A DNA stretch of 64,000 nt from Tupaia tana. Taxonomy: Eukaryota; Chordata; Mammalia; Scandentia; Tupaiidae. The notes beneath the pieces are model-generated. The model was not told the DNA's origin. It saw only the letters and a list, made by a program, of their open reading frames with translations, and did no database searches. Numbering within the stretch: position 1 is the first letter of the stretch; each line of letters starts with the position of its first letter. The DNA lies in NCBI GenBank assembly GCA_026018925.1, contig JAKSZU010000032.1, positions 1-64,000 on the forward strand. Reading direction: 5' to 3'. This document shows, piece after piece, positions 1-64,000 of this stretch. Made by a program: the position numbers and the translations under genes.

Positions 1-706
1 TAACCTAACCTGAAGCCTAAATCAAACCATACAGCTAACCCTAACCCTAGGTGGACACCTTAAGCTCAACCCCAAACCTAACTTGACCCTGACGCTTACT
101 CCAACCGTAACAGTTAACCGAAAACTAACAGTAGCCCTAAACTGACTCCCCTCAAACTAACTTTAAACCTAACCTAACCTGAAGCCTAAATCAAATCATA
201 CACCTAACCCTAACCCTAGGCGGACACCTAAATCTCAACCCCAACCCTAACCTGGCCCTCACGCTAACTCCAACCATAACAGTTTCCCGAAAACTAACTG
301 TAGCCCTAAACTTACTCCCTCAAACTAAGTTCAAACCTAACTTAACCTGAAGCCTAAATCAAACCATACACCTAACCCTAACCCTAGGCGAACACCTTAA
401 GCTCAACCCCAACCCTAACCTGACCTCCAGGCTAACTGCAACCATACCACTGAACCGAAAACTAAGAGTAGCCCTAAACTTACTCCCTCAAACTAAGTTC
501 AAACCTAACCTAACCTGAAGCCTAACTCAAACCATAGACCTAACCCTAACCTTAGGCGGACACCTGAAGCTTAACCACAACCCTAACCTGTCCCTGACGC
601 TATCTCCAACAGTAACACTGAACCGAAAACTAACAGTAGACCTAAACTTACTCCCTCAAACTAAGTTCAAACCTAACCTAACCTGAAGCCTAACTCAAAC
701 CACAGA
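1..706 (+). repeat. Left flank of ordinary monomers
   Basis: About four monomers lie before the 17.1-kb duplication begins. They carry the telomeric core and the usual 168-169 bp spacing. The variant tcaaatcatacac near 190-206 also occurs near 17,802 and 34,910, at the ends of duplication copies A and B. This suggests the flank is related to the right end of the duplicated block and may be the tail of a further copy to the left, but the match is short. There is no gene or other feature here. Confidence 0.8.
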
Positions 707-707
707 C

Positions 708-724
708 CTAACCCTAACCCTAGG
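708..724 (+). repeat. Telomeric core of a monomer with TRF-type sites
   Basis: The stretch ctaaccctaaccctagg is almost perfect telomere repeat (C strand) and is among the least variable parts of nearly every monomer in the window. On the - strand it supplies two matches to YTAGGGTTR, the known half-site of the Myb-type telomere proteins TRF1 and TRF2, at 709-717 and 715-723. A third match lies at 746-754 (caaccctaa on the + strand). This one is given as an example; equivalents recur about every 168 bp. Actual protein binding is inference. Confidence 0.75.
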
Positions 725-887
725 CGGACACCTTAAGCTCAACCCCAACCCTAACCTGACCCTCACGCTAACTCCAACCGTAACACTGAACCGAAAACTA
801 ACAGTAGCCCTAAACTCACTCCCTCCAACTAAGTACAAACCTAACCTAACCTGAAGCCTAACTCAAACCACAGACCTGACCCTAAAC
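720..887 (+). repeat. Representative 168-bp monomer
   Basis: This is one full unit, taken from one CTAG anchor to the base before the next. In order it holds CCTAGG overlapping the anchor, gcggacac, the palindrome CTTAAG, the C-rich block aaccccaaccctaacctgac, a variable middle (gctaactccaaccgtaacac), the stable gaaccgaaaactaacag, a conserved tccaactaagt-type segment, the pentamer-like cctaacctaacctg, and a return to the telomeric core. Four CpG sites recur per consensus unit (gCGg, aCGc, cCGt, cCGa). CCTAGG (an AvrII site) and CTTAAG (an AflII site) recur in most monomers, so a digest should give a 168-bp ladder. The length, 168, is both 28 x 6 and 56 x 3. Confidence 0.95.
743..762 (-). other. 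G-quadruplex-prone segment (example; recurs per monomer)
   Basis: Read on the - strand, this part of the monomer has G tracts of 3, 2, 3 and 4 separated by loops of 3, 3 and 2 bases. That suits a two-tier quadruplex, with i-motif potential on the + strand. The telomeric core beside it adds GGG-TTA-GGG tracts. The arrangement is repeated in most monomers, so the array carries hundreds of such segments, all on one strand. Folding is inferred from known G4 rules. Confidence 0.5.
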
Positions 888-1559
888 CTAGGCGGACACC
901 GTAAGCTCAACACCAACCCTAACCTGACCGTCACGCTAACTCCAACCATAACACTGAACCGAATAGTAACAGTAGCCATAAACATACTCCCTCAAAATAA
1001 GTTCAAACCTGACCTAACCTGAAGACAAACTCAAACAATAGACCTAACCCTAACCCTAGGCGGACACCTTAAGCTTAACCCCAACCCTAACCTGACCCTG
1101 AGTCTAAATCCAACCGTAACACTGAAACGAAAACTAACAGTAGCCCTAAACTTACTCTCTCAAACTAAGTTCAATCCTAACCTAACCTGAAGCCTAAATG
1201 AAACCATAGAGCTAACCCTAACCCTAGGCGGACACCTTATGCTTAAGCCCCAACCTAACCTGACCCTGAGGCTTACTCCAACCGTAACAGTTAAACGAAA
1301 ACTAACAGTAGCCCTAAACTTACTCCCTCAAACTAAGTTCAAACCTAACCTAACCTGAAGCCTAAATCAAACCATACAACTAGCCCTAACCCTAGGCGGA
1401 CACCTTAAGCTCAACCCCAAACCTAACCTGACCCTGACGCTTACTCCAACCGTAACAGTTAACCGAAAACTAACAGTAGCCCTAAACTGACTCCCTCAAA
1501 CTAAGTTCAAACCTAACCTAACCTGGAGCCTAAATCAAACCATGGACCTAACCCTAACC

Positions 1560-1715
1560 CTAGGCGGACACCTCAAGCTAACCCTGACCCTGACGCAAAC
1601 TCCAAACATAATACTGAACCGAAAACTAACAGTAGCCCTAAACTTACTCCCTCAAACTAAGTTCAATCCTAACCTAACCTGAAGCCTAAATGAAACCATA
1701 GACCTAACCCAAACC
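1560..1715 (+). repeat. Short monomer (156 bp), two hexamers deleted
   Basis: CTAG anchors at 1560 and 1716 are 156 bp apart instead of 168. The loss is within the aagctcaaccccaaccctaacc segment, which here reads aagctaaccctgaccctg. The missing 12 bp equal exactly two telomere-like hexamers, as expected from slippage between neighbouring hexamers rather than random deletion. The same short unit is inherited in duplication copy B near 18,667-18,822. Confidence 0.85.
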
Positions 1716-4700
1716 CTAGGCGGACACCTAATGCTTAACCCCAACCCTAACCTGACCCTGACGCTTACTCCAACTGTAACAGTTTACCGAAAACTAACAG
1801 TAGCCCTAAACTTACTCTCTGACACTAACTTCAAACCTAACCTAACCTGAAGCCTAAAAAAAACCATACACCTAACCCTAACCCTAGGCGGACACCTTAA
1901 GCTCAACCCCAACCCTAACCTGACCCTCACGCTAACTCCAAACATAACACTGAACCGAAAACTAACAGTAGCCCTAATCTTACTCCCTCAGACTAAGTTC
2001 AAACCTAACCTAACCTGAAGCCTAACTCAAACCATAGACCTAACCCTAACACTAGGCGGACACCTTGAGCTCAACCCCAAACCTAACCTGACCCTGGCGC
2101 TTACTCCAACCGTAACAGTTAACCGAAAACTGACAGTAGCCCTAAACTTACTCCCTCAAACTAAGTTCAAACCTAACCTAACCTGAAGCCTAACTCAAAC
2201 CACAGACCTAACCCTAACCCTAGGCGGACACCTTAAGCTCAACCCCAACCATAACCTGACCGTCACGCTATCTCCAACCGTAACACTGAACCGAAAAGTA
2301 ACAGTAGCCCTAAACTTACTCCCTCAAACTAAGTTCAAACCTAACCTAACCTGAAGCCTAACTCAAACAATAGACCTAACCCTAACCCTAGGCGGACACC
2401 TTAAGCTTGACCCCAACCCGAACCTGACCCTGAGGCTAAATTCAACCGTAACAATGAACCGAAAAATAAAATAGGCCTAAACTTACTCCCTCAAACTGAG
2501 TTCAAACCTAACCTAACCTTAAGCCTAACTCAAACCATAGACCTAACCCTAACCCTAGGCGGACACCTGAATCTCAACCCCAACCCTAACTTGACCCTGA
2601 CGCTATCTCCAACCGTAACACTGAACCGAAAACTAACAGTAGCCCTAAACTTACTCCTTCAAACTAAGTTCAAACCTAACCTAACCTGAAGTCTAACTCA
2701 AACCCAGACCTAACCCTAAACCTAGGTGGACACCTTAAGCTCAACACCAAACCTAACCTGACCCTCACGCTAACTCCAACCATAACACTGAACCGAATAC
2801 TAACAGTAGCCATAAACTTACTCCCTCGAACTAAGTTCAAACCTAACCTAACCTGAAGCCTAACTCAAACAATAGACCTAACCCTAACCCTAGGCGGACA
2901 CCTTAAGCTTAACCCCAACCCTAACCTGACCCTGAGTCTAAATCCATCCGTAACACTGAAATGAAAAGTAACAGTAGCTTTAAACTTACTCCCTAAAACT
3001 AAGTTCAATCCTAACCTAACCTGAAGCCTAAATGAAACCATAGACCTAACCTAACCCTAGGCGGACACCCTAAGCTCCACCCCAACCCTAACATGGCCCT
3101 GACGCTAACTCCAACCATAACACTTACCCGAAAACTAACAGTCGCCCTAAACTTACTCCCTCAAACTAAGTTCAAACCTAACCTAACCTGAAGCGTATCT
3201 CAAAACATAGACCTAACCCTAACCCTAGGCGGACACCTGAAGCTCAACCCCAACCCTAACCTGACCCTCACGCTAACTCCAACCGTAACACTTACCCGAA
3301 AACTAACAGTAGCCCTAAACGTACTCCCTCAAACTAAGTTCATAACTAACCTAACCTGAAGCCTAACTCAAACCATAGACATAACCCTAACCCTAGGCGG
3401 ACACCTTAAGCTCAACCCCAACCCTAACATGGCCCTGACGCTAACTCCAACCATAAGAGTTACCCGAAAACTAACAGTAGCCCTAAACTTACTCCCTCAA
3501 ACAAAGTTCAAACCTAACCTAACCTGAAGCCTAACTCAAACCACAGACCGAACCCTAACCCTAGGTGGACACCTGAAGCTCAACCCCAACCCTAACCTGA
3601 CCCTGACGCTATCTCCAACCGTAACACTGAACTGAAAACTAACAGTAGCCCTAAACTTACTCCCTCAAACTAAGTTCAAACCTAACCTAACCTGAAGCCT
3701 AACTCAAACCATAGACCTAACCCTAACCCTAGGCGGACACCTTAAGCTCAACCCCAACCCTAACATGGCCCTGACGCTAACTCCAACCATAAGAGTTACC
3801 CGAAAACTAACAGTAGCCCTAAACTTACTCCCTCAAACTAAGTTCAAACCTAACCTAACCTGAAGCCTAACTCAAACAACAAACCTAACCCTAACCCTAG
3901 GCGGACACCTGAAGCTCAACCCCAACCCTAACCTGACCCTGACTCTTACTCCAACCGTAACACTGAACCGAAAACTAACAGTAGGCCTAAACTTACTCCC
4001 TCAAGCTTAGTTCAAACCTAACCTAACCTGAAGCCTAACTCAAACCATAGACCTAACCCTAACCCTAGGCGGACACCTTAAACTCAACCCCAACCCTAAC
4101 CTGACCCTCACGCTATCTCCAACCGTAATACTGAACCGAAAACTAACAGTAGCCCTAAACTTACTTCCTCAAACTAAGTTCAATGCTAACCTAACCTGAA
4201 GCCTAAATGAAACCATAGACCTAACACTAACCCTAGGCGGAAACCTTAAGCTTAACCCCAACCCTAACCTCACCCTCACGGTAACTCCAACGGTACCACT
4301 GAACCGAAAACTAACAGTAGCCCTAAACTTACTCCCTCGAGCTAAGTTCAAACCTAACCTCACCTGAAGCCTAACTCAAACCACAGACCTAACCCTAACC
4401 CTAGGCGGACACCTTAAGCTCAACCCCAATCCTAACCTGACCCTGACGCTAACTCCAGCCATAACACTGAACCGAAAACTAACAGTAGCCCTAAACTTAC
4501 TCCCTCAAACTGAGTTCAAACCTAACCTAACCTGAAGCCTAACTCAAACCATAGACCTAACCCTAACCCTAGGCGGACACCTTAAGCTCAACCCCAACCC
4601 TAACCTGACCCTCACGCTATATCCAACCGTAATACTGAACCGAAAACTAACAGTAGCCCTAAACTTACTTCCTCAATCTAAGTTCAATCCTAACCTAACC

Positions 4701-7700
4701 TGAAGCCTAAATGAAACCATAGACCTAACACTAACCCTAGGCGGAAACCTTAAGCTTAACCCCAACCCTAACCTGACCCTCACGGTAACTCCAACCGTAC
4801 CACTGAACCGAAAACTAACAGTAACCCTAAACTTACTCCTCATACTAAGTTCAAACCTAACCTAAGCTGAAGCCTAAATCAAACCATACACCTAACCCTA
4901 ACCCTAGGCGGACACCTGAAGCTCAACCGCAACCCTAACCTGACCCTGACTCTTACTCCAACCGTAACACTGATCCGAAAACTAACAGTAGCCCTAAACT
5001 TACTCCCTCAAGCTAAGTTCAAACCTAACCTCACCTGAAGCCTAACTCAAACCACAGACCTAACCCTAACCCTAGGCGGACACCTGAAGCTCAACCCCAA
5101 TCCTAACCTGACCCTGACGCTAACTCCAACCATAACACTGAACCGAAAACTAACAGTAGCCCTAAACTTACTCCCTCAAGCTAAGTTCAAACCTAACCTA
5201 ACCTGAAGCCTAACTCAAACCATAGACCTAACCCTAACCCTAGGCGGACACCTTAAGCTCAACCCCAACCCTAACCTGACCCTCACGCTATCTCCAACCG
5301 TAATACTGAACCGAAAATTAACAGTAGCCCTAAACTTACTTCCTCAAACTAAGTTCAATCCTAACCTAAACTGAAGCCTAAATGAAACCATAGACCTAAC
5401 ACTAACCCTAGGCGGAAACCTTAAGCTTAACCCCAACCCTAACCTCACCCTCACGGTAACTCCAACCGTACCACTGAACCGAAAACTAACAGTAACCCTA
5501 AACTTACTCCCTCAAACTAAGTTCAAACCTAACCTAACCTGAAGCCTAACTCAAACCATGGACCTAACCCTAACCCTAGGCGGACACCTGAAGCTAAACC
5601 CCAACCCTAACCTGACCCTGACGCTATCTCCAACCGTAACACTGAACCGAAAACAAAGAGTAGCCCTAAACTTACTCCCTCAAGCTAAGTTCAAACCTAA
5701 CCTAACCTGAAGCCTAACTCAAACCATAGACCTAACCCTAACCCTACGCGGACACCTGAAGCTCAACCCCAACCCTAACCTGACCCTGACTCTTACTACA
5801 ACTGTAACACTGAACCGAAAACTAACAGTAGCCCTAAACTTACTCCCTCAAACTAAGTTCAATCCTAACCTAACCTGAAGCCTAACTGAAACCATAGACC
5901 TAACTCTAACCCTAGGCGGAAACCTTAAGCTCAACCCCAACCCTAAAATGGCCCTGAGGCTAACTCCAACCATAACAGTTACCCGAAAACTAACAGTAGA
6001 CCTAAAATTACTCCCTCAAAGTAAGTTCAAACCTAACCTAACCTGAAGCCTAAATCAAACCATACACCTAACCCTAACCCTAGGCGGACACCTTAAGCTC
6101 AACCCCAACCCTAACCTGACCCTCACGCTAAATCCAACCGTAACACTGAACCAAAAACTAACAGTAGCCCTAAACTTACTCCCTCAAACTAAGTTCAAAC
6201 CTAACCTAACCTGAAGCGTATCTCAAAACATAGACCTAACCCTAACCCTAGGCGGACACCTTAAGCTCAACCCCAACCCTAACCTGACCCTGACGCTAAC
6301 TCCAAACGTAACACTGAACCGAAAACTAACAGTAGCCCTAAACTTACTCCCTCAAACAAAGGTCAATCCTCACCTAACCTGAAGCCTAACTGAAACCAGA
6401 GACATAACCCTAACCCTAGGCGGACACCTTAAGCTCAACCACAAGCCTAAAATGGCCGTGACGCTAACTCCCACCATAACAGTTACGCGAAAACTAACAG
6501 TAGACCTAAACTTACTCCCTCAAACTAAGTTCAAACCTAACCTAACCTGAAGCCTAAATCAAACCATACACCTAACCCTAACCCTGGGCGGACACCTTAA
6601 TCTCAACCCCAACCCTAACCTGACCATCACGCTAAATCCAACCGTAACACTGAACCGAAAACTAACAGTAGCTCTAAACTTACTCCCTCAAACTAAGTTC
6701 AAACCTAACCTAACCTGAAGCCTAACTCAAACCATAGACCTAACCCTAACCCTAGGCGGACACCTGAAGCTCAACCCCAACCCTAACCTGACCCTGACGA
6801 TATCTCCAACCGTAACACTGAACCGAAAACTAACAGTAGCCCTAAACTTACTCCCTCAAACTAAGTTCAAACCTAACCTAACCTGAAGCCTAACTCAAAC
6901 CATAGACCTAACCCTAACCCTAGGCGGACACCTTAAGCTCAACCCCAACCCTAACATGGCCCTGACGCTAACTCCAACCATAACAGTTACCCGAAAACTA
7001 ACAGTAGCCCTAAACTTACACCCTCAAACTAAGTTCAAACCTAACCTAACCTAAAACCAAATCAAACCATACACCTAACCCTAACCCTAGGCGGACAACT
7101 TAAGCTCAACCCCTACCCTAACCTGACCCTCACGCTAACTCCAACCGAAACACTGAACCGAAAACTAACAGTAGCCCTAAACTTGCTCCCTCAAAGTAAG
7201 TTCAAACCTAACCTAACCTGAAGCCTAACTCAAACCATAGACCTAACCCTAACCCTAGGCGGACACCTGAAGCTCAACCCCAGCCCTAACCTGACCCTGA
7301 CTCTTACTCCAACCGTAACACTGACTGAAACTAACAGTAGCCCTAAACATACTCCCTCAAACTAAGTTCAATCCTAACCTAACCTGAAGCCTAACTGAAA
7401 CCATAGACCTAACCCTAACCCTAGGTGGACACCTTAAGCTCAACCACAACCCTAAAATGGCCATGACGCTAACTCCAACCATAACAGTTACCCGAAAACT
7501 AACAGTAGACCTAAACTTACTCCCTCAAACTAAGTTCAAACCTAACCTAACCTGAAGCCTAAATCAAACCATACACCTAACCCTAACCCTAGGTGGACAC
7601 CTTAAGCTCAACCCCAACCCTAACCTGACCCTCACGCTAAATCCAACCGTAACACTGAACCGACAACTAACAGTAGCCCTAAACTTACTCCCTCAAACTA

Positions 7701-7764
7701 AGTTCAAACCTAACCTAACCTGAAGCCTAACTCAAACCATAGACCTAACCCTAACCCTAGGCGG

Positions 7765-10700
7765 ACACATGAAGCTAAACCCCAACCCTAACCTGACCCT
7801 GACGCTATCTCCAACCGTAACACTGAACCGAAAACAAACTGTAGCCCTAAACTTACACCCTCAAGCTAAGTTCAAACCTAACCTAACCTGAAGCCTAACT
7901 CCAACCATAGACCTAACCCTAACCCTACGCCGACACCTGAAGCTCAACCCCAACCCTAACCTGATCCCGACTCTTACTCCAACTGTAACACTGAACCGAA
8001 AACTAACAGTAACCTAAACTTACTCCCTCAAACTAAGTTCAATCCTAACCTAACCTGAAGCCTAACTGAAACCATAGACCTAACCCTAACCCTAGGCGGA
8101 CACCTTAAGCTCAACCGCAACCCTAAAATGGCCCTGACTCTAACTCCAACCATAACAGTTACCCGAAAACTAACAGTAGACCTAAAATTACTCCCTCAAA
8201 CTAAGTTCAAACCTAACCTAACCTGAAGCCTAAATCAAACCATACACCTAACCCTAACCCTAGGCGGACACCTTAAGCTCAACAACAACCCTAACCTGAC
8301 CCTCACGCTAAATCCAACCGTAACACTGAACCGAAAACTAACAGTAGCCCTAAACTTACTCCCTCAAACTAAGTTCAAACCTAACCTAACCTGAAGCGTA
8401 TCTCAAACCATAGACCTAACCCTAACCCTAGGCGGACACCTTAAGCTAAACCCCAACCCTAACCTGACCCTGACGCTAACTCCAACCATAACAGTTACCC
8501 GAAAACTAACAGTCGCCCTAAACTTACTCCCTCAAACTAAGTTCAAATCTAAACTAACCTGAAGCCTAACTCAAACAAAACACCGAACCCGAACCCTAGG
8601 CGGACACCTTAAGCTCAACCCCAACCCTAACCTGGACCTGAGGCTAAAACCGACCTTAACACTGAACCGAAAACTAACAGTAGCCCTAAACTAACTCCCT
8701 CAACCTAAGTTCAAACCTAACCTAACCTGAAGCCTAACTCAAACCACAAACCTAACCCTAACCCTAGGCGGACACCTGAAGCTCAACCCCAACCCTAACC
8801 TGACCCTGACTCTTACTCCAACCGTAACACTGAACCGAAAACTAACTGTAGCCCTAAACTTACTCCCTCAAGCTAAGTTCAAACCTAACCTCACCTGAAG
8901 CCTAATTCAAACCACAGACCTAACCCTAAACCTAGGCGGACACCTTAAGTTCAACCCCAACCCTAACCGGACCCTGACGCTAACTCCAACCATAACAGTT
9001 ACCCGAAAACTAACAGTAGCCCTAAACTTACTCCCTCAAACTAAGTTCAAACATAACCTAACCTGAAGCCTAAATCAAACCATACACCTAACCCTAACCC
9101 TAGGCGGACACCTGAAGCTCAACCCCAACCCTAACCTGACCCTGACGCTATCTCCAACCGTAACACTGAACCGAAAACTAAAAATAGCCCTAAACTTACT
9201 CCCTCAAACCAAGTTCAAATCTAAACTAACCTGAAGCCTAACTCAAACAATACACCTAACCCTAACCCTAGGCGGACACCTGAAGCTCCACCCCAACCCT
9301 AACCTGACCCTGACGCTATCTCCAACCGAAACACTGAACCGTAAACTAACAGTAGCCCTAAACTTACTCCCTCAAACTAAGTTCACACCTACCCTAACCT
9401 GAAGCCTAACTCAAACCACAGACCTAACCCTAACCCTAGGCGGACACCTTATGCTTAACCCCACCCTAACCAGACCCTGACGCTTACTCCAACCGTAACA
9501 GTTAAACGAAAACTAACGGTAGCCCTAAATTTACTCCCTCAAGCTAAGTTCAAACCTAACCTAACCTGAAGCCTAACTCAAACCATAGACCTAACCCTAA
9601 CCCTAGGCGGACACCTAAAGCTCAACCCCAAACCTAACCTGGCACGTACGCTAACTCCAACAATAACAGTTACCCGAAAACTAACAGTCGCCCTAAACTT
9701 ACTCCCTCAAACTAAGTTCTAACCTAACCTTACCTGAAGCGATAATCAAACCATACACCTAACCCTAACCCTAGGCGGACACCTTAAGCTCAACCCCAAC
9801 CCTAATCTGACCCTCACGCTAACTCCAACCGTAACCCTGAACCGAAAACTAACAGTAGCCCTAAACTTACTCCCTCAAACTAAGTTCAATCCTAACCTAA
9901 CCTGAAGCCTAAATGAAACCATAGACCTAACCCTAACCCTAGGCTGACACCTTATGCTTAACCCCCACCCAAACCTGACCCTGACGCTTACTCCAACCGT
10001 AACACTGAACCGAAAACAAACAGTAGCCCTAAACTTACACCCTCAAACTAAGTTCAAACCTAACCTAACCTGAAGCCTAACTCAAACCATAGACCTAACC
10101 CTAACCCTAGCCGGACACCTGAAGCTCAACCCCAACCTTAACCTGACCCTGACTCTTACTCCAACCGTAACACTGAACTGAAACTAACAGTAGCCCTAAA
10201 CTTACTCCCTCAAACTAAGTTCAATCCTAACCTAACCTGAAGACTAACTGAAACCATAGACCTCACCCTAACCCTAGGCGGACACCTTAAGCCCAACCAC
10301 AACCCTAAAATGGCCGTGACGCTAACTCCAATCATAACAGTTACCCGAAAACTAACAGTAGCCCTAAACTAACTCCCTCAACCTAAGTTCAAACCTAACC
10401 TAACCTGAAGCCTAACTCAAACCATAGACCTAACCCTAACCCTAGGCGGACACCTGAAGCTCAACCCCAACCCTAACATGGCCCTGACGCTAACTCCAAC
10501 CATAACAGTTACCCGAAAACTAACAGTAGCCCTAAACTTACACCCTCAAACTAAGTTCAAACCTAACCTAACCTGAAACCTAAATCAAACCATACACCTA
10601 ACCCTAACCCTAGGCGGACACCTTAAGCTCAACCCCAACCCTAACCTGACCCTCACGCTAAATCCAACCGTAACACTGAACCGACAACTAACAGTAGCCC

Positions 10701-11800
10701 TAAACTTACTCCCTCAAACTAAGTTCAAACCTAACCTAACCTGAAGCCTAACTCAAACCATAGACCTAACCCTAACCCTAGGCGGACACATGAAGCTAAA
10801 CCCCAACCCTAACCTGACCCTGACGCTATCTCCAACCGTAACACTGAACCGAAAACAAACAGTATCCCTAAACTTACACCCTCAAGCTAAGTTCAAACCT
10901 AACCTAACCTGAAGCCTAAGTCAAACCATAGACCTAACCCTAACCCTACGTGGACACCTGAAGCTCAACCCCAACCCTAACCTGATCCCGACTCTTACTC
11001 CAACTGTAACACTGAACCGAAAACTAACAGTAACCTAAACTTACTCCCTCAAACTAAGTTCAATCCTAACCTAACCTGAAGCCTAACTGAAACCATAGAC
11101 CTAACCCTAACCCTAGGCGGACACCTTAAGCTCAACCCCAACCCTAAAATGGCCCTGACGCTAACTCCAACCATAACAGTTACCCGAAAACTAACAGTAG
11201 ACCTAAAATTACTCCCTCAAACTAAGTTCAAACCTAACCTAACCTGAAGCCTAAATCAAACCATACACCTAACCCTAACCCTAGGCGGACACCTTAAGCT
11301 CAACCCCAACCCTAACCTGACCCTCACGCTAAATCCAACCGTAACACTGATCCGAAAACTAACAGTATCCCTAAACTTACTCCCTCAAACTAAGTTCAAA
11401 CCTAACCTAACCTGAAGCCTAACTCAAACTATATACCTAACCCTAACCCTAGGCGGACACCTTAAGCTCCACCCCAAACCTAACCTGGCCCTGACGCTAA
11501 CTCCAACCATAACAATTACCCGAAAACTAACAGTAGACCTAAACTTACTCCCTCAAACTAAGTTCAAACCTAACCTAACCTGAAGCGTATCTCAAACCAT
11601 AGACCTAACCGTAACCCTAGGCGGACACCTTAAGCTCAACCCCAACCCTATCCTGACCCTGACGCTAACTCCAACCATAACAGTTACCCGAAAACTAACA
11701 GTCGCCCTAAACTTACTCCCTCAAACTAAGTTCAAATCTAAACTAACCTGAAGCCTAACTCAAACAATACACCGAACCCGAACCCTAGGCGGACACCTTA
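7765..11800 (+). repeat. Partial 3.02-kb (18-monomer) repeat linking left and right halves of copy A
   Basis: Diagnostic variants are spaced by about 3,021-3,022 bp: cacatgaagctaaac at 7,765 and 10,787, and ctgatcccgactctt at 7,961 and 10,982. The monomer order following each marker is alike for about 1 kb, including the accgaacccgaacccta monomer near 8,583 and 11,774. It is more diverged than the 4,700-bp repeat, so it is probably an older exchange. The edges are approximate. Confidence 0.6.
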
Positions 11801-14800
11801 AGCTCAACCCCAACCCTAACCTGGACCTGAGGCTAAAACCGACCGTAACACTGAACCGAAAACTAAGAGTAGCCCTAAACTTACTCCCTCAAACTAAGTT
11901 CAATCCTCACCTAACCTGAAGCCTAACTGAAACCATAGACCTAACCCTAACCCAAGGCGGACACCTTAAGCTCAACCACAAGCCTAAAATGGCCATGACG
12001 CTAACTCCCACCATAACAGTTACGCGAAAACTAACAGTAGACCTAAACTTACTCCCTCAAACTAAGTTCAAACCTAACCTAACCTGAAGCCTAAATCAAA
12101 CCATACACCTAACCCTAACCCTAGGAGGACACCTTAATCTCAACCCCAACCCTAACCTGACCATCACGCTAAATCCAACCGTAACACTGAACCGACAACT
12201 AACAGTAGCCCTAAACTTACTCCCTCAAACTAAGTTCAAACCTAACATAACCTGAAGCCTAACTCAAACCATAGACCTAACCCTAACCCTAGGCGGCCAC
12301 CTTAAGCTCAACCCCAACCCTAACATGGCCCTGACGCTAACTCCAACCATAACAGTTACCCGAAAACTAACAGTAGCCCTAAACTTACACCCTCAAACTA
12401 AGTTCAAACCTAACCTAACCTGAAACCTAAATCAAACCATACACCTAACCCTAACCATAGGCGGACAACTTAAGCTCAACCCCTACCCTAACCTGACCCT
12501 CACGCTAACTCCAACCGAAACACTGAACCGAAAACAAACAGTAGCCCTAAACTTACACCCTCAAACTAAGTTCAAACCTAACCTAACCTGAAGCCTAACT
12601 CAAACCATAGACCTAACCCTAACCCTAGGCGGACACCTGAAGCTCAACCCCAACCTTAATCTGACCCTGACTCTTACTCTAACCGTAACACTGAACCGAA
12701 ACTAACAGTAGCCCTAAACTTACTCCCTCAAACTAAGTTCAATCTTAACCTAACCTGAAGCCTAACTGAAACCATAGACCTAACCCTAACCCTAGGCGGA
12801 CACCTTAAGCCCAACCACAACCCTAAAATGGCCGTGACGCTAACTCCAATCATAACAGTTACCCGAAAACTAACAGTAGCCCTAAACTAACTCCCTCAAC
12901 CTAAGTTCAAACCTAACCTAACCTAAAGCCTAACTCAAACCATAGACCTAACCCTAACCCTACGCGGACACCTGAAGCTCAACCCCAACCCTAACCTGAT
13001 CCCGACTCTTACTCCAACTGTAACACTGAACCGAAAACTAACAGTAACCTAAACTTACTCCCTCAAACTAAGTTCAATCCTAACCTAACCTGAAGCCTAA
13101 ATGAAACCATAGACCTAATCCTAACCTTAGTCGGACACCTTAAGCTCAACCCCAACCCTAAAATGGCCCTGACGCTAACTCCAAACATAACAGTTACCCG
13201 AAAACTAACAGTAGACCTAAAATTACTCCCTCAAACTAAGTTCAAACCTAACCTAACCTGAAGCCTAAATCAAACCATACACCTAACCCTAACCCTAGGC
13301 GGACACCTTAAGCTCAACCCCAACCCTAACCTGACCCTCACGCTAAATCCAACCGTAACACTGATCCGAAAACTAACAGTATCCCTAAACTTACTCCCTC
13401 AAACTAAGTTCAAACCTAACCTAACCTGAAGCCTAACTCAAACTATATACATAACCCTAACCCTAGGCGGACACCTTAAGCTCCACCCCAACCCTAACCT
13501 GGCCCTGACGCTAACTCCAACCATAACAATTACCCGAAAACTAACAGTAGACCTAAACTTACTCCCTCAAACTAAGTTCTAACGTAACCTAACCTGAAGC
13601 GTATCTCAAACCATAGACCTAACCCTAACCCTAGGCGGACACCTTAAGCTCAACCCCAACCCTAACCTGACCCTGACGCTAACACCAACCATAACAGTTA
13701 CCCGAAAACTAACAGTCGCCCTAAACTTACTCCCTCAAACTAAGTTCAAATCTAAACTAACCTGAAGCCTAACTCAAACAATACACCGAACCCGAACCCT
13801 AGGCGGACACCTTAAGCTCAACCCCAACCTTAACCTGGACCTGAGGCTAAAACCGACCGTAACACTGAACCGAAAACTAACAGTAGCCCTAAACTTACTC
13901 CCTCAAACTAAGTTCAATTCTCACCTAACCTGAAGCCTAACTGAAACCATAGACCTAACCCTAACCCTAGGCGGACACCTTAAGCTCAACCACAAGCCTA
14001 AAATGGCCATGACGCTAACTCCCACCATAACAGTTACGCGAAAACTAACAGTAGACCTAAACTTACTCCCTCAAACTAAGTTCAAACCTAACCTAACCTG
14101 AAGCCTAAATCAAACCATACACCTAACCCTCACCCTAGGCGGACACCTTAATCTCAACCCCAACCCTAACCTGACCATCACGCTAAATCCAACCGTAACA
14201 CTGAACCGACAACTAACAGTAGCCCTAAACTTACTCCCTCAAACTAAGTTCAAACCTAACCTAACCTGAAGCCTAACTCAAACCATAGACCTAACCCTAA
14301 CCCTAGGCGGACACCTGAAGCTCAACCCCAAACCTTACCTGACCCTGACGCTATCTCCAACCGTAACACTGAACCGAAAACTAACAGTAGCCCTAAACTT
14401 ACTCCCTCAAACTAAGTTCAAACCTAACCTAACCTGAAGCCTAACTCAAACCATAGACCTAACCCTAACCCTAGGCGGACACCTGAAGCTCAACCCCAAC
14501 CCTAACATGGCCCTGACGCTAACTCCAACCATAACAGTTACCCGAAAACTAACAGTAGCCCTAAACTTACACCCTCAAACTAAGTTCAAACCTAACCTAA
14601 CCTGAAACCTAAATCAAACCATACACCTAACCCTAACCCTAGGCGGACAACTTAAGCTCAACCCCTACCCTAACCTGACCCTCACGCTAACTCCAACCGA
14701 AACACTGAACCGAAAACAAACAGTAGCCCTAAACTTAAACCCTCAAACTAAGTTCAAACCTAACCTAACCTTAAGCCTAACTCAAACCATAGACCTAACC

Positions 14801-17180
14801 CTAACCCTAGGCGGACACCTGAAGCTCAACCCCAACCTTAACCTGACCCTGACTCTTACTCCAACCGTAACACTGAACCGAAACTAACAGTAGCCTTAAA
14901 CTTACTCCCTCAAACTAAGTTCAATCCTAACCTAACCTGAAGCCTAACTGAAACTATAGACCTAACCCTAACCCTAGGCGGACACCTTAAGCCCAACCAC
15001 AACCCTAAAATGGCCGTGACGCTAACTCCAATCATAACAGTTACCCGAAAACTAACAGTCGCCCTAAACTAACTCCCTCAACCTAAGTTCAAACCTAACC
15101 TAACCTAAAGCCTAACTCAAACCATAGACCTAACCCTAACCCTAGGCGGACACCTGAAGCTCAACCCCAACCCTAACATGGCCCTGACGCTAACTCCAAC
15201 CATAACAGTTACCCGAAAACTAACAGTAGCCCTAAACTTACACCCTCAAACTAAGTTCAAACCTAACCTAACCTGAAACCTAAATCAAACCATACACCTA
15301 ACCCTAACCCTAGGCGGACACCTTAAGCTCAACCCCAACCCTAACCTGACCCTCACGCTAAATCCAACCGTAACACTGAACCGACAACTAACAGTAGCCC
15401 TAAACTTACTCCCTCAAACTAAGTTCAAACCTAACCTAACCTGAAGCCTAACTCAAACCATAGACCTAACCCTAACCCTTGGCGGACACATGAAGCTAAA
15501 CCCCAACCCTAACCTGACCCTGACGCTATCTCCAACCGTAACACTGAACCGAAAACAAACAGTATCAATAAACTTACACCCTCAAGCTAAGTTCAAACCT
15601 AACCTAACCTGAAGCCTAACTCAAACCATAGACCTAACCCTAACCCTACGCGGACACCTGAAGCTCAACCCCAACCCTAACCTGATCCCGACTCTTACTC
15701 CAACTGTAACACTGAACCGAAAACTAACAGTAACCTAAACTTACTCCCTCCAACTATGTTCAATCCTAACCTAACCTGAAGCCTAAATGAAACCATAGAC
15801 CTAATCCTAACCCTAGGCAGACACCTTAAGCTCAACCCCAACCCTAAAATGGCCCTGACGCTAACTCCAACCATAACAGTTACAAGAAAACTAACAGTAG
15901 ACCTAAAATTACTCCCTCAAACTAAGTTCAAACCTAACCTAACCTGAAGCCTAAATCAAACCATACACCTAACCCTAACCCTAGGCGGACACCTTAAGCT
16001 CAACCCCAAACCTAACCTGACCCTCACGCTAAATCCAACCGTAACACTGATCCGAAAACTAACAGTATCCCTAAACTTACTCCCTCAAACTAAGTTCAAA
16101 CCTAACCTAACCTGAAGCCTAACTCAAACTATATACCTAACCCTAACCCTAGGCGGACACCTTAAGCTCCACCCCAACCCTAACCTGGCCCTGACGCTAA
16201 CTACAACCATAACAATTACCCGAAAACTAACAGTAGACCTAAACTTACTCCCTCAAACTAAGTTCTAACCTAACCTAACCTGAAGCGTATCTCAAACCAT
16301 AGACCTAACCCTAACCCTAGGCGGACACCTTAAGCTCAACCCCAACCCTAACCTGACCCTGACGCTAACTCCAACCATAACAGTTACCCGAAAACTAACA
16401 GTCGCCCTAAACTTACTCCCTCAAACTAAGTTCAAATCTAAACTAACCTGAAGCCTAACTCAAACAATACACCGAACCCGAACCCTAGGCGGACACCTTA
16501 AGCTCAACCCCAACCCTAACTTGGACCTGAGGCTAAAACCGACCGTAACACTGAACCGAAAACTAAGAGTAGCCCTAAACTTACTCCCTCAAACTAAGTT
16601 CAATCCTCACCTAACCTGAAACCTAACTGAAACCATAGACCTAACCCTAACCCTAGGCGGGCACCTTAAGCTCAACCACAAGCCTAAAATGGCCATGACG
16701 CTAACTCCCACCATAACAGTTACGCGAAAACTAACAGTAGACCTAAACTTACTCCCTCAAACTAAGTTCGAACCTAACCTAACCTGAAGCCTAAATCAAA
16801 CCATACACCTAACCCTAACCCTAGGCGGACACCTTAATCTCAACCCCAACCCTAACCTGACCATCACACTAAATCCAACCGTAACACTGAACCGACAACT
16901 AACAGTAGCCCTAAACTTACTCCCTCAAACTAAGTTCAAACCTAACCTAACCTGAAGCCTAACTCAAACCATAGACCTAACCCTAACCCTAGGCGGACAC
17001 CTGAAGCCCAACCCCAACCCTAACATGGCCCTGACGCTAACTCCAAACATAACAGTTACCCGAAAACTAACAGTAGCCCTAAACTTACACCCTCAAACTA
17101 AGTTCAAACCTAACCTAACCTGAAACCTAAATCAAACCATACACCTAACCCTAACCCTAGGCGGACAACTTAAGCTCAAC
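9990..17180 (+). repeat. 4,700-bp higher-order repeat (28 monomers), in copy A
   Basis: Rare variants recur at 4,700 bp: cacatgaagctaaac at 10,787 and 15,487, aagcccaaccac at 10,291 and 14,991, and ctaactcccaccata at 12,001 and 16,701. The repeat runs for about 1.5 units, beginning after the cttatgcttaacccccac monomer near 9,960 and ending near 17,180, where ccctaccc is replaced by ccagccc. It is itself composite: the ctaactcccaccata marker also occurs at 14,014, splitting the unit into 2,013 bp (12 monomers) and 2,687 bp (16 monomers). The few bases short of exact multiples of 168 come from fixed 1-bp deletions such as gtaacctaaac and ccgaaactaac, which mark particular monomers. Confidence 0.85.
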
Positions 17181-17813
17181 CCCAGCCCTAACCTGACCCT
17201 GACTCTTACTCCAACCGTAACACTGAACCGAAACTAACAGTAGCCCTAAACATACTCCCTCAAACTAAGTTCAATCCTAACCTAACCTGAAGCCTAACTG
17301 AAACCATAGACCTAACCCTAACCCTAGGTGGACACCTTAAGCTCAACCACAACCCTAAAATGGCCGTGACGCTAACTCCAACCATAACAGTTACCCGAAA
17401 ACTAACAGTAGCCCTAAACTTACTCCCTCAAACTAAGTTCAAACCTAACCTAACCTGAAGCCTAAATCAAACCATACACCTAACCCTAACCCTAGGCGGA
17501 CACCTGAAGCTCAACCCCAACCCTAACCTGATCCCGACTCTTACTACAACTGTAACACTGAACCGAAAACTAACAGTAACCTAAACTTACTCCCTCAAAC
17601 TAAGTTCAATCCTAACCTAACCTGAAGCCTAACTGAAACCATAGACCTAACCCTAACCCTAGGCGGACACCTTAAGATCAACCCCAACCATAAAATGGCC
17701 CTGACGCTAACTCCAACCATAACAGTTACCCGAAAACTAACAGTAGACCTAAAATTACTCCCTCAAACTAAGTTCAAACCTAACCTAACCTGAAGCCTAA
17801 ATCAAATCATACA

Positions 17814-20800
17814 CCTAACCCTAACCCTAGGCGGACACCTTAAGCTCAACCCCAACCCTAACCTGACCCTCACGCTAACTCCAACCGTAACACTGAACCG
17901 AAAACTAACAGTAGCCCTAAACTCACTCCCTCCAACTAAGTACAAACCTAACCTAACCTGAAGCCTAACTCAAACCACAGACCTGACCCTAAACCTAGGC
18001 GGACACCGTAAGCTCAACACCAACCCTAACCTGACCGTCACGCTAACTCCAACCATAACACTGAACCGAATAGTAACAGTAGCCATAAACATACTCCCTC
18101 AAAATAAGTTCAAACCTGACCTAACCTGAAGACAAACTCAAACAATAGACCTAACCCTAACCCTAGGCGGACACCTTAAGCTTAACCCCAACCCTAACCT
18201 GACCCTGAGTCTAAATCCAACCGTAACACTGAAACGAAAACTAACAGTAGCCCTAAACTTACTCTCTCAAACTAAGTTCAATCCTAACCTAACCTGAAGC
18301 CTAAATGAAACCATAGAGCTAACCCTAACCCTAGGCGGACACCTTATGCTTAAGCCCCAACCTAACCTGACCCTGAGGCTTACTCCAACCGTAACAGTTA
18401 AACGAAAACTAACAGTAGCCCTAAACTTACTCCCTCAAACTAAGTTCAAACCTAACCTAACCTGAAGCCTAAATCAAACCATACAACTAGCCCTAACCCT
18501 AGGCGGACACCTTAAGCTCAACCCCAAACCTAACCTGACCCTGACGCTTACTCCAACCGTAACAGTTAACCGAAAACTAACAGTAGCCCTAAACTGACTC
18601 CCTCAAACTAAGTTCAAACCTAACCTAACCTGGAGCCTAAATCAAACCATGGACCTAACCCTAACCCTAGGCGGACACCTCAAGCTAACCCTGACCCTGA
18701 CGCAAACTCCAAACATAATACTGAACCGAAAACTAACAGTAGCCCTAAACTTACTCCCTCAAACTAAGTTCAATCCTAACCTAACCTGAAGCCTAAATGA
18801 AACCATAGACCTAACCCAAACCCTAGGCGGACACCTAATGCTTAACCCCAACCCTAACCTGACCCTGACGCTTACTCCAACTGTAACAGTTTACCGAAAA
18901 CTAACAGTAGCCCTAAACTTACTCTCTGACACTAACTTCAAACCTAACCTAACCTGAAGCCTAAAAAAAACCATACACCTAACCCTAACCCTAGGCGGAC
19001 ACCTTAAGCTCAACCCCAACCCTAACCTGACCCTCACGCTAACTCCAAACATAACACTGAACCGAAAACTAACAGTAGCCCTAATCTTACTCCCTCAGAC
19101 TAAGTTCAAACCTAACCTAACCTGAAGCCTAACTCAAACCATAGACCTAACCCTAACACTAGGCGGACACCTTGAGCTCAACCCCAAACCTAACCTGACC
19201 CTGGCGCTTACTCCAACCGTAACAGTTAACCGAAAACTGACAGTAGCCCTAAACTTACTCCCTCAAACTAAGTTCAAACCTAACCTAACCTGAAGCCTAA
19301 CTCAAACCACAGACCTAACCCTAACCCTAGGCGGACACCTTAAGCTCAACCCCAACCATAACCTGACCGTCACGCTATCTCCAACCGTAACACTGAACCG
19401 AAAAGTAACAGTAGCCCTAAACTTACTCCCTCAAACTAAGTTCAAACCTAACCTAACCTGAAGCCTAACTCAAACAATAGACCTAACCCTAACCCTAGGC
19501 GGACACCTTAAGCTTGACCCCAACCCGAACCTGACCCTGAGGCTAAATTCAACCGTAACAATGAACCGAAAAATAAAATAGGCCTAAACTTACTCCCTCA
19601 AACTGAGTTCAAACCTAACCTAACCTTAAGCCTAACTCAAACCATAGACCTAACCCTAACCCTAGGCGGACACCTGAATCTCAACCCCAACCCTAACTTG
19701 ACCCTGACGCTATCTCCAACCGTAACACTGAACCGAAAACTAACAGTAGCCCTAAACTTACTCCCTCAAACTAAGTTCAAACCTAACCTAACCTGAAGTC
19801 TAACTCAAACCCAGACCTAACCCTAAACCTAGGTGGACACCTTAAGCTCAACACCAAACCTAACCTGACCCTCACGCTAACTCCAACCATAACACTGAAC
19901 CGAATACTAACAGTAGCCATAAACTTACTCCCTCGAACTAAGTTCAAACCTAACCTAACCTGAAGCCTAACTCAAACAATAGACCTAACCCTAACCCTAG
20001 GCGGACACCTTAAGCTTAACCCCAACCCTAACCTGACCCTGAGTCTAAATCCATCCGTAACACTGAAATGAAAAGTAACAGTAGCTTTAAACTTACTCCC
20101 TAAAACTAAGTTCAATCCTAACCTAACCTGAAGCCTAAATGAAACCATAGACCTAACCTAACCCTAGGCGGACACCCTAAGCTCCACCCCAACCCTAACA
20201 TGGCCCTGACGCTAACTCCAACCATAACACTTACCCGAAAACTAACAGTCGCCCTAAACTTACTCCCTCAAACTAAGTTCAAACCTAACCTAACCTGAAG
20301 CGTATCTCAAAACATAGACCTAACCCTAACCCTAGGCGGACACCTGAAGCTCAACCCCAACCCTAACCTGACCCTCACGCTAACTCCAACCGTAACACTT
20401 ACCCGAAAACTAACAGTAGCCCTAAACGTACTCCCTCAAACTAAGTTCATAACTAACCTAACCTGAAGCCTAACTCAAACCATAGACATAACCCTAACCC
20501 TAGGCGGACACCTTAAGCTCAACCCCAACCCTAACATGGCCCTGACGCTAACTCCAACCATAAGAGTTACCCGAAAACTAACAGTAGCCCTAAACTTACT
20601 CCCTCAAACAAAGTTCAAACCTAACCTAACCTGAAGCCTAACTCAAACCACAGACCGAACCCTAACCCTAGGTGGACACCTGAAGCTCAACCCCAACCCT
20701 AACCTGACCCTGACGCTATCTCCAACCGTAACACTGAACTGAAAACTAACAGTAGCCCTAAACTTACTCCCTCAAACTAAGTTCAAACCTAACCTAACCT

Positions 20801-23800
20801 GAAGCCTAACTCAAACCATAGACCTAACCCTAACCCTAGGCGGACACCTTAAGCTCAACCCCAACCCTAACATGGCCCTGACGCTAACTCCAACCATAAG
20901 AGTTACCCGAAAACTAACAGTAGCCCTAAACTTACTCCCTCAAACTAAGTTCAAACCTAACCTAACCTGAAGCCTAACTCAAACAACAAACCTAACCCTA
21001 ACCCTAGGCGGACACCTGAAGCTCAACCCCAACCCTAACCTGACCCTGACTCTTACTCCAACCGTAACACTGAACCGAAAACTAACAGTAGGCCTAAGCT
21101 TACTCCCTCAAGCTAAGTTCAAACCTAACCTAACCTGAAGCCTAACTCAAACCATAGACCTAACCCTAACCCTAGGCGGACACCTTAAACTCAACCCCAA
21201 CCCTAACCTGACCCTCACGCTATCTCCAACCGTAATACTGAACCGAAAACTAACAGTAGCCCTAAACTTACTTCCTCAAACTAAGTTCAATGCTAACCTA
21301 ACCTGAAGCCTAAATGAAACCATAGACCTAACACTAACCCTAGGCGGAAACCTTAAGCTTAACCCCAACCCTAACCTCACCCTCACGGTAACTCCAACGG
21401 TACCACTGAACCGAAAACTAACAGTAGCCCTAAACTTACTCCCTCGAGCTAAGTTCAAACCTAACCTCACCTGAAGCCTAACTCAAACCACAGACCTAAC
21501 CCTAACCCTAGGCGGACACCTTAAGCTCAACCCCAATCCTAACCTGACCCTGACGCTAACTCCAGCCATAACACTGAACCGAAAACTAACAGTAGCCCTA
21601 AACTTACTCCCTCAAACTGAGTTCAAACCTAACCTAACCTGAAGCCTAACTCAAACCATAGACCTAACCCTAACCCTAGGCGGACACCTTAAGCTCAACC
21701 CCAACCCTAACCTGACCCTCACGCTATATCCAACCGTAATACTGAACCGAAAACTAACAGTAGCCCTAAACTTACTTCCTCAATCTAAGTTCAATCCTAA
21801 CCTAACCTGAAGCCTAAATGAAACCATAGACCTAACACTAACCCTAGGCGGAAACCTTAAGCTTAACCCCAACCCTAACCTGACCCTCACGGTAACTCCA
21901 ACCGTACCACTGAACCGAAAACTAACAGTAACCCTAAACTTACTCCCTCATACTAAGTTCAAACCTAACCTAAGCTGAAGCCTAAATCAAACCATACACC
22001 TAACCCTAACCCTAGGCGGACACCTGAAGCTCAACCGCAACCCTAACCTGACCCTGACTCTTACTCCAACCGTAACACTGATCCGAAAACTAACAGTAGC
22101 CCTAAACTTACTCCCTCAAGCTAAGTTCGAACCTAACCTCACCTGAAGCCTAACTCAAACCACAGACCTAACCCTAACCCTAGGCGGACACCGGAAGCTC
22201 AACCCCAATCCTAACCTGACGCTGACGCTAACTCCAACCATAACACTGAACCGAAAACTAACAGTAGCCCTAAACTTACTCCCTCAAGCTAAGTTCAAAC
22301 CTAACCTAACCTGAAGCCTAACTCAAACCATAGACCTAACCCTAACCCTAGGCGGACACCTTAAGCTCAACCCCAACCCTAACCTGACCCTCACGCTATC
22401 TCCAACCGTAATACTGAACCGAAAATTAACAGTAGCCCTAAACTTACTTCCTCAAACTAAGTTCAATCCTAACCTAAACTGAAGCCTAAATGAAACCATA
22501 GACCTAACACTAACCCTAGGCGGAAACCTTAAGCTTAACCCCAACCCTAACCTCACCCTCACGGTAACTCCAACCGTACCACTGAACCGAAAACTAACAG
22601 TAACCCTAAACTTACTCCCTCAAACTAAGTTCAAACCTAACCTAACCTGAAGCCTAACTCAAACCATGGACCTAACCCTAACCCTAGGCGGACACCTGAA
22701 GCTAAACCCCAACCCTAACCTGACCCTGACGCTATCTCCAACCGTAACACTGAACCGAAAACAAAGAGTAGCCCTAAACTTACTCCCTCAAGCTAAGTTC
22801 AAACCTAACCTAACCTGAAGCCTAACTCAAACCATAGACCTAACCCTAACCCTACGCGGACACCTGAAGCTCAACCCCAACCCTAACCTGACCCTGACTC
22901 TTACTACAACTGTAACACTGAACCGAAAACTAACAGTAGCCCTAAACTTACTCCCTCAAATTAAGTTCAATCCTAACCTAACCTGAAGCCTAACTGAAAC
23001 CATAGACCTAACTCTAACCCTAGGCGGAAACCTTAAGCTCAACCCCAACCCTAAAATGGCCCTGAGGCTAACTCCAACCATAACAGTTACCCGAAAACTA
23101 ACAGTAGACCTAAAATTACTCCCTCAAAGTAAGTTCAAACCTAACCTAACCTGAAGCCTAAATCAAACCATACACCTAACCCTAACCCTAGGCGGACACC
23201 TTAAGCTCAACCCCAACCCTAACCTGACCCTCACGCTAAATCCAACCGTAACACTGAACCAAAAACTAACAGTAGCCCTAAACTTACTCCCTCAAACTAA
23301 GTTCAAACCTAACCTAACCTGAAGCGTATCTCAAAACATAGACCTAACCCTAACCCTAGGCGGACACCTTAAGCTCAACCCCAACCCTAACCTGACCCTG
23401 ACGCTAACTCCAAACGTAACACTGAACCGAAAACTAACAGTAGCCCTAAACTTACTCCCTCAAACAAAGGTCAATCCTCACCTAACCTGAAGCCTAACTG
23501 AAACCAGAGACATAACCCTAACCCTAGGCGGACACCTTAAGCTCAACCACAAGCCTAAAATGGCCGTGACGCTAACTCCCACCATAACAGTTACGCGAAA
23601 ACTAACAGTAGACCTAAACTTACTCCCTCAAACTAAGTTCAAACCTAACCTAACCTGAAGCCTAAATCAAACCATACACCTAACCCTAACCCTGGGCGGA
23701 CACCTTAATCTCAACCCCAACCCTAACCTGACCATCACGCTAAATCCAACCGTAACACTGAACCGAAAACTAACAGTAGCTCTAAACTTACTCCCTCAAA

Positions 23801-26800
23801 CTAAGTTCAAACCTAACCTAACCTGAAGCCTAACTCAAACCATAGACCTAACCCTAACCCTAGGCGGACACCTGAAGCTCAACCCCAACCCTAACCTGAC
23901 CCTGACGATATCTCCAACCGTAACACTGAACCGAAAACTAACAGTAGCCCTAAACTTACTCCCTCAAACTAAGTTCAAACCTAACCTAACCTGAAGCCTA
24001 ACTCAAACCATAGACCTAACCCTAACCCTAGGCGGACACCTTAAGCTCAACCCCAACCCTAACATGGCCCTGACGCTAACTCCAACCATAACAGTTACCC
24101 GAAAACTAACAGTAGCCCTAAACTTACACCCTCAAACTAAGTTCAAACCTAACCTAACCTAAAACCAAATCAAACCATACACCTAACCCTAACCCTAGGC
24201 GGACAACTTAAGCTCAACCCCTACCCTAACCTGACCCTCACGCTAACTCCAACCGAAACACTGAACCGAAAACTAACAGTAGCCCTAAACTTGCTCCCTC
24301 AAAGTAAGTTCAAACCTAACCTAACCTGAAGCCTAACTCAAACCATAGACCTAACCCTAACCCTAGGCGGACACCTGAAGCTCAACCCCAGCCCTAACCT
24401 GACCCTGACTCTTACTCCAACCGTAACACTGACTGAAACTAACAGTAGCCCTAAACATACTCCCTCAAACTAAGTTCAATCCTAACCTAACCTGAAGCCT
24501 AACTGAAACCATAGACCTAACCCTAACCCTAGGTGGACACCTTAAGCTCAACCACAACCCTAAAATGGCCATGACGCTAACTCCAAACATAACAGTTACC
24601 CGAAAACTAACAGTAGACCTAAACTTACTCCCTCAAACTAAGTTCAAACCTAACCTAACCTGAAGCCTAAATCAAACCATACACCTAACCCTAACCCTAG
24701 GTGGACACCTTAAGCTCAACCCCAACCCTAACCTGACCCTCACGCTAAATCCAACCGTAACACTGAACCGACAACTAACAGTAGCCCTAAACTTACTCCC
24801 TCAAACTAAGTTCAAACCTAACCTAACCTGAAGCCTAACTCAAACCATAGACCTAACCCTAACCCTAGGCGGACACATGAAGCTAAACCCCAACCCTAAC
24901 CTGACCCTGACGCTATCTCCAACCGTAACACTGAACCGAAAACAAACTGTAGCCCTAAACTTACACCCTCAAGCTAAGTTCAAACCTAACCTAACCTGAA
25001 GCCTAACTCCAACCATAGACCTAACCCTAACCCTACGCCGACACCTGAAGCTCAACCCCAACCCTAACCTGATCCCGACTCTTACTCCAACTGTAACACT
25101 GAACCGAAAACTAACAGTAACCTAAACTTACTCCCTCAAACTAAGTTCAATCCTAACCTAACCTGAAGCCTAACTGAAACCATAGACCTAACCCTAACCC
25201 TAGGCGGACACCTTAAGCTCAACCGCAACCCTAAAATGGCCCTGACTCTAACTCCAACCATAACATTTACCCGAAAACTAACAGTAGACCTAAAATTACT
25301 CCCTCAAACTAAGTTCAAACCTAACCTAACCTGAAGCCTAAATCAAACCATACACCTAACCCTAACCCTAGGCGGACACCTTAAGCTCAACAACAACCCT
25401 AACCTGACCCTCACGCTAAATCCAACCGTAACACTGAACCAAAAACTAACAGTAGCCCTAAACTTACTCCCTCAAACTAAGTTCAAACCTAACCTAACCT
25501 GAAGCGTATCTCAAACCATAGACCTAACCCTAACCCTAGGCGGACACCTTAAGCTAAACCCCAACCCTAACCTGACCCTGACGCTAACTCCAACCATAAC
25601 AGTTACCCGAAAACTAACAGTCGCCCTAAACTTACTCCCTCAAACTAAGTTCAAATCTAAACTAACCTGAAGCCTAACTCAAACAATACACCGAACCCGA
25701 ACCCTAGGCGGACACCTTAAGCTCAACCCCAACCCTAACCTGGACCTGAGGCTAAAACCGACCTTAACACTGAACCGAAAACTAACAGTAGCCCTAAACT
25801 AACTCCCTCAACCTAAGTTCAAACCTAACCTAACCTGAAGCCTAACTCAAACCACAAACCTAACCCTAACCCTAGGCGGACACCTGAAGCTCAACCCCAA
25901 CCCTAACCTGACCCTGACTCTTACTCCAACCGTAACACTGAACCGAAAACTAACTGTAGCCCTAAACTTACTCCCTCAAGCTAAGTTCAAACCTAACCTC
26001 ACCTGAAGCCTAATTCAAACCACAGACCTAACCCTAAACCTAGGCGGACACCTTAAGTTCAACCCCAACCCTAACCGGACCCTGACGCTAACTCCAACCA
26101 TAACAGTTACCCGAAAACTAACAGTAGCCCTAAACTTACTCCCTCAAACTAAGTTCAAACATAACCTAACCTGAAGCCTAAATCAAACCATACACCTAAC
26201 CCTAACCCTAGGCGGACACCTGAAGCTCAACCCCAACCCTAACCTGACCCTGACGCTATCTCCAACCGTAACACTGAACCGAAAACTAAAAATAGCCCTA
26301 AACTTACTCCCTCAAACCAAGTTCAAATCTAAACTAATCTGAAGCCTAACTCAAACAATACACCTAACCCTAACCCTAGGCGGACACCTGAAGCTCCACC
26401 CCAACCCTAACCTGACCCTGACGCTATCTCCAACCGAAACACTGAACCGTAAACTAACAGTAGCCCTAAACTTACTCCCTCAAACTAAGTTCACACCTAC
26501 CCTAACCTGAAGCCTAACTCAAACCACAGACCTAACCCTAACCCTAGGCGGACACCTTATGCTTAACCACACCCTAACCAGACCCTGACGCTTACTCCAA
26601 CCGTAACAGTTAAACGAAAACTAACGGTAGCCCTAAATTTACTCCCTCATGCTAAGTTCAAACCTAACCTAACCTGAAGCCTAACTCAAACCATAGACCT
26701 AACCCTAACCCTAGGCGGACACCTAAAGCTCAACCCCAAACCTAACCTGGCACGTACGCTAACTCCAACAATAACAGTTACCCGAAAACTAACAGTCGCC

Positions 26801-29800
26801 CTAAACTTACTCCCTCAAACTAAGTTCTAACCTAACCTTACCTGAAGCGATAATCAAACCATACACCTAACCCTAACCCTAGGCGGACACCTTAAGCTCA
26901 ACCCCAACCCTAATCTGACCCTCACGCTAACTCCAACCGTAACCCTGAACCGAAAACTAACAGTAGCCCTAAACTTACTCCCTCAAACTAAGTTCAATCC
27001 TAACCTAACCTGAAGCCTAAATGAAACCATAGACCTAACCCTAACCCTAGGCTGACACCTTATGCTTAACCCCCACCCAAACCTGACCCTGACGCTTACT
27101 CCAACCGTAACACTGAACCGAAAACAAACAGTAGCCCTAAACTTACACCCTCAAACTAAGTTCAAACCTAACCTAACCTGAAGCCTAACTCAAACCATAG
27201 ACCTAACCCTAACCCTAGCCGGACACCTGAAGCTCAACCCCAACCTTAACCTGACCCTGACTCTTACTCCAACCGTAACACTGAACTGAAACTAACAGTA
27301 GCCCTAAACTTACTCCCTCAAACTAAGTTCAATCCTAACCTAACCTGAAGACTAACTGAAACCATAGACCTCACCCTAACCCTAGGCGGACACCTTAAGC
27401 CCAACCACAACCCTAAAATGGCCGTGACGCTAACTCCAATCATAACAGTTACCCGAAAACTAACAGTAGCCCTAAACTAACTCCCTCAACCTAAGTTCAA
27501 ACCTAACCTAACCTGAAGCCTAACTCAAACCATAGACCTAACCCTAACCCTAGGCGGACACCTGAAGCTCAACCCCAACCCTAACATGGCCCTGACGCTA
27601 ACTCCAACCATAACAGTTACCCGAAAACTAACAGTAGCCCTAAACTTACACCCTCAAACTAAGTTCAAACCTAACCTAACCTGAAACCTAAATCAAACCA
27701 TACACCTAACCCTAACCCTAGGCGGACACCTTAAGCTCAACCCCAACCCTAACCTGACCCTCACTCTAAATCCAACCGTAACACTGAACCGACAGCTAAC
27801 AGTAGCCCTAAACTTACTCCCTCAAACTAAGTTCAAACCTAACCTAACCTGAAGCCTAACTCAAACCATAGACCTAACCCTAACCCTAGGCGGACACATG
27901 AAGGTAAACCCCAACCCTAACCTGACCCTGACGCTATCTCCAACCGTAACACTGAACCGAAAACAAACAGTATCCCTAAACTTACACCCTCAAGCTAAGT
28001 TCAAACCTAACCTAACCTGAAGCCTAAGTCAAACCATAGACCTAACCCTAACCCTACGCGGACACCTGAAGCTCAACCCCAACCCTAACCTGATCCCGAC
28101 TCTTACTCCAACTGTAACACTGAACCGAAAACTAACAGTAACCTAAACTTACTCCCTCAAACTAAGTTCAATCCTAACCTAACCTGAAGCCTAACTGAAA
28201 CCATAGACCTAACCCTAACCCTAGGCGGACACCTTAAGCTCAACCCCAACCCTAAAATGGCCCTGACGCTAACTCCAACCATAACAGTTACCCGAAAACT
28301 AACAGTAGACCTAAAATTACTCCCTCAAACTAAGTTCAAACCTAACCTAACCTGAAGCCTAAATCAAACCATACACCTAACCCTAACCCTAGGCGGACAC
28401 CTTAAGCTCAACCCCAACCCTAACCTGACCCTCACGCTAAATCCAACCGTAACACTGATCCGAAAACTAACAGTATCCCTAAACTTACTCCCTCAAACTA
28501 AGTTCAAACCTAACCTAACCTGAAGCCTAACTCAAACTATATACCTAACCCTAACCCTAGGCGGACACCTTAAGCTCCACCCCAAACCTAACCTGGCCCT
28601 GACGCTAACTCCAACCATAACAATTACCCGAAAACTAACAGTAGACCTAAACTTACTCCCTCAAACTAAGTTCAAACCTAACCTAACCTGAAGCGTATCT
28701 CAAACCATAGACCTAACCGTAACCCTAGGCGGACACCTTAAGCTCAACCCCAACCCTATCCTGACCCTGACGCTAACTACAACCATAACAGTTACCCGAA
28801 AACTAACAGTCGCCCTAAACTTACTCCCTCAAACTAAGTTCAAATCTAAACTAACCTGAAGCCTAACTCAAACAATACACCGAACCCGAACCCTAGGCGG
28901 ACACCTTAAGCTCAACCCCAACCCTAACCTGGACCTGAGGCTAAAACCGACCGTAACACTGAACCGAAAACTAAGAGTAGCCCTAAACTTACTCCCTCAA
29001 ACTAAGTTCAATCCTCACCTAACCTGAAGCCTAACTGAAACCATAGACCTAACCCTAACCCAAGGCGGACACCTTAAGCTCAACCACAAGCCTAAAATGG
29101 CCATGACGCTAACTCCCACCATAACAGTTACGCGAAAACTAACAGTAGACCTAAACTTACTCCCTCAAACTAAGTTCAAACCTAACCTAACCTGAAGCCT
29201 AAATCAAACCATACACCTAACCCTAACCCTAGGAGGACACCTTAATCTCAACCCCAACCCTAACCTGACCATCACGCTAAATCCAACCGTAACACTGAAC
29301 CGACAACTAACAGTAGCCCTAAACTTACTCCCTCAAACTAAGTTCAAACCTAACATAACCTGAAGCCTAACTCAAACCATAGACCTAACCCTAACCCTAG
29401 GCGGCCACCTTAAGCTCAACCACAACCCTAACATGGCCCTGACGCTAACTCCAACCATAACAGTTACCCGAAAACTAACAGTAGCCCTAAACTTACACCC
29501 TCAAACTAAGTTCAAACCTAACCTAACCTGAAACCTAAATCAAACCATACACCTAACCCTAACCCTAGGCGGACAACTTAAGCTCAACCCCTACCCTAAC
29601 CTGACCCTCACGCTAACTCCAACCGAAACACTGAACCGAAAACAAACAGTAGCCCTAAACTTACACCCTCAAACTAAGTTCAAACCTAACCTAACCTGAA
29701 GCCTAACTCAAACCATAGACCTAACCCTAACCCTAGGCGGACACCTGAAGCTCAACCCCAACCTTAACCTGACCCTGACTCTTACTCTAACCGTAACACT

Positions 29801-32800
29801 GAACCGAAACTAACAGTAGCCCTAAACTTACTCCCTCAAACTAAGTTCAATCTTAACCTAACCTGAAGCCTAACTGAAACCATAGACCTAACCCTAACCC
29901 TAGGCGGACACCTTAAGCCCAACCACAACCCTAAAATGGCCGTGACGCTAACTCCAATCATAACAGTTACCCGAAAACTAACAGTAGCCCTAAACTAACT
30001 CCCTCAACCTAAGTTCAAACCTAACCTAACCTAAAGCCTAACTCAAACCATAGACCTAACCCTAACCCTACGCGGACACCTGAAGCTCAACCCCAACCCT
30101 AACCTGATCCCGACTCTTACTCCAACTGTAACACTGAACCGAAAACTAACAGTAACCTAAACTTACTCCCTCAAACTAAGTTCAATCCTAACCTAACCTG
30201 AAGCCTAAATGAAACCATAGACCTAATCCTAACCCTAGTCGGACACCTTAAGCTCAACCCCAACCCTAAAATGGCCCTGACGCTAACTCCAAACATAACA
30301 GTTACCCGAAAACTAACAGTAGACCTAAAATTACTCCCTCAAACTAAGTTCAAACCTAACCTAACCTGAAGCCTAAATCAAACCATACACCTAACCCTAA
30401 CCCTAGGCGGACACCTTAAGCTCAACCCCAACCCTAACCTGACCCTCACGCTAAATCCAACCGTAACACTGATCCGAAAACTAACAGTATCCCTAAACTT
30501 ACTCCCTCAAACTAAGTTCAAACCTAACCTAACCTGAAGCCTAACTCAAACTATATACATAACCCTAACCCTAGGCGGACACCTTAAGCTCCACCCCAAC
30601 CCTAACCTGGCCCTGACGCTAACTCCAACCATAACAATTACCCGAAAACTAACAGTAGACCTAAACTTACTCCCTCAAACTAAGTTCTAACGTAACCTAA
30701 CCTGAAGCGTATCTCAAACCATAGACCTAACCCTAACCCTAGGCGGACACCTTAAGCTCAACCCCAACCCTAACCTGACCCTGACGCTAACACCAACCAT
30801 AACAGTTACCCGAAAACTAACAGTCGCCCTAAACTTACTCCCTCAAACTAAGTTCAAATCTAAACTAACCTGAAGCCTAACTCAAACAATACACCGAACC
30901 CGAACCCTAGGCGGACACCTTAAGCTCAACCCCAACCTTAACCTGGACCTGAGGCTAAAACCGACCGTAACACTGAACCGAAAACTAACAGTAGCCCTAA
31001 ACTTACTCCCTCAAACTAAGTTCAATTCTCACCTAACCTGAAGCCTAACTGAAACCATAGACCTAACCCTAACCCTAGGCGGACACCTTAAGCTCAACCA
31101 CAAGCCTAAAATGGCCATGACGCTAACTCCCACCATAACAGTTACGCGAAAACTAACAGTAGACCTAAACTTACTCCCTCAAACTAAGTTCAAACCTAAC
31201 CTAACCTGAAGCCTAAATCAAACCATACACCTAACCCTCACCCTAGGCGGACACCTTAATCTCAACCCCAACCCTAACCTGACCATCACGCTAAATCCAA
31301 CCGTAACACTGAACCGACAACTAACAGTAGCCCTAAACTTACTCCCTCAAACTAAGTTCAAACCTAACCTAACCTGAAGCCTAACTCAAACCATAGACCT
31401 AACCCTAACCCTAGGCGGACACCTGAAGCTCAACCCCAAACCTTACCTGACCCTGACGCTATCTCCAACCGTAACACTGAACCGAAAACTAACAGTAGCC
31501 CTAAACTTACTCCCTCAAACTAAGTTCAAACCTAACCTAACCTGAAGCCTAACTCAAACCATAGACCTAACCCTAACCCTAGGCGGACACCTGAAGCTCA
31601 ACCCCAACCCTAACATGGCCCTGACGCTAACTCCAACCATAACAGTTACCCGAAAACTAACAGTAGCCCTAAACTTACACCCTCAAACTAAGTTCAAACC
31701 TAACCTAACCTGAAACCTAAATCAAACCATACACCTAACCCTAACCCTAGGCGGACAACTTAAGCTCAACCCCTACCCTAACCTGACCCTCACGCTAACT
31801 CCAACCGAAACACTGAACCGAAAACAAACAGTAGCCCTAAACTTAAACCCTCAAACTAAGTTCAAACCTAACCTAACCTTAAGCCTAACTCAAACCATAG
31901 ACCTAACCCTAACCCTAGGCGGACACCTGAAGCTCAACCCCAACCTTAACCTGACCCTGACTCTTACTCCAACCGTAACACTGAACCGAAACTAACAGTA
32001 GCCCTAAACTTACTCCCTCAAACTAAGTTCAATCCTAACCTAACCTGAAGCCTAACTGAAACTATAGACCTAACCCTAACCCTAGGCGGACACCTTAAGC
32101 CCAACCACAACCCTAAAATGGCCGTGACGCTAACTCCAATCATAACAGTTACCCGAAAACTAACAGTAGCCCTAAACTAACTCCCTCAACCTAAGTTCAA
32201 ACCTAACCTAACCTAAAGCCTAACTCAAACCATAGACCTAACCCTAACCCTAGGCGGACACCTGAAGCTCAACCCCAACCCTAACATGGCCCTGACGCTA
32301 ACTCCAACCATAACAGTTACCCGAAAACTAACAGTAGCCCTAAACTTACACCCTCAAACTAAGTTCAAACCTAACCTAACCTGAAACCTAAATCAAACCA
32401 TACACCTAACCCTAACCCTAGGCGGACACCTTAAGCTCAACCCCAACCCTAACCTGACCCTCACGCTAAATCCAACCGTAACACTGAACCGACAACTAAC
32501 AGTAGCCCTAAACTTACTCCCTCAAACTAAGTTCAAACCTAACCTAACCTGAAGCCTAACTCAAACCATAGACCTAACCCTAACCCTTGGCGGACACATG
32601 AAGCTAAACCCCAACCCTAACCTGACCCTGACGCTATCTCCAACCGTAACACTGAACCGAAAACAAACAGTATCAATAAACTTACACCCTCAAGCTAAGT
32701 TCAAACCTAACCTAACCTGAAGCCTAACTCAAACCATAGACCTAACCCTAACCCTACGCGGACACCTGAAGCTCAACCCCAACCCTAACCTGATCCCGAC

Positions 32801-34921
32801 TCTTACTCCAACTGTAACACTGAACCGAAAACTAACAGTAACCTAAACTTACTCCCTCCAACTAAGTTCAATCCTAACCTAACCTGAAGCCTAAATGAAA
32901 CCATAGACCTAATCCTAACCCTAGGCAGACACCTTAAGCTCAACCCCAACCCTAAAATGGCCCTGACGCTAACTCCAACCATAACAGTTACCCGAAAACT
33001 AACAGTAGACCTAAAATTACTCCCTCAAATTAAGTTCAAACCTAACCTAACCTGAAGCCTAAATCAAACCATACACCTAACCCTAACCCTAGGCGGACAC
33101 CTTAAGCTCAACCCCAACCCTAACCTGACCCTCACGCTAAATCCAACCGTAACACTGATCCGAAAACTAACAGTATCCCTAAACTTACTCCCTCAAACTA
33201 AGTTCAAACCTAACCTAACCTGAAGCCTAACTCAAACTATATACCTAACCCTAACCCTAGGCGGACACCTTAAGCTCCACCCCAACCCTAACCTGGCCCT
33301 GACGCTAACTACAACCATAACAATTACCCGAAAACTAACAGTAGACCTAAACTTACTCCCTCAAACTAAGTTCTAACCTAACCTAACCTGAAGCGTATCT
33401 CAAACCATAGACCTAACCCTAACCCTAGGCGGACACCTTAAGCTCAACCCCAACCCTAACCTGACCCTGACGCTAACTCCAACCATAACAGTTACCCGAA
33501 AACTAACAGTCGCCCTAAACTTACTCCCTCAAACTAAGTTCAAATTTAAACTAACCTGAAGCCTAACTCAAACAATACACCGAACCCGAACCCTAGGCGG
33601 ACACCTTAAGCTCAACCCCAACCCTAACTTGGACCTGAGGCTAAAACCGACCGTAACACTGAACCGAAAACTAAGAGTAGCCCTAAACTTACTCCCTCAA
33701 ACTAAGTTCAATCCTCACCTAACCTGAAACCTAACTGAAACCATAGACCTAACCCTAACCCTAGGCGGACACCTTAAGCTCAACCACAAGCCTAAAATGG
33801 CCATGACGCTAACTCCCACCATAACAGTTACGCGAAAACTAACAGTAGACCTAAACTTACTCCCTCAAACTAAGTTCGAACCTAACCTAACCTGAAGCCT
33901 AAATCAAACCATACACCTAACCCTAACCCTAGGCGGACACCTTAATCTCAACCCCAACCCTAACCTGACCATCACGCTAAATCCAACCGTAACACTGAAC
34001 CGACAACTAACAGTAGCCCTAAACTTACTCCCTCAAACTAAGTTCAAACCTAACCTAACCTGAAGCCTAACTCAAACCATAGACCTAACCCTAACCCTAG
34101 GCGGACACCTGAAGCCCAACCCCAACCCTAACATGGCCCTGACGCTAACTCCAAACATAACAGTTACCCGAAAACTAACAGTAGCCCTAAACTTACACCC
34201 TCAAACTAAGTTCAAACCTAACCTAACCTGAAACCTAAATCAAACCATACACCTAACCCTAACCCTAGGCGGACAACTTAAGCTCAACCCCAGCCCTAAC
34301 CTGACCCTGACTCTTACTCCAACCGTAACACTGAACCGAAACTAACAGTAGCCCTAAACATACTCCCTCAAACTAAGTTCAATCCTAACCTAACCTGAAG
34401 CCTAACTGAAACCATAGACCTAACCCTAACCCTAGGTGGACACCTTAAGCTCAACCACAACCCTAAAATGGCCGTGACGCTAACTCCAACCATAACAGTT
34501 ACCCGAAAACTAACAGTAGCCCTAAACTTACTCCCTCAAACTAAGTTCAAACCTAACCTAACCTGAAGCCTAAATCAAACCATACACCTAACCCTAACCC
34601 TAGGCGGACACCTGAAGCTCAACCCCAACCCTAACCTGATCCCGACTCTTACTACAACTGTAACACTGAACCGAAAACTAACAGTAACCTAAACTTACTC
34701 CCTCAAACTAAGTTCAATCCTAACCTAACCTGAAGCCTAACTGAAACCATAGACCTAACCCTAACCCTAGGCGGACACCTTAAGATCAACCCCAACCATA
34801 AAATGGCCCTGACGCTAACTCCAACCATAACAGTTACCCGAAAACTAACAGTAGACCTAAAATTACTCCCTCAAACTAAGTTCAAACCTAACCTAACCTG
34901 AAGCCTAAATCAAATCATACA
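17814..34921 (+). repeat. 17.1-kb tandem duplication, copy B
   Basis: This is the second copy of the block, directly abutting copy A with the same monomer order and internal higher-order structure. It ends where the match to a would-be third copy fails: at about 34,977 the sequence reads gaccttcacgctaaatcc, whereas the start of copy B reads gaccctcacgctaactcc. Copy-specific differences include the single-base changes ccaacc to ccaaac near 24,594, ccgaaaac to ccaaaaac near 25,440, and gctaaac to ggtaaac near 27,903. They are scattered rather than clustered. There are no genes inside. Confidence 0.9.
27098..34288 (+). repeat. 4,700-bp higher-order repeat, in copy B
   Basis: This is the duplicate of the 28-monomer higher-order repeat of copy A, shifted by 17,108 bp. 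It retains the 12 + 16 monomer composition and the same 1-bp deletion markers (gtaacctaaac, ccgaaactaac). Because both blocks carry the same internal structure, the 4,700-bp repeat formed before the 17.1-kb duplication. Confidence 0.85.
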
Positions 34922-37900
34922 CCTAACCCTAACCCTAGGCGGACACCTTAAGCTCAACCCCAACCCTAACCTGACCTTCACGCTAAATCCAACCGTAACA
35001 CTGAACCGAAAACTAACAGTAGCCCTAAACTTACTCCCTCAAACTAAGTTCAAACCTAACCTCACCTGAAGCCTAACTCAAACTATATACCTAACGATAA
35101 CCCTAGGCGGACACCTTAAGCTCCACCCCAACCCTAACCTGGCCTTGACGCTAACTCCAACCATAACAATTACCCCAAAACTAACAGTAGCCCTAAATTT
35201 ACTCCCTCAAACTAAGTTCAAACCTAACCTAACCTGAAGCCTAACTCAAACCATAGACCTAACCCTAACCCTAGGCGGACACCTGAAGCTCAACCCCAAC
35301 CCTAACCTGACCCTGACGATATCTCCAACCGTAACACTGAACCGAAAACTAACAGTGGCCCTAAACTTACTCCCTCAAACTAAGTTCAAACCTAACCTAA
35401 CCTGAAGCCTAACTCAAAACATAGACCTAACCCTAACCCTAGGCGGACAACTTAAGCTCAACCCCAACCCTAACATGGCCCTGACGCTAACTCCAACCAT
35501 AACAGTTACCCGAAAACTAACAGTAGCCCTAAACTTACACCCTCAAACTAAGTTCAAACCTAACCTAACCTGAAACCTAAATCAAACCATACACCTAACC
35601 CTAACCCTAGGCGGACACCTTAAGCTCAACCCCTACCCTAACCTGACCCTCACGCTAAAGCCAACCGTAACACTGAACCGACAACTAACAGTAGCCCTAA
35701 ACTTACTCCCTCAAACTAAGTTCAAACCTAACCTAACCTGAAGCCTAACTCAAACCATAGACCTAACCCTAACCCTAGGCGGACACATGAAGCTAAACCC
35801 CAACCCTAACCTGACCCTGACGCTATCTCCAACCGTAACACTGAACCGAAAACAAACAATAGCCCTAAACTTACACCCTCAAGCTAAGTTCAAACCTAAC
35901 CTAACCTGAAGCCTAACTCAAAGCATAGACCTAACCCTAACCCTACGCGGACACCTGAAGCTCAACCCCAACCCTAACCTGATCCCGACTCTTACTCCAA
36001 CTGTAACAATGAACCGAAAACTAACAGTAACCTAAACTTACTCCCTCAAACTAAGTTCAATCCTAACCTAACCTGAAGCCTAACTGAAACCATAGACCTA
36101 ACCCTAACCCTAGGGGGACACCTTAAGCTCAACCCCAACCCTAAAATGGCCCTGAAGCTAACTCCAACCATAACAGTTACCCGAAAACTAACAGTAGAAC
36201 TAAACTAACTACCTCAACCTAAGTTCAAACCTAACCTAACCTGAAGCCTAACTCAAACCAAAAACCTATCCCTAACCCTAGGCGGACACCTGAAGCTCAA
36301 CCCCAACCCTAACCTGACCCTGACTCTTACTCCAACCGTAACACTGAACCGAAAACTAACAATAGCCCTAAACTTACTCCCTCAAGCTACGTTCAAACCT
36401 AACCTCACCTGAAGCCTAACTCAAACCACAGACCTAACCCTAAACCTAGGCGGACACCTTAAGTTCAACCCCAACCCTAACCGGACCCTGACGCTAACTC
36501 CAACCATAACAGTTACCCGAAAACTAACAGTAGCCCTAAACTTACTCCCTCAAACTAAGTTCAAACATAACCTAACCTGAAGCCTAAATCAAACCATACA
36601 CCTAACCCTAACCCTAGGCGGACACCTGAAGCTCAACCCCAACCCTAACCTGACCCTGACGCTATCTCCAACCGTAACACTGAACCGAAAACTAACAATA
36701 GCCCTAAACTTACTCCCTCAAACTAAGTTCAAATCTAAACAAACCTGAAGCCTAACTCAAACAATACACCTAACCCTAACCCTAGGCGGACACCTGAAGC
36801 TCAACCCCAACCCTAACCTGACCCTGACGCTATCTCCAACCGAAACACTGAACCGTAAACTAACAGTAGCCCTAAACTTACTCCCTCAAACTAAGTTCAC
36901 TCCTACCCTAACCTGAAGCCTAACTCAAACCACAGACCTAACCCTAACCCTAGGCGGACACCTTATGCTTAACCCCACCCTAACCTGACCCTGACGCTTA
37001 CTCCAACCGTAACAGTTAAACGAAAACTAACGGTAGCCCTAAATATACTCCCTCAAGCTAAGTTCAAACCTAACCTAACCTGAAGCCTAACTCAAACCAT
37101 AGACCTAACCCTCACCCTAGGCGGACACCTAAAGCTCAACCCCAAACCTAACCTGGCACGTAGGCTAACTCCAACAATAACAGTTACCCGAAAACTAACA
37201 GTCGCCCTAAACTTACTCCCTCAAACTAAGTTCTAACCTAACCTTACCTGAAGCGATAATCAAACCATACACCTAACCCTAACCCTAGGCGGACACCTTA
37301 AGCTCAACCCCAACCCTAATCTGACCCTCACGCTAACTCCAACCGTAACCCTGAACCGAAAACTAACAGTAGCCCTAAACTTACTCCCTCAAACTAAGTT
37401 CAATCCTAACCTAACCTGAAGCCTAACTGAAACCATAGACCTAACCCTAACCCTAGGCGGACACCTTAAGCCCAACCACAACTCTAAAATGGCCGTTACG
37501 TTAACTCCAATCATAACAGTTACCCGAAAACTAACAGTAGCCCTAAACTTACTTCCTCAAACTAAGTTCAAACCTAACCTAACCTGAAGCCTAACTCAAA
37601 CCATAGACCTAACCCTAACCCTGGGCGGACACCTGAAGCTCAACCCCAACCCTAACCTGACCCTGACGGTATCTCCAACCATAACACTGAACCGAAAACT
37701 AACAATAGCCCTAAACTTACTCCCTCAAACTAAGTTCAAATCTAAACTAACCTGAAGCCTAACTCAAACAATACACCTAACCCGAACCCTAGGCGGACAC
37801 CTTAAGCTAAACCACAACCCAAACCTGGGCCTGAGGCTGAAACCAACCGTAACACTGAACCGAAAACTAACAGTAGCCTTAAACTTACTCCCTCAAACTA

Positions 37901-39999
37901 AGTTCCATCCTAACCTAACCTGAAGCCTAAATGAAACCATAGACCTAACCCTAACCCTAGGCGAACACCTTATGCTTAACCCCCACCCTAATCTGACCCT
38001 GACGCTTACTCCAACCGTAACACTGAACCGAAAACAAACAGTAGCCCTAAACTTACTCCCTCAAACTAAGTTCAAACCTAACCTAACCTGAAGCCTAAAT
38101 CAAACCACAGACCGAACCCTAACCCTAGGCGGACACCTGAAGCTCAACCCCAACCCTAACCTGACCCTGACGCTATCTCCAACCGTAACACTGAACCGAA
38201 AACTAACAGTAGCCCTAAACTTACTCCCTCAAACTAAGTTCAAACCTAACCTAACCTGAAGCTTAACTCAAACCATAGACCTAACCTAACCCTAGGCGGA
38301 CACCTTAAGCTCAACCCAAATCCTAACCTGACCCTGACGCTAACTCCGACCATAACACTGAACCGAAAACTAACAGTAGCCCTAAACTTACTCCTTCAAA
38401 CTAAGTTCAAACCTAACCTAACCTGAAGCCTAACTCAAACCATAGACCTAACCCTAACCCTAGGCGGACACCTTAATCTCAACCCCAACCCTAACCTGAC
38501 CCTCACGCTATCTCCAACCGTAATACTGAACCGAAAACTAACAGTAGCCCTAAACTTACTTCCTCAAACTAAGTTCAATCCTAACCTAACCTGAAGCTTA
38601 AATGAAACCATAGACCTAACACTAACCCTAGGCGGAAACCTTAAGCTTAACCCCAACCCTAACCTCACCCTCACGGTAACTCCAACCGTACCACTGAACA
38701 GAAAACTAACAGTAACCCTAAACTTACTCCCTCAAACGAAGTTCAAACCTAACCTAACCTGAAGCCTAACTCAAACCATAGAACTAACCCTAACCCTAGG
38801 CGGACACTTGAAGGTAAACCCCAACCCTAACCTGACCCTGACGCTATCTCCAACCGTAACACTGAACCGAAAACTAACAGTTGCCCTAAACTTACTCCCC
38901 CAAGCTAAGTTCAAACCTAACCTCACCTGAGGCCTAACTCAAACAACAGACCTAACCCTAACCCTAGGCGGACACCTTAAACTCAACCCCAACCCTAACC
39001 GGACCCTGACGCTAACTCCAACCATAACAGTTACCCGAAAACTAACAGTAGCCCTAAACTTACTCCCTCAAACTAAGTTCAAACATAACCTAACCTGAAG
39101 CCTAAATCAAACCATACACCTAACCCTAACCCTAGGCGGACACCTGAAGCTCAACCCCAACCCTAACCTGACCCTGACGCTATCTCCAACCGTAACACTG
39201 AACCGAAAACTAACAAGAGCCCTAAACTTACTCCCTCAAACTAAGTTCAAATCTAAACTAACCTGAAGCCTAACTCAAACAATACACCTAACCCTAACCC
39301 TAGGCGGACACCTGAAGCTCCACCCCAACCCTAACCTGACCCTGACGCTATCTCCAACCGTAACACTGAACCGAAAACTAACAGTAGCCCTAAACATACT
39401 CCCTCAAATTAAGTTCACACCTAACCTAACCTGAAGCCTAACTCAAACCACAGACCTAACCCTAACCCTAGGCGGACACCTTATGCTTATCCCCACCCTA
39501 ACCTGACCCTTACGCTTACTCCAACCGTAACAGTTAAACGAAAACTAACAGTAGCCCTAAATTTACTCCCTCAAAATAAGTTCAAACCTAACCTAACCTG
39601 AAGCCTAACTCAAACCATAGACCTAACCCTAACTCTAGGCGGACACCTGAAGCTCATCCCCAACCTTAACCTGACCCTGACTCTTACTCCAACCGTAACA
39701 CTGAACCGAAACTAAAAGTAGCCCTAAACTTACTCCCTCAAACTAAGTTCAATCCTAAACTAACCTGAAGCCTAACTGAAACCATAGACCTAACCCTAAC
39801 CCTAGGCGGACACCTTAAGCCCAACCACAACCCTAAAATGGCCGTGACGCTAACTCCAATCATAACAGTTTCCCGAAAACTAACAGTAGACCTAAACTTA
39901 CTCCCTCAAACTAAGTTCAAACCTAACCTAACCTGAAGCCTAACTGAAACCATATACCTAACCCTAACCCTAGGCGGACACCTGAAGCTCAACCCTAAC
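34922..39999 (+). repeat. Shuffled monomer region, related to the 17.1-kb block
   Basis: The monomers continue at a 168-bp period, but the order no longer follows copies A and B as a continuous third copy. Local stretches resemble pieces of the block: 35.7-36.2 kb has the cacatgaagctaaac and ctgatcccgactc markers of 7.8-8.0 kb, 36.2-37.4 kb resembles 8.7-9.9 kb, and 38.4-38.9 kb resembles 4.5-5.6 kb (ggcggaaaccttaagc, ccgtaccactgaac). There is no gene and no non-satellite DNA. Confidence 0.75.
36180..37370 (+). repeat. Seven-monomer block, first of a pair offset by 6,378 bp
   Basis: Rare variants here reappear 6,378 bp downstream: aagttcaaccccaaccc at 36,461 and 42,839, and ctggcacgta at 37,153 and 43,531. 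The same block, more or less intact, is present in copies A (near 8.7-9.9 kb) and B (near 25.8-27.0 kb), so four copies lie in the window. Beyond 37.6 kb the similarity resumes with an offset of 6,210 bp (gggcctgagg at 37,827 and 44,037), showing that one monomer was lost between the two copies. The edges are approximate. Confidence 0.7.
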
Positions 40000-42050
40000 C
40001 CTAACCTGACCCTGACGCTATCTCCAACCGTAACACTGAACCGAAAACTAACAGTAGCCCTAAACTTACTCCCTCAAACTAAGTTCAAACCTAACCTAAC
40101 CTGAAGCCTAACTCAAACCATAGACCTAACCCTAACCCTAGGCGGACACCTTAAGCTCAACCCCAACCCTAACATGGCCCTGACGCTAACTCCTACCATA
40201 ACAGTTACCCGAAAACTAACAGTAGCTCTAAACTTACACCCTCAAACTAAGTTCAAACCTAACCTAACCTGAAACCTAAATCAAACCATACACCTAACCC
40301 TAACCCTAGGTGGACAACTTAAGCTCAACCCCTACCCTAACCTGACCCTCTCGCTAACTCCAACCAAAACACTGAACCGAAAACTAACAGTAGCCCTAAA
40401 CTTGCTCCCTCAAAGTAAGTTCAAACCTAACCTAACCTGAAGCCTAACTCAAACCATAGACCTAACCCTAACCCTAGGCGGACACCTGAAGCTCAACCCC
40501 AACCCTAACCTGAACCTGACTCTTACTCCAACCGTAACACTGAACCGAAACTAACAGTAGCCCTAAACATACTCCCTCAAACTAAGTTCAATCCTAACCT
40601 AACCTGAAGCCTAACTGAAACCATAGACCTAACCCTAACCCTAGGTGGACACCTTAAGCTCAACCACAACCCTAAAATGGCCGTGACGCTAACTCCAACC
40701 ATAACAGTTACCCGAAAACTAACAGTAGACCTAAACTTACTCCCTCAAACTAAGTTCAAACCTAACCTAACCTGAAGCCTAAATCAAACCATACACCTAA
40801 CCCTAACCCTAGGCGGAAACCTTAAGCTCAACCCCAACCCTAACCTGACCCTCACGCTAAATCCAACCGTAACACTGAACCGACAACTAACAGTAGCCCT
40901 GAACTTACTCCCTCAAACTAAGTTCAAACCTAACCTAACCTGAAGCCTAACTCAAACCATAGACCTAACCCTAACCCTACGCGGACACATGCAGCTAAAC
41001 CCCAACCCTAACCTGACCCTGACGCTATCTCCAACCGTAACACTGAACCGAAAACAAACAGTAGCCCTAAACTTACACCCTCAAGCTAAGTTCAAACCTA
41101 ACCTAACCTGAAGCCTAACTCAAACCATAGACCTAACCCTAACCCTACGCGGACACCTGAAGCTCAACCCCAACCCTAACCTGATCCCGAATCTTACTCC
41201 AACTGTAACACTGAACCGAAAACTAACAGTAACCTAAACTTACTCCCTCAAACTAAGCTCAATCCTAACCTAACCTGAAGCCTAACTGAAACCATAGACC
41301 TAACCCTAACCCTAGGCGGACACCTTAAGCTCAACCCCAACCCTAAAATGGCCCTGACACTAACTCCAACCATAACAGTTACCCGAAAACTAACAGTAGA
41401 CCTAAAATTACTCCCTCAAACTAAGTTCAAACCTAACCTAACCTGAAGCCTAAATCAAACCATACACCTAACCCTAACCCTAGGCGGACACCTTAAGCTC
41501 AACCCCAACCCTAACCTGACCCTCACGCTAAATCCAACCGTAACACTAAACCGAAAACTAACAGTAGCCCTAAACTTACTCCCTTAAACTAAGTTCAAAC
41601 CTAACCTCACCTGAAGCCTAACTCAAACTATATACCTAACCCTAACCCTAGGCGGACACCTTAAGCTCCACCCCAACCCTAACCTGGCCCTGACGCTAAC
41701 TCCAACCATAAAAATTACCCGAAAACTAACAGTAGACCTAAACTTACTCCCCCAAACTAAGTTCAAACCTAACCTAACCTGAAGCGTATCTCAAACCATA
41801 GACCTAACCCTAACCCTAGGCGGACACCTTAAGCTCAACCCCATCCCTAACCTGACCCTGACGCTAACTCCAACCATAACAGTTACCCGAAAACTAACAG
41901 TCGCCCTAAACTTACTCCCTCAAACTAAGATCAAATCTAAACTAACCTGAAGCCTAACTCAAACAATACACCGAACCCGAACCCTAGGCGGACACCTTAA
42001 GCTCAACCCCAACCCTAACCTGGACCTGAGGCTAAAATCGACCGTAACAC
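40000..42050 (+). repeat. Diverged partial third copy of part of the 17.1-kb block
   Basis: This stretch follows 6.7-8.65 kb of copy A at an offset of about 33,220 bp: cttgctccctcaaagtaag at 40,401 matches 7,182, and ctgatcccga at 41,181 matches 7,961. Past an extra monomer (the caaactatatac type near 41,627) the offset becomes 33,388 bp, exactly 168 more (accgaacccgaac at 41,970 and 8,582). It shares long-range monomer order with the duplicated block but has many more differences than A has from B, so it belongs to an older amplification. Confidence 0.7.
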
Positions 42051-42557
42051 TGAACCGAAAACTAACAGTAGCCCTAAACTTACTCCCTCAAACTAAGTTC
42101 CATCCTAACCTAACCTGAAGCCTAAATCAAACCATACACCTAACCCTAACACTAGGCGGACACATTAAGCTCAACCCCACCCCTAACCTGACCCTCACGC
42201 TAACTCCAACCGTAACACTGAACCGAAAACTAACAGTAACCCTAAACTTACTCCCTCAAACTAAGTTCAAACCTAACCTAACCTGATGCCTAACTCAAAC
42301 CATAGACCTAACCCTAACCCTAGGCGGACATCTGAAGCTCAACCCCAAACCTAACCTGACCCTGACGCTATCTCCAACCGTAACACTGAACCGAAAACTA
42401 ACAGTAGCCCTAAACTTACTCCCTCAAACTAAGTTCAAACCTAACCTAACCTGAAGCCTAACTCAAACCATAGACCTAACCCTAACCCTAGGCGGACACC
42501 TTAAGCTCAACCCCAACCCTAACATGGCCCTGACGCTAACTCCAACCATAACAGTTA

Positions 42558-43748
42558 CCCGAAAATTAACAGTAGCCCTAAACTAACTCCCTCAACCTAA
42601 GTTCAAACCTAACCTAACCTGAAGCCTAACTCAAACCACAAACCTAACCCTAACCCTAGGCGGACACCTGAAGCTCAACCACAACCCTAACCTGACCCTG
42701 ACTCTTACTCCAACCGTAACACTGAACCGAAAACTAACAGTAGCCCTAAACTTACTCCCTCAAGCTAAGTTCAAACCTAACCTCACCTGAAGCCTAACTC
42801 AAACCACAGACCTAACCCTAAACCTAGGCGGACACCTTAAGTTCAACCCCAACCCTAACCGGACCCTGACGCTAGCTCCAACCATAACAGTTACCCGAAA
42901 ACTAACAGTAGCCCTAAACTTATTCCCTCAAACTAAGTTCAAACATAACCTAACCTGAAGCCTAAATCAAACCATACACCTAACCCTAACCCTAGGCGGA
43001 CACATGAAGCTCAACCCCAACCCTAACCTGACCCTGACGCTATCTCCAACCGTAACACTGAACCGAAAACTAACAATAGCCCTAAACTTACTCCCTCAAA
43101 CTAAGTTCAAATCTAAACTAACCTGAAGCCTAACTCAAACAATACACCTAACCCTAACCCTAGGCGGACACCTGAAACTCAACCCCAACCCTAACCTGAC
43201 CCTGACGCTATCTCCAACCGAAACACTGAACCGTAAACTAACAGTAGCCCTAAACTTACTCCCTCAAACTAAGTTCACACCTACCCTAACCTGAAGCCTA
43301 ACTCAAACCAGAGACCTAACCCTAACCCAAGGCGGACACCTTATGCTTAACCCCACCCTAACCTGACCCTGACGCTTACTCCAACCGTAAAAGTTAAACG
43401 AAAACTAACGGTAGCCCTAAATTTACTCCCTCAAGCTAAGTTCAAACCTAACCTAACCTGAAGCCTAACTCAAACCATAGACCTAACCCTAACCATAGGC
43501 GGACACCTAAAGCTCAACCCCAAACCTAACCTGGCACGTACGCTAACTCCAACAATAACAGTTACCCGAAAACTAACAGTCGCCCTAAACTTACTCCCTC
43601 AAACTAAGTTCTAACCTAACCTTACCTGAAGCGATAATCAAACCATACACCTAACTCTAACCCTAGGCGGACACCTTAAGCTCAACCCCAACCCTAACCT
43701 GACCCTCACGCTAACTCCAACCGTAACACTGAACCGAATACTAGCAGT
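42558..43748 (+). repeat. Seven-monomer block, second of the pair
   Basis: This is the partner of the block at about 36.2-37.4 kb, with the same ccggaccctgacgct, acataacctaacctg, aaatctaaactaacc and ggcacgtacgc markers in the same order. It carries its own single-base changes (for example ttattccctc, cacatgaagctcaac), so it is a diverged rather than a fresh copy. It is followed by monomers that match 37.6-38.1 kb at an offset one monomer shorter. Confidence 0.7.
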
Positions 43749-46700
43749 CGCCCTAAACTTTCTCCCTCAAACTAAGTTCAATCCTAACCTAACCTGAAGC
43801 CTAAATCAAACCATACACCTAACCCTAACCCTAGGCGGACACCTGAAGCTCAACCCCAACCCTAACCTGACCCTGATGCTATCTCCAACCGTAACACTGA
43901 ACCGAAAACTAACAATAGCCCTAAACTTACTCCCTCAATCTATGTTCAAATCTAAACTAACCTGAAGCCTAACTCAAACAATACACCTAACCCGAACCCT
44001 AGGCGGACACCTTAAGCTAAACCCCAACCCAAACCTGGGCCTGAGGCTAAAACCAACCGTAACACTGATCCGAAAACTAACAATAGCCTTAAACTTACTC
44101 CCTCAAACTAAGTTCCATCCTAACCTAACCTGAAGCCTAAATGAAACCATAGACCTAACCCTAACCCTAGGCGGACACCTTATGCTTAACCCCCACCCTA
44201 ATCTGACCCTGACGCTTACTCCAACCGTAACACTGAACCGAAAACAAACAGTAGCCCTAAACTTACTCCCTCAAACTAAGTTCAAACCTAACCTAACCTG
44301 AAGCCTAAATCAAACCATACACCTCACCCTAACCCTAGGCGGACACATGAAGCTCAACCCCAACCCTAACCGGACCCTGACTCTTACTCCAACCGTAACA
44401 CTGAACCGAAACTAACAGTAGCCCTAAACATACTCCCTCAAACTAAGTTCAATCCTCACCTAACCTGAAGCCTAACTGAAACCATAGACCTAACCCTAAC
44501 CCTAGGCGGACACCTTAAGCTCAACCACAACCCTAAAATAGCCGTGACGCTAACTCCAACCATAACAGTTACAGGAAAACTAACAGTAGACCTAAACTTA
44601 CTCCCTCAAACTAAGTTCAAACCTAACCTAACCTGAAGCCTAACTCAAACCACAGACCTAACCCTAACCCTAGGCGGACACCTTAAGTTCCACCACAACC
44701 CTAACCTGGCCCTGACGCTAACTCCAACCATAACAGTTACCCGAAAACTAACAGTCGCCCTAAACTTACTCCCTCAAACTAAGTTCAAACCTGACCTAAC
44801 CTGTAGCCTAACTCAAACCATACACCTAACCCTAACCCTAGGCGGACACCTGAAGCTCAACCCCAACCCTAACCTGACCCTGACGCTATCTCCAACCGTA
44901 ACACTGAACCGAAAACTAACAATAGCCCTAAATTTACTCCCTCAAACTAAGTTCAAATCTAAACTAACCTGAAGCCTAACTCAAAAAATACACCTAACCC
45001 TAACCCTAGGCGGACACCTGAAGCTCCACCCCAACCCTAACCTGACCCTGACGCTATCTCCAACCGTAACACAGAACCGAAATCTAACAGTAGCCCTAAA
45101 CTTACTCCCACAAATTAAGTTCACACCTAACCTAACCTGAAGCCTAACTCAAACCACAGACCTAACCCTATCCCTAGGCGGACACCTTATGCTTAACCCC
45201 ACCCTAACCTGACCCTTACGCTTACTCCAACCGTAACAGTTAAACGAAAACTAACAGTAGCCCTAAATTTACTCCCTCAAACTAAGTTCAAACCTAACCT
45301 AACCTGAAACCTAACTCAAACCATAGACCTAACCCTAACCCTAGGCGGACACCTGAGGCTCAAACCCAACCGTAACCTGACCCTGACGCTATCTCCAACC
45401 GTGACACTGAACCGAAAACTAACAGTAGCCCTAAACTTACTCCCTCAAACTAAGTTCAAACCTAACCTAACCTGAAGCCTAACTCAAACCACAAACCTAA
45501 CCCTAACCCTAGGCGGACACCAGAAGCTCAACTCCAACCCTAACCTGACCCTGACTCTTACTCCAACCGTAACACTGAACCGAAAACTAACAGTAGCCCT
45601 AACTTACTCCCTCAAGCTAAGTTCAAACCTAACCTCACCTGAAGCCTAACTCAAACCACAGACCTAACCCTAACCCTAGGCGGACACCTTAAGCTCAACC
45701 CAAATCCTAACCTGACCCTGACGCTAACTCCAACCATAACACTGAACCGAAAACTAACAGTAGCCCTAAACTTACTCCCTCAAACTAAGTTCAAACCTAA
45801 CCTAACCTGAAGCCTAACTCAAACCATAGACCTAACCCTAACCCTAGGCGGACACCTTAAGCTCAACCCCAACCCTAACCTGACCCTCACGCTATCTCCA
45901 ACCGTAATACTGAACCGAAAACTAACAGTAGCCCTAAACTTACTTCCTCAAACTAAGTTCAATCCTAACCTAACCTGAAGCCTCAATGAAACCATAGACC
46001 TAACACTAACCCTAGGCGGAAACCTTAAGCTTAACCCCAACCCTAACCTCACCCTCACGGTAACTCCAACCGTACCACTGAACCGAAAACTAAGAGTAAC
46101 CCTAAACTTACTCCCTCAAACGATGTTCAAACCTAACCTAACCTGAAGCCTAACTCAAACCATAGACCTAACCCTAACCCTAGGCGGACACTTGAAGCTA
46201 AACCCCAACCCTAACCTGACCCTGACGCTCTCTCCAACCGTAACACTGAACCGAAAACTAACAGTAGCCCTAAACTTACTCCTTCAAACTAAGTTCAAAC
46301 CTAACCTAACCTGAAGCCTAACTCAAACCATAGACCTAACCCTAACCCTAGACGGACACCTTAAACTCAACCCCAACCCTAACGTGGCCCTGACGCTAAC
46401 TCCAACCATAACACTGAACCGAAAACTAACAGTTGCCATAAACGTACTCCCCCAAGCTAAGTTCAAACCTAACCTCACCTGAGGCCTAACTCAAACAACA
46501 GACCTAACCCTAACCCTAGGCGGACACCTTAAACTCAACACCAACCCTAACCGGACCATGACGCTAACTCCAACCATAACAGTTACCCGAAAACTAACAG
46601 TAGCCCTAAACTTACTCCCTCAAACTAAGTTCAAACATAACCTAACCTGAAACGTATCTCAAACCATAGAACTAACCCTAACCCTAGGCGGACACCTGAA

Positions 46701-47400
46701 GCTAAACCCCAACCAAAACCTGACCCTGACGCTATCTCCAACCGTAACACTGAACCGAAAACAAACAGTAGCCCTAAACTTACTCCCTCAAGCTAAGTTC
46801 AAACCTAACCTAACCTGAAGCCTAACTCAAACCATAGATCTAACCCTAACCTTACGCGGACACCTGAAGCTCAACCCCAACCCTAACCTGACCCTGATTC
46901 TTACTCCAACTGTAACACTGAACCGAAAACTTACAGTAGCCCTAAACTTACTCCCTCAAACTAAGTTCAATCCTAACCTAACCTGAAGCCTAACTGAAAC
47001 CACAGACCTAACCCTAACCCTAGGCGGACACCTTAAGCTCAACCCCAACCCTAAAATGGCACTGACGCTAACTCCAACCATAACAGTTACCCGAAAACTA
47101 ACAGTAGACCAAAAATTACTCCCTCAAACTAAGTTCAAACCTAACCTAACCTGAAGCCTAAATCAAACCATACACCTAACCCTAACCCTAGGCGGACACC
47201 TTAAGCTCAACCCCAACCCTAAGCTGACCCTCACGCTAAATCCAACCGTAAAACTGAACCGAAAACTAACAGTAGCCCTAAACTTACTCCCTCAAACAAA
47301 GTTCAAATCTAAACTAACCTGAAGCCTAACTCAAACAATACACCTAACCCTAACCCTAGGCGGACACCTGAAGCTCCATCCCAACCCTAACCTGACCCTG
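43749..47400 (+). repeat. Shuffled monomer region
   Basis: Ordinary 168-bp monomers continue without a single dominant higher-order period. Local relatives are visible: the aagctccaccccaac and caaattaagttcacac monomers near 45.0-45.1 kb recur near 50.2-50.3 kb (offset 5,207 bp, 31 monomers less one base) and near 39.3-39.4 kb. The aaccaaaacctgaccc monomer at 46,711 recurs at 51,079 (offset 4,368 bp, exactly 26 monomers). There are no genes. Confidence 0.7.
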
Positions 47401-49850
47401 ACGCTAACTCCAACCGTAACACTGAACCGAAAACTAACAGTCGCCCTAAACTTACTCCCTCAAACTAAGTTCAAACCTAACCTAACCTGAAGCGTATCTC
47501 AAACCATAGACCTAACCCTAACCCTAGGCGGACACCTTAAGCTCAACCCCAACCCTAACCTGACCGTGACACTAACCCCAACCATAACAGTTACCCGAAA
47601 ACTAACAGTCGCCCTAAACTTACTCCCTCAAACTAAGTTCCATCCTAACCTAACCTGAAGCCTAAATGAAACCATAGACCTAACCCTAACCCTAGGCGGA
47701 CACCTTATGCTTAACCCCCACCCTAACATGACCCTGACGCTTACTCCAAACGTAACACTGAACCGAAAACAAACAGTAGCCCTAAACTTACTCCCTCAAA
47801 CTAAGTTCAAACCTAACCTAACCTGAAGCCTAAATCAAACCATACACCTAACCCTAACCCTAGGCGGACACCTGAAACTCAAACCCAACCCTAACCTGAC
47901 CCTGACTCTTACTCCAAACGTAACACTGAACCGAAAACTAACAGTAGGCCTAAACTTACTCCCTCAAACTAAGTTCAATCCTCACCTATCATGAAGCCTA
48001 ACTGAACCATAGACCTAACCCTAACCCTAGGCGGACACCTTATGCTTAACAGCCACCATAACCTGACCATGACGCTAACTCCAACCGTAACACTGAAACC
48101 GAAAACTAACAGTAGCCCTAAACTTACTCCCTCAAACTAACTTCAAACCTAATCTAACCTGAATCCTAACTGAAACCATAGACCTAACCCTAACCCTAGG
48201 CGGACACCTTAAGCTCAACCCCAACCCTAAAATGTCCCTGACGCTAACTCCAACCATAACAGACACCCGAAAACTAACAGTAGACCTAAACTTACTCCCT
48301 CAAACCAAGTTCAAACCTAACCTAACCTGAAGCCTAAATCAAACCATACACCTAACCCTCACCCTAGGCGGACACCTTAAGCTCAACCACAACCCTAACC
48401 TGACCCTCACGCTAAATCCAACCGTAACACTGAACCGACAACTAACAGTAGCCCTAAACTTACTCCCTCAAACTAAGTTCAAACCTAACCTAACCTGATG
48501 CCTAACTCAAACCACAGACAGAACCCTAACCCTAGGCGGACACCTGAAGCTCAACCCCAACCCTAACCTGACCCTGACGCTATCTCCAACCTTAACACTG
48601 AACCGAAAATTAACAGTAGCCCTAAACTTACTCCCTCAAACTAAGTTCAAACCTAACCTAACCTGAAGCCTAACTCAAACCATAGACCTAACCTAACCCT
48701 AGGCGGACACCTTAAGCTCAACCCCAACCCTAACATGGCCCTGACGCTAACTCCAACCATAACAGTTACCTGAAAACTAACAGTAGCCCTAAACATATTC
48801 CCTCAAACTAAGTTCAAAACTAACCTAACCTGAAGCTTAACTCAAACTACAAACCTAACCCTAACCCTAGGCGGACACCAGAAGCTCAACCCCAACCCTA
48901 ACCTGACCCTGACTCTTACTCCAACCGTAACACTGAACCGAAAACTAACAGTAGCCCTAAACTTATTCCCTCAAGCTAAGTTCAAACCTAACCTCACCTG
49001 AAGCCTAACTCAAACCACAGACCTAACCCAAACCCTAGGCGGACACCTTAAGCTCAACCCAAATCCTAACCTGACCCTGACGCTAACTCCAACCATAACA
49101 CTGAACCGAAAACTAACAGTAGCCCTAAACTTACTCCCTCAAACTAAGTTCAACCCTAACCTAACCTGAAGCCTAACTCAAACCATAGACCTAACCCTAA
49201 CCCTAGGCGGACACCTTAAGCTCAACCCCAACCCTAAAATGGCACTGACGCTAACTCCAACCATAACAGTTACCCGAAAACTACCAGTAGACCAAAAATT
49301 ACTCCCTCAAACTAAGTTCAAACCTAACCTAACCTGAAGCCTAAATCAAACCATACACCTAACCCTAACCCTAGGCGGACACCTTAAGCTCAACCCCAAA
49401 CCTAACCTGACCCTCACGCTAAATCCAACCGTAACACTGAACCGAAAACTAACAGTAGCCCTAAACTTACTCCCTCAAACTAAGTTCAAACCTAACCTAA
49501 CCTGAAGCCTAACTCAAACCATAGACCTAACCCTAACCCTAGGCGGACACCTGAAACTCAACCCCAACCCTAACCTGACCCTGACGCTATCTCCAACCGT
49601 AACACTGAACCGAAAACTAACAGTAGCCCTAAACTTACTCCCTCAAACTAAGTTAAAATCTAAACTAACCTGAAGCCTAACTCAAACAATACACCTAACC
49701 CTAACCCTAGGCGGACACACCTGAAGCTCCATCCCAACCCTAACCTGACCCTGACGCTATCTCCAACCGTAACACTGAACCGAAAACTAACAGTAGCCCT
49801 AAACTTACTCCCTCAAACTAAGTTCAAACCTAACCTAACCTGAAGCCTAA
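47400..49850 (+). repeat. Older relative of the 4,030-bp higher-order repeat
   Basis: Markers of the right-hand repeat first appear here in the same order. Examples are ctatcatgaagccta at 47,986 (partner 52,521, offset 4,535 bp), gacctaacctaaccc at 48,685 (partner 53,220, same offset), and ggcactgacgct at 49,241 (partner 53,440, offset 4,199 bp). The drop of 336 bp is exactly two monomers, carrying the caccagaagctcaac and aaatcctaacc variants, that are present here and absent from the 4,030-bp units. A 2-bp insertion (ggacacacctgaag near 49,716) is private to this copy. It is likely the pre-amplification form, or an early sister, of the repeat. Confidence 0.7.
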
Positions 49851-51630
49851 ATCAAACCATACACCTAACCCTAACCCTAGGCGGACACCTTAAGCTCAAC
49901 CCCAAACCTAACCTGACCCTCACGCTAAATCCAACCGTAACACTGAACCGAAAACTAACAGTAGCCCTAAACTTACTCCCTCAAACTAAGTTCAAACCTG
50001 ACGTAACCTGAAGCCTAACTCAAACCATACACCTAACCCTAACCCTAGGCGGACACCTGAAGCTCAACCCCAACCCTAACCTGACCCTGACGCTATCTCC
50101 AACCGTAACACTGAACCGAAAACTAACAATAGCCCTAAACTTACTCCCTCAAACTAAGTTCAAATCTAAACTAACCTGAAGCCTAACTCAAAAAATACAC
50201 CTAACCCTAACCCTAGGCGGACACCTGAAGCTCCACCCCAACCCTAACCTGACCCTGACGCTATCTCCAACCGTAACACTGAACCGAAAACTAACAGTAG
50301 CCCTAAACTTACTCCCACAAATTAAGTTCACACCTAACCTAACCTGAAGCCTAACTCAAACCACAGACCTAACCCTAAACCTAGGCGGACACCTTATGCT
50401 TAACCCAACCCTAACCTGACCCTTACGCTTACTCCAACCGTAACAGTTAAACGAAAACTAACAGTAGCCCTAAATTTATTCCCTCAAAATAAGTTCAAAC
50501 CTAACCTAACCTGAAGCGTATCTCAAACCATACACCTAACCCTAACCCTAGGCGGACACCTTAAGCTCAACCCCAAACCTAACCTGACCCTCACGCTAAA
50601 TCCAACCGTAACACTGAACCGAAAACTAACAGTAGCCCTAAACTTACTCCCTCAAACTAAGTTCAAACCTAACCTAACCTGAAACCTAACTCAAACCATA
50701 GACCTAACCCTAACCCTAGGCGGACACCTGGGGCTCAACCCCAACCCAAACCTGACCCTGACGCTATCTCCAACCGTGACACTGAACCGAAAACTAACAG
50801 TAGCCCTAAACTTACTCCCTCAAACTAAGTTCAAACCTAACCTAACCTGAAGCCTAACTCAAACCACAGACCTAACCCTAACCCTAGGCGGACACCTTAA
50901 ACTCCACCCCAACCCTAACCTGGCCCTGACGCTAACTCCAACCATAACAGTTACCCGAAAACTAACAGTCGCCCTAAACTTACTCCCTCAAACTAAGTTC
51001 AAACCTAACCTAACCTGAAGCGTATCTCAAACCATAGACCTAACCCTAACCCTAGGCGGACACCTGAAGCTAAACCCCAACCAAAACCTGACCCTGACGC
51101 TATCTCCAACCGTAACACTGAACCGAAACAAACAGTAGCCCTAAACTTACTCCCTCAAGCTAAGTTCAAACCTAACCTAATCTGAAGCCTAACTCAAACC
51201 ATAGACCTAACCCTAACCCTACGCGGACACTTGAAGCTCAACCCCAACCCTAACCTGACCCTGACTCTTACTCCAACTGTAACACTGAACCGCAAACTTA
51301 CAGTAGCCCTAAACTTACTCCCTCAAACTAAGTTCTATCCTAACCTAACCTGAAGCCTAACTGAAACCATAGACCTAACCCTAACCCTAGGCGGACACCT
51401 TAAGCTCAACCCCAACCCTAAAATGGCACTGACGCTAACTCCAACCATAACAGTTACCCGAAAACTAACAGTAGACCAAAAATTACTCCCTCAAACTAAG
51501 TTCAAACCTAACCTAACCTGAAGCCTAAATCAAACCATACACCTAACCCTAACCCTAGGCGGACACCTTAAGCTCAACCCCAACCCTAACCTGACCCTCA
51601 CGCTAAATCCAACCGTAACACTGAACCGAA
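49851..51630 (+). repeat. Transition monomers before the 4,030-bp repeat
   Basis: Ordinary monomers, partly matching 46.6-47.3 kb at an offset of about 4,367-4,368 bp (for example gaccaaaaattac at 51,474 and 47,107). The last base that distinguishes this stretch from the regular repeat is 51,630, A here against C at 55,660, 59,690 and 63,720. I therefore place the start of the homogenised repeat at 51,631. Confidence 0.75.
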
Positions 51631-54600
51631 AACTAACAGTAGCCCTAAACTTACTCCCTCAAACTAAGTTCAAACCTAACCTAACCTGAAGCCTAACTCA
51701 AACCATAGACCTAACCCTAACCCTAGGCGGACACCTGAAGCTCAACCCCAACCCTAACCTGACCCTGACGCTATCTCCAACCGTAACACTGAACCGAAAA
51801 CTAACAGTAGCCCTAAACTTACTCCCTCAAACTAAGTTCAAACCTAACCTAACCTGAAGCCTAACTCAAACCATAGACCAAACCCTAACCGTAGGCGGAC
51901 ACCTTAAGCTCCACCCCAACCCTAACCTGGCCCTGACGCTAACTCCAACCATAACAGTTACCCGAAAACTAACAGTCGCCCTAAACTTACTCCCTCAAAC
52001 TAAGTTCAAACCTAACCTAACCTGAAGCGTATCTCAAACCATAGACTTAACCCTAACCCTACGCGGACACCTTAAGCTCAACCCCAACCCTAACCTGACC
52101 GTGACACTAACCCCAACCATAACAGTTACCCGAAAACTAACAGTCGCCCTAAACTTACTCCCTCAAACTAAGTTCCATCCTAACCTAACCTGAAGCCTAA
52201 ATGAAACCATAGACCTAACCCTAACCCTAGGCGGACACCTTATGCTTAACCCCCACCCTAACATGACCCTGACGCTTACTCCAACCGTAACACTGAACCG
52301 AAAACAAACAGTAGCCCTAAACTTACTCCCTCAAACTAAGTTCAAACCTAACCTAACCTGGAGCCTAAATCAAACCATACACCTAACCCTAACCCTAGGC
52401 GGACACCTGAAGCTCAACCCCAACCCTAACCTGACCCTGACTCTTACTCCAAACGTAACACTGAACCGAAAACTAACAGTAGGCCTAAACTTACTCCCTC
52501 AAACTAAGTTCAATCCTCACCTATCATGAAGCCTAACTGAACCATAGACCTAACCCTAACCCTAGGCGGACACCTTATGATTAACAGCCACCATAACCTG
52601 ACCATGACGCTAACTCCAACCGTAACACTGAAACCGAAAACTAACAGTAGCCCTAAACTTACTCCCTCAAACTAACTTCAAACCTAATCTAACCTGAATC
52701 CTAACTGAAACCATAGACCTAACCCTAACCCTAGGCGGACACCTTAAGCTCAACCCCAACCCTAAAATGTCCCTGACGCTAACTACAACCATAACAGTTA
52801 CCCGTAAACTAACAGTAGACCTAAACTTACTCCCTCAAACTAAGTTCAAACCTAACCTAACCTGAAGCCTAAATCAAACCATACACCTAACCCTCACCCT
52901 AGGCGGACACCTTAAGCTCAACCACAACCCTAACCTGACCCTCACGCTAAATCCAACCGTAACACTGAACCGACAACTAACAGTAGCCCTAAACTTACTC
53001 CCTCAAACTAAGTTCAAACCTAACCTAACCTGATGCCTAACTCAAACCACAGAGAGAACCCTAACCCTAGGCGGACACCTGAAGCTCAACCCCAACCCTA
53101 ACCTGACCCTGACGCTATCTCCAACCGTAACACTGAACCGAAAACTAACAGTAGCCCTAAACTTACTCCCTCAAACTAAGTTCAAACCTAACCTAACCTG
53201 AAGCCTAACTCAAACCATAGACCTAACCTAACCCTAGGCGGACACCTTAAGCTCAACCCCAACCCTAACATGGCCCTGACGCTAACTCCAACCATAACAG
53301 TTACCCGAAAACTAACAGTAGCCCTAAACTTATTCCCTCAAACTAAGTTCAATCCTAACCTAACCTGAAGCCTAACTGAAACCATAGACCTAACCCTAAC
53401 CCTAGGCGGACACCTTAAGTTCAACCCCAACCCTAAAATGGCACTGACGCTAACTCCAACCATAACAGTTACCCGAAAACTACCAGTAGACCAAAAATTA
53501 CTCTTTCAAACTAAGTTCAAACCTAACCTAACCTGAAGCCTAAATCAAACCATACACCTAACCCTAACCCTAGGCGGACACCTTAAGCTCAACCCCAAAC
53601 CTAACCTGACCCTCACGCTAAATCCAACCGTAACACTGAACCGAAAAGTAACAGTAGCCCTAAACTTACTCCCTCAAACTAAGTTCAAACCTAACCTAAC
53701 CTGAAGCCTAACTCAAACCATAGACCTAACCCTAACCCTAGGCGGACACCTGAAGCTCAACCCCAACCCTAACCTGACCCTGACGCTATCTCCAACCGTA
53801 ACACTGAAGCGAAAACTAACAGTAGCCCTAAACTTACTCCCTCAAACTAAGTTCAAATCTAAACTAACCTGAAGCCTAACTCAAACAATACACCTAACAC
53901 TAACCCTAGGCGGACACCTGAAGCTCCATCCCAACCCTAACCTGACCCTGACGCTATCTCCAACCGTAACACTGAACCGAAAACTAACAGTAGCCCTAAA
54001 CTTACTCCCTCAAACTAAGTTCAAACCTAACCTAACCTGAAGCGTATCTCAAACCATAGACCTAACCCTAACCCTAGGCGGACACCTTAAGCTCAACCCC
54101 AACCCTAACCTGACCGTGACACTAACCCCAACCATAACAGTTACCCGAAAACTAACAGTCGCCCTAAACTTACTCCCTCAAACTAAGTTCCATCCTAACC
54201 TAACCTGAAGCCTAAATGAAACCATAGACCTAACACTAACCCTAGGCGGACACCTTATGCTTAACCCCCACCCTAACATGACCCTGACGCTTACTCCAAC
54301 CGTAACACTGAACCGAAAGCAAACAGTAGCCCTAAACTTACTCCCTCAAACTAAGTTAAAACCTAACCTAACCTGAAGCCTAAATCAAACCATACACCTA
54401 ACCCTAACCCTAGGCGGACACCTGAAGCTCAACCCCAACCCTAACCTGACCCTGACGCTATCTCCAACCGTAACACTGAACCGAAAACTAACAGTAGCCC
54501 TAAACTTACTCCCTCAAACTAAGTTCAATCCTCACCTATCATGAAGCCTAACTGAACCATAGACCTAACCCTAACCCTAGGCGGACACCTTATGCTTAAC

Positions 54601-55660
54601 AGCCACCATAACCTGACCATGACGCTTACTCCAACCGTAACACTGAACCGAAAACTAACAGTAGCCCTAAACTTACTCCCTCAAAGTAAGTTCAAACCTA
54701 ACCTAACCTGAAGCGTATCTCAAACCATAGACCTAACCCTAACCCTAGGCGGACACCTTAAGCTCAACCCCAACCCTAACCTGACCGTGACACTAACCCC
54801 AACCATAACAGTTACCCGAAAACTAACAGTCGCCCTAAACTTACTCCCTCAAACTAAGTTCCATCCTAACCTAACCTGAAGCCTAAATGAAACCATAGAC
54901 CTAACGCTAACCCTAGGCGGACACCTTATGTTTAACCCCCACCCTAACATGACCCTGACGCTTACTCCAACTGTAACACTGAACTGAAAGCAAACAGTAG
55001 CCCTAAACTTACTCCCTCAAACTAAGTTCAAACCTAACCTAACCTGAAGCCTAAATCAAACCATACACCTAACCCTAACCCTAGGCGGACACCTGAAGCT
55101 CAACCCCAACCCTAACCTGACCCTGACGCTATCTCCAACCGTAACACTGAACCGAAAACTAACAGTAGCCCTAAACTTACTCCCTCAAACTAAGTTCAAT
55201 CCTCACCTATCATGAAGCCTAACTGAACCATAGACCTAACCCTAACCATAGGCGGACACCTTATGATTAACATCCACCATAACCTGACCATGACGCTAAC
55301 TCCAACCGTAACACTGAAACCGAAAACTAACAGTAGCCCTAAACTTACTCCCTCAAACTAACTTCAAACCTAATCTAACCTGAATCCTAACTGAAACCAT
55401 AGACCTAACCCTAACCCTAGGCGGACACCTTAAGCTCAACCCCAACCCTAAAATGTCCCTGACGCTAACTCCAACCATAACAGTTACCCGAGAACTAACA
55501 GTAGACCTAAACTTACTCCCTCAAACTAAGTTCAAACCTAACCTAACCTGAAGCCTAAATCAAACCATACACCTAACCCTCACCCTAGGCGGACACCTTA
55601 AGCTCAACCACAACCCTAACCTGACCCTCACGCTAAATCCAACCGTAACACTGAACCGAC
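51631..55660 (+). repeat. 4,030-bp unit, copy 1
   Basis: This is the first unit of the 24-monomer repeat. Private differences from copies 2 and 3 include TGG instead of TGA at 52,359-52,361, which opens a chance reading frame, ctctttcaaac near 53,504, and a C-to-G change in aaaagtaacag near 53,647. No gene. Confidence 0.85.
54016..55320 (+). repeat. Nested 671-bp (4-monomer) direct duplication
   Basis: Inside each 4,030-bp unit, markers recur 671 bp apart: gcgtatctcaaac at 54,042 and 54,713, and ctatcatgaag at 54,536 and 55,207. That is four monomers less one base. The second copy departs from the first near 55,310-55,320, where it switches to the monomer with gaaaccgaaaac and aactaacttc seen also at about 52.6 kb. 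Equivalent duplications sit at about 58,046-59,350 and 62,076-63,380, so this exchange preceded the spread of the 4,030-bp unit. Confidence 0.8.
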
Positions 55661-58600
55661 AACTAACAGTAGCCCTAAACTTACTCCCTCAAACTAAGTT
55701 CAAACCTAACCTAACCTGAAGCCTAACTCAAACCATAGACCTAACCCTAACCCTAGGCGGACACCTGAAGCTCAACCCCAACCCTAACCTGACCCTGACG
55801 CTATCTCCAACCGTAACACTGAACCGAAAACTAACAGTAGCCCTAAACTTACTCCCTCAAACTAAGTTCAAACCTAACCTAACCTGAAGCCTAACTCAAA
55901 CCATAGACCAAACCCTAACCGTAGGCGGACACCTTAAGCTCCACCCCAACCCTAACCTGGCCCTGACGCTAACTCCAACCATAACAGTTACCCGAAAACT
56001 AACAGTCGCCCTAAACTTACTCCCTCAAACTAAGTTCAAACCTAACCTAACCTGAAGCGTATCTCAAACCATAGACTTAACCCTAACCCTACGCGGACAC
56101 CTTAAGCTCAACCCCAACCCTAACCTGACCGTGACACTAACCCCAACCATAACAGTTACCCGAAAACTAACAGTCGCCCTAAACTTACTCCCTCAAACTA
56201 AGTTCCATCCTAACCTAACCTGAAGCCTAAATGAAACCATAGACCTAACCCTAACCCTAGGCGGACACCTTATGCTTAACCCCCACCCTAACATGACCCT
56301 GACGCTTACTCCAACCGTAACACTGAACCGAAAACAAACAGTAGCCCTAAACTTACTCCCTCAAACTAAGTTCAAACCTAACCTAACCTGAAGCCTAAAT
56401 CAAACCATACACCTAACCCTAACCCTAGGCGGACACCTGAAGCTCAACCCCAACCCTAACCTGACCCTGACTCTTACTCCAAACGTAACACTGAACCGAA
56501 AACTAACAGTAGGCCTAAACTTACTCCCTCAAACTAAGTTCAATCCTCACCTATCATGAAGCCTAACTGAACCATAGACCTAACCCTAACCCTAGGCGGA
56601 CACCTTATGATTAACAGCCACCATAACCTGACCATGACGCTAACTCCAACCGTAACACTGAAACCGAAAACTAACAGTAGCCCTAAACTTACTCCCTCAA
56701 ACTAACTTCAAACCTAATCTAACCTGAATCCTAACTGAAACCATAGACCTAACCCTAACCCTAGGCGGACACCTTAAGCTCAACCCCAACCCTAAAATGT
56801 CCCTGACGCTAACTACAACCATAACAGTTACCCGTAAACTAACAGTAGACCTAAACTTACTCCCTCAAACTAAGTTCAAACCTAACCTAACCTGAAGCCT
56901 AAATCAAACCATACACCTAACCCTCACCCTAGGCGGACACCTTAAGCTCAACCACAACCCTAACCTGACCCTCACGCTAAATCCAACCGTAACACTGAAC
57001 CGACAACTAACAGTAGCCCTAAACTTACTCCCTCAAACTAAGTTCAAACCTAACCTAACCTGATGCCTAACTCAAACCACAGAGAGAACCCTAACCCTAG
57101 GCGGACACCTGAAGCTCAACCCCAACCCTAACCTGACCCTGACGCTATCTCCAACCGTAACACTGAACCGAAAACTAACAGTAGCCCTAAACTTACTCCC
57201 TCAAACTAAGTTCAAACCTAACCTAACCTGAAGCCTAACTCAAACCATAGACCTAACCTAACCCTAGGCGGACACCTTAAGCTCAACCCCAACCCTAACA
57301 TGGCCCTGACGCTAACTCCAACCATAACAGTTACCCGAAAACTAACAGTAGCCCTAAACTTATTCCCTCAAACTAAGTTCAATCCTAACCTAACCTGAAG
57401 CCTAACTGAAACCATAGACCTAACCCTAACCCTAGGCGGACACCTTAAGTTCAACCCCAACCCTAAAATGGCACTGACGCTAACTCCAACCATAACAGTT
57501 ACCCGAAAACTACCAGTAGACCAAAAATTACTCCCTCAAACTAAGTTCAAACCTAACCTAACCTGAAGCCTAAATCAAACCATACACCTAACCCTAACCC
57601 TAGGCGGACACCTTAAGCTCAACCCCAAACCTAACCTGACCCTCACGCTAAATCCAACCGTAACACTGAACCGAAAACTAACAGTAGCCCTAAACTTACT
57701 CCCTCAAACTAAGTTCAAACCTAACCTAACCTGAAGCCTAACTCAAACCATAGACCTAACCCTAACCCTAGGCGGACACCTGAAGCTCAACCCCAACCCT
57801 AACCTGACCCTGACGCTATCTCCAACCGTAACACTGAAGCGAAAACTAACAGTAGCCCTAAACTTACTCCCTCAAACTAAGTTCAAATCTAAACTAACCT
57901 GAAGCCTAACTCAAACAATACACCTAACACTAACCCTAGGCGGACACCTGAAGCTCCATCCCAACCCTAACCTGACCCTGACGCTATCTCCAACCGTAAC
58001 ACTGAACCGAAAACTAACAGTAGCCCTAAACTTACTCCCTCAAACTAAGTTCAAACCTAACCTAACCTGAAGCGTATCTCAAACCATAGACCTAACCCTA
58101 ACCCTAGGCGGACACCTTAAGCTCAACCCCAACCCTAACCTGACCGTGACACTAACCCCAACCATAACAGTTACCCGAAAACTAACAGTCGCCCTAAACT
58201 TACTCCCTCAAACTAAGTTCCATCCTAACCTAACCTGAAGCCTAAATGAAACCATAGACCTAACACTAACCCTAGGCGGACACCTTATGCTTAACCCCCA
58301 CCCTAACATGACCCTGACGCTTACTCCAACCGTAACACTGAACCGAAAGCAAACAGTAGCCCTAAACTTACTCCCTCAAACTAAGTTAAAACCTAACCTA
58401 ACCTGAAGCCTAAATCAAACCATACACCTAACCCTAACCCTAGGCGGACACCTGAAGCTCAACCCCAACCCTAACCTGACCCTGACGCTATCTCCAACCG
58501 TAACACTGAACCGAAAACTAACAGTAGCCCTAAACTTACTCCCTCAAACTAAGTTCAATCCTCACCTATCATGAAGCCTAACTGAACCATAGACCTAACC

Positions 58601-59690
58601 CTAACCCTAGGCGGACACCTTATGCTTAACAGCCACCATAACCTGACCATGACGCTTACTCCAACCGTAACACTGAACCGAAAACTAACAGTAGCCCTAA
58701 ACTTACTCCCTCAAAGTAAGTTCAAACCTAACCTAACCTGAAGCGTATCTCAAACCATAGACCTAACCCTAACCCTAGGCGGACACCTTAAGCTCAACCC
58801 CAACCCTAACCTGACCGTGACACTAACCCCAACCATAACAGTTACCCGAAAACTAACAGTCGCCCTAAACTTACTCCCTCAAACTAAGTTCCATCCTAAC
58901 CTAACCTGAAGCCTAAATGAAACCATAGACCTAACGCTAACCCTAGGCGGACACCTTATGTTTAACCCCCACCCTAACATGACCCTGACGCTTACTCCAA
59001 CTGTAACACTGAACTGAAAGCAAACAGTAGCCCTAAACTTACTCCCTCAAACTAAGTTCAAACCTAACCTAACCTGAAGCCTAAATCAAACCATACACCT
59101 AACCCTAACCCTAGGCGGACACCTGAAGCTCAACCCCAACCCTAACCTGACCCTGACGCTATCTCCAACCGTAACACTGAACCGAAAACTAACAGTAGCC
59201 CTAAACTTACTCCCTCAAACTAAGTTCAATCCTCACCTATCATGAAGCCTAACTGAACCATAGACCTAACCCTAACCATAGGCGGACACCTTATGATTAA
59301 CATCCACCATAACCTGACCATGACGCTAACTCCAACCGTAACACTGAAACCGAAAACTAACAGTAGCCCTAAACTTACTCCCTCAAACTAACTTCAAACC
59401 TAATCTAACCTGAATCCTAACTGAAACCATAGACCTAACCCTAACCCTAGGCGGACACCTTAAGCTCAACCCCAACCCTAAAATGTCCCTGACGCTAACT
59501 CCAACCATAACAGTTACCCGAGAACTAACAGTAGACCTAAACTTACTCCCTCAAACTAAGTTCAAACCTAACCTAACCTGAAGCCTAAATCAAACCATAC
59601 ACCTAACCCTCACCCTAGGCGGACACCTTAAGCTCAACCACAACCCTAACCTGACCCTCACGCTAAATCCAACCGTAACACTGAACCGAC
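55661..59690 (+). repeat. 4,030-bp unit, copy 2
   Basis: This is the second unit; I noticed no private indel in it. It carries the consensus TGA at the position where copy 1 has TGG. It contains the nested 671-bp duplication at about 58,046-59,350. Confidence 0.85.
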
Positions 59691-62600
59691 AACTAACAGT
59701 AGCCCTAAACTTACTCCCTCAAACTAAGTTCAAACCTAACCTAACCTGAAGCCTAACTCAAACCATAGACCTAACCCTAACCCTAGGCGGACACCTGAAG
59801 CTCAACCCCAACCCTAACCTGACCCTGACGCTATCTCCAACCGTAACACTGAACCGAAAACTAACAGTAGCCCTAAACTTACTCCCTCAAACTAAGTTCA
59901 AACCTAACCTAACCTGAAGCCTAACTCAAACCATAGACCAAACCCTAACCGTAGGCGGACACCTTAAGCTCCACCCCAACCCTAACCTGGCCCTGACGCT
60001 AACTCCAACCATAACAGTTACCCGAAAACTAACAGTCGCCCTAAACTTACTCCCTCAAACTAAGTTCAAACCTAACCTAACCTGAAGCGTATCTCAAACC
60101 ATAGACTTAACCCTAACCCTACGCGGACACCTTAAGCTCAACCCCAACCCTAACCTGACCGTGACACTAACCCCAACCATAACAGTTACCCGAAAACTAA
60201 CAGTCGCCCTAAACTTACTCCCTCAAACTAAGTTCCATCCTAACCTAACCTGAAGCCTAAATGAAACCATAGACCTAACCCTAACCCTAGGCGGACACCT
60301 TATGCTTAACCCCCACCCTAACATGACCCTGACGCTTACTCCAACCGTAACACTGAACCGAAAACAAACAGTAGCCCTAAACTTACTCCCTCAAACTAAG
60401 TTCAAACCTAACCTAACCTGAAGCCTAAATCAAACCATACACCTAACCCTAACCCTAGGCGGACACCTGAAGCTCAACCCCAACCCTAACCTGACCCTGA
60501 CTCTTACTCCAAACGTAACACTGAACCGAAAACTAACAGTAGGCCTAAACTTACTCCCTCAAACTAAGTTCAATCCTCACCTATCATGAAGCCTAACTGA
60601 ACCATAGACCTAACCCTAACCCTAGGCGGACACCTTATGATTAACAGCACCATAACCTGACCATGACGCTAACTCCAACCGTAACACTGAAACCGAAAAC
60701 TAACAGTAGCCCTAAACTTACTCCCTCAAACTAACTTCAAACCTAATCTAACCTGAATCCTAACTGAAACCATAGACCTAACCCTAACCCTAGGCGGACA
60801 CCTTAAGCTCAACCCCAACCCTAAAATGTCCCTGACGCTAACTACAACCATAACAGTTACCCGTAAACTAACAGTAGACCTAAACTTACTCCCTCAAACT
60901 AAGTTCAAACCTAACCTAACCTGAAGCCTAAATCAAACCATACACCTAACCCTCACCCTAGGCGGACACCTTAAGCTCAACCACAACCCTAACCTGACCC
61001 TCACGCTAAATCCAACCGTAACACTGAACCGACAACTAACAGTAGCCCTAAACTTACTCCCTCAAACTAAGTTCAAACCTAACCTAACCTGATGCCTAAC
61101 TCAAACCACAGAGAGAACCCTAACCCTAGGCGGACACCTAAAGCTCAACCCCAACCCCTAACCTGACCCTGACGCTATCTCCAACCGTAACACTGAACCG
61201 AAAACTAACAGTAGCCCTAAACTTACTCCCTCAAACTAAGTTCAAACCTAACCTAACCTGAAGCCTAACTCAAACCATAGACCTAACCTAACCCTAGGCG
61301 GACACCTTAAGCTCAACCCCAACCCTAACATGGCCCTGACGCTAACTCCAACCATAACAGTTACCCGAAAACTAACAGTAGCCCTAAACTTATTCCCTCA
61401 AACTAAGTTCAATCCTAACCTAACCTGAAGCCTAACTGAAACCATAGACCTAACCCTAACCCTAGGCGGACACCTTAAGTTCAACCCCAACCCTAAAATG
61501 GCACTGACGCTAACTCCAACCATAACAGTTACCCGAAAACTACCAGTAGACCAAAAATTACTCCCTCAAACTAAGTTCAAACCTAACCTAACCTGAAGCC
61601 TAAATCAAACCATACACCTAACCCTAACCCTAGGCGGACACCTTAAGCTCAACCCCAAACCTAACCTGACCCTCACGCTAAATCCAACCGTAACACTGAA
61701 CCGAAAACTAACAGTAGCCCTAAACTTACTCCCTCAAACTAAGTTCAAACCTAACCTAACCTGAAGCCTAACTCAAACCATAGACCTAACCCTAACCCTA
61801 GGCGGACACCTGAAGCTCAACCCCAACCCTAACCTGACCCTGACGCTATCTCCAACCGTAACACTGAAGCGAAAACTAACAGTAGCCCTAAACTTACTCC
61901 CTCAAACTAAGTTCAAATCTAAACTAACCTGAAGCCTAACTCAAACAATACACCTAACACTAACCCTAGGCGGACACCTGAAGCTCCATCCCAACCCTAA
62001 CCTGACCCTGACGCTATCTCCAACCGTAACACTGAACCGAAAACTAACAGTAGCCCTAAACTTACTCCCTCAAACTAAGTTCAAACCTAACCTAACCTGA
62101 AGCGTATCTCAAACCATAGACCTAACCCTAACCCTAGGCGGACACCTTAAGCTCAACCCCAACCCTAACCTGACCGTGACACTAACCCCAACCATAACAG
62201 TTACCCGAAAACTAACAGTCGCCCTAAACTTACTCCCTCAAACTAAGTTCCATCCTAACCTAACCTGAAGCCTAAATGAAACCATAGACCTAACACTAAC
62301 CCTAGGCGGACACCTTATGCTTAACCCCCACCCTAACATGACCCTGACGCTTACTCCAACCGTAACACTGAACCGAAAGCAAACAGTAGCCCTAAACTTA
62401 CTCCCTCAAACTAAGTTAAAACCTAACCTAACCTGAAGCCTAAATCAAACCATACACCTAACCCTAACCCTAGGCGGACACCTGAAGCTCAACCCCAACC
62501 CTAACCTGACCCTGACGCTATCTCCAACCGTAACACTGAACCGAAAACTAACAGTAGCCCTAAACTTACTCCCTCAAACTAAGTTCAATCCTCACCTATC

Positions 62601-63720
62601 ATGAAGCCTAACTGAACCATAGACCTAACCCTAACCCTAGGCGGACACCTTATGCTTAACAGCCACCATAACCTGACCATGACGCTTACTCCAACCGTAA
62701 CACTGAACCGAAAACTAACAGTAGCCCTAAACTTACTCCCTCAAAGTAAGTTCAAACCTAACCTAACCTGAAGCGTATCTCAAACCATAGACCTAACCCT
62801 AACCCTAGGCGGACACCTTAAGCTCAACCCCAACCCTAACCTGACCGTGACACTAACCCCAACCATAACAGTTACCCGAAAACTAACAGTCGCCCTAAAC
62901 TTACTCCCTCAAACTAAGTTCCATCCTAACCTAACCTGAAGCCTAAATGAAACCATAGACCTAACGCTAACCCTAGGCGGACACCTTATGTTTAACCCCC
63001 ACCCTAACATGACCCTGACGCTTACTCCAACTGTAACACTGAACTGAAAGCAAACAGTAGCCCTAAACTTACTCCCTCAAACTAAGTTCAAACCTAACCT
63101 AACCTGAAGCCTAAATCAAACCATACACCTAACCCTAACCCTAGGCGGACACCTGAAGCTCAACCCCAACCCTAACCTGACCCTGACGCTATCTCCAACC
63201 GTAACACTGAACCGAAAACTAACAGTAGCCCTAAACTTACTCCCTCAAACTAAGTTCAATCCTCACCTATCATGAAGCCTAACTGAACCATAGACCTAAC
63301 CCTAACCATAGGCGGACACCTTATGATTAACATCCACCATAACCTGACCATGACGCTAACTCCAACCGTAACACTGAAACCGAAAACTAACAGTAGCCCT
63401 AAACTTACTCCCTCAAACTAACTTCAAACCTAATCTAACCTGAATCCTAACTGAAACCATAGACCTAACCCTAACCCTAGGCGGACACCTTAAGCTCAAC
63501 CCCAACCCTAAAATGTCCCTGACGCTAACTCCAACCATAACAGTTACCCGAGAACTAACAGTAGACCTAAACTTACTCCCTCAAACTAAGTTCAAACCTA
63601 ACCTAACCTGAAGCCTAAATCAAACCATACACCTAACCCTCACCCTAGGCGGACACCTTAAGCTCAACCACAACCCTAACCTGACCCTCACGCTAAATCC
63701 AACCGTAACACTGAACCGAC
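59691..63720 (+). repeat. 4,030-bp unit, copy 3
   Basis: This is the third unit, with two compensating single-base indels: a lost C in ttaacagcaccata near 60,649 and a gained C in ccaacccctaacc near 61,156. The net length is unchanged. It also has ggacacctaaag near 61,139 where the other copies have ggacacctgaag. Confidence 0.85.
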
Positions 63721-64000
63721 AACTAACAGTAGCCCTAAACTTACTCCCTCAAACTAAGTTCAAACCTAACCTAACCTGAAGCCTAACTCAAACCATAGAC
63801 CTAACCCTAACCCTAGGCGGACACCTGAAGCTCAACCCCAACCCTAACCTGACCCTGACGCTATCTCCAACCGTAACACTGAACCGAAAACTAACAGTAG
63901 CCCTAAACTTACTCCCTCAAACTAAGTTCAAACCTAACCTAACCTGAAGCCTAACTCAAACCATAGACCAAACCCTAACCGTAGGCGGACACCATAAGCT
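63721..64000 (+). repeat. 4,030-bp unit, partial copy 4
   Basis: About 280 bp of a fourth unit, cut by the window edge. It keeps the order of the earlier copies, including accaaaccctaaccgtagg, but reads accataagct at the very end where the others read accttaagct. Confidence 0.8.

What the first reader, a model, noticed from the sequence alone, without database searches (positions are those of the whole stretch)
1..64000. A 168-bp satellite monomer that is 28 degenerate telomere hexamers
The monomer divides without remainder into 28 hexamers. In fixed phase a consensus matches CTAACC at about 107 of 168 positions by hand count, while its base composition predicts about a third. Four of the 28 are at or next to perfect telomere repeats, and the rest drift by one to five changes. 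This suggests that a stretch of about 28 telomere repeats decayed, was fixed as a unit, and only then became a satellite. It would be a telomere-to-satellite conversion with the ancestral register still readable. I do not recognise this satellite by name.
Basis: partly seen in the sequence, partly recalled or inferred. Interest (0 to 1): 0.78.

Follow-up and report, generated by a model that had tools for sequence, protein, structure and literature searches.

The report
Chromosome-end satellite made from telomere repeats
A 168-base DNA unit, repeated hundreds of thousands of times in what looks like a mammal's genome, is built from worn-down copies of the chromosome-tip repeat, and at several places it still runs directly out of a telomere-like stretch.

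Summary
The window is one unbroken 168-bp satellite (381 monomers). Its consensus matches CTAACC in fixed phase at 107 of 168 positions; 20,000 dinucleotide shuffles gave 64.7±4.0, maximum 88. With gaps allowed, CCCTAA (vertebrate TTAGGG) scores best of 580 hexamer classes tested. The signal runs through the monomer except its last ~30 bp.

The window starts a 4.19-Mb contig of an unnamed 2.95-Gb genome, by my reading a mammal's. The satellite is about 61 Mb, ~2% of the assembly. At 8 of 8 contacts collected without choosing direction, a degenerate TTAGGG tract and the satellite have the same polarity; 5 of 6 joints not chosen for it enter the monomer at its telomeric core. Related junctions recur on six contigs. 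The satellite lies at 6 of 40 sampled ends of chromosome-size contigs.

Best reading: a subterminal satellite grown from proximal telomere variant repeats. Telomere ancestry is well supported. Telomere-like and subterminal satellites are known kinds.

The parts
1..64000 (+). Uninterrupted 168-bp satellite array (381 monomers), C-rich strand on +; no other sequence in the window
   Evidence: TRF row 1-64000 period 168; wraparound alignment; identity of monomers to consensus mean 0.942, range 0.875-0.988; longest stop-free stretch 111 codons
1..169 (+). First full monomer as an example (169 bp here)
   Evidence: read directly; the consensus start TAACCTAACCTGAAGCC recurs at 170
35..51 (+). Telomeric core of the first monomer, CTAACCCTAACCCTAGG; most joints to telomere tracts read elsewhere in the genome enter here
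   Evidence: sequence; hexamers 6-8 of the consensus; joints compared by eye
4820..18019 (+). Block repeated at +17,108 bp (about 102 monomers) with 99.56% identity: recent large-unit duplication; 578-4861 also repeats at +17,107 with 99.21%
   Evidence: monomer lag 102 is the most alike (0.937)
51288..64000 (+). Roughly three tandem copies of a 4,030-bp higher-order unit (24 monomers), 99.4% alike where 51288-56638 and 57103-59971 are compared with +4,030

Best explanation
This is a subterminal satellite, probably of a mammal, whose monomer descends from proximal telomere variant repeats. A stretch of TTAGGG and its variants, about 28 hexamers long, diverged; a ~168-bp piece was amplified by unequal exchange or break-induced copying into megabase blocks; blocks then spread between chromosome ends through the shared telomeric core and subtelomeric duplications. 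Shown here: the hexamer register, the polarity and nature of the junctions read, the abundance, recent block duplications, and related junctions on six contigs. Inferred: the direction telomere to satellite, the amplification mechanism, spread between ends, and a cap-like heterochromatin role of the kind proposed for other subterminal satellites. No long reading frame is present in the window (longest stop-free stretch 111 codons).
For: 107 of 168 fixed-phase matches, none of 20,000 shuffles. CCCTAA best of 580 hexamer classes tested with gaps, 141 against 113 for the next. Signal significant in hexamers 1-8, 9-18 and 19-28 separately. 8 of 8 contacts between telomere-like tract and satellite found without choosing polarity are co-oriented (C110, C309, C414, C453, C519, C531, C641, C642; at C309 the joint itself was not read). 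Of six joints of tract to satellite found without a junction word, five enter the monomer at its telomeric core (C414, C453, C519, C531, C642; C110 does not; by eye). At C641 the contig begins with telomere repeats and TCAGGG variants, then the satellite. At C608 a tract of at least 165 perfect TTAGGG starts 5.6 kb before the right end, after a gap, with co-oriented satellite at 1.6 Mb. Ends C264R and C297R stop in sequence 97.8% and 96.1% like DNA upstream of the junctions in C110 and C453. Abundance about 364,000 monomers, 61 Mb, 2.07%.
Against: No intermediate between telomere tract and monomer was found. Within the array, variants at the 61 non-telomeric columns do not lean to the telomere base (286 of 1512 seen, 511 expected), so nothing shows continuing contact with telomere sequence inside the array. 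The 8 contacts are not all independent: C414, C519 and C642 have related junctions (92-99% alike). Of 6 satellite-bearing ends among 40 sampled, the G-rich strand points outward at 4 and inward at 2. Some blocks do not reach a contig end (C111 at 54.26 Mb, C309 at 0.74 Mb, C531 where other sequence is met about 15 kb beyond the joint, C753 whose right end is not satellite). 11 of 21 telomere-like tracts that I read have no satellite next to them in the 0.3-3 kb read. The last ~30 bp of the monomer are not clearly telomeric.
Confidence: 0.78

Rival explanations
1. A pre-existing, unrelated C/A-rich subtelomeric satellite captured a few telomere hexamers (the core) by exchange with chromosome ends; the remaining hexamer rhythm is chance or composition.
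For: Most joints read lie at the core; hexamers 24-28 show no in-phase telomere signal; exchange between ends is suggested by related junctions on six contigs.
Against: Hexamers 9-28, without the core, still match in phase at 69 of 120 against 40.5±5.6 in shuffles, and hexamers 14-19 and 20-24 are each significant.
Confidence: 0.1
2. Stepwise growth: a few variant telomere hexamers were duplicated into larger units (around 78/90 bp), then doubled to 168 bp, so that the monomer was never 28 independent telomere hexamers.
For: Identity at lag 78 is 0.571 against a permutation mean of 0.471; hexamer-order permutation P=0.018 for the largest lag, 0.0004 for lag 78 taken alone; TRF also reports 78 and 90 periods.
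Against: A local self-alignment test is not significant (44 of 300 permutations reach the value); lag 78 was picked after seeing the data.
Confidence: 0.35
3. One reading: 28 telomere repeats decayed in place, were fixed as a unit, and only then amplified, with no later link to telomeres.
For: The register is kept over most of the monomer; array variants do not lean to telomere bases.
Against: No decayed single-copy ancestor seen in 12 tracts; satellite blocks still touch telomere-like tracts on several contigs, so decay and amplification may overlap in time.
Confidence: 0.4
4. Another hexamer (for example AAACCT) founded the satellite and the likeness to TTAGGG is accidental.
For: Ungapped, AAACCT matches 108 against 107.
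Against: With single-base slips allowed CCCTAA scores 141, AAACCT 113; real telomere-like tracts adjoin the array in matching polarity.
Confidence: 0.03

Closest known systems
FA-SAT, major satellite of the domestic cat
   Same: Major satellite of a mammal placed mainly at telomeres (PMC6379292, passages read). I recall, from no call, that its 483-bp unit was described as largely variants of TAACCC (Fanning 1987, not held).
   Different: Unit length 168, not 483 (recalled); FA-SAT is described as GC-rich with a CpG island, here GC is 0.46 and CpG observed/expected 0.62. The sequences were not compared: no FA-SAT sequence was available to me.
MarmoSAT, subterminal satellite of marmosets
   Same: 170/171-bp unit near almost all chromosome ends, 1.5-1.8% of the assembly, signs of ectopic exchange between ends (PMC13041921, passages read).
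   Different: That text had no occurrence of TTAGGG or telomere-like in my find; sequences not compared.
StSat/pCht subterminal caps of African great apes
   Same: Large subterminal arrays; virtually identical caps on non-homologous chromosomes, ectopic recombination (PMC12758386, abstract and passages).
   Different: 32-bp unit, AT-rich (PMC7767330, passages); punctuated by duplicated spacers; no telomere-derived monomer described in what I read.
Interstitial/heterochromatic telomeric sequences (ITS)
   Same: Degenerate TTAGGG tracts away from tips, several in this genome.
   Different: ITS keep the short telomere unit as the repeat; here the repeat is 168 bp and a run of CCCTAA never exceeds 2 in the window.

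Membership tests
Telomere-derived satellite | Monomer matches the telomere hexamer in register beyond chance | tested here: met
Telomere-derived satellite | The telomere hexamer beats other short units | tested here: met
   Gapped score 141: best of 580 hexamer classes (at most 2 G) and above the best of 186 pentamer (75) and 1773 heptamer (63) classes. Ungapped, AAACCT is one match ahead
Telomere-derived satellite | Intermediate or ancestral single-copy tract found | tested here: not met
   12 tracts compared; the 2 best reached by 5 of 200 block shuffles, both rich in TCAGGG
Subterminal satellite (StSat/MarmoSAT-like cap) | Long arrays at chromosome ends | tested here: inconclusive
   6 of 40 sampled ends of chromosome-size contigs carry it; none of the 40 shows three telomere hexamers in a row in the 180-300 bases checked, so ends are probably incomplete; interstitial blocks exist (C111, C309)
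Subterminal satellite (StSat/MarmoSAT-like cap) | Near-identical copies on non-homologous ends | tested here: inconclusive
   C753 and C975 (112 and 168 Mb) share a junction 98.5% alike over 200 bases; C642 is 93-95% like them; C642 and C730 are identical over 198 bases and may be one locus. That the contigs are different, non-homologous chromosomes is inferred
Subterminal satellite (StSat/MarmoSAT-like cap) | Heterochromatic marks, methylation, cytological cap | not testable with these tools
   needs chromatin or FISH data
FA-SAT | 483-bp unit (recalled) of related sequence | tested here: not met
   Unit is 168 bp; sequence comparison not possible
Interstitial telomeric sequence | Tandem TTAGGG as the repeating unit | tested here: not met
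   CCCTAA in the window: 931 single copies and 1 run of two

The most novel reading that the evidence does not exclude
In this genome the proximal telomere acts as a nursery of satellites: the 168-bp family, a second degenerate family with 25/31/37-bp spacings (TTAGGG units plus TTTAGGGATAGTG) and a 215-bp unit carrying 5-8 perfect CCCTAA all came from telomere tracts, and the 168-bp blocks, with about 2.3 TRF-type sites (YTAGGGTTR, recalled) per monomer in telomere polarity, still bind shelterin and serve as an extended cap.
Probability: 0.12. Interest if true: 0.8.

Novelty: new variant of a known kind. Interest (0 to 1): 0.52.

Why it matters
How satellites are born is rarely visible because the founding sequence is usually lost. 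Here the founder is recognisable, its register and polarity are kept, and telomere-variant tracts still run into the satellite on several contigs. That makes a telomere-to-satellite transition testable by comparing close relatives, and it gives a case of large, probably subterminal arrays whose possible shelterin binding can be measured.

Tried and rejected
Naming the satellite: no repeat library was on hand. Exact words from the monomer found nothing in viral contigs or prokaryote genomes, and blastn of window 3000-3700 against plasmids found nothing. Searching papers for six 12-14-letter monomer words returned three papers, by their titles unrelated. Searches for '168 bp' satellites, for FA-SAT and for telomere-derived or terminal satellites by phrase listed no paper that I recognised, from the listing, as describing this satellite. 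This covers only the open-licence library.

Plant (CCCTAAA) and insect (CCTAA) telomere units: tested with gaps, clearly worse (63 and 75 against 141).

Conversion towards telomere sequence inside the array: rejected (286 variants seen against 511 expected).

Special conservation of TRF-type sites: weak. Site columns 0.970 against 0.937 elsewhere; the three sites rank 15, 29 and 64 of 168 windows. The site consensus YTAGGGTTR is recalled.

Proto-monomer inside telomere tracts: not found. Internal duplication at 78 bp: inconclusive. Coding role: no stop-free stretch over 111 codons in the window.

Species: not established. A 16,812-bp contig carries mitochondrial genes; that they look mammalian is my reading and recollection. 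Its COX1 matches PDB cytochrome c oxidase subunit 1 chains, whose species the answer does not name.
Full report
What was checked. The window is a single satellite array from first to last base: TRF gives 1-64000, period 168, 381.4 copies, 89% matches. The wraparound consensus is 168 bp and monomers are on average 94.2% identical to it. Composition predicts 55.8, and the best phase of 20,000 shuffles reaches at most 81 (mononucleotide) or 88 (dinucleotide).

Which hexamer, and how much of the monomer. Ungapped, AAACCT matches one position more than AACCCT (108 against 107). With gaps, CCCTAA scores 141, the next of 580 hexamer classes (those with at most 2 G) 113, the best pentamer 75 and the best heptamer 63. 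The gapped alignment needs two insertions and two deletions, so the exact 28 x 6 length is a net result. Cut into segments, the in-phase signal is strong in hexamers 1-8, 2-5, 9-18, 14-19 and 20-24, weaker in 19-28 (P=0.008) and 8-13 (P=0.033, where a shifted phase fits better), and absent in hexamers 24-28 (10 of 30, P=0.61; gapped P=0.04). Three hexamers are perfect and seven are one change away.

Where the window lies. It is the first 64 kb of contig C453 (4,187,571 bp) of an assembly of 2.948 Gb in 1198 contigs. Spot reads along C453 are satellite on + up to 1.70 Mb and on - at those from 1.8 Mb that are satellite; the reads at 3.169, 3.395-3.405 and 3.416-3.4165 Mb and the first 0.4 kb of the last 10 kb are not satellite. 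A conserved 28-base word with up to 2 mismatches occurs 172,858 + 168,879 times in the genome, its reversed control 0 times. The same word finds 358 places in the window's 381 monomers, which scales to about 364,000 monomers, 61 Mb, 2.07% of the assembly; this assumes the window is typical. Contig C1198 (16,812 bp) carries mitochondrial genes that look mammalian to me; its COX1 matches PDB cytochrome c oxidase chains over the full stretch given. The species was not identified.

Junctions with telomere-like tracts. I read 21 telomere-like tracts: 11 from the places listed, 9 of the 100 listed (140 in all), and 1 met at a satellite edge (C110). Of these, 8 touch or closely adjoin the satellite (C110, C309, C414, C453 at 3.4165 Mb, C519, C531, C641, C642); 1 lies inside the array (C337); 1 is a tract of at least 165 perfect TTAGGG starting 5.6 kb before the right end of C608, after a gap, with co-oriented satellite at 1.6 Mb in the same contig; and 11 have no satellite beside them in the 0.3-3 kb read. 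A run of four TTAGGG inside satellite at C111:54.26 Mb is not counted. In all 8 contacts the G-rich strand of tract and satellite is the same. At C309 the last listed tract word is at 735,116 and satellite was read at 736,001; the joint itself was not read. C414, C519 and C642 have related junctions, so the 8 are about 6 independent cases. Three more joints (C730, C753, C975) were found with a word that already had this polarity and are not counted. The usual order is non-satellite sequence, then TTAGGG with variants such as TCAGGG, CTAGGG, TTGGGG or TACGGG, then satellite; at C641 the contig starts with telomere repeats and variants and the satellite follows. Of the six tract-to-satellite joints read that were not found by a junction word, five enter the monomer at its telomeric core (C414, C453, C519, C531, C642) and C110 enters elsewhere; this is by eye.

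Chromosome ends. I sampled both ends of 20 chromosome-size contigs (28 to 268 Mb; whether there are more I did not check), 40 ends in all. Satellite is present at 6 (C275 right, C297 left, C397 left, C420 left, C642 left, C975 right), the 314-bp second satellite at 4 (C220, C242, C364, C753, all left), and three telomere hexamers in a row at none. Relative to the contig end the G-rich strand points outward at 4 of the 6 and inward at 2 (C297 left, C397 left), a result against a strict rule; scaffold errors could explain it but I did not test that. The right end of C264 stops in sequence 97.8% identical to C110:4.8-5.0 kb, about 16 kb before the tract there (not all of the stretch between was read), and the right end of C297 in sequence 96.1% identical to the DNA about 0.1 kb before the tract in C453. 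Some blocks do not reach a contig end (C111 at 54.26 Mb; C309 at 0.74 Mb; C531, where a read 15 kb beyond the joint is not satellite; C753, whose right end, 0.9 Mb beyond the joint, is not satellite). Junctions on C414, C519, C753 and C975 are 96.5-100% alike over 93-200 bases; C642 and C730 are identical to each other over 198 bases (perhaps one locus assembled twice) and 91-95% like the others. This points to exchange between ends.

Array dynamics. The window holds a 13.2-kb block repeated at +17,108 bp with 99.56% identity and roughly three copies of a 4,030-bp unit at 99.4%. Monomers at distance 102 are most alike (0.937); distances 24, 28, 12 and 16 are slightly above the median (0.909-0.912 against 0.901). 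So large-unit amplification is recent. In C337 one monomer carries six CCCTAA in a row, and the telomere-rich word there recurs at two further places, each 2,334 bp from the next (not read), which suggests that the telomeric core can expand and be amplified.

Order of events. I looked for an ancestor: 12 telomere-like tracts were aligned to the monomer and compared with 200 block shuffles each; in 10 the score was reached by 20 or more shuffles and in 2 (C453 and C297, both rich in TCAGGG) by 5. So no proto-monomer is shown. An internal duplication at 78 bp has P=0.018 after allowing for the choice of lag, but a local self-alignment test gave 44 of 300. At the 61 non-telomeric columns array variants do not lean to the telomere base (286 seen, 511 expected), so the register looks inherited, not renewed.

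What it may do. Each monomer holds on average 2.34 YTAGGGTTR sites on the G-rich strand (890 in the window, 28.1±4.1 in 20 shuffles, none on the other strand), but these columns are only slightly better conserved than the rest. Shelterin binding is possible and untested. The longest stop-free stretch in the window is 111 codons. By analogy with ape and marmoset subterminal satellites (abstract and passages) the likely consequence is terminal heterochromatin with frequent exchange between ends.

Comparison. FA-SAT of the cat, MarmoSAT and StSat are the nearest known satellites. FA-SAT lies mainly at telomeres (passages); that it is built of TAACCC variants is my recollection and not from a call. 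MarmoSAT has a similar unit length, share of the genome and position (passages). I could compare no sequence with any of them. I rate this a new variant of a known kind.

Noticed in passing
L055 (G000:C508:9801-12600): A different GC-rich tandem repeat of about 215 bp, each unit with 5-8 perfect CCCTAA, next to an assembly gap.
   Followed up: partly
L061 (C264:61.08 Mb), L067 (C66), L068 (C199): A second degenerate telomere-like family with spacings of 25, 31 and 37 bp (TTAGGG units plus TTTAGGGATAGTG). Words ending TTAGGGA on other small contigs may belong to it; they were not read.
   Followed up: partly
L022, L023, L025, L026, L029, L030; left ends of C220, C242, C364, C753 and C608: Another abundant satellite with period about 314 bp at several contig ends; possibly centromeric.
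   Followed up: no
L064 (C337:268501-270000); words also at C337:264422 and 266756: A monomer in which part is replaced by six CCCTAA in a row; the telomere-rich word recurs every 2,334 bp.
   Followed up: partly
G000:C453, between 1.70 and 1.80 Mb: The satellite changes strand, G-rich strands pointing apart; either a real inversion or an assembly join.
   Followed up: no
L048, L066: By eye, a tRNA-like SINE of about 250 bp; it could help to identify the order of mammal.
   Followed up: no
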